NCBI GenBank assembly: GCA_030407315.1
Contig: JALQPE010002603.1
Coordinates: 62,001 to 126,000 of the forward strand
Length of the DNA stretch: 64,000 bases
From: Asparagopsis taxiformis
Lineage: Eukaryota > Rhodophyta > Florideophyceae > Bonnemaisoniales > Bonnemaisoniaceae
Reading direction: 5' to 3'
The position numbers and the translations under genes are program-made. Every line of letters begins with the position of its first letter. The first letter of the stretch is position 1. Shown here one piece after another: positions 1 to 64,000 of the stretch. Below the pieces are notes generated by a model. That model was not told where the DNA came from, made no database searches, and was given only the letters and a program-made list of their open reading frames with translations.

Positions 1-677
1 TGAAAGCGTCTTCGTCATAGCTGAAACAGCCACTGATGTTTTGCTCCTAATATTGCGTGAGCGGTGTCGTCCTCATTCTAGTGCTGCACAAGTGAGTATG
101 AAAACATATTGGTTCCATCTTACAGGAATTGTATCTAGGTTGCAGAGAAGCAGAGATAACTGAATTTTCTGTGAGAAAGTGTAGACTGCAGCTAAAGCCA
201 GTTCAGATCAACATCTACCATCTCAACACCCGTAATTAATGACTGTGATCATCATACCCATCACGTGCCTCGCTCTAATCACTATAAGAACAAGTAGTTT
301 CAGACCTCTTCATCGAAAAAGGAGACAATGAAATCATCCATTGTAAGGCAGATCACACATTATAACGCTCACAAAGCGAATAACCCCATGGAGGTCAGGT
401 ACCCACAATTGCACGCCCACGTCAACTCATATATTAGAGGGAGAATTTTCGATCACAGTGTTTGTAGTTCACTAGCCATGAAAAACATCAGGACATGACT
501 TCCAATGTTTCACCTAGTTGCAGGAGTCGACATGTTCCAAACCTACTAAACGAGTATCAAGGGATGAACGTCACTTGCTCTGGGAAATAGATCAACTCAG
601 ACATATGCACTTCACAACCTGCGCAATGCTACTGATGGTGTTACAGCTTGCCGATCAAGCAAATGAGTTTGCGCAAA
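1..677. other. Window edge and intergenic stretch downstream of the anoctamin gene
   Basis: No complete gene is visible. On the + strand an open frame enters from the left edge (positions 2-91). It is followed by a GTGAGT-like donor at 92 and possible acceptors at 125 and 145, so this could be the 3' end of a gene outside the window. The implied introns of 34 or 54 nt are implausibly short, so I do not call a CDS. The rest contains no open frame with recognisable similarity. Confidence 0.3.
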
Positions 678-2894
678 TCAAGACGTTGACGAAGTTCCAG
701 CACCTATTGATGGTGGCTTCTTTGATGCCAAGAAGCGTTCTTTGGCTCGTTGATCTCGCACCCATGACGGGATTCCCTCAAACAGGCTCATAAATGTAAA
801 TCTGGCAATCAACAAGCAATGTTCAATCACTATCATCCAAAAGTACTCTTCCGTCTTTGTTACGCCAGTCCCAACCACGGCATGTGCAAACTTGGCGGTG
901 ACAGTTATGATTCCCAAATTGGTCATAATGGACATGATTGAGAGAAACTCAAAGGCTCGAATCCATGCTCCGATGTTCAATGCTCTTTGCGGAGATGCCC
1001 GTCGTGTCATATGAACAAGTTTGTACGAGTCTGTATAAATTTCAATGAAGTTGTTCAAGGTAGCCAGCGCAGCACCAAGCGGAAATGCGGCCGCAAACAA
1101 CGAAATCTGAGAAAACTGCCGAACCAACTCAAAATAGTCGCCAAACACTCCATCATATGGCCGCAATTCCAACTGCGTGGAGATGTGATTTATATCAGAT
1201 GGTTCCAAAACACACTCGGAATCATCGAGGTCGGGATTGTCCTCCTTTTTCTTCTTCAAGATTTCTGCGATTTTTGCTTTGTTCTTGCGGCGAGCAAGGA
1301 ATATAGGAACAATTGTCTCTTTGATGTTGCCAATGATAAGCTCCACCAGCAGCACAGACCGTATTGAAGATGCCAGACGAAGATAGTCTTGGCGTACAAA
1401 GGCCACATAAAGGTATGCCATGTTCATATTCAGGAATTGAAACAGGACAAGCTTGAGGACGAGACTGTTCTCGTAATCTGACTGATACTTATGATTCTCC
1501 TGCTCAGTGAGCTTCTTCGCTATGACACTGTACGTTAGGTCGAGCAAATTCAAACATCCGAGATACACAGCAATAGGAAAATTCTTGAGAACGATACTGC
1601 GCATAATGAACGGGGACGACCATTTATACAAATGAGCTTTTGCTTCGAGCCAGTTATCCATAATGTCTTCAAAGTCGAGTGCAGCGAGCATCATCTTGGA
1701 TGACACAATCAAGGAAACCAAGACAACAACGGTAGACACGAAGAAACGGAGGATCTTTTGCTTCTTGGGGAAGACTATAATTTTTTCACCAGTGATGCGA
1801 TGGCTAACCTCAATTCCATAAAAGTTGTTGCGAAGATCTTCCTTTTTGGTCATTGACATGAGAGATTCGTCGGTAGCATCACCCATAATGAGAGAGGTCC
1901 ACATGTAGACAATCTCAGTGTTTCTTCGTTTCCATAAACTGGTGAGAGAAACACCCCACAAGGCAGCAAAGATACTATAGAAGAAGAGAAGCAATGGAGC
2001 CCTGGAAGGGAGCACGAGCGCCATAATGGCAGCAGCTGCGCCGGCGACACCGTAAGTGATGAGAGCTTTGGTGTAAAATGTCAAGAAGGCAAAGTACAAC
2101 GCTACTTTATCGCCGAAATAGTCCTGCAATTTGGAAATACCGCCAACGTCAAATAGCGGGCTAGTCCATGTGATTTCATCCATTATAGATTGTGCGGAGG
2201 GGGTGTGATGGAGAGGAAAGACATCATCGAGATAATTCTGACGCTTGCACCACTCGAGAATGCTTTCATTTCCGACGACATCATCGAAATTGGCATCTGG
2301 CTTAATCTTGTCGAGACGATACTCGAGTATAAGGAGTTGCTCGCTTTGGGTGAAGAGACTGTTGGGCTCGGGGAGGGTAGTAAAGAGGGCAATATCCTCG
2401 GTGTGAAAGGATCGAACATGGCCTTCTAAATCTCTCTTTCGAAGACCGAGCTCCTCAGCCGTGGCTAGCATTTCGTCGAACGGAAGGGACATGAGCAACA
2501 CGTTGTACTTTGCATCTTCTGATTTGACGATTTTTGTTTGCACACGATGCTCCTCGACTTTTCGTACGGCGAATCGAAGCAATTCCGTGCCCTTTGAATC
2601 GATGAAGGAGGCGGCGACAGTGGCTTGGAAGGGCTGGGAGGGATCGGATGGGGGCGCATTGTCGGGGGAAAGGGGAGCGGGGGGCGGCTGTGCAACGGGC
2701 GGTTTGGACGGGGAGAGCGGGGAGAGCGGGGGCTTTGCTGATGTCGAGCGACGACGCAAGCCTGGAGAGAGAAGGTCGGTCATTCGAATCGGGACGGCTC
2801 GGCGAGGTGCGGTGCGGTGGAAGAGTCGTGTCGCGCAACGCGGTGTCGAAAACAAGCAAACGAATGTTGGTGTAGTACATGCCGTTGCTAACAT
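678..2894 (-). CDS. Anoctamin/TMEM16-family membrane protein (ion channel or lipid scramblase)
   Basis: A single exon of 738 aa starting at an ATG at 2894. The C-terminal two thirds has anoctamin character. A segment reading DYFGDKVALYFAFLTFYT precedes the first membrane helices. A conserved block containing RPYDG..GDY..LV.QFSQISLFAAAFPL lies at about residues 575-610, followed by NNFIEIYTDSYKL and a RR....IG.W..FEFLS stretch. About eight hydrophobic segments fit the family. Family members are calcium-activated chloride channels or phospholipid scramblases; which applies here cannot be told. The first ~100 residues are Ser/Thr/Pro/Arg-rich and unlike the family, so organelle targeting or a disordered tail is possible. 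It is divergent with the channel gene at 3417, sharing a ~520-bp upstream region. At 738 aa it is somewhat shorter than typical animal anoctamins. Confidence 0.85.
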   Translation of the reverse strand: MLATACTTPTFVCLFSTPRCATRLFHRTAPRRAVPIRMTDLLSPGLRRRSTSAKPPLSPLSPSKPPVAQPPPAPLSPDNAPPSDPSQPFQATVAASFIDSKGTELLRFAVRKVEEHRVQTKIVKSEDAKYNVLLMSLPFDEMLATAEELGLRKRDLEGHVRSFHTEDIALFTTLPEPNSLFTQSEQLLILEYRLDKIKPDANFDDVVGNESILEWCKRQNYLDDVFPLHHTPSAQSIMDEITWTSPLFDVGGISKLQDYFGDKVALYFAFLTFYTKALITYGVAGAAAAIMALVLPSRAPLLLFFYSIFAALWGVSLTSLWKRRNTEIVYMWTSLIMGDATDESLMSMTKKEDLRNNFYGIEVSHRITGEKIIVFPKKQKILRFFVSTVVVLVSLIVSSKMMLAALDFEDIMDNWLEAKAHLYKWSSPFIMRSIVLKNFPIAVYLGCLNLLDLTYSVIAKKLTEQENHKYQSDYENSLVLKLVLFQFLNMNMAYLYVAFVRQDYLRLASSIRSVLLVELIIGNIKETIVPIFLARRKNKAKIAEILKKKKEDNPDLDDSECVLEPSDINHISTQLELRPYDGVFGDYFELVRQFSQISLFAAAFPLGAALATLNNFIEIYTDSYKLVHMTRRASPQRALNIGAWIRAFEFLSIMSIMTNLGIITVTAKFAHAVVGTGVTKTEEYFWMIVIEHCLLIARFTFMSLFEGIPSWVRDQRAKERFLASKKPPSIGAGTSSTS

Positions 2895-3416
2895 GGCATG
2901 AGATCAATGCGTTGGGTGTGCGCGCGCGATGCAATCGGAAAACGAGGATTTTGCGGCAGCCAATCAGATCGTACAACGTTTTTCCAACGGTTATGATTGG
3001 CCGAACAGCGCGTGTTGTATTGCGCTTACATTTTCGAAATTTGTATTCTTGAAGGAGCGCCAATCTCCAGCCACGCGTCACTTCGCTTCCAGCATGTTGC
3101 TGACGGATGCCCCCCTGCTCTGTCATACGAGATAATGCTCGGAGGTCCGCTTCAAATTAATTAAAATCCTACCCATTAAATTACACAATTCCCCAACAAA
3201 ATTAATCGCCTCACATCATCATAACGTGCACGTCAGATATTTGAAACACGCAAGAGTACCCTAATCACCGCGTCCACAAGAAATTTACTGAAAAACACCC
3301 CTAATCCGTTGTCCTCCCTTGCATCTCCCCCGATCCTCCAACCAATCTTATCGATATAACATTTGCATCAATCCACGTCCCTCAACTCAACTTGCTCATC
3401 CCATTTCGCAACAACA
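2895..3416. promoter_or_regulatory. Shared upstream region of the divergent anoctamin and CASTOR/POLLUX-like genes
   Basis: 522 bases between two divergent start codons. The part near 3150-3250 is A/T-rich and the part just upstream of 3417 is C/T-rich, as is common for intron-poor algal promoters. No specific binding site is recognised. Confidence 0.4.
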
Positions 3417-5804
3417 ATGAATCTCGCATTTTCGTCCGCCCCAAACTCCCTTTTCCATCGCTCCTCCTTCACCGCCACACCAATCAAGCCGTCCGTCTCG
3501 CCACCAATCACGACCCGCGTGCGCGCACGCCATGCCCCAACTGCATCCCTGCATAACAATCGCCATGCACAATCCCCTCTGCGAAATCTGCTGCTAGCCG
3601 CCGCTGCAGCCCTTTCCGTTACGACGTGTGCCAATTCCGCTTCAGCGCTTTCAGCCCCATCTCAAACCCGTGCATCACGTCCCGATGCAACCCACAGTCG
3701 AATCAACCCTCGTTCAGAACACACGCGTCAAATCCCACACACCCTGCGCCTCAAAACCGCCTCAGCCCCCGTAGCTGTCCGTAGTAGATCCCCGCCTCTC
3801 GCCACCATCCAGTCCCCAGCATCGGTTGCAGCAGCACCCTCGCTTAAGGATGTGGTCTCCTTCTGGGTGGGCGAGTATCTCATGTGGAATCCAGGAGCAA
3901 AAGTGGTCACGCTTTTAGCCACTACGCTACTCTGCATGTATCTCGGATCCTTTCTCTATCGTCTTGCCGACCCGTCCAACCGTGAAGTCTCCGCCCCCTT
4001 TTGGCATTCCGTTCGCGCTATCGCAAATCCTCTCGAAGATGACTGGCAGCTCCCAGGCCTTCGCACAACCAGTATTATCCTCGCTAGTGTCGGAATGGTC
4101 GTATTTGCGATCTTGGTCGGTATGGTTACCGAATCAGTAGAATCAGCCGTGCAAAACGCTGATGGTGTTAATTCAACCGTCATTGTCAAAGACCATATTC
4201 TCATCTGCGGTTGGAGTAATCACGTCTCACACATTTTGCGCGATTTGAGCAATCTCGGTTCCAAGGTAAAGGTTGTCGTCATGGCACCGCCAGATGAGAA
4301 GGAAAACATGCTTGAAGAGTTGCGAAGTGCACTATCGGAAACTCAACGCAACAATTTACGCCTATTTTACCGCCCTGGGGCTCCGCTTATGCCAGACGAT
4401 CTACGCAGAGTTGCTGCCGGTAACGCGCAAAAGATTATCCTTGTGAATACTCGCGGTGGAGATTTGATCGATGCCGATCGTAGAGTCATTTCGCGAGCTC
4501 TTGCTCTTCGTCAAAATTTACCTGCATTCAAAGGTGACATTGTTGCCGAGCTGAATAACACCAGGGACGAAGGTATCTTGCGTTCGATTTTGTCAAACAC
4601 CAGCGCCAGATCAGTTGAGACAGTCAATGCTGAGCAGCTGCTGTTCCGCTTCATGGCACAAGCCATCAGACAACCGGGACTTGCTGACGTAGTTTCACAG
4701 TTGATGGGCAGCAATCCTTCAACGAATTTCCAAGTCGTCAAGGTGAAGGACATTGCTCCGCATCTAGTCGGTATGAACTATGCGGACATTCGACCAACAT
4801 CCATCCCGAATTCTATATTGTGTGGCTTCTTCAACGAAAATGGTGAGGTTGAAATTGATAGCGGCCATGCTGTGAAGCAAAATGGAGCAGTGCTAAACGG
4901 AGATACAGATCTGCTGGTTCTTGGTACTGGACGTGGTTCCGATTCGGTGAGTAGTTCGAGTTCAAAGTTGAGTTCTACCGAGGTTTCAAATGCGGTGTTT
5001 TCAATGCGTTCAATGGCAAATGGTAGAGGAGCCGAGTCATATCTGTTCTGTGGCTGGAGGCCAGACATGGCGGACATGCTTGGCGAATTGGACAAGGTGT
5101 TGAGTCATGGTTCTAAGATTACCGTTCTAGATAACGATGTTCCGGACTCTCTAGATTTGAATCTGAAAAACATTTCGGTTCGATACGTGCGGGAACGAGC
5201 GGATCGGTACGAAAACCTGGAACAACTATTGAGTCCGAAGGCGAAACTGTTTGATCACGTTGTTCTAATCGGATCCGCGCTGGGCAAGGAGACGGAGCTG
5301 AAACAGACGATGGGACAGGAGGAGGATACGAAGACGCTGGCAAGTTTGATCTATGTGAATGAACTACTTGCGAAGCAGCAGGAATATGTATCGAGGAAGG
5401 GATCTGCAAAAGTGCCGCTGGTAACAATTGAATTTATAAATGAGGGGGTGGCAAAGATTGCAAAGGGACATGGGAACATTGCTAACGTGATATTACCGCA
5501 AGACCTGGGCGCCAAGATCGCGGCTCAAACGGTACGAGACAGTCGGCTGAACGCGGTGTGGAGTGAGCTACTTTCGCAACGGGGACGCGAGGTGTATCTG
5601 AAGCCGTGCAGCAAATACGTTTCGGGCGACGAGGAGCGATCGTTTGCGTTTGTATCGGATCGGGCGGCGGAACAGAAGAACGACTTGGTGATTGGTTACG
5701 TCGACTCGGAGGGAAACATTGTAATCAACCCGCAGAGTAAGGAGCGATTTGCGAGCCGCCGCTGGCAGGAGAGCGAAGCGTTCATCGTGCTGTGCGAAGA
5801 TTAA
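3417..5804 (+). CDS. CASTOR/POLLUX (SYM8)-like RCK-domain ion channel, probably plastid-targeted
   Basis: 795 aa from the first ATG at 3417 (context acaacaATGaa); the open frame upstream has only a TTG at 3363. Residues 1-~150 are rich in Ser, Ala, Arg and Pro with few acids, typical of a plastid transit peptide. Two hydrophobic segments follow at ~162-180 and ~218-245. An RCK/TrkA-N-like domain then begins with DHILICGWSNHVSHILRDL at ~258, and a second half begins near residue 540 (SYLFCGWRPDMADML). This order and the motif GMVTES before KDHILICGW match the CASTOR/POLLUX family, which in land plants form cation channels of the nuclear or plastid envelope. The red algal role is inferred. It is encoded in one exon, with no sign of damage. 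Confidence 0.82.
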   Translation: MNLAFSSAPNSLFHRSSFTATPIKPSVSPPITTRVRARHAPTASLHNNRHAQSPLRNLLLAAAAALSVTTCANSASALSAPSQTRASRPDATHSRINPRSEHTRQIPHTLRLKTASAPVAVRSRSPPLATIQSPASVAAAPSLKDVVSFWVGEYLMWNPGAKVVTLLATTLLCMYLGSFLYRLADPSNREVSAPFWHSVRAIANPLEDDWQLPGLRTTSIILASVGMVVFAILVGMVTESVESAVQNADGVNSTVIVKDHILICGWSNHVSHILRDLSNLGSKVKVVVMAPPDEKENMLEELRSALSETQRNNLRLFYRPGAPLMPDDLRRVAAGNAQKIILVNTRGGDLIDADRRVISRALALRQNLPAFKGDIVAELNNTRDEGILRSILSNTSARSVETVNAEQLLFRFMAQAIRQPGLADVVSQLMGSNPSTNFQVVKVKDIAPHLVGMNYADIRPTSIPNSILCGFFNENGEVEIDSGHAVKQNGAVLNGDTDLLVLGTGRGSDSVSSSSSKLSSTEVSNAVFSMRSMANGRGAESYLFCGWRPDMADMLGELDKVLSHGSKITVLDNDVPDSLDLNLKNISVRYVRERADRYENLEQLLSPKAKLFDHVVLIGSALGKETELKQTMGQEEDTKTLASLIYVNELLAKQQEYVSRKGSAKVPLVTIEFINEGVAKIAKGHGNIANVILPQDLGAKIAAQTVRDSRLNAVWSELLSQRGREVYLKPCSKYVSGDEERSFAFVSDRAAEQKNDLVIGYVDSEGNIVINPQSKERFASRRWQESEAFIVLCED

Positions 5805-6194
5805 ATTGTGTGCCATATAAGCTACCTTCTCGCGTTTCATAGTATAGCGAGTGTATGAGTGGTGCAAAAAGTTCCGTTTCAAGTGTACAGCACAGCAGTG
5901 AAAATAGCCGTTACACGCGCAGATTGCGTGCCGTGTGTCCAATGATCAAACTGAATTGACCGACAAACGTCTTCCCGCACTTTTTTCAAAATCAAATGTG
6001 CCTCCATGACGTCATACGTACACATTCTTGAACGTTTGAAATGGCACCACCCTGACTTTTCGCAGCTGAGTGTTGCATAATCAATATCTCCCAATGTCGC
6101 TCTGTCACATATACATACCGTACAACCTCGCTTACGTTGCGTCCGCCGCGCCCTCACCCAACCTTCTGCCCACCCGCTCTGCATCGCCTCCGCC
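5805..6194. other. Intergenic spacer between two + strand genes
   Basis: 390 bases holding the 3' end of the channel gene and the promoter of the coiled-coil gene. C/T-rich tracts occur just upstream of 6195. Nothing else is recognised. Confidence 0.4.
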
Positions 6195-7532
6195 ATGGCT
6201 CCCAAACCGCACCGTCCATTCTCCACCGCATCGCTAGCAAACTTGGCCGGCGAGCTTGGCGCCGAGTCGCAGTCCGACAAAACCGAGGCTATTCTGCACA
6301 AGCTGCTGCAAGTCGACCAGGAAATCCACGCAGATCTCTCAGCGATGAGGGCCGATCTATCTTGTGCGAATGACATCGCTCAGCGTTGTCAGAATCAACT
6401 CGAGTCTGAGATCTCGCTTCGTCGCCAGATAGAACTCGATCGCGATCATCGCCAAGCCCAGATTCAATCGCTCCAGCAAAAACTCGCCCGCCTCTCCCAG
6501 CACCACGCAAATGCCATCACAGCTGCCCCCACGAGCACCAGCTCTGCTGAGACGCCCACCGTCCAGCCGCATGCGCTCACAGATCTGCTCAACGCCCGTG
6601 AGGATGCGTATCGCAACCAGCAAACACTCGTCGAGCGTCTCAAGTGTGACAACAGAGAGCTCAAGGCCACGTACGACAAGCTCTGGGAACGGTATCAATT
6701 GTTGTACAAGAAACAGCACGATGCTCCCGCTGATGACAAAATCGAGCATCTGTCGCTTCGCGTGCACCACGCGGGACAAGCCGCTTGTAATGTAGCCTCG
6801 CAAGTCGAGGAGCGTCTCCAGTTGACGGCGATGGATATTGACAATTTGCGCGCTGCAATGAGCCCTCGACAATCGTTCGCATCGCTCAGACAGCGCGCGT
6901 CGGCGCGGTCCAGTGATGCAACGCTTGTTTTTGATGACTCTGTACGCGCCACCCGTGTTAGCGGTGTGGTAAACAATCTAGCAGCGGATGGGCCCATCTG
7001 CGCTGAGCGAATCGTGTCGCAGATTGATGATGATAGATATTCCACTGCTGCGTCGCGTGATTCGCTGCTGTCTGATGACCACGAGCGTCTCGTCCATGAG
7101 GAGGAGCTCAAGCTGGGCGCGGCTGGGATTCAGCTGATGAAAACGCTGCAAATGCAACAGGAAGCGCACGAACGTCTGCGTAGTACGGTTGTGGAGCTTA
7201 CGAAGGAACTAGAGCGCATTGGCCCTGATGTGGCTGGTGATGTGCAGAAGAGTCAGGAACAACTGCGAGACATGGAGAAAAGCTATGCGCAACTGCAGAC
7301 TGAACTGGAAAATAGGGATGCAAAGGTGTCCGAGTTGAAGAAACAATTGAACAAAGTCGTGGCCGAATATGAGGCGATCTCTGTCGCACATTCGTATTCC
7401 AACGCAGAGTTGTCGAAAATTCGAGCAACGAATCGTAGCAAGACGAAGATCGATCGTCCTCATGGCCATAGTAATGGTGTACTAGAGGGTGTCGAGAATT
7501 TGCTGCACCATAGGAAGAATTACTTTCGGTGA
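6195..7532 (+). CDS. Coiled-coil protein of unknown function
   Basis: 445 aa, single exon, ATG at 6195 in a good context (cgccATGgc). Heptad-like coiled-coil stretches cover roughly residues 25-115, 130-185 and 300-420. A Ser/Arg-rich linker (about 220-245, including SFASLRQRASARSSDATLVF) could be phosphorylated. A short basic tail ends in HHRKNYFR. The first residues (APKPHRPFSTASLANLAGEL) are not a clear signal or transit peptide. The pattern resembles cytoskeletal, tethering or centrosome-type scaffold proteins, but no family is recognised. The stop lies only 69 bases from the end of the convergent TPLATE-like gene. Confidence 0.75.
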   Translation: MAPKPHRPFSTASLANLAGELGAESQSDKTEAILHKLLQVDQEIHADLSAMRADLSCANDIAQRCQNQLESEISLRRQIELDRDHRQAQIQSLQQKLARLSQHHANAITAAPTSTSSAETPTVQPHALTDLLNAREDAYRNQQTLVERLKCDNRELKATYDKLWERYQLLYKKQHDAPADDKIEHLSLRVHHAGQAACNVASQVEERLQLTAMDIDNLRAAMSPRQSFASLRQRASARSSDATLVFDDSVRATRVSGVVNNLAADGPICAERIVSQIDDDRYSTAASRDSLLSDDHERLVHEEELKLGAAGIQLMKTLQMQQEAHERLRSTVVELTKELERIGPDVAGDVQKSQEQLRDMEKSYAQLQTELENRDAKVSELKKQLNKVVAEYEAISVAHSYSNAELSKIRATNRSKTKIDRPHGHSNGVLEGVENLLHHRKNYFR

Positions 7533-7601
7533 GATGACGGGACGTGATCCAGTTGTTTGCTAACTCTAGTTGCCAACTCAAATACAATCTATTATTTGTT
7601 A

Positions 7602-10600
7602 TCAGTATGTTACACGAACAGAATGTGCTTGTCTCCATCTCTGGTACGGCGAAATATTACCAGCGGGCTGTGTTATAAAGTATGCGTCTTGTGGTCGGAG
7701 GGCGACCATTTTCTCCTCCAAACTCTTGTCCTCGTCCAACAGCAAAACTCGGAACTGTGGTGTTAGCCACTCCCTGCACTCTTTGCGGAAAGCTTTGTTG
7801 TAACCATCCGAATTGGAACGAATTGTCACGTAGATTATGCATGGACCGAATCCGCTTTCTCCAGTTGCCTCGGGAGCAACACCTGCCACAGAGACGTAGT
7901 CACCTCTCGATGAGTCCGCAACCAGTGTGGTGACGTGCGAATACGTCCTCATTCTGCCCACTTCTCGCAGACATTTGCTTCGACGCTCTAACGTGTCCAC
8001 GAATATATCTACAGACTGGCTCTTTCGGATCAACACGTGAAACGATATTGAGTATCTCATCAAATCCCATCTTCTCCTAAACACATCAACACCAGCCCCT
8101 AGGGCTGGTTTCCGCAACAAAAGGACATCTGAGCTTGCAATGTAGTACGGCGCACAAATTTGCTCTTCATTTGCAACGTCCTCTTCCAGTTCACCTCGCG
8201 ATAAGTGAATGGAGAAGAACACTTGCCCTGCAAAGCCGTGATTTCTTCGCACTGCTAGTGTAATAGGTTGTGTGACATTCATTCCATATGTCAAATTTCC
8301 GAGTGCATAAGACGTTGATGCATCAGGCAACGGCATCAGAGCGCCTGATGCCGAGTACGTCAACGATGCATTGTTGGCTTGGAACTTGGTTCTGTTGATC
8401 ACCACAACTCGAACCAGTGCAAGTCCCTTCACCGTATCCATTGAGTGTGATGCGACAACACTGAACGGATCCGATGCTCCATTCAATACTTGCTGATCAC
8501 CCTCAATGTTTTCCTGTCCGACGGAATCTAAATTTCTTATCGTTGTTGCATTGAAAGGGTGCATTCTGCGTTTCGCAGCCGAAGCAATATGTAATATCGA
8601 TTCTTCGGTCCTCACAGTTCCAATTTCCCTGGACGGGTCGTCCAGACGGGAGGTTGAGAATACGCAACTCTCGGTTATAAGTCCCATCCATGCCAGCTTG
8701 TTCTTTCCCTCATCTGCCGCACCAGTTGCGCTTACGGAAATAGCCCGAGCTGGAACCGGCTTGGGGAAAAATTCATCTTGATACATTTTCAGAGCTGCAA
8801 TGGTGTTCCGAACTGCTTCTAACGCAATGAAATCGGAGCTCTCAGCTTTGTCCAGAATTGCTATGTACTGATTCAGTGTCGTAATTCCCTTTTCCGCCAT
8901 ACGAGGATTTCGAGCGACCAGAGCAATCAGTGCTGATAAACTCGAGTACGCAAAGTCTGTGGTAAGTGTCGAACCTTCTGAAGCGGCAGTTGCGAGTGCT
9001 ATACTCCCAAACAATGTAGTTTCTATGGCAGTAGACACATTGGCACCCACAGTGCTCACCACCTCGCGAGTACGTTTCGATATAGCTGCTGCAAAGCTAA
9101 TATAACCACCGGGCACGGAACGCGCTGCTTGTGGTGGTCGGTACCCTTTTTGGGCTTCACTCCACAAGGCTCCAGTCTCTAGCTCTTTCAAAATGATTTC
9201 ATCATCTTTATAGTGTTCCTGTGCATGTTTCCAGATGGCTTTCAAAACGTGTCCCGCGTGAGATTCCGCTTTTAAACCACTTGTCAGCCAGTACTTTGTG
9301 ACGCACGACAGTAAGGCAGCCCTAGTTGCAACATCGTCTTGCGACATGAGCTCCTTCACGAGTAATTCTTGGAGCCGTTCATATTCTTCCATGCCCACAC
9401 CCTGCTGTAGAGCAACAAATGCAGAATATTGTCCCAAAGCTTCAAACAGCTTGAGGAATAGCTCCTTTGCATAGCCTGATGCCGGTGAGTATGGCCATCT
9501 TAGACACATATAAGTGTGACCAATCACTTGTGAAAGCATGACTGCCCAGATACCGGTGAGGTTTAGCCTTGTGGGATCCGGACATTTGTAGATTTTTCGT
9601 GACGCTTCTAAAAGGCTCTGTGAAAAGCAACACACAAGTTCGGATGCAACACTTGAATCTTCGGAGCCTGTGTTGATAATGTCTTTCCATGGAGGGGAGC
9701 TAAGCACAGCTTTTACAGATACACCAATGCCAGCATCGCGTCCGCTTAAATCGTATTCAATTGCTGTTGAAGCAAGAACGCTCATAGTCTCAAGTCGAGC
9801 TATTTGTCGGGGGCATTTGCACGCGAAAGGAAGAAGGGCGACTGTTGATGCAGCGACAAATTTGCTGGTGACATATTCATTCTTACTGAGCGCAGCTAGC
9901 CCATGTGAGGCATCTCGTACAAGAGCGGTAGATACGATCATGGAGAGACGCTTCTCTTGCTCTTGTAGAATTCGCGAAATTCTTGTGACAGCTTTGATAC
10001 CCCATTTCGCAACTTTCTCAGCAGACGGATTCGTGCCAGCATAGCTACAAATAAGCAAGAGTGAGGAAGAAGCCGATGATGCAACTTCCGCGTTTGAGTC
10101 CTCGCAGATTGACGATAGAGTCTTGTCAGTCCATGAAATTGCCCATTTTGCTGGGTTTTGAACACGATGTTCTCCGTTGAGGATCGCAGAAGCTGTGTTC
10201 TGATCGGCGTCATCGTCTTCAGTGTCATATGTGAATTTCAGGTTCAAGGCATGGGCGACCAGTCGTGATATACTCTTGATTGCTTGTTTACGGTATCGAA
10301 ACGACAAAGTAGAGGATGTATTAACGGTTTGCGGTGATTTTCGATGCTCTTCTTGGTGCGCTATCGACCTAGAATTAGTCAACAATTCATTAAATCGAGC
10401 TGCGATACGGCCGGCTGTTGGTAGCAAGATGCTCCAAATAGAATGCGCCATTGCTTCTTTTGTCCCATTCAATACAGAAGAGTTCAATGTAGCATCAGCA
10501 TCAATAGCGAATTGGGTAAGTACGCTCAAGGCGCTGACCGCTACTTCATCCTTTGGATCAAAGATTGCCTCTGACAAGGCGAATAACAAGCGTTCAATTG

Positions 10601-11114
10601 CATGTTTGACAATCCTAATTTGTTCCTCATTCAATTGCTCCAATCTAACGGGCTCTGTTGACGGGGCTGTTAGCGGTCGATCTCGTAGTACGAAGGCGGC
10701 AATGGCAACTGTTGCCGCTCGGCGAATCGCGGGTGATGAATCTGATTTAACTGCATCAATAATATGGGACGAGGCGTACAAAATTAGATGCTGCAAGGCG
10801 GCATGGGGAAGGGACGGAATTTTTGATACAACAGTTAGGCAAGCGGAAGTGGCACTTCTTTGTAGATTCTCGATGATGACAGAGATTGAATCGACCCAAA
10901 AAGAATGGGACGGTGATGCATTGAGTACATCCAAAGAAAGGGACAACACTTCGGGTGTTGTTGAAGTACTCGAGTACAGACAATATCGCACCACTTTCTC
11001 CCCAACTAAGGAAACATCATGTCCTTTGGCGGCCAATTGCAGAAGCTGGTGCAGAGTATCAACTTGGAAATCTTGGCGGGCTAGTTTTTGTCCGAGATTT
11101 TCAACAGTTGACAT
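7602..11114 (-). CDS. TPLATE-like adaptin-related subunit of the TSET/TPLATE endocytic complex
   Basis: 1170 aa in one exon, ATG at 11114, close to the ~1176 aa of plant TPLATE. Residues 1-~750 form repeated alpha-helical (HEAT-like) segments, beginning with a region around AAKGHDVSLVGEKVV that resembles the plant N terminus. The C-terminal quarter has a beta-rich appendage-like part. VRVVVINRTKFQANNASLTY and LAVRRNHGFAGQVFFSIHLS, then CAPYYIASSDVLLLRKP followed by a VDVFRRRWDL segment, parallel the plant order (inheritance of the LxLKIINLT... and ...EFFRLWPSL blocks). TSET is an ancient adaptor-like coat acting at the plasma membrane. The acidic and lysine-rich tail of plant TPLATE is absent. 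The assignment rests on remembered family features, so a generic adaptin or coat protein remains possible. It is divergent with Cpn10 across 276 bases. Confidence 0.7.
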   Translation of the reverse strand: MSTVENLGQKLARQDFQVDTLHQLLQLAAKGHDVSLVGEKVVRYCLYSSTSTTPEVLSLSLDVLNASPSHSFWVDSISVIIENLQRSATSACLTVVSKIPSLPHAALQHLILYASSHIIDAVKSDSSPAIRRAATVAIAAFVLRDRPLTAPSTEPVRLEQLNEEQIRIVKHAIERLLFALSEAIFDPKDEVAVSALSVLTQFAIDADATLNSSVLNGTKEAMAHSIWSILLPTAGRIAARFNELLTNSRSIAHQEEHRKSPQTVNTSSTLSFRYRKQAIKSISRLVAHALNLKFTYDTEDDDADQNTASAILNGEHRVQNPAKWAISWTDKTLSSICEDSNAEVASSASSSLLLICSYAGTNPSAEKVAKWGIKAVTRISRILQEQEKRLSMIVSTALVRDASHGLAALSKNEYVTSKFVAASTVALLPFACKCPRQIARLETMSVLASTAIEYDLSGRDAGIGVSVKAVLSSPPWKDIINTGSEDSSVASELVCCFSQSLLEASRKIYKCPDPTRLNLTGIWAVMLSQVIGHTYMCLRWPYSPASGYAKELFLKLFEALGQYSAFVALQQGVGMEEYERLQELLVKELMSQDDVATRAALLSCVTKYWLTSGLKAESHAGHVLKAIWKHAQEHYKDDEIILKELETGALWSEAQKGYRPPQAARSVPGGYISFAAAISKRTREVVSTVGANVSTAIETTLFGSIALATAASEGSTLTTDFAYSSLSALIALVARNPRMAEKGITTLNQYIAILDKAESSDFIALEAVRNTIAALKMYQDEFFPKPVPARAISVSATGAADEGKNKLAWMGLITESCVFSTSRLDDPSREIGTVRTEESILHIASAAKRRMHPFNATTIRNLDSVGQENIEGDQQVLNGASDPFSVVASHSMDTVKGLALVRVVVINRTKFQANNASLTYSASGALMPLPDASTSYALGNLTYGMNVTQPITLAVRRNHGFAGQVFFSIHLSRGELEEDVANEEQICAPYYIASSDVLLLRKPALGAGVDVFRRRWDLMRYSISFHVLIRKSQSVDIFVDTLERRSKCLREVGRMRTYSHVTTLVADSSRGDYVSVAGVAPEATGESGFGPCIIYVTIRSNSDGYNKAFRKECREWLTPQFRVLLLDEDKSLEEKMVALRPQDAYFITQPAGNISPYQRWRQAHSVRVTY

Positions 11115-11390
11115 CGTTGAATGAAAGTAACTCGCAATCTAAAGAGTAACTTGTTCGATGCGTCGAGCTTGATGACATCATGAGCATGGAGAGGGGGGAA
11201 GATGCCAATGGAGCAGCATCCTTTACCAACTCACCAATCAAAAAATTGAAAAGTTTCACAATAAGTTTTTCTCAGAATTTGAAAAGCAGTAGCGCACATC
11301 TTCAAATCCAATCTCCCGAGCAAGCTCGATTCCCGTCGTGTGTGTTGCTGAGAGATAGCGATTGGTAACTCGATCCCCTCCACACTCAAA
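11115..11390. promoter_or_regulatory. Bidirectional promoter region, TPLATE-like/Cpn10
   Basis: 276 bases separate the two divergent ATGs, so both promoters must lie here or inside the genes. No defined element is recognised. Confidence 0.45.
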
Positions 11391-11759
11391 ATGGCATTCG
11401 TTGTTTCGCTACCTGTTTTCAATCCGACTGCCATTCGCGGGGCCAATGTATCGCGAAGATCTCGCCCCGTTGCATCTGTCAAGCCATTGGCGGACAGAGT
11501 CATCGTTCGTGTTGACAAAGCTTCGTCCGAGTCTAGCAGCGGGCTCTTCCTCGGAAATGCCGAGGAGAAACAAAGGACCGGAACTGTAGTCGCTGTGGGC
11601 CCTGGAAGGAGGTCTCCTGCTGGTGTAGTGGAGCAAATATTTTTGGAAGAAGGCGATCAAGTTCTCTGGAAAGATGAGTATGGCGCCGAGCCTATCAAAT
11701 CCGACGATGACAGCGAACTCCTTGCTTTGCGCGTTTATTCTATTCTTGGTAAGATTTAG
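11391..11759 (+). CDS. Plastid (or mitochondrial) chaperonin 10, single GroES-type domain
   Basis: 122 aa, ATG at 11391. Residues 1-~27 (AFVVSLPVFNPTAIRGANVSRRSR) look like an organelle transit peptide. The Cpn10 fold follows: KPLADRVIVRVDKA at the start, a mobile-loop region around SSSGLFLGNAEEKQRTGTVVAVGPG, then EGDQVLWKDEYGAEP and a final LLALRVYSILGKI. Cpn10 forms the heptameric lid of Cpn60. There is one domain only, unlike the double-domain Cpn20 of many plastids. The stop is 9 bases from the end of the convergent FAM32A-like gene. Confidence 0.92.
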   Translation: MAFVVSLPVFNPTAIRGANVSRRSRPVASVKPLADRVIVRVDKASSESSSGLFLGNAEEKQRTGTVVAVGPGRRSPAGVVEQIFLEEGDQVLWKDEYGAEPIKSDDDSELLALRVYSILGKI

Positions 11760-11768
11760 ACTGCTGTT

Positions 11769-12250
11769 TTATTTGGTGAAGCTAGTCTTGAATAGATCGT
11801 AATGTTCGGGTTCTTTCTCGAGTTTCTTGTTGAAGTTCTGTGTGTTGCGTGGTTGGGGAGGGTGTGGAGATCATACACATGGACGAGCACTCAAGTTAGC
11901 ATGTTTCGTGTGTTTCAGCATTGCACGTATACATGGAATTGTAGACTTACCTCAACTTGTTCGCGGTATGATTTACCAGCTGCCTTGCGAAGAATTTCTT
12001 TTTCTCGCCTGGCAACCACGCTATCGTATTGTTTCTGCGCTTCTGTTCGAGTATCCTCTTCTTCTTGATCTTTGTCCTCAGGAACCTCAGAGTTGGCATC
12101 ATTAAACGTGTTCTTTTCTTCTGAATCACTGTCTCTCTCGCTATCCGACTGATGTTTTACAGGTTCGTCGTGGGATGCCTCACAATCCGGTATCGGAGGC
12201 TGACCTTTCAGTCTCAAACGACTCCTCACGACATTAGTATACGACATCAT
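11769..12250 (-). CDS. FAM32A-like nuclear protein, two exons (join 11769..11837, 11951..12250)
   Basis: Exon 1 runs 12250-11951 and exon 2 runs 11837-11769, giving 122 aa. The unspliced frame loses similarity after KSYREQVE. There the sequence reads GTTGAG then GTAAGT (donor at 11950), and ACACAG precedes AACTTCAAC (acceptor at 11838), so the intron is 113 bp. Spliced, the end reads VENFNKKLEKEPEHYDLF and then KTSFTK, matching the FAM32A signature (VEdFN..L..L.EHYDIPKV...). The N terminus SYTNVVRSRLRLKG also fits (LKLKG). The middle is acidic (residues ~30-65). Human FAM32A is a spliceosome-associated factor; the same role here is inferred. Two adjacent ATGs (12250, 12247) could start it. 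This is the only spliced host gene I could demonstrate here. Confidence 0.85.
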
Positions 12251-12517
12251 TACGAAGTTGCTTGTTGCAGTGCTGAAACCTTGACGGCAATAGGGCTAAC
12301 GGTTTGAAGACCAGCAACACACGTATTTTGAGGCTGTAAAAAAACTGACATTTATCACGCTGACGGGATTGAAAATTTTGTCCCAACAAGTGAGATTGTT
12401 ATGCTGCCTACTTTCCAGCTTACGCTTACTGAAGCCTTATGCAACGAATGAAGTTAGCTATGTTCTATAGTATACGAAGATAAACTTTGCAAGCATCCTT
12501 ACAATTTAGAGCTTTCT

Positions 12518-13891
12518 CTACGTGCGTATTTCGTAAACGCCCGCTTTGGTAATACACCTCAACCCTTTGTAATACTTGTATCGTTCGGTAGGTGCTAGCT
12601 CGAGGCTTTCTACGGACACTCCAGACGACGTAAACCCTGGTATTCCGAAGCGAACAAGGATCTGAGGATTTGAAAGTAGCGACAAAGAATCCTTGTGTAG
12701 GGTGATTTGTCCAACCAAGGACGGGGTCTTCCCGCGTGGTACGGAACCAACAACCCACGTACATGCTCCTTTGGAAGAATCAAATTGAACTGTACCAAAA
12801 TTCGCGCTTAGAGAGGCGCCTCTCACCCCAGGCCCAAATGGAATGTAAACCTGCACGCGGTCCATCGCAGAATCAGCGTCCGAAACACCAATTCCCTTCC
12901 CTTGTGCTGCATTCATGACTTGCGCGAGCATGACTGATCCACTCCCCGAGACTGATGACATCGACGATGGAACTGAGGACGGCAAAACGAATCTGGGCAC
13001 GAGGGATATCGAGACGTACCCATACCCAGTTGTATGATCAAAATCAAACTTGGATTGGACTTCCACAGGCAGTGTAACGCCTCGAGTGTCGCGAATCTTG
13101 TATGTCATAAGCGTAAACAAGCCATCTGGAGGAACGAAACAAACCTGGCCGTTCTCTTCATACCTATTCATCCGGACGCAATGATGCAATGCAACGTCAT
13201 CAATTTGAGCGTTTGCTCGGATACGCATGGTGAGATCGGGAGTGCCAGACAAACGACACTTAACGTTCACGACGCCGTTGATCATAAGATGAGATAGATT
13301 TCTGGACGACGCTGAGAACGTTGCATCAAGCGTCTCAACGATATCGACAAAAATCTCATTCTGTGCGTATTTAACATTTGCTCTACGCCACGGCATGTGT
13401 GGTGCGGCATACGTCATTGTTGTCTTCTTGCCAGAATCGGCTCCTAATGATTCGAAAACACGATTGAGCATGCTCGGTGGTGTTATGAGCTCCTTGAGAG
13501 TGTTGGATTCAACTGTGAGTGGAAAACCGTTGTCGAGCATCTCGTCGAGAAGTTCATATACGGTGATGAAATTATCTTTGATGGCGTGCTCATTCAATTC
13601 GCCAAAGTAATCAACAAAGACGTCTGCCAATTCGGACAGGAATTGTGTGACAAACAAAGGTTGTGTGTCCGTTAAAACAGACGCCAAAAAGAACAAGCCA
13701 TCGCGCTCAAGATGTATGAGAGCACCTTTTGGTGTTGGAATGAACGGGAGCACATCAGTTGGCACGCCTTTGGAGCTCTTATTTGTTTTTGACCAGAAAT
13801 GGCTGCTCTCCGTCCTACTCGTGTTGCCACGATAATGCTTTTCGATGATAACCTCGCCGGTGCTATTCACGATGAATATACTGTGAATCAT
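12518..13891 (-). CDS. AP-3 complex subunit mu
   Basis: 457 aa, single exon, ATG at 13891. The N-terminal longin-like domain (1-~140) begins IHSIFIVNSTGEVIIEKHYRG, close to AP-3 mu proteins. The mu-homology domain starts at ~165 with PWRRANVKYAQNEIFVDIVE and contains NGVVNVKCRLSGTPDLTMRI and FVPPDGLFTLMTYKI. AP-3 mu recognises tyrosine-based sorting signals in cargo moving from Golgi/endosomes to lytic compartments. AP-3 assignment over AP-1/2/4 rests on the N-terminal IHS.F..NS.G...EKH pattern and the PWRR..V.Y..NE motif. It lies 267 bases from the FAM32A-like start on the same strand. Confidence 0.88.
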   Translation of the reverse strand: MIHSIFIVNSTGEVIIEKHYRGNTSRTESSHFWSKTNKSSKGVPTDVLPFIPTPKGALIHLERDGLFFLASVLTDTQPLFVTQFLSELADVFVDYFGELNEHAIKDNFITVYELLDEMLDNGFPLTVESNTLKELITPPSMLNRVFESLGADSGKKTTMTYAAPHMPWRRANVKYAQNEIFVDIVETLDATFSASSRNLSHLMINGVVNVKCRLSGTPDLTMRIRANAQIDDVALHHCVRMNRYEENGQVCFVPPDGLFTLMTYKIRDTRGVTLPVEVQSKFDFDHTTGYGYVSISLVPRFVLPSSVPSSMSSVSGSGSVMLAQVMNAAQGKGIGVSDADSAMDRVQVYIPFGPGVRGASLSANFGTVQFDSSKGACTWVVGSVPRGKTPSLVGQITLHKDSLSLLSNPQILVRFGIPGFTSSGVSVESLELAPTERYKYYKGLRCITKAGVYEIRT

Positions 13892-14199
13892 TTCTCGTCG
13901 CGGACTCGATCACACCGAATAAGTAGAAGGTGATGCTTGTATTATCGCGTGGCATTGTTTTTGTTCCAATTCGGTCGTAAAATAATCTTTCCATTTCAAA
14001 TCTGGATTTCTATTTAATTGGTATGACTTCGAGCGCAGAAACCAACGCTACGTCCGTAATGTTATGGAAGCTTCTCTTAGCTATACGCGTGGTGACTGAG
14101 ATTCTATTCTGTATTGGCTAAATCAATCACAGACTTTATCCGTCCAGAGATACTTCTATCTGCATAAACGTACGACTAGAGCAAGAAATCAAGTACCTT
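13892..14199. other. Intergenic spacer
   Basis: 308 A/T-rich bases containing the 5' flank of AP-3 mu and the 3' flank of the DM13 gene. No other feature is seen. Confidence 0.4.
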
Positions 14200-15096
14200 C
14201 TAAGAGAAACACTGCTGTCCAATAGAGCATTTGTTGCAGGACAGATAAGAGGGAGATGGAAGTTCAATCTTCTTCAACGCGGTACCTCCTAGCGCCACAT
14301 CTTCCGGAATGCAATACACGGAAAAATAAAGGCCACGGCCCACTTCATATCCCTCGGGAAGCTCCAATAAAACGTCCCTTCCTCCTGGAGAAGCGCCGAC
14401 TGCGCCATTTGCACAGCATGGAACAACTGGTACGTTGACACCGCCCGCCAAACCAGGGATAGGACCAATATTGACCCAGAACCATGCACCAGGCGCGTCT
14501 CCCGCGTAGGTAAAGTTTCGGATCATGATGTGATTGTTATCCATGGCATAAATGTCACCTGAAATTTTGAAAATAGCAAAGTCCTCCAGCGATCCGAGGT
14601 AGATCGAGCTTCCATCATCTGCATCGACTACTCTAGGCTCTTTGTTCGCTCCGCACGCATTCGACGGTTTTTCCGGCAATCCAGGGATCGATTTCGGAAT
14701 CACGAGGCCTCCAAAATCAATACTGTAGGGGATGCAGTACACGGATAGGTATCCTAGTTTACCGATTTCATAGCCCTTGGGTAGATCCAGAATCACACTT
14801 TCCGAGCCATCGTACTCGCCGAGCGTAGGTGCATCACATGTAGACCGAAACGGTACCCTAACTCCGTTTGGTGTTGCTTTATCTGCTGTGTCTGCCCAGA
14901 AAGATGCATCAGGGCCCTTGCCATCGTATACAAATTTGCCGATCCGTAGAGTGACGCTGTTGATTGCAGCCACCGTCCCGCTTACATCATGATGATTTGT
15001 AGACAAATCTCCGATCACGTAAGGGTACTGAGCATTAGCAGTGCTGAGGGTATACAGTCCAAGCGCCACAACAAGATAATAAGAAAAAGACAACAT
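14200..15096 (-). CDS. Secreted protein with two DM13-like domains
   Basis: 298 aa, ATG at 15096. Residues 1-22 (hydrophobic, ending STANA) form a clear signal peptide. Two copies of a ~110-residue domain follow, at about 35-140 and 150-285. Each has a V(S)G.(V/I).A....(L/M)RI..F.Y.G.(G/A)P.A.FW beginning, a middle V.VP..C block, and an (L)DLP.GYE(I/V)G....SVYCIP end with a cysteine. This is the DM13 pattern, a beta-sandwich found in animal Skeletor-like and other extracellular proteins and proposed to take part in redox or electron transfer. The extra cysteines (CGANK, CCANG, CNKC) suggest disulfides. The two copies share motifs but are well diverged, so the duplication is old. Likely cell-wall or secreted. 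Confidence 0.75.
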   Translation of the reverse strand: MLSFSYYLVVALGLYTLSTANAQYPYVIGDLSTNHHDVSGTVAAINSVTLRIGKFVYDGKGPDASFWADTADKATPNGVRVPFRSTCDAPTLGEYDGSESVILDLPKGYEIGKLGYLSVYCIPYSIDFGGLVIPKSIPGLPEKPSNACGANKEPRVVDADDGSSIYLGSLEDFAIFKISGDIYAMDNNHIMIRNFTYAGDAPGAWFWVNIGPIPGLAGGVNVPVVPCCANGAVGASPGGRDVLLELPEGYEVGRGLYFSVYCIPEDVALGGTALKKIELPSPSYLSCNKCSIGQQCFS

Positions 15097-17104
15097 TGTC
15101 GTAAAGTAGAATCTTGTACAACTGATGGTTCGAGTTTGAGATCATGTTGTCAGAGGCATAGGCGGCGCTTAAATAGTATCGAGAGAGTGTTTCTGCAGAT
15201 GAGAGAATCTGTAAAAGCCAGTTGAATGAGCATGATTGGTCATAAGGAGAAAGCAGACTGTGAAAATCTGGCAACGTGCTTGATTCGGTTGAGTGTTTTT
15301 TTGGATGAGACATGAGCGTGGAAGCAAGAAAATGATTTGCTGTCTGAAGCACTGAATGGAACACAGCCGCAAGTATTAAAGAATCTGAGCAAGAGGAAAA
15401 GATGAGTGGCATTTCTCATGATGGCAAATGGAAATGTGCCTACAGCATCTACGGGATGGAGGGAAGCCAGGTTCTGTCAAGAAGGCATTGTTTTGAAAGA
15501 GCGAATATAACGTCGGATGAACACTTGAGGAAAACTTTCATGGTGTGCAGCGAGCGGGGGAATATCTTTTCGTGAGCATCAAACGCATTGCCTTGTTTGA
15601 GGTTGTTGAGTGTGCCGACCGTACACAATTCCTTGCATGTGGCTCAGTGTGTGAAGAAAAGGCTCATTTTGGTTTCCATGAAGTCGCAAATATGAATTGA
15701 AGATGAAAATAGATCAGATCAGAATCCAGTAACACTGACGCGTTGGTAGTTTGTAAAATTTCAATACGTCCATTAACGCGAGCAGCGCCCCCTTAGGAGC
15801 AACGCGGGAAGCTATATTTGTAAATGTGCATCCGGTACTCAAAAGTGTAATCTCGTGACATTAAGCATGTGGTGCTGCAATTGAAATTTGATAGGGGCGA
15901 AAAAGTATTTCCCGTCAGTTCGTGTGCTGCAGGAACCATTTCGTAACAGGTCTGTTGTGGTGAGCACAACTTCACTCATTCACTCTGCCTTTGCTATTGC
16001 CGTCTAGAACAGGCGCCATGTGTTTCAACGAGCTTGTCGGAAACCCTAATCTGCGTCTTATATCGCTCTCAGTTGGCCCATTGCTCCGCTCTCTTGACGG
16101 GAAAATATCCTTTCTTTGCCATGGGACAGTTTGGCGACATGATGTCGCACATACTCACCAAAAATGCTGTCCAGAAAAACGACAATAGACGAATTCTGGA
16201 GTTCCCATATGGGAATATACGGAAATGGCATGGGAATTTTGTGCGCATGGCTGGGCAGAGGGAGCCGTGTTCGCACGGAGCCTTTGTTTATCACACGCTG
16301 CCCAGGGAGCATGTGCAAACCTTACAGTAAAGACAAATGGCATGAATAGTTTTAGCAATTGTGTTACGGTGATTTCAATGCTAAGCAAAAGAGTCACGGT
16401 TCTTCGTGCACTCGTAACGCGTCAAGTGAAAGACAGTTGTCTCGAAATCTCGACTCTGGGATATGAGCTCGTATCTCAACGAGATCGTGTGCGGATGTAG
16501 CCGCATACAGCGTTCAGATGACATACGCTGCGGGCAGCCACGCAGGATGTTTCACATCAACCTTCTATCTACTTCATCACTCCAATCATTTTCTGCTTTG
16601 AAGTGGCCCAGATACCAGTGCAGCTAAATTGGTCGTGATTATCGTAGCTGCATTGTCAGTGTCATTCTTTCGCAATCGAAAGGCGCAAGTCGGAAACCGC
16701 AATTTCACAGCACAATGGCGCTATCTTGAATCACACAATAGAAATGCACTGCGTTTATGAGACAGACAACAAGGCTGTAATGCAATGCCACTTGGAGAAG
16801 CGCTTACAGCTAGGTGTTCCACCTCCAATTTTGGGCACTTTACCCAATTCTTTTAATTCTCAACTATTTTGGACTATCTATTCTAACAGCAGTGCAATCA
16901 CTGAACACGTGGCACGTGACACCAGTGATACACTGAATTGTACACTACACCTAACGGTTTACACTGTATTTACAGTGTGCCAGCGCCGCCGGCGCACCCG
17001 TCACTTAGGGTTTTTCGACCACCCCACTGTATCAGTATTTAGCCTAGATATTGGACACCAACCACAAGGACATTTAGGGTTACAAGCCACATGTAATTTA
17101 TTAT
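15097..17104. other. Gene-poor stretch between the host gene island and the repeat block
   Basis: About 2 kb with only short open frames, none with recognisable composition or similarity. The DM13 gene promoter probably occupies its left end. Nothing else can be supported. Confidence 0.4.
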
Positions 17105-18000
17105 TTAACTAGAGGCGAATCGCCATGTCCTTTGATTGTAAAAGCCAGCCGGAAGCTCGGTGTCCAATCTACCCCAGGGTGCGTTTTGCCTACTGCTTCA
17201 GTGTGCTTCTCTCTTGGCTATGGTGCTTGGCACTCTTCCGGTGTCCCTTTTCGCTGATTCAGCTTCTCAATGTCGGGACGCTGTATCAGCATTGCCCCTA
17301 CCACGCGTCACCGGTGGTGCGCGTGCCCCTCAATCAGGTGTCTTCGGCCGCCTGGTGCCCACCCGGAGGTATGGTTGCGAGCCACTCCCAACTTGCGTTT
17401 CGCAGTCTCATTACAGCCTGCTTCGACTTTGGCTATAGTGTCTGGCCTTCTTCTGGAACCCATTCCCCGCTGTATCAGCTTTCTGTCCTGGCCGTCGTGC
17501 TGGTTCAGCAAACCCCCCGCCGACCAATCGGACTTGGTTATTGATGTGCTCCCAAATATCGTTTTGCAGTCTCATAGAAGCCTGCTTCGTCTTTGGCTAT
17601 AGCGCGGACCGCGCCGACCCTGGTCACTCTCTGATTCAGTCTTTGACTGGTTATTCTGCTGGATCAGCTTCCCTTTCCCTGATACCACGCGTCACCGGTG
17701 GTGCGCGTGCCATTCGATCAGGTATCTTCGGGTGCCTGGTGCCCGGCTCTTGAGCCACTGCCCCTCTCCCGCTGTACCAGCGTATCGCTGTATGCATCGC
17801 TGTACCAGCGCCCGCCCTATCCTATAGGGCTCCCCCTTCTTCTTCCCTTTTTGCTTCTTATACAGGGCACTCATCCCTTTTGTGCCTGGTGTCCTCCCTT
17901 CTTCCCTATTAGGGTTGGTGAACCACCATCCTTTCGGTGCACCACCATGACTCACCATGTGACCACAGGATTCTAGACGGATCGTCTGTGTGGCCTTACA
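17105..18000. repeat. Degenerate direct repeats
   Basis: A block of imperfect direct repeats. CGTCACCGGTGGTGCGCGTG occurs at about 17308 and again near 17691, each followed by a similar ATCAGGT(G/A)TCTTCGG..GCCTGGTGCCC stretch. A second motif (GCAGTCTCAT..AGCCTGCTTCG..TTTGGCTATAG) occurs near 17400 and 17565. Copies are diverged and spaced 165-385 bp. Open frames through it are by-products of the repeats. Confidence 0.55.
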
Positions 18001-18570
18001 ACCCACACTAAGGCAGGCGATTCGCCTTTGCTCTACCACACTCAACTCGAGCCTGACTACCGAGACAGGAGGGCTCGAACACCTCGCGGTGGCTCGCCGA
18101 TTCGGCTTACAGCCAAGGCTGCCCGTTGTCGAATCGACCAAGCCATTGCACTACAAAGGCGCATCTTGTACACGAAAAAGAAGCCGGCACAGCGCGTGTG
18201 GAGGGTACATCTCATCGTGCAATTTGCCACCAATCTAAGATATGAACTGCATATACCAACGAGCTTTTCGAAGAGTGATGGCTGCACAGAAAAACACACC
18301 CCTGCAGTCGAAACTACCAGACGATAGTCGATGATGTGAAGGATGCAGAGAAAGGTGTGACAGACAGGTAAAAATGAAAGCAGAGGGAAGTTCTCGCATA
18401 TGTCCTGGATCGAAATTAAGCCCAACGAAATGTATTATAAGTGCAACGTCTGTGTTTTCGGAAGTGGACGCGGACGTCCAGTCTCTCTAGTACGGGTCCT
18501 AGTCGGCCCCGAGATTTACTAGAACAAATGAACGTCCGCGTCCAAAAAAAATAAAAATTTTTTGGATGCG

Positions 18571-18842
18571 GACGTCCACTTTCTCTAGTACATATGGCGG
18601 AATACTAGGACCCGACATCCACTTTCTCTAGTACGTTTGGCGGAATACTAGGACCCGACATCCACTTTCTCTAGTACGTTTGGCGGAATACTAGGACCCG
18701 ACATCCACTTTCTCTAGTACGTTTGGCGGAATACTAGGACCCGACATCCACTTTCTCTAGTACATACAGCGGGATCCTAGGGCCCGACATCCACTTTCTC
18801 TAGTACATATGGCGGAATACTAGGACCCGACATCCAGTATAC
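18571..18842 (+). repeat. 43-bp subterminal tandem array, about six units
   Basis: The unit begins GACATCCACTTTCTCTAGTA and recurs exactly every 43 bases (18614, 18657, 18700, 18743, 18786, 18829). Variants differ mainly in ACGTTT versus ACATAT. Subterminal tandem repeats of this type commonly bind the transposase in CACTA-like elements; that role here is inferred. Confidence 0.85.
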
Positions 18843-19914
18843 AATATATCAGCGAAAACCGGGAGGGAAGAAATTACCGCGGATGGTAAATTCAGGGCCC
18901 ATATCGGACCCTATTTTATTCTCTCATTTACGAAACTGCTCGTATACAATACGTCTCTCTAGAATAGGAAATACATATCTGGTCAGAATAGGAAATAAAT
19001 ACCCGGTTAGAATAGGAAATACGTATCCAGCCAGAATACGGAATATGTATCCAGCCAGAATACAAAATACGTATCCAGCCGGAATACAAAATACCTGTCA
19101 GCATATCGTCGATCACCCATCTCCCTCACTATCGCGTTCTCCCTACCATCCGAACGCCATGCACCACCATCCGCACATACTTCAAGAACCCTCACGACCT
19201 AGATTACAAAAAATACGCTCCTTCTCAATTCCATCCCAGCTTTCCTCGACACCACCCCAGCCCATTAAATCATCAAGACATCAAACACGAACATGGTCAG
19301 CAAAATCTTACACCACTTGAAACCCACTCTCACTTCTATCGTATGCCCCAAAATATACACATACCAGAAACACCTCACAGCTTCATTCTCCATCTTCCTA
19401 GATCCCTTCTTCACTCTCCTGGAGTCCTGCCGTTCCTGTTTCACCACTCCTGCATCACATACAAAACATCAACCTCAACAGTCAGATTCAAAAGCAACGC
19501 TTACCACGACAGATATCCTAGAAACTCCCTTACTTACCTCTCCGAGAGGATGAGTGAATCATCCATCCTACACAAAATACAAACCATGATCCAAAAACCT
19601 TGCAATGAATAATAATCATAGTCAGCAGTCCATATCTTCGCAAAACAAGTCTTGGTGCTCAGTGAAACTTACCTTCTGTCATCAACATTCCTGCACCATC
19701 TACACAACATCGGAATCAACCACAACAGTCAGACCCAAAACCAACCTTCCCTCGCTGCTTACTTTCAAAACTCGCACACTTACCTTCGCTCCACACAATA
19801 CACACCATCAGTCAACAGGCTTCCCATGAAAAATATCGCATCAACGGAAATAGTCAGACTCAAAACCCACGCTTCCCTCAACGCATACCCTCGAGGGTAG
19901 AGGATGGAACGAAG

Positions 19915-19952
19915 GTACGTGCGCGAATCTTGATCAAGATTCGCGCACGTAC
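19915..19952. repeat. Perfect 38-bp palindrome
   Basis: The sequence starting GTACGTGCGCGAATCTTGA is followed immediately by its exact reverse complement, with no loop. It sits at the point in the left arm where a CCTCGAGGG motif also marks a change of orientation relative to the inner arm. It could form a cruciform or mark a small inversion. Confidence 0.8.
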
Positions 19953-19975
19953 AAAGCAAAGTCGGTCAAAGAATA

Positions 19976-20164
19976 TCAGTCGGTGATGAGGGCGGAGTGG
20001 AGCCTGCGGCGTCGACCGGACAGCTTTCTGCGTCCGCTTAAGTCTTGCTGTGCATACTCGAAATCATCGCCGGCAGTGAGATTGAGTATGGCCCAAGCCA
20101 TGGTCTCTGATTCCCCGAACAATGAGATCCGGATCGAGAACAACGAATATAAACATATAATCAT
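19976..20164 (-). CDS. Small conserved transposon ORF, unknown function
   Basis: 62 aa from ATG 20164 to TGA 19976. The core (FSIRISxFGxSETMAWAI, then INL/LNL..GDD.EYAQQDLS) is shared at protein level with the inner element copy at 37047-37157, although the DNA has diverged. This suggests some coding constraint. The tail, with two LSGRR repeats, is present only here. It is transcribed away from the transposase toward the element end, just ahead of the microexon-like repeats. It may be a first exon. No family is recognised. Confidence 0.35.
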   Translation of the reverse strand: MIICLYSLFSIRISLFGESETMAWAILNLTAGDDFEYAQQDLSGRRKLSGRRRRLHSALITD

Positions 20165-20300
20165 ATATATGAGAATCCATTTGCTTTCCTTACATGATCC
20201 GTGGCATATCCGCTGTAAAGCACATTCAGATTCCACGAAGTTTGGAAATAAAAAAGTTTATTATTACAAATGAATTAATTGAAAATTCATCTCCCAGGGC

Positions 20301-20553
20301 AGTCGTTCGTCCTTCCATGCACACGTTGCCAGCACGCAATGTGATGTAACAGTTGGAAATGATTGAACTCTCGGTTAAATTCCACCGTTGGGATGTCAGC
20401 TGGAGTGAGCACAAAACTACTACCCACAAAACTACGAACGAACACGTTACATTCCAAGTCTTGAAAGCACCACAAAAATAAAATTGGTCGCATCTGGACG
20501 GCACAGTCTCCCCTGTTCAGCTCGCAATCCTCCCTTTTGCGTCAAAACTCGAC
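20301..20553. promoter_or_regulatory. Upstream region of the transposase
   Basis: About 250 bases between the left arm and the transposase ATG. They must carry the transposase promoter and, divergently, that of the small ORF. No specific motif is recognised. Confidence 0.35.
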
Positions 20554-22297
20554 ATGGAATGCAAGTATGAAGGGTGCTTCTACTACTGCGTAGATGCTTA
20601 TGCACTCGCGCTGCATGAGCGAACGTGTCGCTACCGTTTCAACCCCTCTCCCCAACATTTCAACAACGCTCGTGTCCCTGCCGTCACCCATGAGCTTGCT
20701 CGAAACGGCGACCATGATTCCCCGCAACCCAGCTCCCCAGACCCAGAATCTGGTCGTGCTTCCTCCAGCGACTCACCCTGTGACGCTCCACTGCCACCAA
20801 CCTCAACCCCCTCCCGCGCAGACCTTCTCGTGCAATCCCTCGCCGCCAGTCTCACAACCCTCGAGTACAAGGCCGGCGCTGGCCGCGTGAGCGAAGTCAT
20901 CACCATCCTACAAGACCCCGCATTCTCCCTAGAAAAGTTCAACAGCGCCGTTCGCACCGTAGAAGAATGTCGCCACGTTACCGCTTCCATGGTCGAAACA
21001 CATTTCCGCACCGAAGGTTACAAGAGCCAGATCATTCCAGACAAAACTGGTAAGTACTCGGCACAGCTGTACCTCCGCGACCCAGTCCACATGCTCCGCA
21101 GGCAGTTAGCACTGGCTAACGACCAAAATACTCTCTTCCACCCCTCCCCACAGACCGCCCCAGACGGCACCGCAATATTTTCTCATCCCCTACACACAGA
21201 ATTCGCGAAAACGCTGCACCAGGTTACTAGACAGCGCGTGCAGCTCTCGGAAGATCCACAGGTCGTATGGGCAGAGGAAACTGATCCCACCGCTTCCTCC
21301 TTTGCCGGCCTCCTCCAAGTGTACTCCGACAAGAGCAGCACAAGCCTTAAGAGCTCCGCAATCGTCGCATACCCCATACACGTCACACTGCTCAACTTCT
21401 CCGCCCCCCTCCGTCGCCACTGCATCCGTACCGGCCTCACCATCGTCGGGTATCTTCCGTACATTGTTAACCCTTCGTCCAACGCCTTGTTCGGTGATGA
21501 AATGCCGACAACCTCTAGTTCTGCTAGTCGCGCTCGCAAAATTGATATTCTTCATAAAGCACTCGAAAAAGTGTTTTCGTCCCTATCCACCGCGTTCTCT
21601 TCCGGGTTCCCCTGCACAGACTCCACTGCAACTGCCCGCCAATGCTTTCCCATCCTAGCCAATTATTACTGCGCGACTTTCCAGAGGCCAAAGAGCTGTC
21701 ATGCACTCGCAACAGCACTACCACCACACATCCCTGCCACCGCTGCTACATCCCCGCCACTCAACTTGAATCCACCGCGCCACACCAGCCCCGCTCCCTC
21801 GATGATACACGCTCTGCACGCCAAGAGAGCGCTCAGGAGCATACAACTGCTCCGCTCGAAGCTCTCTCCCTCCTCGAACAACACTCTGTCCTCGAATCGA
21901 CCGCTCTTTTACCCACCAACAGTCCCCTAGACCCCTACAACATTTTCTCCTTCGAGCCTCTGCACAATCTCCACCTCGGCATCTCAAAGCTCATCAAACA
22001 CTGCATTGTCCACCGCCTCAGCTCCCCAGACCTCATCACCACCACTGCCTCCCATTCCGGGACACCTCGCACCTTCAAGAAGGTGAAAAAATCCATCCTC
22101 GCCGGCTCAAACAGCATTCTGTCCGCTATCGAACGCGACTACTACATCACCGGTCTTCATGTCGACTTCTCCAAGGGTGAGAAGGGCACCAATTTGAACG
22201 GCCTCTTCACGGAGGACGGCATACGCGGCATGCTCGCAGCCAAAGACTATCACCATGTCGACATGGTGTTCCCTTTCATCGCAGCATTCATTGACAC
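20554..22297 (+). pseudogene. Plavaka-like transposase, 5' part, broken by a frameshift and by element insertion
   Basis: ATG at 20554. Residues 3-~24 (CKYEGC..YC...YALALHERTC) form an N-terminal C2H2-like zinc finger, usual in this family. A Pro/Ser-rich linker follows, then YLRDPVHMLRRQLA, then VYSDKSSTSL with a candidate catalytic Asp, then VAYPIHVTLLNFSAPLRRHC and IVGYLPYI, matching the Plavaka core pattern of D-K-T-x-L...AYPVYLTL-N...R...YLP. Near 21660-21680 the frame shifts: NYY ends in one frame and RDFPEAKELSCTRN continues in another, with a CHRC pair. The next conserved block is FEPLHNLHLGISKLIKHCIV. At 22297 the inner element interrupts the gene, which resumes at 40402. Plavaka transposases are DDE enzymes related to CACTA types. 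This copy cannot make an intact protein. Confidence 0.72.
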
Positions 22298-23256
22298 CGT
22301 CTGTGTTCTCGGAAATGGACGCGGACGTCCACAACCTCTAGTACACCTAGTATTACTAGGCGGACGTCCATGTTCTCCAGTATTTTTGGATGTCCGCCTA
22401 GAACTGGACGTCCATGCGGTCTAGTACGTCTAGTATTACTAGGGCGACATTCAATGTTTCTAGTACCACGGATGTCCCCCTCGGGATGGACTTCCGCCAT
22501 GTCTATGTCCACCTAGGACGGGCGCCGGTTCAGAAATTCAAAAATTTCGACCCCAGAAATTTCTGCCGCCGTGCTCGACATGGATGTCCGCATCCATCAC
22601 GGCGACCACTCTATTTTTCCTTGTCGGTCGACTCCAATTTCGTCTTTAATTTTTTCATCCTCTCGCTCACACCCCCTTCCTGTTGGTGCTCACCTCCCCC
22701 GTACTGTACCTCAAACACCCCCAATACCACTCTAGCACGCATTTTCAGATACCTATCCCCGCTTCCACGGTGCACACCTCCATTCCATACCTACTTTTCT
22801 GCTCTACCGTACAGATTTCGTATAACCAGTCCTCATACTACCTCAGAATAGGGCAAAACACCCCCTATCTCCTCGACCATGCTCTCCCCCATCACCTTTG
22901 AAACGTATTGTTCTTCAGTACCCTCTCTCCTCTACCCTCAACCCCTCTCCTTCGCCCTCTACACAAACTTCCCCTGCAGCTTACTCTTCCAAAACCTCTC
23001 ACTCCCCATCCCGTACCCGACCTGCTCCACCCCTCCCTCCCTCAGCTGCTCCATGCCCCCACGCCATCCGCATCTTCGATACCGTATACACCACCACCAC
23101 CGGCCCACGCTCCCGCACTGCGGGGTGGCTCCCCCGCCGTATCCCCAGAAACCTCCCCGCTCTGAAACACATATCAACCCCCCACTTCGCACCCTTCCTC
23201 CCACTCCCCTCCCTCCCCAAATACAATAACCCCCTTCTTCTCCATCACATCCCCAC

Positions 23257-23505
23257 TCACCACAGCCAGAACAGACGCCACCCCCTCCCCTTCTTTCTCC
23301 TCACTTTCCTAAAAACCCCTCCTCTCGGCGCCTTCAACCGCACCCTCCTACGGTCCCACCTAAACACCTCCTCCGCCCTCACTACCCCAACACCCCGCAG
23401 CGTCTCCCCAATCCCCATAATATGCTTGTCGGCACTCCTCTCCGAATCACAATCCATTCTAAACCCGCACTCCGTACATTTCCACCTCCCCCTGTACCAT
23501 CCCAA
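23257..23505 (-). CDS. Small zinc-finger-like ORF in the inner right arm, doubtful
   Basis: 82 codons beginning GWYRGRWKCTECGFRMDCD, with the pairs C-x2-C and a following HIMG. The segment up to about RVRLK is nearly the same as in the outer copy at 54895-55239, but the downstream parts go out of register because of indels. It may be a decayed gene, or merely conserved arm DNA. Confidence 0.2.
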   Translation of the reverse strand: MGWYRGRWKCTECGFRMDCDSERSADKHIMGIGETLRGVGVVRAEEVFRWDRRRVRLKAPRGGVFRKVRRKKGRGWRLFWLW

Positions 23506-24269
23506 GATTCCATCCCCCCACAGAACACATCCTCATACCACAGAAGAATTTTCTTCCTCTCATACCTCATCCTTAAAACCTCCATCAGCTCCATGTAAAT
23601 TTCGATGAAAATATTTTCTCTACTATGCAATCTCAAACATGTATGAGCCTATGCCTTTCCGCTTTGTCAACCCTGAATATTGGTACTCATGTATTCATAA
23701 AATAGGGCCACCCACATCCCTATCCCGTTCTGCAAGCTTTACAAACCACTAGACGCATACTCCACAACTATACAACAAACACTACTCGCTATTTCAGACG
23801 ACGCGGTACACAAGTAGCGTAGTGTCAACCTTCCGTGACGCCTTCCCTGATGCGTACAAGTGGGAAACACGTCTAGACGTATATCAGAACTGAGTGCGGG
23901 AATTTTCGGCACAGGAGATGCTGGGCCACCAAATTGATTTTTCGGAAATTTTAGAATTTCTGGGCTGGCCAGCAATGCAATCGAGCTGGACATCCACCGG
24001 ACGTCCATTTCAGGTTGGTCGCGAGAGGGTGGGGCGGGACCATGATGAAACAAGGACCAAGACCTTTCCCTGACGTGTTGAGCCTGAAATCGACCCTTCG
24101 TGAGACGCGATTTTGGCTTACAGTTGGTGCTAATAGAAGCCAGTGATAGCCCCGATCGGGGCGGCAGCCGGCTCCGGCTTACAGTTGGTGCTTACAGACG
24201 CCAGTGATAGCCCCCGATCGGGGCCGGCGGTCGGTTCCTGGGGCCGTTGTGGCCAAATTAGACACCCTG

Positions 24270-24470
24270 ATTTGAATTAAAATTTGGGCTATTCTCAAAA
24301 ACATGCAGATGTGAACATGTTTTTGAGATGGGGGTGTGCCGTACGGCACAATCGACCTGCCCAAATCGTTGATTTTTTACAATTTTTTGTGCCCGAAATT
24401 TTAGAATTTCTGGGCTGGCCAGCAGTGCAATCGAGCTGGACATCCACCGGACGTCCATTTCAGGTTGGTC
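24270..24470 (+). repeat. Dispersed palindromic repeat (full copy, described here)
   Basis: A 180-200 bp unit seen about 13 times in the two elements. In order it contains AAATTTGGGCTATTCTC; an inverted repeat CTCAAAAACATG / CATGTTTTTGAG around CACATGTG; GGGGGTGTGCCGTACGGCAC with the perfect 14-bp palindrome GTGCCGTACGGCAC; an A/T tract; AAATTTTAGAATTTCTGGGC; and GGACATCCACCGGACGTCCA, which resembles GGACGTCC motifs in the element ends. Copies are very similar and occur in both orientations. They yield many meaningless short open frames. It may be a binding site of an element protein, or a small non-autonomous element. Confidence 0.85.
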
Positions 24471-24654
24471 GTGAGAGAGTGAGGCGGGACCATGATGGAA
24501 CAAGGACCAAGACCTGTCCCTGGCGTATTGAGCCTGAAATTGACCCTTCGTAAGACGCGATTTTGGCTTACAGTTAGTGCTTACAGAAGCCAGTGATGGC
24601 CCCACTCGGGGCGGCGGCCGGTTCCTGGGGCCGTTGTGGCCAAATTAGACACCC

Positions 24655-24860
24655 TGATTTGAATTAAAATTTGGGCTATTCTCAAAAACATGCACATGTG
24701 AACATGTTTTTGAGATGGGGGTGTGCCGTACGGCACAATCGACCGCCCAAATCGTTGATTTTTGCAAGATTTTTTGTGCCCGAAATTTTAGAATTTCTGG
24801 GCTGGCCAGCAGTGCATCTGAGCTGGACATCCACCGGACGTCCATTTCAGGTTGGTCGTG
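24655..24860 (+). repeat. Dispersed palindromic repeat
   Basis: Second of three tandemly arranged copies in the inner right arm, spaced about 390-500 bp, with both palindromes intact. Confidence 0.85.
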
Positions 24861-25159
24861 TGCTGCCTACATCCACGCATTGCAGAAACTAAGCCAGCGG
24901 GTTCACTACTAATACAAAGTACACGGAATATGAGTAACGTGATAGGTGAGTAGTGTTTGTGTTGAGGGAGTAAGGCGGGACCATGATGAAACAGGGAAAA
25001 AGATGTCACCCAAGCATAACTTAGGCTTCAAGCCTGGAATCGAACCTTCGTAAGACGCGATTTTGGCTTACAGTTAGTGCTTACAGAAGCCAGTGATGGC
25101 CCCGCTCGGGGCGGCGGCCGGTTCCTGGGGCCGTTGTGGCCAAATTAGACACCCTGATT

Positions 25160-25360
25160 TGAATTAAAATTTGGGCTATTCTCAAAAACATGCACATGTG
25201 AACATGTTTTTGAGATGGGGGTGTGCCGTACGGCACAATCGACCGCCCAAATCGATGTTTTTTGCAATATTTTTTTCTGCCCTGAATTGTAGAGTTTCTG
25301 GGCTGGCCAGCAATGCATCTGAGCTGGACATCCACCGGACGTCCATTTCAGGTTGATCGT
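25160..25360 (+). repeat. Dispersed palindromic repeat
   Basis: Third copy in the inner right arm. Its A/T tract reads TGCAATATTTTTTTCTGCCC, the same subtype as the copy at 53945. Confidence 0.85.
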
Positions 25361-25629
25361 GTATCGTGCACGTCCACCCATTACCGGAAGCAAGTAGGCG
25401 ATGAAGCACGTACAAACCCAATTGTTCTGCTATTTCTACCATAGACCATCGAGTCTAGAGATGTGAGGGAATCGTCCTGGAAATCATGCTCCAACCCACG
25501 AGGGAATGGACAATCTAGTTTGAAAGCATGGAACGGAAGTACATTATACTAGGTTCATAGATTGGAAGTGATAAAGGAGATGATTATATTCTCGATAATT
25601 GTTTACCAAAGTAGTAGTTGTTAAGCTAT

Positions 25630-28600
25630 CTAGCCGTCGGAAAATTGTTCTTCCTCTTCGTCCTCACTATATTCAGGATCTCCCGGCAGAATAGGCGTTA
25701 TCGGCAACTGTGGAGTTGAATAGCTCAAGAAGAATTTTTGACCCGGTGTGAGGGTTCTCTTCTTGGGAGCTTCTGTCGTCTTCATCCGCATGATTCCGAG
25801 TTGCCCTGTCTTCGGCCTACGATCTTTCTTGACCGGGATGGGAACAACTGTCTTGTGGCGAACATTGACAGGTGCCGGTTGACTTTGCCTGGCAGACCGG
25901 CGCGGAGCATTGGCGATTACTTCTTCTTCGAATCCCAACCGCCTGATGAAACCAAACGAAACATTGTCGGGAATCGGATACGACGCATTCCTGAAATACG
26001 TGTGATACCTCGTTGTCGTGTGTGACACAACTCTGTCGACATGCCCTGCCCCGGCATGTTGTACATGGCCGTGACCGATGAAGACTGAACGTGGCGGAAC
26101 GATTACCTTCTTCAGCTTCATCGTCTTGGCGTACATATCTAATTCCAGCGCTTTGGAAAAGACGTACTTGTGGGACCCTGGACACACCCAGATAGGGAAT
26201 GGGTCATCTCCGTTGGCAATAACAAAGTAACCCGGAAGTTGATCTTTGCGGTCGCGAGGAGGAACAGGGAAATCATTGTGTGGGACCTGCCGAGGACACC
26301 CCTTTCCCGTTATCAAAAACCGTCCCCCAGATGCCGGCATGACAAGTTTTTCTCCCGGTAAACCGCACTCCTCCAGCCCTATCAGCCGGACAAGGATTCC
26401 CAACCACACATCCAGCAGGGCTCGCCGCGTCACAAACTTGAACCGGTCGATATGCGTCTCATCGTTCTCGGCATAGTCAACTAGGCAGTGGCGCGTAGAC
26501 GTGAAGCGAGCCCTCCCCTCATTCCGGTTCTTCTCATCTGTTTCATCGTCCCCAGTATTGACAATGGGACTCCACAGCTGCCGGTTCCCAGGGTCCTTGT
26601 GCACCTCCTCCCCCTCCCACGTTCCCAAAAAGTACCGAAACAATTCCTGGTTAGGAATTTCTTCCATGAGACCCAAGTCAAATGGGAACTTGTCCGACGC
26701 ATCGAGGTAGCTTACATCCGCGAAATTGTGCATCACCGTATACCCTCGCTCGTTGATTTCCGTTCGGCAATTGTGGAAGTACGCCATACCAGTGCCGGCC
26801 TCATACGAATCCTTCCAGCTTGTAGACATTCGCGCAACCTGGGCGAAGTCCAGCCTCGAGGGTAGAAACGTCGATGTAGGCTCACACATCGCCTTGGCAG
26901 CCATCTTCCACGCTGCGAAAAACATCGGATAGATGGTGTCGATCTCGAAAACAAGATGACGAGCCCGATGTTGTTCCGGAATATGCAGCCCCTCAAACAC
27001 AGGGTCCATCGCCACTTGTTTCAAATACCTCACCTCTCTGCCCTCCTCATCGATTTCCACACTCTCCAATAACAACCTGAGCTCAATCGGGGGCAGACAG
27101 CCAACCCTCACCGATGCGATGACGTCCGCGGGACGCTGCGCCAGATGATGCCCTTCAGCTCGGTCTTTGACTTCGAAATCGTCGGGAAGAGATGGCATCC
27201 GGTCGTCGAACAGGAGGTCGTGTTCAGAAGGAGAGTCACGAACGATGTAACCGTCTTCATCGACTTCCACTCCTTCCGGAACAGTGAATGTAATTGTCAC
27301 TTCGCGGACCCCCTTGCTTTCGACTTGGCCCACGTCTGCACCCTGTTTGTCTTCCTCGTCCGAAGCGGTATGGACAGATTCTTGGTTGGAGGGAGTCGCA
27401 CCAGCACGTTGGTTATCTTGGGGGACAATCTCAACGGCAGAATCGGGGGAACGGGCGGAGTCTTCGTCAACCTCATCACCGGAAGCAGTGGCTTGTTGTT
27501 GATCGGTGGGTTTATCAACAACGGCCTGCTCTTCTTCCCCGGCGGATTGTTGTACCACAACCGGCTCTTCTTCCTCGAGGCGTGTGCTCCCCGTCGAGCG
27601 AAGTCGCTGTGAACGGCGGCGGATGCCATGCGAAGCAGGCTCATGTTCGACATTCCGCTGCTTCTTGTGAGTGAGTCTCACATTGGCAGCAGAAGGGCGG
27701 CGTTTGCGTCGAGCCTTAGTCTTCTTCTTCAATGTCGGATTGAAAAACTCTTTCAAGTTCGTTTCCAAATCCTGTAAACGCGTGGTTCTCCGTCGCATTC
27801 GAACCTCACTGCTCCGGTCGTCCCCTCTATACATTGCAATGGCATTGGTGAGATGCCATTGCAACTCCTTCGGCTGCTTAACCGACCCAATTGCCATCTC
27901 TGTGCTCAGAAATGACTTGCGCATAATACTCTTTGGGCGCCCATACGCAGCGTACAGAGAATTTGCTATTGCAGTCACGCGACGGACGTATGTATAGAAG
28001 TCGTTCACGTCAAAGCGTCCATCCGGACGTCCACCATGAGCAGGGTTCAAGTACTCCGAAAGACCACGCAAGACGAAGACAAAGTTTTCTTCCAGCAACT
28101 CGCGCACTATCTTGTGGTCCAGGTGCGTTATCCCAATCTCGTTGCGGCGCTCGGAATTGTTCAGCTCACGCAACACTTCGTCGAGAACAGGATGCTTCAG
28201 CGTTGCTATAGCCAAACGCGTCCACCGCCGGGCCGTGTTCGTTGAATTCATCATCCCCATGAACTGCGCCTCGAACAATGTTCGGATGACATCAGACTCA
28301 CGCAAGTCGCCAGCGTTTTCCACGTTATTTGCAACAGCAATCGTACGGATGAACTGCTGGATGGACGACAAGATTCGAACCAGGGAGCGCTCCGTCAGTT
28401 GCGTCCCAGTCGTATGGTTCGACTCTGCACTCTTGTGGATGATCTCATGAGGCTGAAGATCACTGTCGTCCTTGCGGCGAAGGTAGTACACATCCAGAGG
28501 CTGAGTAACCCAGCGCAAGCGGTTTGCGTCCTGTGGCAGCTTGGTTCTGTGCATACGGGTGAGGCGCGTGAAGTCATCGGCAATGCTATGCATAGCATTG

Positions 28601-29586
28601 AGACGATGCAGTCCGTCGATCACGGTCACGTTCGCATTGGCATGGAATTTGCCATTCTGGAACAGACGCGTGTCGGCGGACAGATGCGTGTTCTGCGACC
28701 TCAGCACCGTCACAGTGATACGCGAAGAGCTCACATACCCCACAGCCAACATATTGTTGCGCAGGTCCTCCACGTGGTCTTCTTTCACATCCCGAAGGGT
28801 CACGGCCGGTTCCACTAGCTGCCTCACCAACACAGTCGCTCCTTCTCCGACGTAATCCGACGTCACAAACTTGGGCACCGTAATTTGCGTCCCCTGCTGC
28901 TCACGAATGCTTTCCGCCACCTCCGGTTCGTCGTCCACTTCGGTTACGTCCTGCGTAGTAGCTTCGGTGACGTTGGAGCGAGCAGGGTGCTTCGTGCCTC
29001 CACTGGAGGGTCTTGCAGAGCGAGCAGGGCGCTTCGTGCCTCCCGAAACCGGGACGGAGCGTGCTGGATGCTTCGTACCCCCCGAACCAGTGATTTCGCC
29101 TGCCGGACCGGTACTGGGCATCCGTCCCGAGCTGGCCTGGTTCGTCGCTGCGTTGAAGTTTGACGCTGCAGCAGGGGTACGAATGTCGCTAGGGCCATCC
29201 TCCGCAGCGGGGCGCATCATCCGAGTATCCCAAGGGTAAAACGCCGCGGCGTATGCTCCACCCATCGTCTCCGGCGGTCCCTCGGCGCCATCAAACATGT
29301 ACGGGAACGGGAGGTCCTTGAACTTGTCCTTAGTCGCAATGTTGCGCACGACGATGTAGTCGGCCTCGTCGGTTTCCGGCAGCTTGTGGTTGTGCAGCGT
29401 GCGCGGAAGGCCAACATCGCCACCAGCAGTGCTCACCGAAGCCGTCCCAATATGCACAGCCGCACCGTCCACGTCCGCAAACAAGTCGACATCGACGCCG
29501 CGCTTGAGTCCGCGCGACTCCGCTGACGCGCTCACTTGATCGCCGCAAACCGTTGAAAACAAACTGCTGAAATGCGTATCCGCCAT
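25630..29586 (-). CDS. ParB-like / 2OG-Fe(II) dioxygenase-like fusion protein, inner copy
   Basis: 1318 aa from ATG 29586 (context acaaccATGgc); the frame upstream lacks ATG. It is about 98% identical in protein to the outer copy at 49711-53667, where domains are described. The ParB-like motif VIDGLHRLNA and the dioxygenase residues HND, PGSH and QHAGAG are all kept. Differences include GHGHVQH here for GHGYVQH, and a cluster at the acidic linker (HTASDEEDKQGADVG versus HNVSDEEENNSADEG). The frame is intact, although the element lacks transposase, so this copy may still be expressed. Its promoter lies in 29587-29940. Confidence 0.85.
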   Translation of the reverse strand: MADTHFSSLFSTVCGDQVSASAESRGLKRGVDVDLFADVDGAAVHIGTASVSTAGGDVGLPRTLHNHKLPETDEADYIVVRNIATKDKFKDLPFPYMFDGAEGPPETMGGAYAAAFYPWDTRMMRPAAEDGPSDIRTPAAASNFNAATNQASSGRMPSTGPAGEITGSGGTKHPARSVPVSGGTKRPARSARPSSGGTKHPARSNVTEATTQDVTEVDDEPEVAESIREQQGTQITVPKFVTSDYVGEGATVLVRQLVEPAVTLRDVKEDHVEDLRNNMLAVGYVSSSRITVTVLRSQNTHLSADTRLFQNGKFHANANVTVIDGLHRLNAMHSIADDFTRLTRMHRTKLPQDANRLRWVTQPLDVYYLRRKDDSDLQPHEIIHKSAESNHTTGTQLTERSLVRILSSIQQFIRTIAVANNVENAGDLRESDVIRTLFEAQFMGMMNSTNTARRWTRLAIATLKHPVLDEVLRELNNSERRNEIGITHLDHKIVRELLEENFVFVLRGLSEYLNPAHGGRPDGRFDVNDFYTYVRRVTAIANSLYAAYGRPKSIMRKSFLSTEMAIGSVKQPKELQWHLTNAIAMYRGDDRSSEVRMRRRTTRLQDLETNLKEFFNPTLKKKTKARRKRRPSAANVRLTHKKQRNVEHEPASHGIRRRSQRLRSTGSTRLEEEEPVVVQQSAGEEEQAVVDKPTDQQQATASGDEVDEDSARSPDSAVEIVPQDNQRAGATPSNQESVHTASDEEDKQGADVGQVESKGVREVTITFTVPEGVEVDEDGYIVRDSPSEHDLLFDDRMPSLPDDFEVKDRAEGHHLAQRPADVIASVRVGCLPPIELRLLLESVEIDEEGREVRYLKQVAMDPVFEGLHIPEQHRARHLVFEIDTIYPMFFAAWKMAAKAMCEPTSTFLPSRLDFAQVARMSTSWKDSYEAGTGMAYFHNCRTEINERGYTVMHNFADVSYLDASDKFPFDLGLMEEIPNQELFRYFLGTWEGEEVHKDPGNRQLWSPIVNTGDDETDEKNRNEGRARFTSTRHCLVDYAENDETHIDRFKFVTRRALLDVWLGILVRLIGLEECGLPGEKLVMPASGGRFLITGKGCPRQVPHNDFPVPPRDRKDQLPGYFVIANGDDPFPIWVCPGSHKYVFSKALELDMYAKTMKLKKVIVPPRSVFIGHGHVQHAGAGHVDRVVSHTTTRYHTYFRNASYPIPDNVSFGFIRRLGFEEEVIANAPRRSARQSQPAPVNVRHKTVVPIPVKKDRRPKTGQLGIMRMKTTEAPKKRTLTPGQKFFLSYSTPQLPITPILPGDPEYSEDEEEEQFSDG

Positions 29587-30559
29587 GGTTGTTGAGTTGG
29601 AAAGTAAAAGAGATGGTTGACGTTGACGTATTCGAGTGATGTGGATGGTAGGTTTCACGTTGCTTGAAGAATGGTCGTGAACGCCAATCGCTGGAAATAA
29701 TAACACAATACAACCGAAATTTTGTTAGGTACACACCTATCGTGACCGCTGGAATGCAAGACAGGCAATCGAGATGTGAGTGTCCGTTCGGAACGGGCCC
29801 GAGTCGGGCTCTCGAAACCTGACGAGGTGGCGTGAAGCAGGCAGTGTCCTTGATGTGTAATGTGTTAAAATTACAGCTGTCAAGCTAGGCGGCTTTTGGG
29901 GCGGCTGCGAGCACCCCTTTATCCGGGGAACACCCTGATTTGAGTTAAAATTTGGGCTATTCTCAAAAACATGCACATGTGAACATGTTTTTGAGATGGG
30001 GGTGTGCCGTACGGCACAATCGACCCGCCCAAATCGTTGATTTTTGCAAGATTTTTTGTGCCCGAAATTTTAGAATTTCTGGGCTGGCCAGCAGTGCAAT
30101 CGAGCTGGACATCCACCGGACGTCCATTTCAGGTTGATCGTGTGCTGCCTACATCGACGCATTGCAGAAACTAAGCCAGCGGGCTCACTACTAATACAAA
30201 GTGCACGGAATATGAGTAACGTGATGGGTGAGTAGTGTTTGTGTTGAGGGAGTAAGGCGGGACCATTATGAAACACGGAAGAAGATTTCTCCCTAGCATA
30301 ACTTAGGCTTAAAGCCTGGAATCGACCCATCTTTCGGCGCCATTTAGCCTCACAGTTAGTGCTTACAGAAGCCAGTGATGGCCCCACTCGGGGCGGCGGC
30401 CGGTTCCTGGGGCCGTTGTGGCCAAATTAGACACCCTGATTTGAATTAAAATTTGGGCTATTCTCAAAAACATGCACATGTGAACATGTTTTTGAGATGG
30501 GGGTGTGCCGTACGGCACAATCGACCCGCCCAAATCGTTGATTTTTCACAATTTTTTCT
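29587..30559. other. Upstream region of the inner ParB-dioxygenase gene
   Basis: Positions 29587-~30140 mirror 49200-49710 upstream of the outer copy, so they include the shared promoter and 5' leader. The rest holds two dispersed repeats. No gene is seen. Confidence 0.5.
29940..30140 (+). repeat. Dispersed palindromic repeat
   Basis: Copy located about 350-550 bases upstream of the inner ParB-dioxygenase start. The equivalent position of the outer gene has the copy at 49195. Confidence 0.85.
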
Positions 30560-30640
30560 GCCCGAAATTTTAGAATTTCTGGGCTAGCCAGCAATGTAAT
30601 TAAGCCGGACATCCACCAGACGTCCATTCTGGGTTGTTCG
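30435..30640 (+). repeat. Dispersed palindromic repeat
   Basis: Full copy that runs into the outer end of the 1.6-kb inverted arm. Its last part reads CACCAGACGTCCATTCTGGG, a variant shared with 36440-36530. Confidence 0.8.
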
Positions 30641-30944
30641 TGTGCTGCTCACATCCACGCATTACAGCAACCACGCAGGCGGGCCCACTGCTCATACGAA
30701 GTGCACGTAGTATGTGCAGCACGATGGATGAGTAGTGTTTGTCGTGAGAAAGTGGGGTGGGAGCATGTCGAAACAAGGACCAAAACTTTGCCCTGGCGTA
30801 TTGAGCCTGAGCCTGGAATCGATCCTTCGTGAGATGTGGCTTTGCTTACAGTTGATGCTTACAGAAGCCAGCGATGGCCCCGCTCGGGGCGTCGGATGGC
30901 TTCTTCTGGGGCCGTTGTGGCCAGATTAGACACCTTGATTTGAG

Positions 30945-31140
30945 TTGAATTTTGAGCCATTCTCAAAAACATGCACATGTGAACATGTTTTTGAGATGGG
31001 GGTGTGCCGTACGGCACTTTCGACCGCCCAAATCGATGTATTTTTGCATTTTTTTTCTGACTGAAATTTTAGAATTTCTGGGCTCGCCAGCAATGCAATT
31101 GAGCTGGACATTCACCGGACGTCCATTTCAGGTTGGTCGA
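30945..31140 (+). repeat. Dispersed palindromic repeat
   Basis: Variant copy in the left arm: the palindrome is followed by TTTCGACC, and the A/T tract by CTGACTGAAATTTT. Confidence 0.8.
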
Positions 31141-31974
31141 GTATTGCACATGGATACAGTTTTGCAGCTATTTCTCAGCCCAACATTTTAGAATTTCAGG
31201 GCTGACCAGCAATGTAACCGAGCCGGACTTCCACTGGACGTCCATTTCAAGCTAGGCGAGTGCTGCACATTTGCTCGCATCGCAGCAACTAAGCAAGTGT
31301 TGAGAGCACCGAGATGCCATGCAGACAAGAGGGAATCGGCTGCAAACGGCTTCCCTGGTCGGCGGCTGGATGTCTGGATGTGAATGGCTGCAAGCATGGA
31401 AATCTTGCTACCGCACGGCGCATACACACTGCAGCAGCACATCACTGACGCATGCGAAAGTTGGGTGCTGCAGTGCGTGGTTGTTTGTGTGTTTGTGTGT
31501 GTATGACGAACCTTGTGGTATCCCTAGGCGTGCACTGGTGCAAAAAGTTTGGACTGCCCCATCGGTCGTACTTTGACGCATTTACATGCATCGGAGAACG
31601 ACCAAGGAGGTAGAGCAGCAATCGCTGTTGGCTGAGCGTCCAAACTAGAGGGCTTTGGGCAATGGTTCTATAGCAGTCATTTAAAGGACGCCCACCGTTG
31701 ATGACTGAGATCCACGGTGTGTTTAGTATTCATGGTGTTGTCCTGCATTGGCGGACGTCGAAGACGAGTACTTCCAGTGAGCGTCCAAGGTGAACAGCTC
31801 AGCAGAGGATTATGATGTGGATGTGAAGGCATGGATGAGGCCAGCAGGAACGTTTCTGCAAGATGGGCGTGAGTGGGTAAGTGAGCGGGGAGGGGCCGCT
31901 CGGGGCGCTTGGTAGCCTCTGGGGCCGTTGTGGCCAAATTAGAATCAAGCCTATGTCCGGCGGACGTCCTGAAT

Positions 31975-32155
31975 TGCTTTATTTTTTGGGCTATTCTCAA
32001 AAACATGCACATGTGAACATGTTTTTGAGATGGGGGTGTGCCGTACGGCACTTTTGACCGCCCAAATCGATGTATTTTTGCATTTTTTTCTGACTGAAAT
32101 TTTAGAATTTCTGGGCTCGCCAGCAATGCAATTGCGCTGGTCATTCATCGGACGT
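31975..32155 (+). repeat. Dispersed palindromic repeat
   Basis: Forms the inner end of the left 1.6-kb arm. Its terminal part reads GGTCATTCATCGGACGTC. Confidence 0.8.
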
Positions 32156-34935
32156 CTATATGTGCTCAAGCGATTGCTGTCTGCTTCAAATACTTGAGAC
32201 ATTATTGCCCCACACGACATAAAGTCCCCTAACATGCGACGCCCATCAAACATAAACAATTTCATCCTCTTACTACATTCTAGTCGCACACATACATCCA
32301 TCTCCAAACAAAAAATGTCATTTAAACACCACCAGTTCCGCTTCATCGTACGCCAATACCGCCCAGTCGCCCAGCAGACAAGCTAGCCGTGCAGAAAATA
32401 AGCACCGCCATCTACGACGGAAACGACTGGATCTCATCATCGCTCTCAGCATTTCCAACAAGCCCAACATGTTTCCCCTACGTCACCCTCCAAAACGATA
32501 CCATTGTATACTTCTGCATTCTCCGTCAATTGCATTCATTCAATCTGCGCAATGAATTCTTCAATCTCGAAGCCGGCCGGGTTTTCTGCCTATCCTGCAA
32601 TAATGGCATTGGAGAAAGTTCTCTAGCAATGGCCACTAAAGCCTTGATGCAACTACACGGTGCTGATTGCTTCTATCGCTTCCTCAAATCTGTCGACATT
32701 TACAACATACCATCCATCCGACACATTTCCAAACTAAAATAGACTGTTCATTGACAAACTCGTGTGTAGCCCCATTTAGACCACTCACCACTGGTATCTG
32801 CTGAGTCACCGCGCACTGCCCTGGTGCTCCCTCCTGAATTCGCTTGGGCTGTCTCAATACATTCCGTACTATGCCTATGAAGCAGTCCCGTTATGGATCA
32901 GCGTTCTGCGTGTTCAGCACATCATCCCCACGTTACCAGAGCTGCAATTTCTCAGCGGTACGGGTATCATCAATCCTTAGCACAGATGTGATACAGCAGC
33001 CGATGCAGGTCAATTTCTAGACTCATAATTTTGCACTCAAGAAGGGAGATCGGTATGGAAATTGTCCAGGCATAACAAACCGCCTGTCCTGCTCTCCTGC
33101 AGAGCAAGCTCCATCGATCCAGTTGATCAGGAACCTGGCGACATGTACTCGGCGTTCGTTCCGGACGCGGAAAGGGCAAATTGTTGTGTGGCGTTTGCAG
33201 ATTCAGTCGCAACGGGAAGCGATGAAACTTTCCGCATGGCGTTTGACGGCGGTTTATCTGAGACAGACATCGCGCGATCGGTGTTTCTGTCCAGATGAAG
33301 CTGGAGATCAATGCCGTATTTGAGCTGATAATTGGAGCAAAGATTTGAAACAAATTTTCTGTGCAAATTTACGACGCGACACGGCAGAGGGTGGATAACT
33401 CAACGTTAGATGTTATTGGTTGAGCCAACATTACAAGACCGTACCGACGACACGCGCAATCATTGATTTTTCGCTCATTGCTTAGAGAGCAAAACTGTCC
33501 AATGGTCGTATCAAGTTAGACCAGCACATATTTCCGCAACATCTTGGTGGAACGAAGTCGGTGCTCACGAAAGCCTGAGAGCTGCCTTGAGTCGAGGCTT
33601 TTGTACGCCGCCTTATCTGTGGTAGTTTCATACTGCGTTGTTTCACCATTGGACTTGTGCCACGCACACTTGGATCTCTCTCCATACGTACGTGTAGATA
33701 AGATGTGAATTGAGCTACAATAGCATACCAAACTGGAAACCAGTATCTACATGCTTTGTGAGAATATAATGCCTCTTCCTCGAGAAAAGGCCTCCTTCGG
33801 AGTACTAGATTTCATCCAACCATATCCATCCATCTCCCATCGCTTCAGCATGAAATCATCACCTTCCATCCATCGCAACGTGCGTCTCTATCCAAACACC
33901 ACTCTCCACACATCTCCCCGATCTTTCAGTCCGACCGTACCCGGCGGCGGCCGAGAGTAACGTACTGGCCATTGTTAAAAGCATCTACGACGGCAATGAG
34001 CGCATATATTAAATCCTTCTCTATGTGAACAGAGACCCTGATTGCCTCTCGTTTGTGGCAGAAATCAAACAAACACAAAGTGGGAGGATTTGTCTTGTTC
34101 CGACACCTGTCAAACCCCGATGCGCAGCACCAGGTAATCTGAATTGAAGGCGGTCGTATGCGGCCTGGAGCTCGGAGCCACGGTGCAAAATATGAAACAA
34201 TACGTTTTGTAACCCCCCTACTGCAACTCGTCCATGCGAGAAGCAAAAGCTGCAGATTTTTAGCAAGTATCGATAGCTACAAAAAACCACTGCAACGTTT
34301 ATTCCAGACTTGTATAAATTTTCATTAGCAATTACATTACCAAACACGAATAGTATTGCATTAAGATTTTTATGAGAATGACAGGGGTCAGCGGCCGGGT
34401 TCCCTCCAGCTCAGCTTAGCTCAGCTCCGGATGCAGATGTGGTGAAGGGAAGAGAGAACAGTCAGATATTCTACCATAATCTGATTTGATTTGCAATCCG
34501 AGAACTTCTTGACTCCCAAATGGTGTAAACAGTATCCCTGCATATTGGCATCGACCAAAAGAACTGCAGCACTAACTCAATTTTCATTGCAGAGATCAGC
34601 ACAACGTATTCGTCTTGAGTGTCACAAGTTGCTCTTAGATGGCGCTAGCTCGAAGCTAGGAGAGTTGGTAGTTGTGCCGAGTCGGCGTCTTCGGTTTGAT
34701 CGCTCGTGTGAATCATTTATGATATGATATGATATCCAAGCAAAATGGCAGGCAAGGAGATACAAAGCCACGCAACAATCAAGCTTACCACATTCCCCAG
34801 CCAGAATCACCATAGCAATCCTTGCAGTCTGCATCCCACAGATCATCTTACGCAGTGCGTGCTGCCCAGGTCGTTATTCGGCCCTATCCAGAAACACTTT
34901 CAGGCCTAGTGCAACCAGTAGATCTGAAATGGAAA
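32156..34935. other. Spacer between the 1.6-kb inverted arms; no convincing gene
   Basis: 2.8 kb of unique sequence. The longest open frame (32389-32742, 117 codons) starts only with GTG and has no recognisable motif. A second (33062-33298) also lacks ATG. The spacer may be captured DNA or the remains of a non-autonomous foldback element. Confidence 0.4.
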
Positions 34936-35115
34936 TGGACGTCCGGTGAATGACCAGCGCAATTGCATTGCTGGCGAGCCCAGAAATTCTAAAATTTCAG
35001 TCAGAAAAAAAATGCAAAAATACATCGATTTGGGCGGTCAAAAGTGCCGTACGGCACACCCCCATCTCAAAAACATGTTCACATGTGCATGTTTTTGAGA
35101 ATAGCCCAAAAAATA
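34936..35115 (-). repeat. Dispersed palindromic repeat
   Basis: Inner-end copy of the right 1.6-kb arm, mirror of 31975-32155. Confidence 0.8.
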
Positions 35116-35959
35116 AAGCAATTCAGGACGTCCGCCGGACATAGGCTTGATTCTAATTTGGCCACAACGGCCCCAGAGGCTACCAAGCGCCCCGAGCGGC
35201 CCCTCCCCGCTCACTTACCCACTCACGCCCATCTTGCAGAAACGTTCCTGCTGGCCTCATCCATGCCTTCACATCCACATCATAATCCTCTGCTGAGCTG
35301 TTCACCTTGGACGCTCACTGGAAGTACTCGTCTTCGACGTCCGCCAATGCAGGACAACACCATGAATACTAAACACACCGTGGATCTCAGTCATCAACGG
35401 TGGGCGTCCTTTAAATGACTGCTATAGAACCATTGCCCAAAGCCCTCTAGTTTGGACGCTCAGCCAACAGCGATTGCTGCTCTACCTCCTTGGTCGTTCT
35501 CCGATGCATGTAAATGCGTCAAAGTACGACCGATGGGGCAGTCCAAACTTTTTGCACCAGTGCACGCCTAGGGATACCACAAGGTTCGTCATACACACAC
35601 AAACACACAAACAACCACGCACTGCAGCACCCAACTTTCGCATGCGTCAGTGATGTGCTGCTGCAGTGTGTATGCGCCGTGCGGTAGCAAGATTTCCATG
35701 CTTGCAGCCATTCACATCCAGACATCCAGCCGCCGACCAGGGAAGCCGTTTGCAGCCGATTCCCTCTTGTCTGCATGGCATCTCGGTGCTCTCAACACTT
35801 GCTTAGTTGCTGCGATGCGAGCAAATGTGCAGCACTCGCCTAGCTTGAAATGGACGTCCAGTGGAAGTCCGGCTCGGTTACATTGCTGGTCAGCCCTGAA
35901 ATTCTAAAATGTTGGGCTGAGAAATAGCTGCAAAACTGTATCCATGTGCAATACTCGAC

Positions 35960-36165
35960 CAACCTGAAATGGACGTCCGGTGAATGTCCAGCTCAATTGC
36001 ATTGCTGGCGAGCCCAGAAATTCTAAAATTTCAGTCAGAAAAAAAATGCAAAAATACATCGATTTGGGCGGTCGAAAGTGCCGTACGGCACACCCCCATC
36101 TCAAAAACATGTTCACATGTGCATGTTTTTGAGAATGGCTCAAAATTCAACTCAAATCAAGGTGT
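35960..36165 (-). repeat. Dispersed palindromic repeat
   Basis: Mirror of 30945-31140. Confidence 0.8.
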
Positions 36166-36530
36166 CTAATCTGGCCACAACGGCCCCAGAAGAAGCCATC
36201 CGACGCCCCGAGCGGGGCCATCGCTGGCTTCTGTAAGCATCAACTGTAAGCAAAGCCACATCTCACGAAGGATCGATTCCAGGCTCAGGCTCAATACGCC
36301 AGGGCAAAGTTTTGGTCCTTGTTTCGACATGCTCCCACCCCACTTTCTCACGACAAACACTACTCATCCATCGTGCTGCACATACTACGTGCACTTCGTA
36401 TGAGCAGTGGGCCCGCCTGCGTGGTTGCTGTAATGCGTGGATGTGAGCAGCACACGAACAACCCAGAATGGACGTCTGGTGGATGTCCGGCTCAATTGCA
36501 TTGCTGGCCAGCCCAGAAATTCTAAAATTT

Positions 36531-36900
36531 CCAAAAAGTCAATTTGGTGGCCCATCATCTCCCGTGCAGAAAACTTTCGCACTCATTTCTGATATACGTT
36601 TTGACATGTTTCTTACTTTTAAGCATCAGGAAAGGCGTTACGGAAAATTGGGACTACGCCACTTGTGAGCCGCGTCGTCTGAGATAGCGAGTAGAGTTTG
36701 TTGTATAGTATTTATATTGTATTCTAAATGTGCGTTCGAGACCTCGTTTGTAATTTTCTCGTGGTTTTGTGGGTATCAGTTTTGTGCTCACTTCTGGCAG
36801 CCCAATGGTGGAATGTGCCTGAGCGATCAATCATCACCTACTGCTAGGTCATACATTTTGCTGGAAACGTTTGCTTGGAAGGACGAATGACCGCCGTGGG
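36531..36900. repeat. Fragment resembling the right-arm interior
   Basis: The part up to about 36720 resembles 54480-54660 of the outer right arm in the same strand, including the CGCGTCGTCTGA(A/G)ATAGCGAGTAG stretch. Relative to the inner element's own right arm it is therefore inverted, so the middle of the inner element has been rearranged. Confidence 0.6.
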
Positions 36901-37046
36901 AGATGGATTTTCAATTAATTCATTTGAAATAATAAAATTATATTAATTGCGAACTTCATGGAATAAGTTTGTGCTTTACAGTAGATATTACAGGGATCAT
37001 TTAAGGGAAGCAAATGGATTGTGATATATATGATTATACCATTTCG

Positions 37047-37157
37047 ATGTTCTCGATCCGGATCTCATCATTCGGGAGTTCAGAGACCATGGCTTGGGCC
37101 ATTATTAATCTCAATACCGGCGATGATATGGAGTATGCACAGCAGGACTTAAGCTGA
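37047..37157 (+). CDS. Small conserved transposon ORF, inner copy
   Basis: 36 aa. It matches the core of the outer ORF at 19976-20164 (FSIRIS.FG.SETMAWAI, then NL..GDD.EYAQQDLS), but a TGA follows the shared DLS, so the LSGRR tail is lost. It lies directly upstream of the microexon-like array on the same strand. Confidence 0.3.
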   Translation: MFSIRISSFGSSETMAWAIINLNTGDDMEYAQQDLS

Positions 37158-37494
37158 CGTTGAAAGCTGTCCAGTCGACGCCGCAGGTTAACCTGTGGAA
37201 TTCCACTTCTCCGCCGTCACTGGCTGAGGTTCTTTGGCCGTGTTTCCTTTCTTTGGTGTAGAGGATAGAACGACGGTGAGTATGGCAGTTTGGAGAGTAT
37301 GCAGCGAGGGAAGGGTGTGTTTTGAGTCGTACTGTTGTCGTTGATGCGATATAGATTCAATAGAAGCTTCGTGAGTCATGGTTTGCATGTTGTGAACGAT
37401 GGGAGGCAGGTAAGTAAGTGAGTCTCGCGGGTGTGCAATAAGGGATGCATGGGTTTTTAGTCTGACTGTTCTGGTTCATTTTGATGTTGTATAG

Positions 37495-39181
37495 GTGGTG
37501 CAGGAATAGTGATGAAGTAAGGTAAGTTTCATTGAGGTTAAAGACGGGTTTCGCGATGAAATGGAATGCTGACTACATTTTTTCGTTGCACGATTTGTGA
37601 CTTATTGGTTGTATTGTTTGTATGATGTAACGAGATGAAGAGGTTAAGTGCGTCCTGACTCAGGATTCACCCTCGGAGGGTACGAAGCGAGGGAAGTGTT
37701 TGTTTTGAATTTGACTGTCGTCTTTTATGCAATATTTATTTATTGGGAGCTTAGTGATTCATGGTGCATATTTGCTGAAGGGTGGAAGGGAGGTAGGCGA
37801 GCATTTGAGGGGTGCAGTGAGTGGAATGTGGTGCAGTGAGTGGAATGTGGGTTTTGAGTCTGACTGCTGTGGTTGATGCTGATTTTGTGTAGGTGATTCT
37901 GGAATGGTGATGACGGAAGGTAAGTTACATTGAGCGCCTAGTTAAGTTGCGCGAAGATATGGAATGCTGACTACATTTTTTTGTACAACTTTTGACTTAT
38001 GGTTTCTATTGTGTGCAGGATACAACGAGGGTAAGTGAGTTCTGAGGGTATGCAGCGAGGGAAGCATGGGTTTTCAGTCCGACTGTTGTTGTTGATTTCG
38101 ATTTTTTGTAGGTGATGCAGGAATGGTGATGACGGAAGGTAAGTTGCATTTAGCGCGCAGTCCGGTGGTGCGAAGATGCGGAATGTTGACTTCATTTGTT
38201 GGTTGTGAGATTTTTGACTTTTGGTCTGTATTTTGTGTAGAATGAAACGAGGGTAAGTGAGTTCTGAGGGTATGCATCGAGGGAAGTGTTTGTTTCGAAT
38301 CTGACTATTGCAGTTGATGCGATATTTATTCATTGGAAGCTTATCAAGTCATGGTGCGTATTGTGTCGAGCGAAGGAAAGTGCGGAAGTTTTGAGAGTAT
38401 GCTGAGAGGGACATGTGGGTTTTGAGTCCGACTGTTGTTGTTGATTTCGATTTTGTGCAGGTGATGCAGGAATGGTGATGACAGAAGGTAAGTTTCATTG
38501 AGCGCCAGGATGTGTTTTGCGAAGATATGGACTGCTGACTATGATTATTCATTGCAAGGTTTTTGGATCATGGTTTGTATTGTGTGTAGGATGGATGAGA
38601 GGTACATTTGCGAGTTCTCAGGGTATGTAGCGAGGGAAACGTTGGTTTTCAATCTGACTGTTGCGATTGATTCCGATGTTGCGTAGGTGATGGAGGAATA
38701 GTGATGACGGAAGGTAAGTCACATTGGGCGCCCAGACCGGTTGTGCGAAGATGCGGAATGCTGACTACTTTTCTTGGCTACACGATTACGTGATATATGG
38801 TTTTTATTGTGTGCAGGATGGAACGGGTAAGGTAAGTGTGCGAGTTTTGAAAGTAAGCAGCGAGGGAAGCTTGGTTTTGAGTCTGACTATTTCCGTTGAT
38901 GCGATATTTTTCATTGGAAGCCTATTGAGTCATGGTGTGTATTGTGTGGAGCGAAGGTAAGTGTGCGAGTTTTGAAAGTAAGCAGCGAGGGAAGGTTGGT
39001 TTCGGGTCTGACTGTTGTGGTTGATTCCGATATTGTGTAGGTGATGCAGGAATGGTGATGACGGAAGGTAAGTTTCATTGAGCACCAAGACTTGTTTTGC
39101 GAAGATATGGACTGCTGACTTTGATTATTCATTGCAAGGTTTTTGGATCATGGTTCGTATTTTGTGTAGGATGGATGAGAG
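37495..39181 (+). repeat. Tandem array of splice-site-bounded 27-nt and 12-nt segments
   Basis: A 27-nt segment beginning GTGATGCAGGAATGG and ending CGGAAG recurs at 37495, 37893, 38112, 38461, 38687 and 39041. Each copy is preceded by a T/G-rich tract ending TAG or CAG and followed by GTAAGT. A 12-nt segment (GATGGATGAGAG type) with the same kind of borders recurs at 38019, 38241, 38590 and 39170. The spacing is regular: about 102 bases after a 27-mer and about 82 after a 12-mer. The pattern looks like duplicated microexons with their introns. Only about two units exist in the outer element's arm. Transcription and splicing are not shown. Confidence 0.7.
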
Positions 39182-39883
39182 GTAAGTGAGGAAGTTTCTA
39201 GGATATCTGTCGTGGTAAGCGTTGCTTTTGAATCTGACTGTTGGGGTTGATGTTTTGTATGTGATGCAGGAGTGGTGAAGCAGGAACGGCAGGACTGAAG
39301 GAGAGTGAAGAAGGGATGTAGGAAGATGGGGAATGAAGCTGTGAGGTGTTTCTGGTATGTGTATATTTTGGGGCATACGATAGAAGTGAGAGTGGGTTTC
39401 AAGTGGTGTAAGATTTTGCTGACCATGTTCGTGTTTGATGTCTTGATGATGTAATGGGCTGGGGTGGTGTCGAGGAAAGCGGGGATGGAATTGGGAAGGA
39501 GCGGATTTTTGTAATCTAGGTCGTGAGGGTTCTTGCAGTATGTGCGGATGGTGGTGCATGGCGTTCGGATGGTAGGGAGAACGTGATAGTGAGGGAGATG
39601 GGTGATCGACGATATGCTGACAGGTATTTTGTATTCTGGCTGGATACGTATTTCGTATTCTGGCTGGATACGTATTTCCTATTCTGGCTGGATACGTATT
39701 TCCTATTCTAACCGGGTATTTATTTCCTATTCTGACCAGATATGTATTCCCTATTCTAGAGAGACGTGTTGTATACGAGCAGTTTCCTAAATGAGAGAAT
39801 AAAATACGGTCCGATATGGGACCTGAATTTACCATCCGCTGTAATTTCTTCCCTCCCGGTTTTCGCTGATATATTGTATACTG

Positions 39884-40276
39884 GATGTCGGGTCCTAGTA
39901 TTCCGCCAAACGTACTAGAGAAAGTGGATGTCGGGTCCTAGTATTCCGCCATATGTACTAGGGAAAGTGGATGTCGGGTCCTAGTATTCCGCCAAACGTA
40001 CTAGAGAAAGTGGATGTCGGGTCCTAGTATTCCGCCAAACGTACTAGAGAAAGTGGATGTCGGGTCCTAGTATTCCGCCAAACGTACTAGAGAAAGTGGA
40101 TGCCGGGCCCTAGTATTCCGCCATATGTACTAGAGAAAGTGGATGTCGGGTCCTAGTATTCCGCCAAACGTACTAGAGAAAGTGGATGTCGGGTCCTAGT
40201 ATTCCGCCATATGTACTAGAGAAAGTGGATGTCGGGTCCTAGTATTCCGCCATATGTACTAGAGAAAGTGGACGTC
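39884..40276 (-). repeat. 43-bp subterminal tandem array, about nine units
   Basis: The same 43-bp unit as at 18571-18842, in reverse orientation. It has about nine copies against six, so the array changes length between element copies. Confidence 0.85.
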
Positions 40277-40401
40277 CGCATCCAAAAAATTTTTATTTTT
40301 TTTTGGACGCGGACGTTCATTTGTTCTAGTAAATCTCGGGGCCGACTAGGACCCGTACTAGAGAGACTGGACGTCCGCGTCCACTTCCGAAAACACAGAC
40401 G

Positions 40402-41703
40402 ACATGCTGTGACGAATTAGAGACAGCCCCCCTCACTTCCATCTGCACGCAATACTCTGACCTCGTCGCATGGGTCATGAAACGCGGTCGCATCAAGCAC
40501 TAGACTGCCGCCGAACTCGAAAGCCTCCAGAACTCCATTTCCTATTTCAAACAATCAATGCTCTCCACCCTCGGCCCATTCCACACCACAGGTCTCAAAA
40601 CTTTCAAGTTCCATCTTCTAGACCATCTTCCCGGTGACTTGCAGAGATATGGCGCCCTGGAACACATTGATGCAGGCCCCTACGAACACTCGCATCTTCT
40701 GTTCAAACAGAGTTATAGGAAAACCTCTCGAAGGCGCTCCACAGCCATGGAAGAGACTATTCGCCACATGGAATTCTCCTTGGCCACTCCAACTGGTCAC
40801 ACCCCATCGAACACATTGGGAAACCCACGGATGATGTCGCCCACAGACGGTGCAGTACTCGTTCGCGACGGATTCACCGTTGCACTGCACGACTTTGCCT
40901 CCCTGCTGCCCGATGCAACCCTCCTCGTTGCAGATATCGACGGACAGCCCGATCCTGCCACTCTTTTGCCTCTGCACAACTCCTCGTTCCCGTCTGGCAC
41001 CATAACGCTATTCCAGCAACTCGGTGACACAGCTGCACAAGCGTTCCTCACCCTCGCTAGACTGCGCGCCACGGCAGAAGGCCCTCCAATACATGACATG
41101 GACATTTCCGTCACCGTGGTAAAGTCCGCCTACGTCATGGGAGGGTACGTCCCAGATGCCGACGACTTTGACCCGCACAGTGGCATGCTTCGCCCCACAA
41201 ACGTGTCGAGACACAAGCAGCAGCGCGTCTTTGCAACTTCATCGTTCGGCCCCGCAAAGAGATCGCAGTACTCCTTTGTCGTCATCTCCGGAACTGCCGA
41301 TGACTACAGAACCATATGGGTAGGGCGCGTCCTGGCACTGGTACGCCTGCAGTCTCCAAACCTGTTTCAACCTGTAGAACTCGCTTTCGTTCAGTATATG
41401 ACCTGCTTTGCCCCAAAAACCGCTGTGGAAAAATCACTTGGGTGCATTTGTTTAAAGTGGTCCACATGGGACCCGGACAACGGATCCGTTGACAGCAATG
41501 ACACTGCATCCCACAGTGCAGGTGGTCCTTGGTTTGACCTCATTCCTGCATCTACTATATCTGGCACTGTGCACATCGTACGAAGTAACTTTCCAGTCAA
41601 GCCATTTACGAAACAAATGCACTGGTCGGACCACCGTTTCTATCTCAACCGCTTCTACACCAACACTGATTACCAGTTCACAGATGATAATGAAGAAGAA
41701 TAA
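40402..41703 (+). pseudogene. Plavaka-like transposase, 3' part
   Basis: Continuation of the gene cut at 22297. The frame begins TCCDELETAPL and has a TAG at 40501-40503 (context RIKH*TAAELES), so even without the insert the protein would be truncated unless the stop is recent. The segment TFKFHLLDHLPGDLQRYG, followed by ALEHIDAGPYEHSHLLFKQSYRKTSRR, fits the family's conserved C-terminal core (KFHLL.HY...I..FG....YNTE..ER.HI...K..YR.TN). About 300 further residues form an uncharacterised C-terminal region. The last codons read DDNEEE before the TAA at 41701. Confidence 0.7.
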
Positions 41704-41780
41704 ATCTAAATCACAGCACTCTATTGATAATGTAATACATGATAAACCTTCTAGCCAACGTCACATTTACTGCACTAATT

Positions 41781-42386
41781 TCAACCATCCTCCATTACGC
41801 CAAAACCGTTATCAGCAGTGGCTGGATGGCGCCGCTCCATGCCCCCATACTGTGGGGCATTGATTTCGACATTCAGGTTTGCACTCAGGTGTCCAGCATA
41901 TGGGTCAACGACGAAAAGTTCTGCGCCAATTAGTCCTTGCGCAATCACACAATCCATTACAGCACCGAGGTTTGACGTAATATGCGATTGAATCCAATCC
42001 TCGGACACTAGAACAAGTGATGAGCAGCGGTTTACATCATCAACGACATGAACAATTCCAGACCCCTCTCCGCTTTGCCACACTTCAACAGCCTCTCTCG
42101 TCACAGTACGGCTTGCAAACACATGCCGTGACTGTGCACTAGTCCGCTGTTCGCTCTCGACAACGTCCGTTTCTTCCCTTGCTTGCGAGCCTTGGAGACA
42201 AGACATGCAGTACACCACCATACCAACTAATTGCTGAAAAGCTACCCCCACATATTGACTGTACCGCCTTGTAAACTCCTTCTGCCGTGCACCTCCTTTC
42301 CCCTTCGGTTCATCCAAACACTCCACAGTAGTCACTAGCCAAGCATCCAGGCGCGCCAGCGTTAGTATGCTCGTCTCTATGTCCAT
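41781..42386 (-). CDS. Unknown 201-aa protein overlapping the upstream ORF stop
   Basis: ATG at 42386 overlaps the TAA of the preceding 559-aa ORF as TAATG. The protein is mixed alpha/beta with no recognisable domain. It has hydrophobic patches (VAFQQLVGMVVYCMSCLQ and SNLGAVMDCVIAQGLIGAEL) but no clear membrane helix. It is convergent with the transposase, 77 bases apart. The overlap suggests translation by termination-reinitiation from a shared mRNA, or that the two are one protein separated by a recent stop and shift. Confidence 0.5.
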   Translation of the reverse strand: MDIETSILTLARLDAWLVTTVECLDEPKGKGGARQKEFTRRYSQYVGVAFQQLVGMVVYCMSCLQGSQAREETDVVESEQRTSAQSRHVFASRTVTREAVEVWQSGEGSGIVHVVDDVNRCSSLVLVSEDWIQSHITSNLGAVMDCVIAQGLIGAELFVVDPYAGHLSANLNVEINAPQYGGMERRHPATADNGFGVMEDG

Positions 42387-44065
42387 TACTTGTTCTGGTC
42401 GTATCGAATACCCCTGAAGATGTCCAGCACATTCACAGCTACTCGGTTGTTAAACCATGCATCACCATTCACTTCCATTTCGAAGCTGTCAGGAACCATG
42501 CCTTTGCTGTATCGCAGCTCTGAGAACGGTGCCGTTCGCCACCTCCCCATATCCAAATCACTGTTGCTTTCCCGTTTCAAAAGCTTCTCAGACGCTTCGC
42601 GCTTTTGATCCTCTCGCTCGTCCATCTCAGCTCGCGTCGTCAGCATCGTGCATCTAGACATTAATTTCGTGTACCCCAGCGAACCGAACAATCTGTCCCT
42701 CGCATTACGCTTCCGTGCACTCATCACGTCGGACAGTTTCTGCGTCACCTTCACTTTCAATTCCTTGCTCCCCGCCACAGCCTCTTGACAGCACACACGC
42801 TGCTCCTCATCGGAAAACACATCACACCACGGACTTTGACGCAGTACGTGTCGCACCAAGTCATTCAGCAGATCACTCTCGTCCCTGTACGAAGGTGTAT
42901 ACCACTGCAGATTCTTGATGATATAGCCCGGAGGGGTAGCAATATATCCTACACCGTTTTCGCTCCAAAGTGTCCCTTCTACCGGCTCTACCTCGATGGT
43001 ACGTCCAGTCCAACGTCTCTGCGTTTGTTCCGCTATAGGGTCCAGCTCCATAGTCTCGTTCTTGCACCACTTTGTCAGGTTTTCCTCAACCGCCCTAAGA
43101 ACTCCAAGGTATTTCACAGGAATGGCTTTCTGTATTTTCGACTTACCGCCACCGTGATCACTGATTCTACCTGTTCTCGCAATTGCAGTAAGGCTGGCAT
43201 TTTCCGCCTGCAGAGTCTTCACCTTAGCCTCCAACGCAACTATCTCCGTGGTGAGCGCCTTGTTTGCTATGTCCTGGCTAAACACTTTTTTTTCCAGCTC
43301 CGCGATCTTCTTCTTCTGCGCATTGATGCGACTCGCCATTAAATCGATGGATTCCGGCGGATGCAACCTCTCTGCCCTCACCGTCCCCCCATCTCGCACG
43401 CTATCGGGATTATGATGTCCTCCATCGCCAATAGCCTGACGTCGCGGGGGCGTTACGCGCATATTTGGCACCAATGACACTCTGTTGTGACGAGGCCCGC
43501 ACTCCGGCTGCTCTCTCCCCTCAGTACCACCTGACCGCCGATGATAGTTGGCATCCTGTGAACGTTGCTCAGAAACAACATCCCTTGCCGCTATCCTCGG
43601 GTCCCTGACTGCATTACCTGCTGGGGCTGATGTACTCGGCATAGTTGGCGCAGTGGGGGTCACAGCCTCCAGTGTCTCGCGAACCCCCGGCTGGGACTCC
43701 GTCTGCAGCACCTCCGCATCTGCCAACCCGGGAGGAACTACCTTTGCCATAGCACTCTGCCGCAATTCCAACATGTTTTGAGCCACTATCATGTCATCAT
43801 CATGATGTTCACTGTCCCTGCGAGCACGCTTGCCTCGGTCAAGCCCCATCTCTCTCCGCGCCGTTCCTCCTTCCTCACTTTCTCGCTGCGGATCCCCAGT
43901 TCTGCGCCGGTCCGTCTTGCGACTACCGGACCGCGGTTCAATGCTGCCGGTAGGCCCAGACCGCTTCTTCGCACGGGATTGTCGGGCACTCGATACAGCA
44001 GCTGCTGACCGGTTTTTCTGGAGGCCCGGAGGCTTTGGAGCTTTCTTCGCAATACGCGGCGGCAT
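42386..44065 (-). CDS. Unknown 559-aa protein with basic N terminus and coiled coil
   Basis: ATG at 44065. Residues 1-~90 are rich in Lys, Arg, Pro and Ser (PPRIAKKAPKPPGLQKNRS), probably nuclear-targeting and disordered. A coiled coil spans about 242-295 (SRINAQKKKIAELEKKVF through LQAENASLTAI). The C-terminal half (300-559) has a folded composition with WCKNETMELDPI, RRWTGRTIEVEPVEG and a run of charged helices, but no known family. It may be a structural or DNA-binding accessory of the element. It is followed without a gap by the 201-aa ORF. Confidence 0.6.
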   Translation of the reverse strand: MPPRIAKKAPKPPGLQKNRSAAAVSSARQSRAKKRSGPTGSIEPRSGSRKTDRRRTGDPQRESEEGGTARREMGLDRGKRARRDSEHHDDDMIVAQNMLELRQSAMAKVVPPGLADAEVLQTESQPGVRETLEAVTPTAPTMPSTSAPAGNAVRDPRIAARDVVSEQRSQDANYHRRSGGTEGREQPECGPRHNRVSLVPNMRVTPPRRQAIGDGGHHNPDSVRDGGTVRAERLHPPESIDLMASRINAQKKKIAELEKKVFSQDIANKALTTEIVALEAKVKTLQAENASLTAIARTGRISDHGGGKSKIQKAIPVKYLGVLRAVEENLTKWCKNETMELDPIAEQTQRRWTGRTIEVEPVEGTLWSENGVGYIATPPGYIIKNLQWYTPSYRDESDLLNDLVRHVLRQSPWCDVFSDEEQRVCCQEAVAGSKELKVKVTQKLSDVMSARKRNARDRLFGSLGYTKLMSRCTMLTTRAEMDEREDQKREASEKLLKRESNSDLDMGRWRTAPFSELRYSKGMVPDSFEMEVNGDAWFNNRVAVNVLDIFRGIRYDQNK

Positions 44066-44670
44066 AATGAAGCTTTCCCGGAAGCGATGGAACGATTGAG
44101 TTGCACGAGATACAAAAAAGATTGCTGTATAGTGTCGGTAACCACAACGGTCTGCGATGAACGTTCAGGTCAGGTCAAGTACCGGATAATACGCCAACAG
44201 CCCAGATTGTATACGGTAGGCAGTCATCAACAGTATTTAATGAGGTACAATTACAGCTGTCGAGCTAGGCCGCGAGCACCCCTATGTCCGGAAGACGTCC
44301 TGATTTGAATTAAAATTTGGGCTATTCTCAAAAACATGCACATGTGAACATGTTTTTGAGATGGGGGTGTGCCGTACGGCACAATCGACCCGCTGAAATC
44401 GATGTTTTTTGCAATATTTTTTTCTGCCCTGAATTGTAGAATTTCTGGGCTGGACAGCAATGCAACTGAGCTGGACATCCACCGGGCGTCCATTTCAACT
44501 TGGTCGTGTATTTTGCATCTGCACGCATAACAGCATCCAAGCAGTCAGGTTCACTGCTCGGACGAAGTGCACCTGGAGTGTGAACGATTGGTTTTTGACA
44601 GGCGAGTACTGCTCAATAGGTTTCACCCTGGACTAATGGTGGCTGGACATGCTGCATTATATGATATACT
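44066..44670. other. Spacer between the 559-aa ORF and the methyltransferase-SET gene
   Basis: It contains one dispersed palindromic repeat (44300-44505). The rest is the promoter of the 559-aa ORF and the 3' flank of the methyltransferase gene. No other gene is seen. Confidence 0.45.
44300..44505 (+). repeat. Dispersed palindromic repeat
   Basis: Copy inside the outer element, ending with the variant CACCGGGCGTCCATTTCAAC. Both palindromes are intact. Confidence 0.85.
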
Positions 44671-47600
44671 TCAACTCTGGAACGTAGCTTTATTTGTAGT
44701 CGAAATGAAAACATCTTTCGTGAACCTAATTCCATGCTCTAAACGCTGTCCCATAATGAACGTAGAGCTCCTGCCCGGACGGATATCGCGGATTGCACGT
44801 ACTACAATGATCTTCGGATTTTCTAGGTCCTTCGCCTTGAGCTTCTTCCCCGTCGAACCGCTGCTGTAGTTCTCGACAAACTCGACGTTGGCCATCCGCC
44901 TGGTGTCTTCCGCCGGAGTGTCCTCACCTCGCAAATACCGCGGGTCGTTGATGAACTGCGCCGAACAGAACGGAGCCGGAACAATCCAAATTGGATGCTC
45001 GATGTTTTCGTCGTCCTCCGCTGTTGCATACAGCTTGATGGCATACATCAAGAATGTTTCCTTCGTTATCGCCATGTGACCCTCTCCGTACGCGAACCTC
45101 ATCGACTCCTTGCTCATATCAGAGTACACAACAGTTCCGTAGTATGCACATACTTCGTCGCCAACATTAAATGTCTGTTCAGCGAAGAGGCCTCTTCCTG
45201 CATTTGGATGCTTAATCAGCGATGGTCGAACGCTCAATTTTTTCGCAACACAATCGTGTGCCCGCATCACGCGAGGGTTTTCAGTTTGCAACCAGCGGCG
45301 CAGGGAAGGTGGCCAATAATGTACCGGTTTTTCCATGTGCTCGTGCGACGCAATCGACTCTGGGCACAGCTGCCAGAGGTACTGCCGAATATATTTCGGG
45401 AACCTCTGGTACAGGGGAAGGCCAGGTGGGGGTTCGATGATCCTGCGTTCCCTCTGCGTACGCATCGTGACAGAGGGGGACGCCAAGAACTTCTCAGCAC
45501 TCTGTTTCGCTTCTGTCGTGACCCTCATGTCAGTGTTGTTTGAAAGAATTACACGTGACATGACTGCACACAGCTTTGGAAGCGATCGTGCCACACACAA
45601 TTTGTCCATGTCACTGCCGACGAAAACACGGTGCTCAGGCAAGCTCATAGCTGCTTTTCCCGTTGCGAAAGTGCCAGAGAATGGATCGACAACAATATCA
45701 CCAGGCTGTGAATGCTGGCTGATCAACTCCATCATGAGAGCGACGCTCTTCTGCTCTGCACGAACTCTGACCGTAGCACCGGTTGTGCTCCTTGTTCGCC
45801 ACACCATCTCATTCGAATCGATGGCGGGCATATTGATGGTGACGTTGCACCACGCCGGGTACGTGCCGTCCATGTATCCGTGGTTCCTATAGGCCACCAT
45901 CTCGCTTCCGGTCTTGAACGGAACACCTCGCTTCCAGAAGTGGATAGCGACCTCTGCCATGTTCATGCGTTGGTACCTCTTCCGCCCCGGCATTTGATAG
46001 AGGTGCCCAGGTAGTCGGACAAACAACAGAGGTACTTCGTCAACGAAGAAAACTGAATTCCGAACGACGTCCTCCTCCTCCTCGTCCTCATCTGCACTTT
46101 CTTCGCCACTGTGCTGCGATGCTTCGGAGTCCGAATTCATGGACGTAACCTCTTCTTCATCCGACCCGTCATCACTGGCAGCAGCATCGGTTGGGCCTTC
46201 TGACTGCGGTCCTTTGTACGTTTCCAAGTAATGGAACCATTCGTAGAACTGCAAAACGGAGCAGAACACGATGCCGTGGCCACCGGGGCGCAACAGCTCG
46301 TCAAACACTTCGATGCTAGCCTGCATATCTTCTGCAGTTAGCCTGTCGTACGAAGAGTTGGAATCGTTCCTCTTACGAAGAACATTGTAGGGCGGATCAG
46401 TCAGAATGAGCTGAACGTTGCCCGTGATGGGCACGTGTTCTCGGCTCTCGTCGGCACTGACCAAATCTTCGAAAGGGACGTCGTACACCCGGCAATACTG
46501 ACTCATTTTCGAAAGAAAGTCCTTTGCGAGAGCCTGCCCTTCACTTTCCTGCTCTTCTGTCGCATGGGGTGACGGTGACGGGGGAGACGGCCCTTGGGCA
46601 GTAAGACTGGTCCTCCCAGGTCCAAGTTGAAGCCTGGTTGTGTGTCTTGTCGACGGAACCAAACCTCTCCCTCCTGTGTTGCGACGAGTGGGAGTGTCAT
46701 CAACCGGCTTGGGGACCTTTTCTGCGTCCGCGGCTTGTGGTGCCGGGCGGAGGACAGCCATAACGTCTTCGTCGAGGGTGTCAAAGTACGCTGGCAGCTT
46801 GTCCGGATTTCCGCTTGACAAGTATATTTCCAGCGCCCCCCAGCGGTCGGACTCCGGCCAGGTGTACAGGTCCGGGTTGACGATAAGAAACTGCAACCGG
46901 TCGAAGAACTTCCTCACAAGGTCCCTAAATGCACTGTGCTGCGCACTGGTTCTTGTCTCTACTTTTCCACCATATCCATCAGGATGAGATAGGGGAGCTT
47001 TGTCGTGGTAGAGATCTAGCTTCTGCTCCATCGGTGCGAATAGACCTTCATCGAGCACGTCAAACCAATGCTCACTGCTGTCGAAAATGATGTACGGCGC
47101 CATCAACTCTTCGAAGCTGGAAAACTTTGCGGCGAAGGCCACATCGGTCCAAGCATGGTATAAAACTTGAACCACGTAACAAGCTCGATTAGTGCTTTTC
47201 CGATGGGCTGGGACGCGTGCGGCTTCGTTCCCCTCTTCGGCCGCGTCGCCTATTCGGCGACGCGGCAGGTTCTTGTTGTGATTTCGGATGATAGACAACG
47301 CTTGGAAATACATCAATACCTCGAACGTTTCCGGTGGAGCAAGAACGAAGGCGCTTGGTTCCCCGCGCTGCGGCGCCTGTAGTGGCGAAGGAAGCATGTT
47401 ACATCCAATAAGGAAGGTCTGCGGCACGATCCCAGAAAGGATGCAGTGCTCAACCCATTGCCCGATACGCTCATCCTGTCTTGAAAACTCGGCAATCGGT
47501 AATGCCAGACGAACAATCTGCTTGGCTCGCTCAACGTTCATCTCTGCCATGACGATTTCGGCAACATCCGCCTCGACTCCAGCATTCTTCGAACGACCGC

Positions 47601-47916
47601 TGAAGGCCATGCTGAGTCGACCTTGCAGCGCCAGAAATTGTTCTTCTGTGCCCTGCGCAACCCAAGCGCCAAGGTCCGCGTATGTGAAACCTCCCGGCTT
47701 GTCCGTCAAGTCTGCGAAACTTGAGTGGGCGAACAAATCCAGCAAGAGGCGGAGGAAGTCTTTGCCAGCGAGAGTAGTTTCGCGGGCGGCGCGACCTACG
47801 TTTCGACGTGTACCCATGTCACTAGAATCCTCCCAAGGGCTAGCGGGTTCGCGCAGAATTGGCACGGTTGCGTCGTCAACGATCGGATTGCTGTTGCGCC
47901 TGCGCTTATTCGTCAT
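44671..47916 (-). CDS. DNA (N6-adenine or N4-cytosine) methyltransferase fused to a SET-like domain
   Basis: 1081 aa, single exon, ATG at 47916. Residues 1-~480 are unfamiliar, with a basic start (TNKRRRN). The catalytic motif LILTDPPYNVL (DPPY 507-510) precedes the AdoMet-binding motif DIVVDPFSGTFATG (DPFSGT 744-749). This is the IV-then-I order of beta-class amino-methyltransferases (PF01555 type) such as CcrM/MboII. An acidic insert (DGSDEEEVTS... through ADEDEEEEDVV, ~570-625) sits between them. A SET-like domain begins near 895 (IKHPNAGRGLFA, H903; VGDEVCAYYGTVV), with QFINDPR and ANVEFVE in the place of the usual NHS region, and VVRAIRDIRPG near the end. The usual final GEEL..DYG is altered (GRSSTFIMG), so catalytic activity of the SET part is uncertain. 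It is divergent with the ParB-dioxygenase gene. Methylation of DNA by the protein is inferred from motifs. Confidence 0.82.
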   Translation of the reverse strand: MTNKRRRNSNPIVDDATVPILREPASPWEDSSDMGTRRNVGRAARETTLAGKDFLRLLLDLFAHSSFADLTDKPGGFTYADLGAWVAQGTEEQFLALQGRLSMAFSGRSKNAGVEADVAEIVMAEMNVERAKQIVRLALPIAEFSRQDERIGQWVEHCILSGIVPQTFLIGCNMLPSPLQAPQRGEPSAFVLAPPETFEVLMYFQALSIIRNHNKNLPRRRIGDAAEEGNEAARVPAHRKSTNRACYVVQVLYHAWTDVAFAAKFSSFEELMAPYIIFDSSEHWFDVLDEGLFAPMEQKLDLYHDKAPLSHPDGYGGKVETRTSAQHSAFRDLVRKFFDRLQFLIVNPDLYTWPESDRWGALEIYLSSGNPDKLPAYFDTLDEDVMAVLRPAPQAADAEKVPKPVDDTPTRRNTGGRGLVPSTRHTTRLQLGPGRTSLTAQGPSPPSPSPHATEEQESEGQALAKDFLSKMSQYCRVYDVPFEDLVSADESREHVPITGNVQLILTDPPYNVLRKRNDSNSSYDRLTAEDMQASIEVFDELLRPGGHGIVFCSVLQFYEWFHYLETYKGPQSEGPTDAAASDDGSDEEEVTSMNSDSEASQHSGEESADEDEEEEDVVRNSVFFVDEVPLLFVRLPGHLYQMPGRKRYQRMNMAEVAIHFWKRGVPFKTGSEMVAYRNHGYMDGTYPAWCNVTINMPAIDSNEMVWRTRSTTGATVRVRAEQKSVALMMELISQHSQPGDIVVDPFSGTFATGKAAMSLPEHRVFVGSDMDKLCVARSLPKLCAVMSRVILSNNTDMRVTTEAKQSAEKFLASPSVTMRTQRERRIIEPPPGLPLYQRFPKYIRQYLWQLCPESIASHEHMEKPVHYWPPSLRRWLQTENPRVMRAHDCVAKKLSVRPSLIKHPNAGRGLFAEQTFNVGDEVCAYYGTVVYSDMSKESMRFAYGEGHMAITKETFLMYAIKLYATAEDDENIEHPIWIVPAPFCSAQFINDPRYLRGEDTPAEDTRRMANVEFVENYSSGSTGKKLKAKDLENPKIIVVRAIRDIRPGRSSTFIMGQRLEHGIRFTKDVFISTTNKATFQS

Positions 47917-48173
47917 AATGGAATGAGTGGAAATTCGGTACAGGATGGCGACCGCTCGGCGAGACAGTCAAATTTGACGACGTATCTCGTGACGTTTGCA
48001 CTCTTTCGTGAGGAACACTGGTTGATATCGAACGGAACAGAGTATACGGGTACACAGCACTGGAAAGGTCTTGAAACCCGTAACCGGTGTAGGTAATAAG
48101 TTGTGACGGATACGTGGTAGACAAAAATTTTAAAAAGATTGTGATTCCCTGTCTTTGAGGGTTGTACTGCACG

Positions 48174-48203
48174 GCCGCCATGGCGGCTGTGACTGCAGTC
48201 ACA
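48174..48203. promoter_or_regulatory. Two abutting perfect palindromes, candidate operator
   Basis: GCCGCCATGGCGGC (48174-48187) is immediately followed by TGTGACTGCAGTCACA (48188-48203). Both are perfect inverted repeats with no spacer between them. They are 258-287 bases upstream of the methyltransferase ATG. Binding is not shown. Confidence 0.55.
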
Positions 48204-48249
48204 TAGGTTGTCACAGGTGCATCACGCTTACCAGGTGAGCGACATCCGG

Positions 48250-48445
48250 ACGGCCACTGGACATGGGGATGTCCAGCTCAGATGCATTGCTGGCCAGACC
48301 AGAAATTCTACAATTTCGGGCAGAAAAAATATTGCAAAAAACATCGATTTCGGCGGTCGATTGTGCCGTACGACACATCCCCATCTCAAAAACATGTTCA
48401 CATGTGCATGTTTTTGAGAATAGCCCAAATTTTAATTCAAATCAG
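48250..48445 (-). repeat. Dispersed palindromic repeat
   Basis: Copy with a mutated palindrome (GTGCCGTACGACAC), the only one noticed with a change in this 14-mer. Confidence 0.8.
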
Positions 48446-48710
48446 GATGCAGATATTCGTCTTCTAGCATTGTCAGAACACATTCGTATAACCACATTTG
48501 GAGAACCTGAGCCCAGAGCTATCGGTTTTGGCGGGAGCTAAGCCATATCTCATATAATCAGTAACTACTTCCCGCCAGCTGAGTGGTGGAACCCCTGCTA
48601 TTTCTACCAACGAGACATACGGGGTGTCAACTCGGCAATCGTATATGATTTGGGTGCTAAATTTATTCAAGAGACGAATGGGCTTCGAAAAGGAGCCCAA
48701 CAACGTCTTC

Positions 48711-48893
48711 TTGTGATCCATGGGTATAGGACTACTCTATTCTTCTCCAGGCTTCCACCATAGCCTCCTCCACCTCCGTTAATGGAAAGAATATCCGAAC
48801 CGGACCTGAACATGTTCTTGTGATCCATGGGTACTGACATCTCACATGTTCTCCAGGCTTCCACCATAGCCTCCTCCACCTCCGTTGATGGAC
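48711..48893 (+). repeat. Two-unit direct repeat of ~108 bp
   Basis: TTGTGATCCATGGGTA followed by a shared CCAGGCTTCCACCATAGCCT segment occurs at 48711 and again at 48819. The two units differ in the stretch between these motifs. Confidence 0.7.
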
Positions 48894-49194
48894 CCTCCGA
48901 GGGTCTTCGATGGATAGGACAGATAGTGGAAGGCTTTTAAGCCTGTGACCAAGCGGCTATTGATTGGTTGGAGGAAGGAAATTGCAGAGGAAATATAGCT
49001 GAGTACGGTGCTCGCGATAGCTGTTAGGTTAAAGTCAAATATGTTTTTCGATTAATTTTCGTACGGAAATGCCTTGGAAAAGACGATGCTTTATCGTTCT
49101 CTTGGAGGGAGTCCGTTGCATTGCACTCAATTCGAGAGCATCGTCATGAAGGAGAGGATTCTTTCTGCTTGTTAGAATCGGTTTAGAGGAGATA

Positions 49195-49365
49195 GCTATT
49201 GCATTACTGGCCAGCCCAGAAATTGTAGAATTTCGGGCAGAAAAAAATTGTAAAAAACCTTGATTTCAGCGGGTCGATTGTGCCGTACGGCACACCCCCA
49301 TCTCAAAAACATGTTCACATGTGCATGTTTTTGAGAATAGCCCAAATTTTAACTCAAATCAGGGT
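49195..49365 (-). repeat. Dispersed palindromic repeat
   Basis: Copy about 350-520 bases upstream of the outer ParB-dioxygenase ATG. It lacks the GGACGTCC end and starts within GCATTACTGGCCAGCCC. Confidence 0.8.
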
Positions 49366-49710
49366 GTTCCCCGGATAAAGGGGTGCTCGCAGCCGCCCCA
49401 AAAGCCGCCTAGCTTGACAGCTGTAATTTTAACACATTACACATCAAGGACACTGCCTGCTTCACGCCACCTCGTCAGGTTTCGAGAGCCCGACTCGGGC
49501 CCGTTCCGAACGGACACTCACATCTCGATTGCCTGTCTTGCATTCCAGCGGTCACGATAGGTGTGTACCTAACAAAATTTCGGTTGTATTGTGTTATTAT
49601 TTCCAGCGATTGGCGTTCACGACCATTCTTCAAGCAACGTGAAACCTACCATCCACATCACTCGAATACGTCAACGTCAACCATCTCTTTTCCTTTCCAA
49701 CTCAACAACC

Positions 49711-52700
49711 ATGGCGGATACGCATTTCAGCAGTTTGTTTTCAACGGTTTGCGGCGATCAAGTGAGCGCGTCAGCGGAGTCGCGCGGACTCAAGCGCGGC
49801 GTCGATGTCAATTTGTTTGCGGACGTGGACGGTGCGGCTGTGCATATTGGGACGGCTTCGGTGAGCACTGCTGGTGGCGATGTTGGCCTTCCGCGCACGC
49901 TGCACAACCACCAGCTGCCGGGAACCGACGAGGCGGACTATATCGTCGTGCGCAACATTGCGACTAAGGACAAGTTCAAGGACCTCCCGTTCCCGTACAT
50001 GTTTGATGGCGCCGAGGGACCGCCGGAGACGATGGGTGGAGCATACGCCGCGGCGTTTTACCCTTGGGATACTCGGATGATGCGCCCCGCTGCGGAGGAT
50101 GGCCCTAGCGACATTCGTACCCCTGCTGCAGCGTCAAACTTCAACGCAGCGACGAACCAGGCCAGCTCGGGACGGATGCCCAGTACCGGTCCGGCAGGCG
50201 AAATCACTGGTTCGGGGGGTACGAAGCATCCAGCACGCTCCATTCCGGTTTCGGGAGGCACGAAGCGCCCTGCTCGCTCTGCAAGACCCTCCAGTGGAGG
50301 CACGAAGCACCCTGCTCGCTCCAACGTCACCGAAGCTACTACGCAGGACGTAACCGAAGTGGACGACGAACCGGAGGTGGCGGAAAGCATTCGTGAGCAG
50401 CAGGGGACGCAAATTACGGTGCCCAAGTTTGTGACGTCGGATTACGTCGGAGAAGGAGCGACTGTGCTGGTGAGGCAGCTAGTGGAACCGGCCGTGACCC
50501 TTCGGGATGTGAAAGAAGACCACGTGGAGGACCTGCGCAACAATATGTTGGCTGTGGGGTATGTGAGCTCTTCGCGTATCACTGTGACGGTGCTGAGGTC
50601 GCAGAACACGCATCTGCCCGCCGACACGCGTCTGTTCCAGAATGGCAAATTCCATGCCAATGCGAACGTGACCGTGATCGACGGACTGCATCGTCTCAAT
50701 GCTATGCATAGCATTGCCGATGACTTCACTCGCCTCACCCGTATGCACAGAACCAAGCTGCCACAGGACGCAAACCGCTTGCGCTGGGTTACTCAGCCTC
50801 TGGATGTGTACTACCTTCGCCGCAAGGACGACAGTGATCTTCAGCCTCATGAGATCATCCACAAGAGTGCAGAGTCGAACCATACGACTGGGACGCAACT
50901 GACGGAGCGCTCCCTGGTTCGAATCTTGTCGTCCATCCAGCAGTTCATCCGTACGATTGCTGTTGCAAATAACGTGGAAAACGCTGGCGACTTGCGTGAG
51001 TCTGATGTCATCCGAACATTGTTCGAGGCGCAGTTCATGGGGATGATGAATTCAACGAACACGGCCCGGCGGTGGACGCGTTTGGCTATAGCAACGCTGA
51101 AGCATCCTGTTCTCGACGACGTGTTGCGGGAGCTGAACAATTCCGAGCGCCGCAACGAGATTGGGATAACGCACCTGGACCACAAGATAGTGCGCGAGTT
51201 GCTGGAAGAAAACTTTGTCTTCGTCTTGCGTGGTCTTTCGGAGTACTTGAACCCTGCTCATGGTGGACGTCCGGATGGACGCTTTGACGTGAACGACTTC
51301 TATACATACGTCCGTCGCGTGACTGCAATAGCAAATTCTCTGTACGCTGCGTATGGGCGCCCAAAGAGTATTATGCGCAAGTCATTTCTGAGCACAGAGA
51401 TGGCAATTGGGTCGGTTAAGCAGCCGAAGGAGTTGCAATGGCATCTCACCAATGCCATTGCAATGTATAGAGGGGACGACCGGAGCAGTGAGGTTCGAAT
51501 GCGACGGAGAACCACGCGTTTACAGGATTTGGAAACGAACTTGAAAGAGTTTTTCAATCCGACATTGAAGAAGAAGACTAAGGCTCGACGCAAACGCCGC
51601 CCTTCTGCTGCCAATGTGAGACTCACTCACAAGAAGCAGCGGAATGTCGAACATGAGCCTGCTTCGCATAGCATCCGCCGCCGTTCACAGCGACTTCGCT
51701 CGACGGGGAGCACACGCCTCGAGGAAGAAGAGCCGGTTGTGGTACAACAATCCGCCGGGGAAGAAGAGCAGGCCGTTGTTGATAAACCCACCGATCAACA
51801 ACAAGCCACTGCTTCCGGTGATGAGGTTGACGAAGACTCCGCCCGTTCCCCCGATTCTGCCGTTGAGATTGTCCCCCAAGATAACCAACGTGCTGGTGCG
51901 ACTCCCTCCAACCAAGAATCTGTCCATAACGTTTCGGACGAGGAAGAAAACAACAGTGCAGATGAGGGCCAAGTCGAAAGCAAGGGGGTCCGCGAAGTGA
52001 CAATTACACTCACTGTTCCGGAAGGAGTCGAAGTCGATGAAGACGGTTACATCGTTCGTGACTCTCCTTCTGAACACGACCTCCTGTTCGACGACCGGAT
52101 GCCATCTCTTCCCGACGATTTCGAAGTCAAAGACCGAGCTGAAGGGCATCATCTGGCGCAGCGTCCCGCGGACGTCATCGCATCGGTGAGGGTTGGTTGT
52201 CTGCCCCCGATTGAGCTCAGGTTGTTATTGGAGAGTGTGGAAATCGATGAGGAGGGCAGAGAGGTGAGGTATTTGAAGCAAGTGGCGATGGACCCTGTGT
52301 TTGAGGGGCTGCATATTCCGGAACAACATCGGGCTCGTCATCTTGTTTTCGAGATCGACACCATCTATCCGATGTTTTTCGCAGCGTGGAAGATGGCTGC
52401 CAAGGCGATGTGTGAGCCTACATCGACGTTTCTACCCTCGAGGCTAGACTTCGCCCAGGTTGCGCGAATGTCTACAAGCTGGAAGGATTCGTATGAGGCC
52501 GGCACTGGTATGGCGTACTTCCACAATTGCCGAACGGAAATCAACGAGCGAGGGTATACGGTGATGCACAATTTCGCGGATGTAAGCTACCTCGATGCGT
52601 CGGACAAGTTCCCATTTGACTTGGGTCTCATGGAAGAAATTCCTATCCAGGAATTGTTTCGGTACTTTTTGGGAACGTGGGAGGGGGAGGAGGTGCACAA

Positions 52701-53667
52701 GGACCCTGGGAACCGGCAGCTGTGGAGTCCCATTGTCAATACGGGGGACGATGAAACAGATGAGAAGAACCGGAATGAGGGGAGGGCTCGCTTCACGTCT
52801 ACGCGCCACTGCCTGGTTGACTATGCCGAGAACGATGAGACGCATATCGACCGGTTCAAGTTTGTGACGCGGCGAGCCCTGCTGGATGTGTGGTTGGGAA
52901 TCCTTGTCCGGCTGATAGGGCTGGAGGAGTGCGGTTTACCGGGAGAAAAACTTGTCATGCCGGCATCTGGGGGACGGTTTTTGATAACGGGAAAGGGGTG
53001 TCCTCGGCAGGTCCCACACAATGATTTCCCTGTTCCTCCTCGCGACCGCAAAGATCAACTTCCGGGTTACTTTGTTATTGCCAACGGAGATGACCCATTC
53101 CCTATCTGGGTGTGTCCAGGGTCCCACAAGTACGTCTTTTCCAAAGCGCTGGAATTAGATATGTACGCCAAGACGATGAAGCTGAAGAAGGTAATCGTTC
53201 CGCCACGTTCAGTCTTCATCGGTCACGGCTATGTACAACATGCCGGGGCAGGGCATGTCGACAGAGTTGTGTCACACACGACAACGAGGTATCACACGTA
53301 TTTCAGGAATGCGTCATATCCGATTCCCGACAATGTTTCGTTTGGTTTCATCAGGCGGTTGGGATTCGAAGAAGAAGTAATCCCCAATGCTCCGCGCCGG
53401 TCTGCCAGGCAAAGTCAACCGGCACCTGTCAATGTTCGCCACAAGACAGTTGTTCCCATCCCGGTCAAGAAAGATCGTAGGCCGAAGACAGGGCAGCTCG
53501 GAATCATGCGGATGAAGACGACAGAAGCTCCCAAGAAGAGAACCCTCACAGCGGGTCAAAAATTCATCTTGAGCAGATCAACTCCACAGTTGCCGATAAC
53601 GCCTATTCTGCCGGGAGATCCTGAATATAGTAGGGACGAAGACGAAGAAGAATTTTCCGACGGCTAG
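49711..53667 (+). CDS. ParB-like / 2OG-Fe(II) dioxygenase-like fusion protein, outer copy
   Basis: 1318 aa from ATG 49711 (acaaccATGgcg). Residues ~168-206 carry three SGGTK(H/R)PARS repeats, probably disordered and DNA- or chromatin-contacting. A ParB/Srx-like domain spans about 230-420: EDHVEDLRNNMLAVGYVSSS, then TVIDGLHRLNAMHSIADD (D324, G325, H327, R328) and later SAESNHTTGTQLTE. A helical region follows, then a basic (KKKTKARRKRRPSAANV) and acidic linker. The C-terminal domain (~880-1230) has PhyH/2OG-dioxygenase marks: VPHNDF with H1103 and D1105, WVCPGSHK at 1133-1140, and a distal metal-ligand candidate H1177 in VQHAGAGH, with Arg 1185 or 1193 as 2-oxoglutarate candidates. ParB-like proteins bind or nick DNA; 2OG dioxygenases of nucleic acids oxidise methyl groups. 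Demodification of DNA or histones is inferred, not shown. No ParA partner is present. Confidence 0.85.
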   Translation: MADTHFSSLFSTVCGDQVSASAESRGLKRGVDVNLFADVDGAAVHIGTASVSTAGGDVGLPRTLHNHQLPGTDEADYIVVRNIATKDKFKDLPFPYMFDGAEGPPETMGGAYAAAFYPWDTRMMRPAAEDGPSDIRTPAAASNFNAATNQASSGRMPSTGPAGEITGSGGTKHPARSIPVSGGTKRPARSARPSSGGTKHPARSNVTEATTQDVTEVDDEPEVAESIREQQGTQITVPKFVTSDYVGEGATVLVRQLVEPAVTLRDVKEDHVEDLRNNMLAVGYVSSSRITVTVLRSQNTHLPADTRLFQNGKFHANANVTVIDGLHRLNAMHSIADDFTRLTRMHRTKLPQDANRLRWVTQPLDVYYLRRKDDSDLQPHEIIHKSAESNHTTGTQLTERSLVRILSSIQQFIRTIAVANNVENAGDLRESDVIRTLFEAQFMGMMNSTNTARRWTRLAIATLKHPVLDDVLRELNNSERRNEIGITHLDHKIVRELLEENFVFVLRGLSEYLNPAHGGRPDGRFDVNDFYTYVRRVTAIANSLYAAYGRPKSIMRKSFLSTEMAIGSVKQPKELQWHLTNAIAMYRGDDRSSEVRMRRRTTRLQDLETNLKEFFNPTLKKKTKARRKRRPSAANVRLTHKKQRNVEHEPASHSIRRRSQRLRSTGSTRLEEEEPVVVQQSAGEEEQAVVDKPTDQQQATASGDEVDEDSARSPDSAVEIVPQDNQRAGATPSNQESVHNVSDEEENNSADEGQVESKGVREVTITLTVPEGVEVDEDGYIVRDSPSEHDLLFDDRMPSLPDDFEVKDRAEGHHLAQRPADVIASVRVGCLPPIELRLLLESVEIDEEGREVRYLKQVAMDPVFEGLHIPEQHRARHLVFEIDTIYPMFFAAWKMAAKAMCEPTSTFLPSRLDFAQVARMSTSWKDSYEAGTGMAYFHNCRTEINERGYTVMHNFADVSYLDASDKFPFDLGLMEEIPIQELFRYFLGTWEGEEVHKDPGNRQLWSPIVNTGDDETDEKNRNEGRARFTSTRHCLVDYAENDETHIDRFKFVTRRALLDVWLGILVRLIGLEECGLPGEKLVMPASGGRFLITGKGCPRQVPHNDFPVPPRDRKDQLPGYFVIANGDDPFPIWVCPGSHKYVFSKALELDMYAKTMKLKKVIVPPRSVFIGHGYVQHAGAGHVDRVVSHTTTRYHTYFRNASYPIPDNVSFGFIRRLGFEEEVIPNAPRRSARQSQPAPVNVRHKTVVPIPVKKDRRPKTGQLGIMRMKTTEAPKKRTLTAGQKFILSRSTPQLPITPILPGDPEYSRDEDEEEFSDG

Positions 53668-53944
53668 ATAGCTTAACAACTACTACTTTGGTAAACAATT
53701 ATCGAGAATATAATCATCTCCTTTATCACTTCCAATCTATGAACCTAGTATAATGTACTTCCGTTCCATGCTTTCAAACTAGATTGTCCATTCCCTCGTG
53801 GGTTGCAGCATGATTTCCAGGACGATTCCCTCACATCTCTAGACTCGATGGTCTATGCTAGAAATAGCAGAACAATTGGGTTTGTACGTGCTTCATCGCC
53901 TACTTGCTTCCGGTAATGTGTGGACGTGCACGATACACGATCAA

Positions 53945-54150
53945 CCTGAAATGGACGTCCGGTGGATGTCCAGCTCAGATGCATTGCTGGCCAGCCCAGA
54001 AATTCTACAATTCAGGGCAGAAAAAAATATTGCAAAAAACATCGATTTCGGCGGTCGATTGTGCCGTACGGCACACCCCCATCTCAAAAACATGTTCACA
54101 TGTGCATGTTTTTGAGAATAGCCCAAATTTTAATTCTAATCAAGGTGTCT
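53945..54150 (-). repeat. Dispersed palindromic repeat
   Basis: The only full copy in the outer right arm; a half copy (54395-54480) follows. The inner arm has three full copies at the matching place. Confidence 0.85.
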
Positions 54151-54894
54151 AATTTAGCCACAACAGCCCCAGGAACCGACCGCCGGCCCCGATCGGGGGC
54201 TATCACTGGCGTCTGTAAGCACCAACTGTAAGCCGGAACCGGCCACCGCCCCGATCGGGGCTATCACTGGCTTCTACAAGCACCAACTGTAAGGCTAAAT
54301 GGCGTCTCACGAAGGGTCGATTTCAGGCTCAATACGCCAGGGACAGGTCTTGGTCCTTGTTTCATCATGGTCCCGCCCCACTCTCTCACGACCAACCTGA
54401 AATGGACGTCCGGTGGATGTCCAGCTCGATTGCATTGCTGGCCAGCCCAGAAATTCTAAAATTTCCGAAAAATCAATTTGGTGGCCCAGCATCTCCTGTG
54501 CCGAAAATTCCCGCACTCACTTCTGATATACGTCTAGACGTGTTTCGCACTTGTACGCATCAGGGAAGGCGTCACGGAAGGTTGAGACTACGCTACTTGT
54601 GTACCGCGTCGTCTGAAATAGCGAGTAGTGTTTGTTGTATAGTTGTGGAGTATGCGTCTAGTGGTTTGTAAAGCTTGCAGAACGGGATAGGGATGTGGGT
54701 GGCCCTATTTTATGAATACATGAGTACCAATATTCAAGGGTGCCAAACGGAAAGTCATAGGCTCGTACATGTTTGAGATTGCATAGTAGAGAAAATATTT
54801 TCATCGAAATTTACATGGAGCTGATGGAGGTATTAAGGATGAGGTATGAGAGGAAGAAAATTCTTCTGTGGTATGAAGATGTGTTCTGTGGGGG

Positions 54895-55239
54895 GTGGAT
54901 GGAATCTTGGGATGGTACAGGGGGAGGTGGAAATGTACGGAGTGCGGGTTTAGAATGGAGTGTGATTCGGAGAGGAGTGCCGACAAGCATATTATGGGGA
55001 TTGGGGAGACGCTGCGGGGTGTTGGGGTAGTGAGGGCGGAGGAGGTGTTTAGGTGGGACCGTAGGAGGGTGCGGTTGAAGTCGCCGAGAGGAGGGGTTTT
55101 TAGGAAAGTGAGGAGAAAGAGGGGGAGGGGGGTGGCGTCTGTTCTGGCTGTGGTGAGTGGGGATGTGATGGAGAAGAAGGGGGTTATTGTATTTGGGGAG
55201 GGAGGGGAGTGGGAGGAAGGGTGCGAAGTGGGGGGTTGA
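54895..55239 (+). CDS. Small zinc-finger-like ORF in the outer right arm, doubtful
   Basis: 114 codons (starting MDGILGWYRGRWKCTECGF). C-x2-C, a following cysteine and HIMG suggest a short metal-binding motif, then an Arg-rich stretch. It shares about 60 residues with 23257-23505 and then diverges by frame. The G-rich composition may generate the open frame by chance. Confidence 0.22.
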   Translation: MDGILGWYRGRWKCTECGFRMECDSERSADKHIMGIGETLRGVGVVRAEEVFRWDRRRVRLKSPRGGVFRKVRRKRGRGVASVLAVVSGDVMEKKGVIVFGEGGEWEEGCEVGG

Positions 55240-56103
55240 TATGTGTTTCAGAGCGGGGAGGTTTCTGGGGAGACGGCGGGGGAGCGGGAGCGTGGGCCGG
55301 TGGTGGTGGTGTATACGGTATCGAAGATGCGGATGGCGTGGGGGGCATGGAGCAGCTGAGGGAGGGAGGGGTGGAGCAGGTCGGGTACGGGATGGGGAGT
55401 GAGAGGTTTTGGAAGAGTAAGCTGCAGGGGAAGTTTGTGGAGAGGGCGAAGGAGAGGGGTTGGAGGTAGAGGAGTGAGGGTACTGAAGAACAATACGTTT
55501 CAAAGGTGATGGGGGAGAGCATGGTCGAGGAGATAGGGGGTGTTTTGCCCTATTCTGAGGTAGTATGAGGACTGGTTATACGAAATCTGTACGGTAGAGC
55601 AGAAAAGTAGGTATGGAATGGAGGTGTGCACCGTGGAAGCGGGGATAGGTAGCTGAAAATGCGTGCTAGAGTGGTATTGGGGGTGTTTGAGGTACAGTAC
55701 GGGGGAGGTGAGCACTAACAGGAAGGGGGTGTGAGCGAGAGGATGAAAAAATTAAAGACGAAATTGGAGTCGACCGACAAGGAAAAATAGAGTGGTCGCC
55801 GTGATGGATGCGGACATCCATGTCGAGCACGGCGGCAGAAATTTCTGGGGTCGAAATTTTTGAATTTCTGAACCGGCGCCCGTCCTAGGTGGACATAGAC
55901 ATGGCGGAAGTCCATCCCGAGGGGGACATCCGTGGTACTAGAAACAATGAATGTCGCCCTAGTAATACTAGACGTACTAGACCGCATGGACGTCCGGTTC
56001 TAGGCGGACATCCAAAAATACTGGAGAACATGGACGTCCGCCTAGTAATACTAGGTGTACTAGAGGTTGTGGACGTCCGCGTCCATTTCCGAGAACACAG
56101 ACG

Positions 56104-56395
56104 ATCCAGCGAAAGACAAGTACCGCGTGCCAGTGACGAACGTGCGCATCCCACCGTATTCCCTGCTTGTATGCCGAACGGACGTGTATCACGGAGGAAT
56201 GGGATTCGCAGAGGGTCGTTCTTCGGTGAGGTACCAGCATCCTATCCGGTCCCATCTATCACTGCGAACTTCCAGGGAGAAGTTGCTACAACCTCCCTTC
56301 AATGTCAACTACTGGGAGCGTTTAGATTTCTGATGAAATTAGTTCTTAATAGCATTCTATGGCAGGCATCAAGGCCGCCTTCAAGTAAACGATGA
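56104..56395 (+). pseudogene. Fragment of a dioxygenase-like C terminus
   Basis: The frame reading KYRVPVTNVRIPPYSLLV, then CRTDVYHGGMGF, aligns with MWKVPIHRLYVPPYSVLV then GRGDLYHYGVGF in the paralogue at 60500-60600. The distal His is kept. It ends NYWERLDF with a stop. Its 5' part is missing: the outer element's right end abuts it, and no matching upstream piece is recognised left of 18447. Confidence 0.55.
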
Positions 56396-57107
56396 AAGTT
56401 AGGCTAGTACATGACGTTTGCGTATGTAGACGGGTCAGGAGATATACAATACTCAATTTAATATGAGAAGGGGAGGAAACTATGGTGGGCACTACTAGAA
56501 TAGAACAAGGTAATATCGCAGTCGTCTTTGGTTACAACATTGAGGTGAGGAAGGCTTACAGATGATGCAGTTTCGCTGGGGTGCTGACAGCAAAGTCATC
56601 GTTACGATGACTTTGCTGTAAGAAATCAAATCATTACAGCGGCCACAATTTTTTACCGGGTAAAAAATTCTTGCTGATTTTTTACCCGGTAAAATTTACT
56701 CACCACTGTAATCAAACCTTTCCTTACAGCAAAGTCATCGTAACGATGACTTTGCTGTCAGGAAACAAAACATTACAGTAGCCATGATTTCTTTACCCGG
56801 TAAAAAAATTCTTGGCCTCTGTAATGAAACGTTTCCTTACAGCAAAGTCATCGTAACGATGGCTTTGCTGTAAGGATCCTTGGTAAACTGCCTGAGCTGT
56901 AATTGTCGTACAACGAAAAGTGATGTGGAAGGTTCGGATTGGTCAACCGCAGAATATCATTACCAGGGTGTATACTAATAGGAATATGTCAGTTCTCTAA
57001 GTTTCGCCTATCTTACTCAGCTTACGCAGCAAAACAGCTTGTCGTTCAGATCTTCTTCTCTCTTTGTCAATCTTTCACTCTTCTTTCCTTATTTCTTCAC
57101 CAAAGCA
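56396..57107. promoter_or_regulatory. Intergenic region with three 33-nt palindromes
   Basis: Near-identical palindromes lie at 56587-56619, 56726-56758 and 56839-56871. Each arm reads ACAGCAAAGTCATCGT around a single central base; the third has one mismatch. Between them lie shorter palindromes of the TTTTACCGGGTAAAA type. All are 240-520 bases upstream of the ParB-dioxygenase paralogue and may be its operators or hairpin-forming repeats. Confidence 0.65.
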
Positions 57108-60100
57108 ATGGCTCAACAATCCCCCAACGCTTTCGACCGCCAGGTGCGCTCTGCCAGCCGCCGTGACAACGATTCTCCCACTCCTTCTCCTTCTCCCTCT
57201 CCTTCTCTGGCCCCCCCTGTCCCCATGGACGTTTGCGAAGCTGCTGCAGCGCTGACCCAGCTCAGCCCAGCACCTAAGCCCGTCCCCTCCCCCCCTTCCG
57301 CCTCCGATCCCGCGGTTGTCCCGACAATCGACGCTGGCGTTCCCGCAACTCCGCTTCCGGCTCAATCTGCCGAATCGGCGCCAGCCGTCGAGGGATCTGG
57401 TGCTCCTCTGCCTAGCTCGCCTGCTCCGGACATGATCATCGCGTCCGGCAGCGACTTGGCAGAGGATGCGGAGAAGGTCGATGATCACAACGCTCGTGAC
57501 ATCGTACCGAACAAGCCTCTCCGCAGCACCAGGCTGGCCTACCCTGGCACAGTGCCCATCCCGGTGGATGTGGAATATGACATAAGTCCGGAGAGCTGCC
57601 GAAACATTCCAGTCTTCATTTCCCCTCTGGATGTTTCTCCTCCGGCAGTCGTGTCCAGGGTGGTCAGGCCGCATCGCGTTGATGAGTTGAAGAAAACGTT
57701 TCTCACTCAGGGATTTTCCGTGATTGCTTCACGCGTGTCCGTCTGCGAGGTGATTGATTCCAATGCAAAAGTACGACTGCAATATGTCGATGGATCTCAC
57801 CGAGTGACCGCGTTGAAGGCCATTCTCGAGTCGGCTGGACCTGCTCCTGCGAAGGACAGTCCAGAATGGGAGGAGTTTGTCAGTTCAGACATTTACCGTC
57901 GATTTGGAACTATTCCAGTCTACTTTCTCCTCCCACCGACTCGGCTTGGCCGGGATGTCTTCTGCTCCGAAGAAGTACTCCCGCTTTCACGGCTGATGAA
58001 CTTCCACACCCACAATGTCAGCGAGAAAACAGTTGCTGACAATGTGTGCTCTGTGATGGGAGTTCATCAATATCCACCGCCTGGGAAAGAAGAAGATCGA
58101 GCCGACCGTTCAATACATCAAAGAACGGAAAGCGCTGAGCTGGATTCGTTCGAGACAGCTCATGCGCTACGTCTCGATCGCGCGAGGGTTCAAGACCATT
58201 GAAAGCCCTGCTTTCAAGTACTGGTCGAGTATTCCGAACAGGCCGGAGTTCGTGCAGTTCTCTTCGACCGAGGATCTGGCTGGTTGTACGGTGGAACTTG
58301 TTGTTCAATGGGTCGTTCAGGAGTGCTCCGGATGTGCAGAAGTGTTTCATTCTGGAGATGACGGCGCGCTACACTTGTAGCCGTCGGTCGGCCGGGCTGA
58401 AACCGTACTCGGTTGGCACCATTGGGCAGGAATGGATTGCTGGTTTGTTGGAAATCTTCGGGTACGTGAAGGAGGTGGCCGAGTACTGGAACGTGTCGGA
58501 TGTGTTGCGGATGCTGGATGGGTCAATTCCCAGCGTGGGTGACCCGAGCAAGAGCTTCGACATTCGCTCGCGCGTTGTCGAAGTTCTTGCTCAGATGGTC
58601 CCCAAGAAGGGGTGTTGGGCAGACTTCCGTCCCAAGGAAGGCCCCCCCCGATGGTTACAAGTCGGAGAACATTTTTCCCCGTAAGAAGTCTGTCTTCGGG
58701 AAGGACGCCAGGAAAATGCTCCTGCCCGTCACTGGGTACCGCGACATGCAAATGCGGAAACGCTTTCACGCGATGTACCCAGACATCCCACATGCTGCGC
58801 TCCCAGCCACATGTGGTGATGATGCCCCCATCCCTTCCTCTTCCAATTCCTTGCCCATCCCTTCATCCTCCATCCCTTTGCCCCCACCACCTCAACTGGA
58901 ATCTTCCAGCAATTCCGAGGTTGCCCCTGTTCCTGTCTCTACCCCTGCCGTGTCGGCATCCTCCCCTGCGGTGACCCCGGTCAAGCCGACTGCGCGTGGT
59001 CCCCAGGCTGGCAGTGAACAGTCTGGTCCAGTTTCCCACGCCGGGACTGGTACCCCCAACCGTCCTGTCCAAGCCGCGCAGGAGCAGGTCTCACCGGCTT
59101 CGCAGCCTGAGCCTGCGACTCCGGCTGCCGAGCAGCACCCTGCTGCTCCGGCCCCCGCTGTCGAAGCTTCCCGTTCTGCATCTGCTAGCAGTTCGGGAAG
59201 CTCCAGCGATGACAGTTTCGTCCCTTCACCATCCGGTGGGGTTGGACAGAAGACGGTTGCGAGGATTTCGACGGAGGGCCCTACTCCCGAGAATGTGGTC
59301 GAGGGCAGCAGTGCGAAGGGCGGTGCAGATCCTGACGAAGATGTCATTGAAGTTAGTGATTCTGCACCGCCCGGAGTGGAAACTTCTGGGAGGAAAGTGA
59401 TGCCCAGAAGGAGTACCCGCCTGCAAGCGAGTCGTTCCGGTCGTGGTGGAACGGCGGGTGGTGCTGTGGACGTCGTCGAGCTGGAGAGCGCCCCCGAGGA
59501 TGCGGGTGAAAACTCCATCCTCGGGAAGCGTAACTTGGATGCGCCTTCTGCGACGCCCGAGCCTTCTACCAAAAAGAGAAGGCTCGGTGAGACTTCTTCG
59601 AAGTCGTCGTCAAAGAAATCCAAGTCGGCTTCCCGAGGTCGCTCTCGGGAGCCGGTTCTCCAGTTCGACGACGCCCAGGAGAATCCCATTCCCGACAGCA
59701 TCGTCGATGAGAATGTGGCCGCCGTTCTCCCCAGCGCAATTGCGTCTGGCAGCCGGATGAAGTACTATATGGAAAGTACGACGGTGGAGACGGTTCGGGC
59801 GGAAATGAGGGCGGCAGCATTCCAGGCAGCTGCATCGCCGGGTGCTGAGGATACGGTGGTGGACAGGTACTTTGCGGTGAAGAAGGCATTGTTGGAAAAC
59901 TTGGGGGTTATTGTTATGGAAGGCCTGTTGGCATCGTCCACGGCTGGTAATGCGACGCATGAGTTGTTCAGTCACTTCGCTAGGCAGTTCCCGCTGGTTG
60001 AGGAGGTTGAAAAACCCTCCCAGCAGTCTGATTCCAACGATGACGACAGGGAGCCACAGGACGAGCCGCCAGCTTTCGCAAAGCCCGGCTTCGATCCTTC

Positions 60101-60742
60101 GCCGTGGTAGTTCATCCACAACGTGGGTGATGCGAAGGACCGCATCGATGGTGGTCGTGGGCGCCTCTCTCTGCCGCGGCGTGAGTTGTGCGACAAGTTG
60201 GAGGAGGGGAATTTGGAGATGTACAAGAACAAGTTGGTGGCAGAGCTTGCTCTTGGTGTTTGTGCGGAGTTCTTGAAGTTGGGAATGGAGGGTGATGATC
60301 CTGTCTTCTTCCCGAAGACAGGATTGCGGCTGCTTCTTACAGCAGATGGGGCTGCGGACCAGGATGGGCACACGGACTTCAAGGTATCAACGAGTCGTGT
60401 TGCAGGACCTACCGAGTCTCCATCATATTTCATGATGTCGAGCGGAGCAGATGGATTCTCTACAGTAGCTGCCCCTTATAGTCATGTATGCCTGGCCAAT
60501 CCGGACGCCGATATGTGGAAGGTTCCCATTCATAGGCTTTATGTGCCACCATATTCCGTATTGGTTGGTCGCGGTGACCTTTACCATTACGGGGTCGGCT
60601 TCAAGCGCGGAGATATTCCTGCGGGCGAAAAGCTAGTCTATGGCCTGCCCACGCGCGGCCACATCTACTTGAAGACGGAGAAGGACGTCCTCACGGACCA
60701 CATCCACACCGTCGAATATTACAAGTACGATAGGAGCAATAG
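57108..60742 (+). pseudogene. Divergent ParB-like/dioxygenase-like paralogue, frameshifted and truncated
   Basis: ATG at 57108 (AQQSPNAFDRQV). A Pro/Ser-rich N terminus (~160 aa) is followed by a ParB-like domain: VVRPHRVDELKKTFLTQGFS and YVDGSHRVTALKAILES. The frame then shifts near 58070 (continuing as GKKKIEPTVQYIKERKALSW), near 58340 and near 58645 at a run of eight C. A long Ser/Pro/Ala linker (58800-59700) contains the basic cluster STKKRRLGETSSKSSSKKSK. A TAG at 60108 interrupts the frame before FIHNVGDAKDRIDG. The dioxygenase-like end keeps DQDGHTDFK (HxD) and LYVPPYSVLVGRGDLYHYG (distal His). Sequence unrelated to its own tail starts at 60743. This is a second subfamily of the same architecture, now non-functional. 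Confidence 0.75.
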
Positions 60743-63700
60743 ATGCGCCCCGCTGCGGAGGATGGCCCTAGCGACATTCGTACCCCTGCTGCAGCGTCAA
60801 ACTTCAACGCAGCGACGAACCAGGCCAGCTCGGGACGGATGCCCAGTACCGGTCCGGCAGGCGAAATCACTGGTTCGGGGGGTACGAAGCATCCAGCACG
60901 CTCCATTCCGGTTTCGGGAGGCACGAAGCGCCCTGCTCGCTCTGCAAGACCCTCCAGTGGAGGCACGAAGCACCCTGCTCGCTCCAACGTCACCGAAGCT
61001 ACTACGCAGGACGTAACCGAAGTGGACGACGAACCGGAGGTGGCGGAAAGCATTCGTGAGCAGCAGGGGACGCAAATTACGGTGCCCAAGTTTGTGACGT
61101 CGGATTACGTCGGAGAAGGAGCGACTGTGCTGGTGAGGCAGCTAGTGGAACCGGCCGTGACCCTTCGGGATGTGAAAGAAGACCACGTGGAGGACCTGCG
61201 CAACAATATGTTGGCTGTGGGGTATGTGAGCTCTTCGCGTATCACTGTGACGGTGCTGAGGTCGCAGAACACGCATCTGCCCGCCGACACGCGTCTGTTC
61301 CAGAATGGCAAATTCCATGCCAATGCGAACGTGACCGTGATCGACGGACTGCATCGTCTCAATGCTATGCATAGCATTGCCGATGACTTCACTCGCCTCA
61401 CCCGTATGCACAGAACCAAGCTGCCACAGGACGCAAACCGCTTGCGCTGGGTTACTCAGCCTCTGGATGTGTACTACCTTCGCCGCAAGGACGACAGTGA
61501 TCTTCAGCCTCATGAGATCATCCACAAGAGTGCAGAGTCGAACCATACGACTGGGACGCAACTGACGGAGCGCTCCCTGGTTCGAATCTTGTCGTCCATC
61601 CAGCAGTTCATCCGTACGATTGCTGTTGCAAATAACGTGGAAAACGCTGGCGACTTGCGTGAGTCTGATGTCATCCGAACATTGTTCGAGGCGCAGTTCA
61701 TGGGGATGATGAATTCAACGAACACGGCCCGGCGGTGGACGCGTTTGGCTATAGCAACGCTGAAGCATCCTGTTCTCGACGACGTGTTGCGGGAGCTGAA
61801 CAATTCCGAGCGCCGCAACGAGATTGGGATAACGCACCTGGACCACAAGATAGTGCGCGAGTTGCTGGAAGAAAACTTTGTCTTCGTCTTGCGTGGTCTT
61901 TCGGAGTACTTGAACCCTGCTCATGGTGGACGTCCGGATGGACGCTTTGACGTGAACGACTTCTATACATACGTCCGTCGCGTGACTGCAATAGCAAATT
62001 CTCTGTACGCTGTGTATGGGCGCCCAAAGAGTATTATGCGCAAGTCATTTCTGAGCACAGAGATGGCAATTGGGTCGGTTAAGCAGCCGAAGGAGTTGCA
62101 ATGGCATCTCACCAATGCCATTGCAATGTATAGAGGGGACGACCGGAGCAGTGAGGTTCGAATGCGACGGAGAACCACGCGTTTACAGGATTTGGAAACG
62201 AACTTGAAAGAGTTTTTCAATCCGACATTGAAGAAGAAGACTAAGGCTCGACGCAAACGCCGCCCTTCTGCTGCCAATGTGAGACTCACTCACAAGAAGC
62301 AGCGGAATGTCGAACATGAGCCTGCTTCGCATAGCATCCGCCGCCGTTCACAGCGACTTCGCTCGACGGGGAGCACACGCCTCGAGGAAGAAGAGCCGGT
62401 TGTGGTACAACAATCCGCCGGGAAGAAGAGCAGGCCGTTGTTGATAAACCCACCGATCAACAACAAGCCACTGCTTCCGGTGATGAGGTTGACGAAGACT
62501 CCGCCCGTTCCCCCGATTCTGCCGTTGAGATTGTCCCCCAAGATAACCAACGTGCTGGTGCGACTCCCTCCAACCAAGAATCTGTCCATAACGTTTCGGA
62601 CGAGGAAGAAAACAACAGTGCAGATGAGGGCCAAGTCGAAAGCAAGGGGGTCCGCGAAGTGACAATTACACTCACTGTTCCGGAAGGAGTCGAAGTCGAT
62701 GAAGACGGTTACATCGTTCGTGACTCTCCTTCTGAACACGACCTCCTGTTCGACGACCGGATGCCATCTCTTCCCGACGATTTCGAAGTCAAAGACCGAG
62801 CTGAAGGGCATCATCTGGCGCAGCGTCCCGCGGACGTCATCGCATCGGTGAGGGTTGGTTGTCTGCCCCCGATTGAGCTCAGGTTGTTATTGGAGAGTGT
62901 GGAAATCGATGAGGAGGGCAGAGAGGTGAGGTATTTGAAGCAAGTGGCGATGGACCCTGTGTTTGAGGGGCTGCATATTCCGGAACAACATCGGGCTCGT
63001 CATCTTGTTTTCGAGATCGACACCATCTATCCGATGTTTTTCGCAGCGTGGAAGATGGCTGCCAAGGCGATGTGTGAGCCTACATCGACGTTTCTACCCT
63101 CGAGGCTAGACTTCGCCCAGGTTGCGCGAATGTCTACAAGCTGGAAGGATTCGTATGAGGCCGGCACTGGTATGGCGTACTTCCACAATTGCCGAACGGA
63201 AATCAACGAGCGAGGGTATACGGTGATGCACAATTTCGCGGATGTAAGCTACCTCGATGCGTCGGACAAGTTCCCATTTGACTTGGGTCTCATGGAAGAA
63301 ATTCCTATCCAGGAATTGTTTCGGTACTTTTTGGGAACGTGGGAGGGGGAGGAGGTGCACAAGGACCCTGGGAACCGGCAGCTGTGGAGTCCCATTGTCA
63401 ATACGGGGGACGATGAAACAGATGAGAAGAACCGGAATGAGGGGAGGGCTCGCTTCACGTCTACGCGCCACTGCCTGGTTGACTATGCCGAGAACGATGA
63501 GACGCATATCGACCGGTTCAAGTTTGTGACGCGGCGAGCCCTGCTGGATGTGTGGTTGGGAATCCTTGTCCGGCTGATAGGGCTGGAGGAGTGCGGTTTA
63601 CCGGGAGAAAAACTTGTCATGCCGGCATCTGGGGGACGGTTTTTGATAACGGGAAAGGGGTGTCCTCGGCAGGTCCCACACAATGATTTCCCTGTTCCTC

Positions 63701-64000
63701 CTCGCGACCGCAAAGATCAACTTCCGGGTTACTTTGTTATTGCCAACGGAGATGACCCATTCCCTATCTGGGTGTGTCCAGGGTCCCACAAGTACGTCTT
63801 TTCCAAAGCGCTGGAATTAGATATGTACGCCAAGACGATGAAGCTGAAGAAGGTAATCGTTCCGCCACGTTCAGTCTTCATCGGTCACGGCTATGTACAA
63901 CATGCCGGGGCAGGGCATGTCGACAGAGTTGTGTCACACACGACAACGAGGTATCACACGTATTTCAGGAATGCGTCATATCCGATTCCCGACAATGTTT
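60743..64000 (+). pseudogene. Third copy of the 1318-aa ParB-dioxygenase gene, 5'-truncated and frameshifted, runs off the window
   Basis: From TGCGCCCCGCTGCGGAGG onward the sequence follows the outer copy from 50084 almost base for base. The translated difference noticed is SLYAVYG for SLYAAYG. One G is missing from the GCCGGGGAAG run (51757 region of the outer copy; about 62421 here). The frame is therefore lost at the acidic linker and resumes in another frame. The first ~124 residues are replaced by the paralogue's tail. The dioxygenase motifs HND, PGSH and QHAGAG are present before the window end. Confidence 0.85.

What the first reader, a model, noticed from the sequence alone, without database searches (positions are those of the whole stretch)
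18447..56103. Plavaka-like transposon carrying a DNA methyltransferase-SET protein and a ParB-dioxygenase protein
A DDE transposase, a beta-class DNA amino-methyltransferase with a SET-like domain, and a ParB-like/2OG dioxygenase-like protein lie between matching terminal inverted repeats. Association of TET/JBP dioxygenases with KDZ transposons is established in fungi. A red algal element that combines an adenine/N4-cytosine methyltransferase, a SET-like domain and a ParB-PhyH-like fusion would be a different solution. The element could mark its own DNA or chromatin and remove such marks, controlling silencing or timing of transposition. I know of no description of this combination.
Basis: partly seen in the sequence, partly recalled or inferred. 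Interest (0 to 1): 0.92.

Follow-up and report, generated by a model that had tools for sequence, protein, structure and literature searches.

The report
Transposon carrying epigenetic enzymes, red seaweed
A jumping gene found in very many copies in a probable red-seaweed genome carries, besides its own mover enzyme, a bacterial-type DNA-methylating enzyme fused to a histone-methylase-like domain and a second protein that may remove chemical marks, so it may control its own silencing.

Summary
The element is real, with ends within a base of those claimed. A Plavaka-family DNA transposon spans 18447-56103, termini 5'-CGTCTGTG...CACAGACG-3'. In order it carries transposase, two unknown ORFs, an amino-methyltransferase-SET protein (-) and a ParB-like/dioxygenase-like protein (+).

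The family is huge. In the 141-Mb assembly, signatures of transposase, methyltransferase and dioxygenase-like gene occur 983, 959 and 912 times, terminal repeats 2,745 times (controls 0). Order and spacing recur, and one other copy shows all five features over 20.8 kb. Of 11 elements read at both ends, 7 have identical 2-bp flanks; this one does not.

The methyltransferase (PF01555) is firm; SET passes its cut-off in 5 of 7 relatives, not in the window copy. ParB and dioxygenase labels rest on short motifs: no HMM hit, failed structure model. No C5-methyltransferase was found in the genome. The host is probably Asparagopsis taxiformis, whose genome paper reports 66 unexplained N6_N4_Mtase genes, probably this cargo. 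Self-marking and erasing is untested.

The parts
18447..18480 (+). X-end terminal inverted repeat of outer element A
18571..18836 (.). 43-bp subterminal tandem array (6.2 units; 9.2 units in B)
20482..22304 (+). Plavaka transposase, 5' part, with a frame change near 21673
22298..40401 (-). element B: reversed sibling inserted in the transposase; Y end at 22298, X end at 40401, AC at 22296-22297 and 40402-40403
25630..29706 (-). ParB-like/dioxygenase-like ORF of element B (1358 aa)
40402..41703 (+). Plavaka transposase, 3' part
41781..42386 (-). 201-aa ORF, no family above cut-off
42386..44065 (-). 559-aa ORF, only weak coiled-coil-type matches below cut-off
44293..44480 (+). palindromic repeat with TGTGCCGTACGGCACA
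44671..47916 (-). beta-class amino-methyltransferase-SET protein (1081 aa; its end differs from that of 34 of 43 scored copies)
48267..48447 (-). palindromic repeat, inverted relative to 44293-44480
49198..49367 (-). palindromic repeat
49591..53667 (+). ParB-like/dioxygenase-like ORF of element A (1358 aa)
53935..54148 (-). palindromic repeat
56070..56103 (-). Y-end terminal inverted repeat of element A

Best explanation
Shown: a roughly 20-kb Plavaka-superfamily transposon of a very large family, whose recurring gene set is transposase next to the X end, methyltransferase-SET in the middle and ParB-like/dioxygenase-like gene next to the Y end. Inferred: the cargo is a chromatin-control module that serves the transposon. 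The methyltransferase writes N6-methyladenine or N4-methylcytosine on element DNA, and the SET domain couples this to a histone or other lysine mark. The second protein is brought to element DNA, perhaps at the palindromic repeats beside the genes, and oxidatively removes or alters that mark or a host silencing mark. The element would thereby hold its copies in an expressible or poised state and time transposition. I put the anatomy at about 0.95, a role in epigenetic control of the element at about 0.6, and the specific writer-plus-eraser scheme at about 0.3.
For: Near-equal genome counts with up to 3 mismatches: transposase 983, MTase 959, dioxygenase-like 912. Spacing, from the first 100 listed places of each: transposase-to-MTase 6,265-6,358 bp in 29 of 37 same-orientation pairs within 60 kb on contigs C10-C284 (73 MTase, 99 transposase sites). 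X end 3.1-4.5 kb upstream of the transposase in 30 of 40 (control Y end 1 of 40); Y end 3.0-4.5 kb downstream of the dioxygenase signature in 22 of 25 (control X end 1 of 25). DPP[YF]N and GDxVVDxFxGxFxT are conserved in 6 of 6 MTase proteins, five of them 24-30% identical to the first. PF01555 above cut-off in 7 of 7 and SET in 5 of 7 relatives. HxD conserved in 3 of 3 dioxygenase-like sequences, DGxHR in 4 of 4 ParB-like ones. Copies A and B, not chosen by protein score, differ in the two putative domains by 4 nonsynonymous and 9 synonymous changes (one search counted by eye; binomial P 0.0008; domain limits set by me). No PF00145 match in the genome, control genomes 10 of 14.
Against: No activity, expression or modification data. 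ParB and dioxygenase have no HMM or structural support (model mean pLDDT 32.6). The SET domain has ND where SET enzymes usually have NH (recalled), so it may be inactive. Element A itself is broken (transposase split, end of SET changed), and its flanking dinucleotides do not match. Over the whole gene A and B give pN/pS 0.58, so constraint shows only in the putative domains. 6 of 12 facing end pairs carry none of the listed signatures (plus one pair added by hand; the lists hold only the closest-matching places, so diverged genes could be missed), so the cargo may not be needed in cis. 10 of 40 transposase and 3 of 25 dioxygenase sites lack the expected listed end.
Confidence: 0.6

Rival explanations
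1. Passive cargo: the methyltransferase and the second gene were captured once and simply amplified with a successful transposon, with no benefit to it.
For: X-Y elements without listed cargo are common (6 of 12 facing pairs, plus one by hand). Genes that hitch-hike in young copies stay open for a while. Whole-gene pN/pS between A and B is 0.58.
Against: Constraint in the putative domains between A and B. Relatives of both proteins with the same architecture at 24-37% identity. A second ParB-like/dioxygenase-like family with at least 107 copies in the same genome. These indicate long retention.
Confidence: 0.2
2. Modification as self-protection, in the style of a restriction-modification or DNA-tagging system: the MTase marks element DNA so that the transposase or a host nuclease tells element from host. 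The second protein is a DNA-binding regulator or segregation factor and not an eraser.
For: The MTase domain resembles bacterial beta-class enzymes such as DpnA, MboIIA and CcrM. ParB-like motifs fused to such MTases occur in P0007 and, by motif, in four bacterial loci.
Against: No nuclease domain was recognised in the element's ORFs scanned. The HxD...H...R pattern of the C-terminal domain is conserved between two families.
Confidence: 0.2
3. Two unrelated elements, or an assembly error, give the appearance of one cargo-bearing transposon.
For: The window is full of large inverted repeats. Flanking dinucleotides do not match for element A (AA and AT) or for the complete copy C88 (TG and GT).
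Against: The same order and spacing recur on many contigs. B's insertion has identical AC flanks and an uninterrupted site in five siblings.
Confidence: 0.03

Closest known systems
TET/JBP-positive Plavaka transposons of fungi (PMC12730594, passages read)
   Same: Plavaka-type transposase; a dioxygenase-type cargo that may act on silencing; 2-bp duplications as in PlavakaA and some PlavakaB
   Different: Here no TET/JBP match; the dioxygenase-like domain has no detectable sequence relation and is joined to a ParB-like region; an amino-methyltransferase-SET protein is added; termini CGTCTGTG..CACAGACG fit neither TGT..ACA (PlavakaA) nor CATCA..TGATG (PlavakaB)
HarbingerS and MuDR transposons with a SET gene (named in PMC12730594, passages read)
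   Same: a DNA transposon carrying a SET domain
   Different: SET here is fused to a DNA amino-methyltransferase; different transposase
Retrotransposons with cytosine methyltransferases in dinoflagellates and charophytes (PMC5890265, search listing and abstract start only)
   Same: a mobile element that carries its own DNA methyltransferase
   Different: C5-cytosine enzymes in retrotransposons; here N6/N4-type in a DNA transposon
Bdelloid rotifer N4CMT (PMC8885841, passages read)
   Same: PF01555 amino-methyltransferase joined to a eukaryotic chromatin domain
   Different: A host gene with a chromodomain, associated with marking of transposons; here transposon-borne, hundreds of copies, fused to SET. 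The paper says the rotifer enzyme has no eukaryotic homologs
Plavaka giant repeats of Amoebidium (PMC11244446, passages read)
   Different: the cargo named in the passages is tyrosine recombinases

Membership tests
Plavaka superfamily | transposase matching PF18759 | tested here: met
   51.2 bits in the window (cut-off 26.3), up to 91.4 bits in other copies
Plavaka superfamily | C(2)C and H(3-4)H motifs between second D and last E (PMC12730594) | tested here: inconclusive
   CHRC is visible in the transposase; the H pair and catalytic residues were not assigned
Plavaka superfamily | 2-bp or 3-bp target site duplication | tested here: met
   identical 2-bp flanks in 7 of 11 elements and an uninterrupted site for B in 5 sibling transposases; 4 of 11 do not match, element A and C88 among them
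PlavakaA or PlavakaB subgroup | termini TGT..ACA or CATCA..TGATG | tested here: not met
   CGTCTGTG..CACAGACG at all 22 ends read
TET/JBP dioxygenase cargo | recognisable TET/JBP domain | tested here: not met
   no Pfam match to the 1358-aa protein or P0008 with the limit set at E 10
Beta-class DNA amino-methyltransferase | PF01555 with DPPY motif N-terminal to the SAM-binding motif | tested here: met
   57.2 bits; motif order and conservation; best PDB relatives DpnA, MboIIA, CcrM and others
Beta-class DNA amino-methyltransferase | methyl transfer to adenine N6 or cytosine N4 | not testable with these tools
   needs enzyme assay or modification mapping
SET domain | PF00856 above cut-off | tested here: inconclusive
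   above cut-off in P0001-P0005, not listed for P0006 and P0007; 14.9 bits, below cut-off, in the window copy
ParB/Srx-type domain | match to a ParB family model or structure | tested here: not met
   no Pfam match; PDB profile hits not significant, best E 0.77. Only the DGxHR..A motif, 4 of 4; that this is a ParB signature is recalled. The same Pfam search also showed no ParB model for two bacterial fusions with such a motif
2OG-Fe(II) dioxygenase | HxD...H iron site and downstream R in a double-stranded beta-helix fold | tested here: inconclusive
   HxD in 3 of 3, distal H and R in the 2 sequences that reach there; structure model failed

The most novel reading that the evidence does not exclude
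A transposon-borne, self-contained epigenetic system: an amino-methyltransferase-SET writer couples DNA N-methylation to a histone mark, and a ParB-like eraser loads on a 16-bp palindrome (6,487 repeat sites genome-wide; 88 of 100 listed lie near an element gene) and slides along the element to strip the mark, in a host without C5-methylation. The MTase gene also occurs in flipped orientation between inverted palindromic repeats, which could act as a switch.
Probability: 0.15. Interest if true: 0.95.

Novelty: new variant of a known kind. Interest (0 to 1): 0.82.

Why it matters
If true, a DNA transposon has brought a bacterial-type DNA methylation enzyme, already joined to a chromatin enzyme, into a eukaryotic nucleus in hundreds of copies. 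That would be a further eukaryotic use of PF01555 amino-methylation besides bdelloid rotifers. It would also explain a published observation, the 66 N6_N4_Mtase genes of Asparagopsis taxiformis (PMC12115072, passages read), as transposon cargo and not host gene duplication. Whether 6mA or 4mC is a real mark in such an alga becomes directly testable, with known target loci and many copies per genome. The same paper's figure legend labels methyltransferase genes in its schematic of the contig with the bromoform (mbb) gene cluster; they may be copies of this element (inference).

Tried and rejected
Artefact or two elements: rejected by recurrent order and spacing. Fold-based proof of the dioxygenase: failed (mean pLDDT 32.6, not searched). 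Structure of MTase-SET: mean pLDDT 55.9, 306 of 1065 residues at 70 or more; PDB fold search could not be run. pN/pS on fetched copies (ParB/dioxygenase-like 0.48, MTase 0.34, transposase 0.40) was set aside because most of these loci were picked as best protein or family matches, which hides nonsynonymous changes. First protein search with the ParB/dioxygenase-like protein: none; with its C-terminal region: P0008. A second MTase-SET family in the genome could not be looked for (see below).
Full report
OBSERVATION. The outer element A runs from 18447 to 56103. Its ends carry a 34-bp terminal inverted repeat with 2 mismatches, CGTCTGTGTT(T/C)TCGGAA(G/A)TGGACGCGGACGTCCA. The X end (TTTTCGGAAGT) and Y end (TTCTCGGAAAT) can be told apart in 99 of the 100 end sites listed; one (C59) is a hybrid. 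Long subterminal similarity seen by self-comparison comes from a second, reversed copy: element B, 22298-40401 (18.1 kb), with its Y end at 22298 and its X end at 40401. B lies inside A's transposase: transposases of other contigs align to 20482-22304 and then to 40402-41595. B is flanked by AC on both sides, and five sibling transposases show the uninterrupted TTGACACATGC. A without B is 19.55 kb.

GENES. In element order from X to Y: Plavaka transposase (PF18759, 51.2 bits in the first part); ORFs of 201 and 559 aa without a family above cut-off; MTase-SET (44671-47916, minus strand); ParB-like/dioxygenase-like ORF (49591-53667, plus strand). MTase: PF01555 57.2 bits; PDB relatives DpnA, MboIIA and CcrM with the family profile. 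Seven relatives were found, one 98% identical and six at 26-31%. PF01555 is above cut-off in 7 of 7 and SET in 5 of 7. Of 43 scored genome copies (of 4,559 first-look candidates, ranked by likeness to the window copy), 9 including the window match residues 1-1081 and 34 match only 1-1050; P0001, which ends differently from the window copy, has the usual last SET motif that the window copy lacks. So the SET of this copy may be defective. 41 of these 43 copies and 33 of 34 scored copies of the second gene have no internal stop, again best-scoring copies only.

THE SECOND PROTEIN. No HMM matches it, and PDB sequence matches are absent (single sequence) or not significant (profile). One relative, P0008 (35% over the searched C-terminal region; 29% overall), has the same layout. 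A second family in the same genome (57039-60741 here, cut short; full ORF 1257 aa elsewhere; at least 107 copies) is 29% identical in the C-terminal domain. HxD is kept in 3 of 3 and the later H and R in the 2 sequences that reach there. DGxHR is kept in 4 of 4, P0007 included, where it is fused to the methyltransferase instead (the profile match of P0007 is weak: 20 columns, probability 46%). That these motifs point to 2OG dioxygenases and ParB/Srx domains is recalled knowledge. The structure model of the C-terminal domain failed. I therefore call the protein ParB-like and dioxygenase-like, no more.

THE FAMILY. In the 141-Mb assembly (3,156 contigs) the end pattern occurs 2,745 times, the MTase signature 959, the dioxygenase-like signature 912 and the transposase signature 983 times, all with reversed-pattern controls of 0. 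Only the first 100 places of each list are shown, best-matching first, so geometry was computed on these and diverged copies are missing from it. On contigs C10-C284 (73 MTase, 92 dioxygenase, 99 transposase sites; pairs within 60 kb) transposase-to-MTase distance is 6,265-6,358 bp in 29 of 37 same-orientation pairs, and 7.5-7.9 kb with the MTase flipped in 7 of 16 opposite pairs. MTase-to-dioxygenase is 5.2-8.7 kb in 21 of 31 same-orientation pairs and 6.2-7.4 kb with the MTase flipped in 16 of 24 opposite pairs. X end upstream of the transposase: 30 of 40 (control 1 of 40). Y end downstream of the dioxygenase-like gene: 22 of 25 (control 1 of 25). C88 has all five features in order over 20,772 bp. 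Of 11 elements whose ends were read, 7 have identical 2-bp flanks and 4 (A and C88 among them) do not. Of 12 facing pairs (11, one of them X-X, plus C90 added by hand), 6 contain none of the listed signatures; five of these measure 10.0-12.0 kb, and C90, from its coordinates, 11.5 kb. These are presumably non-autonomous. If about 900 copies were full length the family would make up over a tenth of the assembly; many are partial, so this is an upper guess.

PALINDROMIC REPEATS. The MTase and ParB-like/dioxygenase-like genes sit between copies of a roughly 180-bp repeat that contains the 16-bp palindrome TGTGCCGTACGGCACA and further inverted repeats: 13 sites in the window with up to 1 mismatch, expected 0.01; 13 copies aligned; one copy folded as RNA, z -4.0. 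Genome-wide there are 6,487 sites (control 0); 88 of the 100 listed lie within 8 kb of a listed element gene. The two flanking the MTase gene are inverted, which fits the flipped MTase copies (inference). Their use as loading sites for the ParB-like protein is a hypothesis.

CONSTRAINT. A and B copies of the second gene differ by 16 synonymous and 29 nonsynonymous changes (pN/pS 0.58). Within residues 280-640 and 860-1250 there are 9 and 4 (counted by eye; binomial P 0.0008; limits set by me from the alignments, the count made after seeing the list). The other changed codons fall at residues 34-218, 694-813 and 1265-1354, plus none elsewhere in the list.

HOST. Thirteen phycobilisome linker matches in a genome with eukaryotic genes such as anoctamin point to a red alga. 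Assembly size and contig number (141.49 Mb, 3,156) are close to the Asparagopsis taxiformis L6 assembly (142.47 Mb, 3,308 contigs; PMC12115072), so I take that as the likely host; no sequence comparison confirms it. That paper N6_N4_Mtase genes potentially its most striking feature, against 6, 5 and 4 in three other red algae, and does not tie them to transposons in the passages I read. No PF00145 C5-methyltransferase was found (0 candidates, control genomes positive in 10 of 14; introns could hide one). Against a general absence in the group, a review says another red seaweed, Gracilariopsis chorda, has about 8% of its genome methylated, and that a unicellular red alga marks repeats with H3K27me3 (PMC8566409).

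MECHANISM. Shown: mobility signature, family size, cargo linkage, open frames in scored copies. Inferred: DNA amino-methylation by the MTase, lysine methylation by SET, oxidation by the second protein, and the purpose (control of silencing and timing). Because no C5-methyltransferase was found in this genome, a TET-like role on 5mC seems less likely than action on the element's own N-methyl mark or on histone marks.

NOVELTY. Searches of the open-access library: Plavaka (11 papers, 10 listed), Plavaka with red alga (3, 2 listed), Plavaka with methyltransferase (2), N6_N4_MTase with SET, transposon and eukaryote (509 at 3 of 4 terms, 20 listed), N6_N4_MTase with eukaryote and transposition (6), ParB with dioxygenase and methyltransferase (63 at 5 of 6 terms, 15 listed), red alga with DNA transposon terms (19, 15 listed), adenine methyltransferase with SET domain, transposon and red alga (0). 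No title or abstract start listed, and no passage read, describes this combination; unlisted papers, subscription papers and Repbase reports were not seen. Each component type has a precedent in some mobile element or host; the set and the fusion appear new. Hence a new variant of a known kind.

Noticed in passing
57039-60741: A second ParB-like/dioxygenase-like gene family, 29% identical in the C-terminal domain, at least 107 copies in the genome, full ORF 1257 aa elsewhere; outside element A; its own carrier element is unknown.
   Followed up: partly
50079-60741 and 60742-64000: Apparent start of a tandem duplication with a 10.66-kb unit; the 57039 gene recurs at contig positions 119039, 129700 and 140366, all 100% identical in protein. 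Real or assembly effect not decided.
   Followed up: partly
30564-32159 and 34935-36531: A 1.6-kb inverted repeat, 99.6% identical, with a 2.8-kb spacer inside element B.
   Followed up: no
G000 C11, C12, C14, C20, C49, C90: 10-12 kb elements with X and Y ends but none of the listed gene signatures; contents unknown.
   Followed up: partly
G000 C100:220070-230491: A 10.4-kb palindromic arrangement X-transposase-transposase-X.
   Followed up: no
44293-48447: The MTase gene lies between inverted palindromic repeats and appears flipped in a part of the listed genome copies.
   Followed up: partly
56584-56876: Repeated palindromic stretches (TTACAGCAAAGTCATCGTAACGATGACTTTGCTGT type) upstream of the second-family gene.
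   Followed up: no
L110, L117, L119, L122: Bacterial (Magnetococcales) proteins with a ParB-like GNHR motif ahead of a DPPY methyltransferase domain; Pfam shows only the methyltransferase above cut-off in the two tested.
   Followed up: partly
678-15096: Probable host genes read as long single ORFs: anoctamin, Castor/Pollux-type channel, AP-complex medium subunit, DM13 protein.
   Followed up: no
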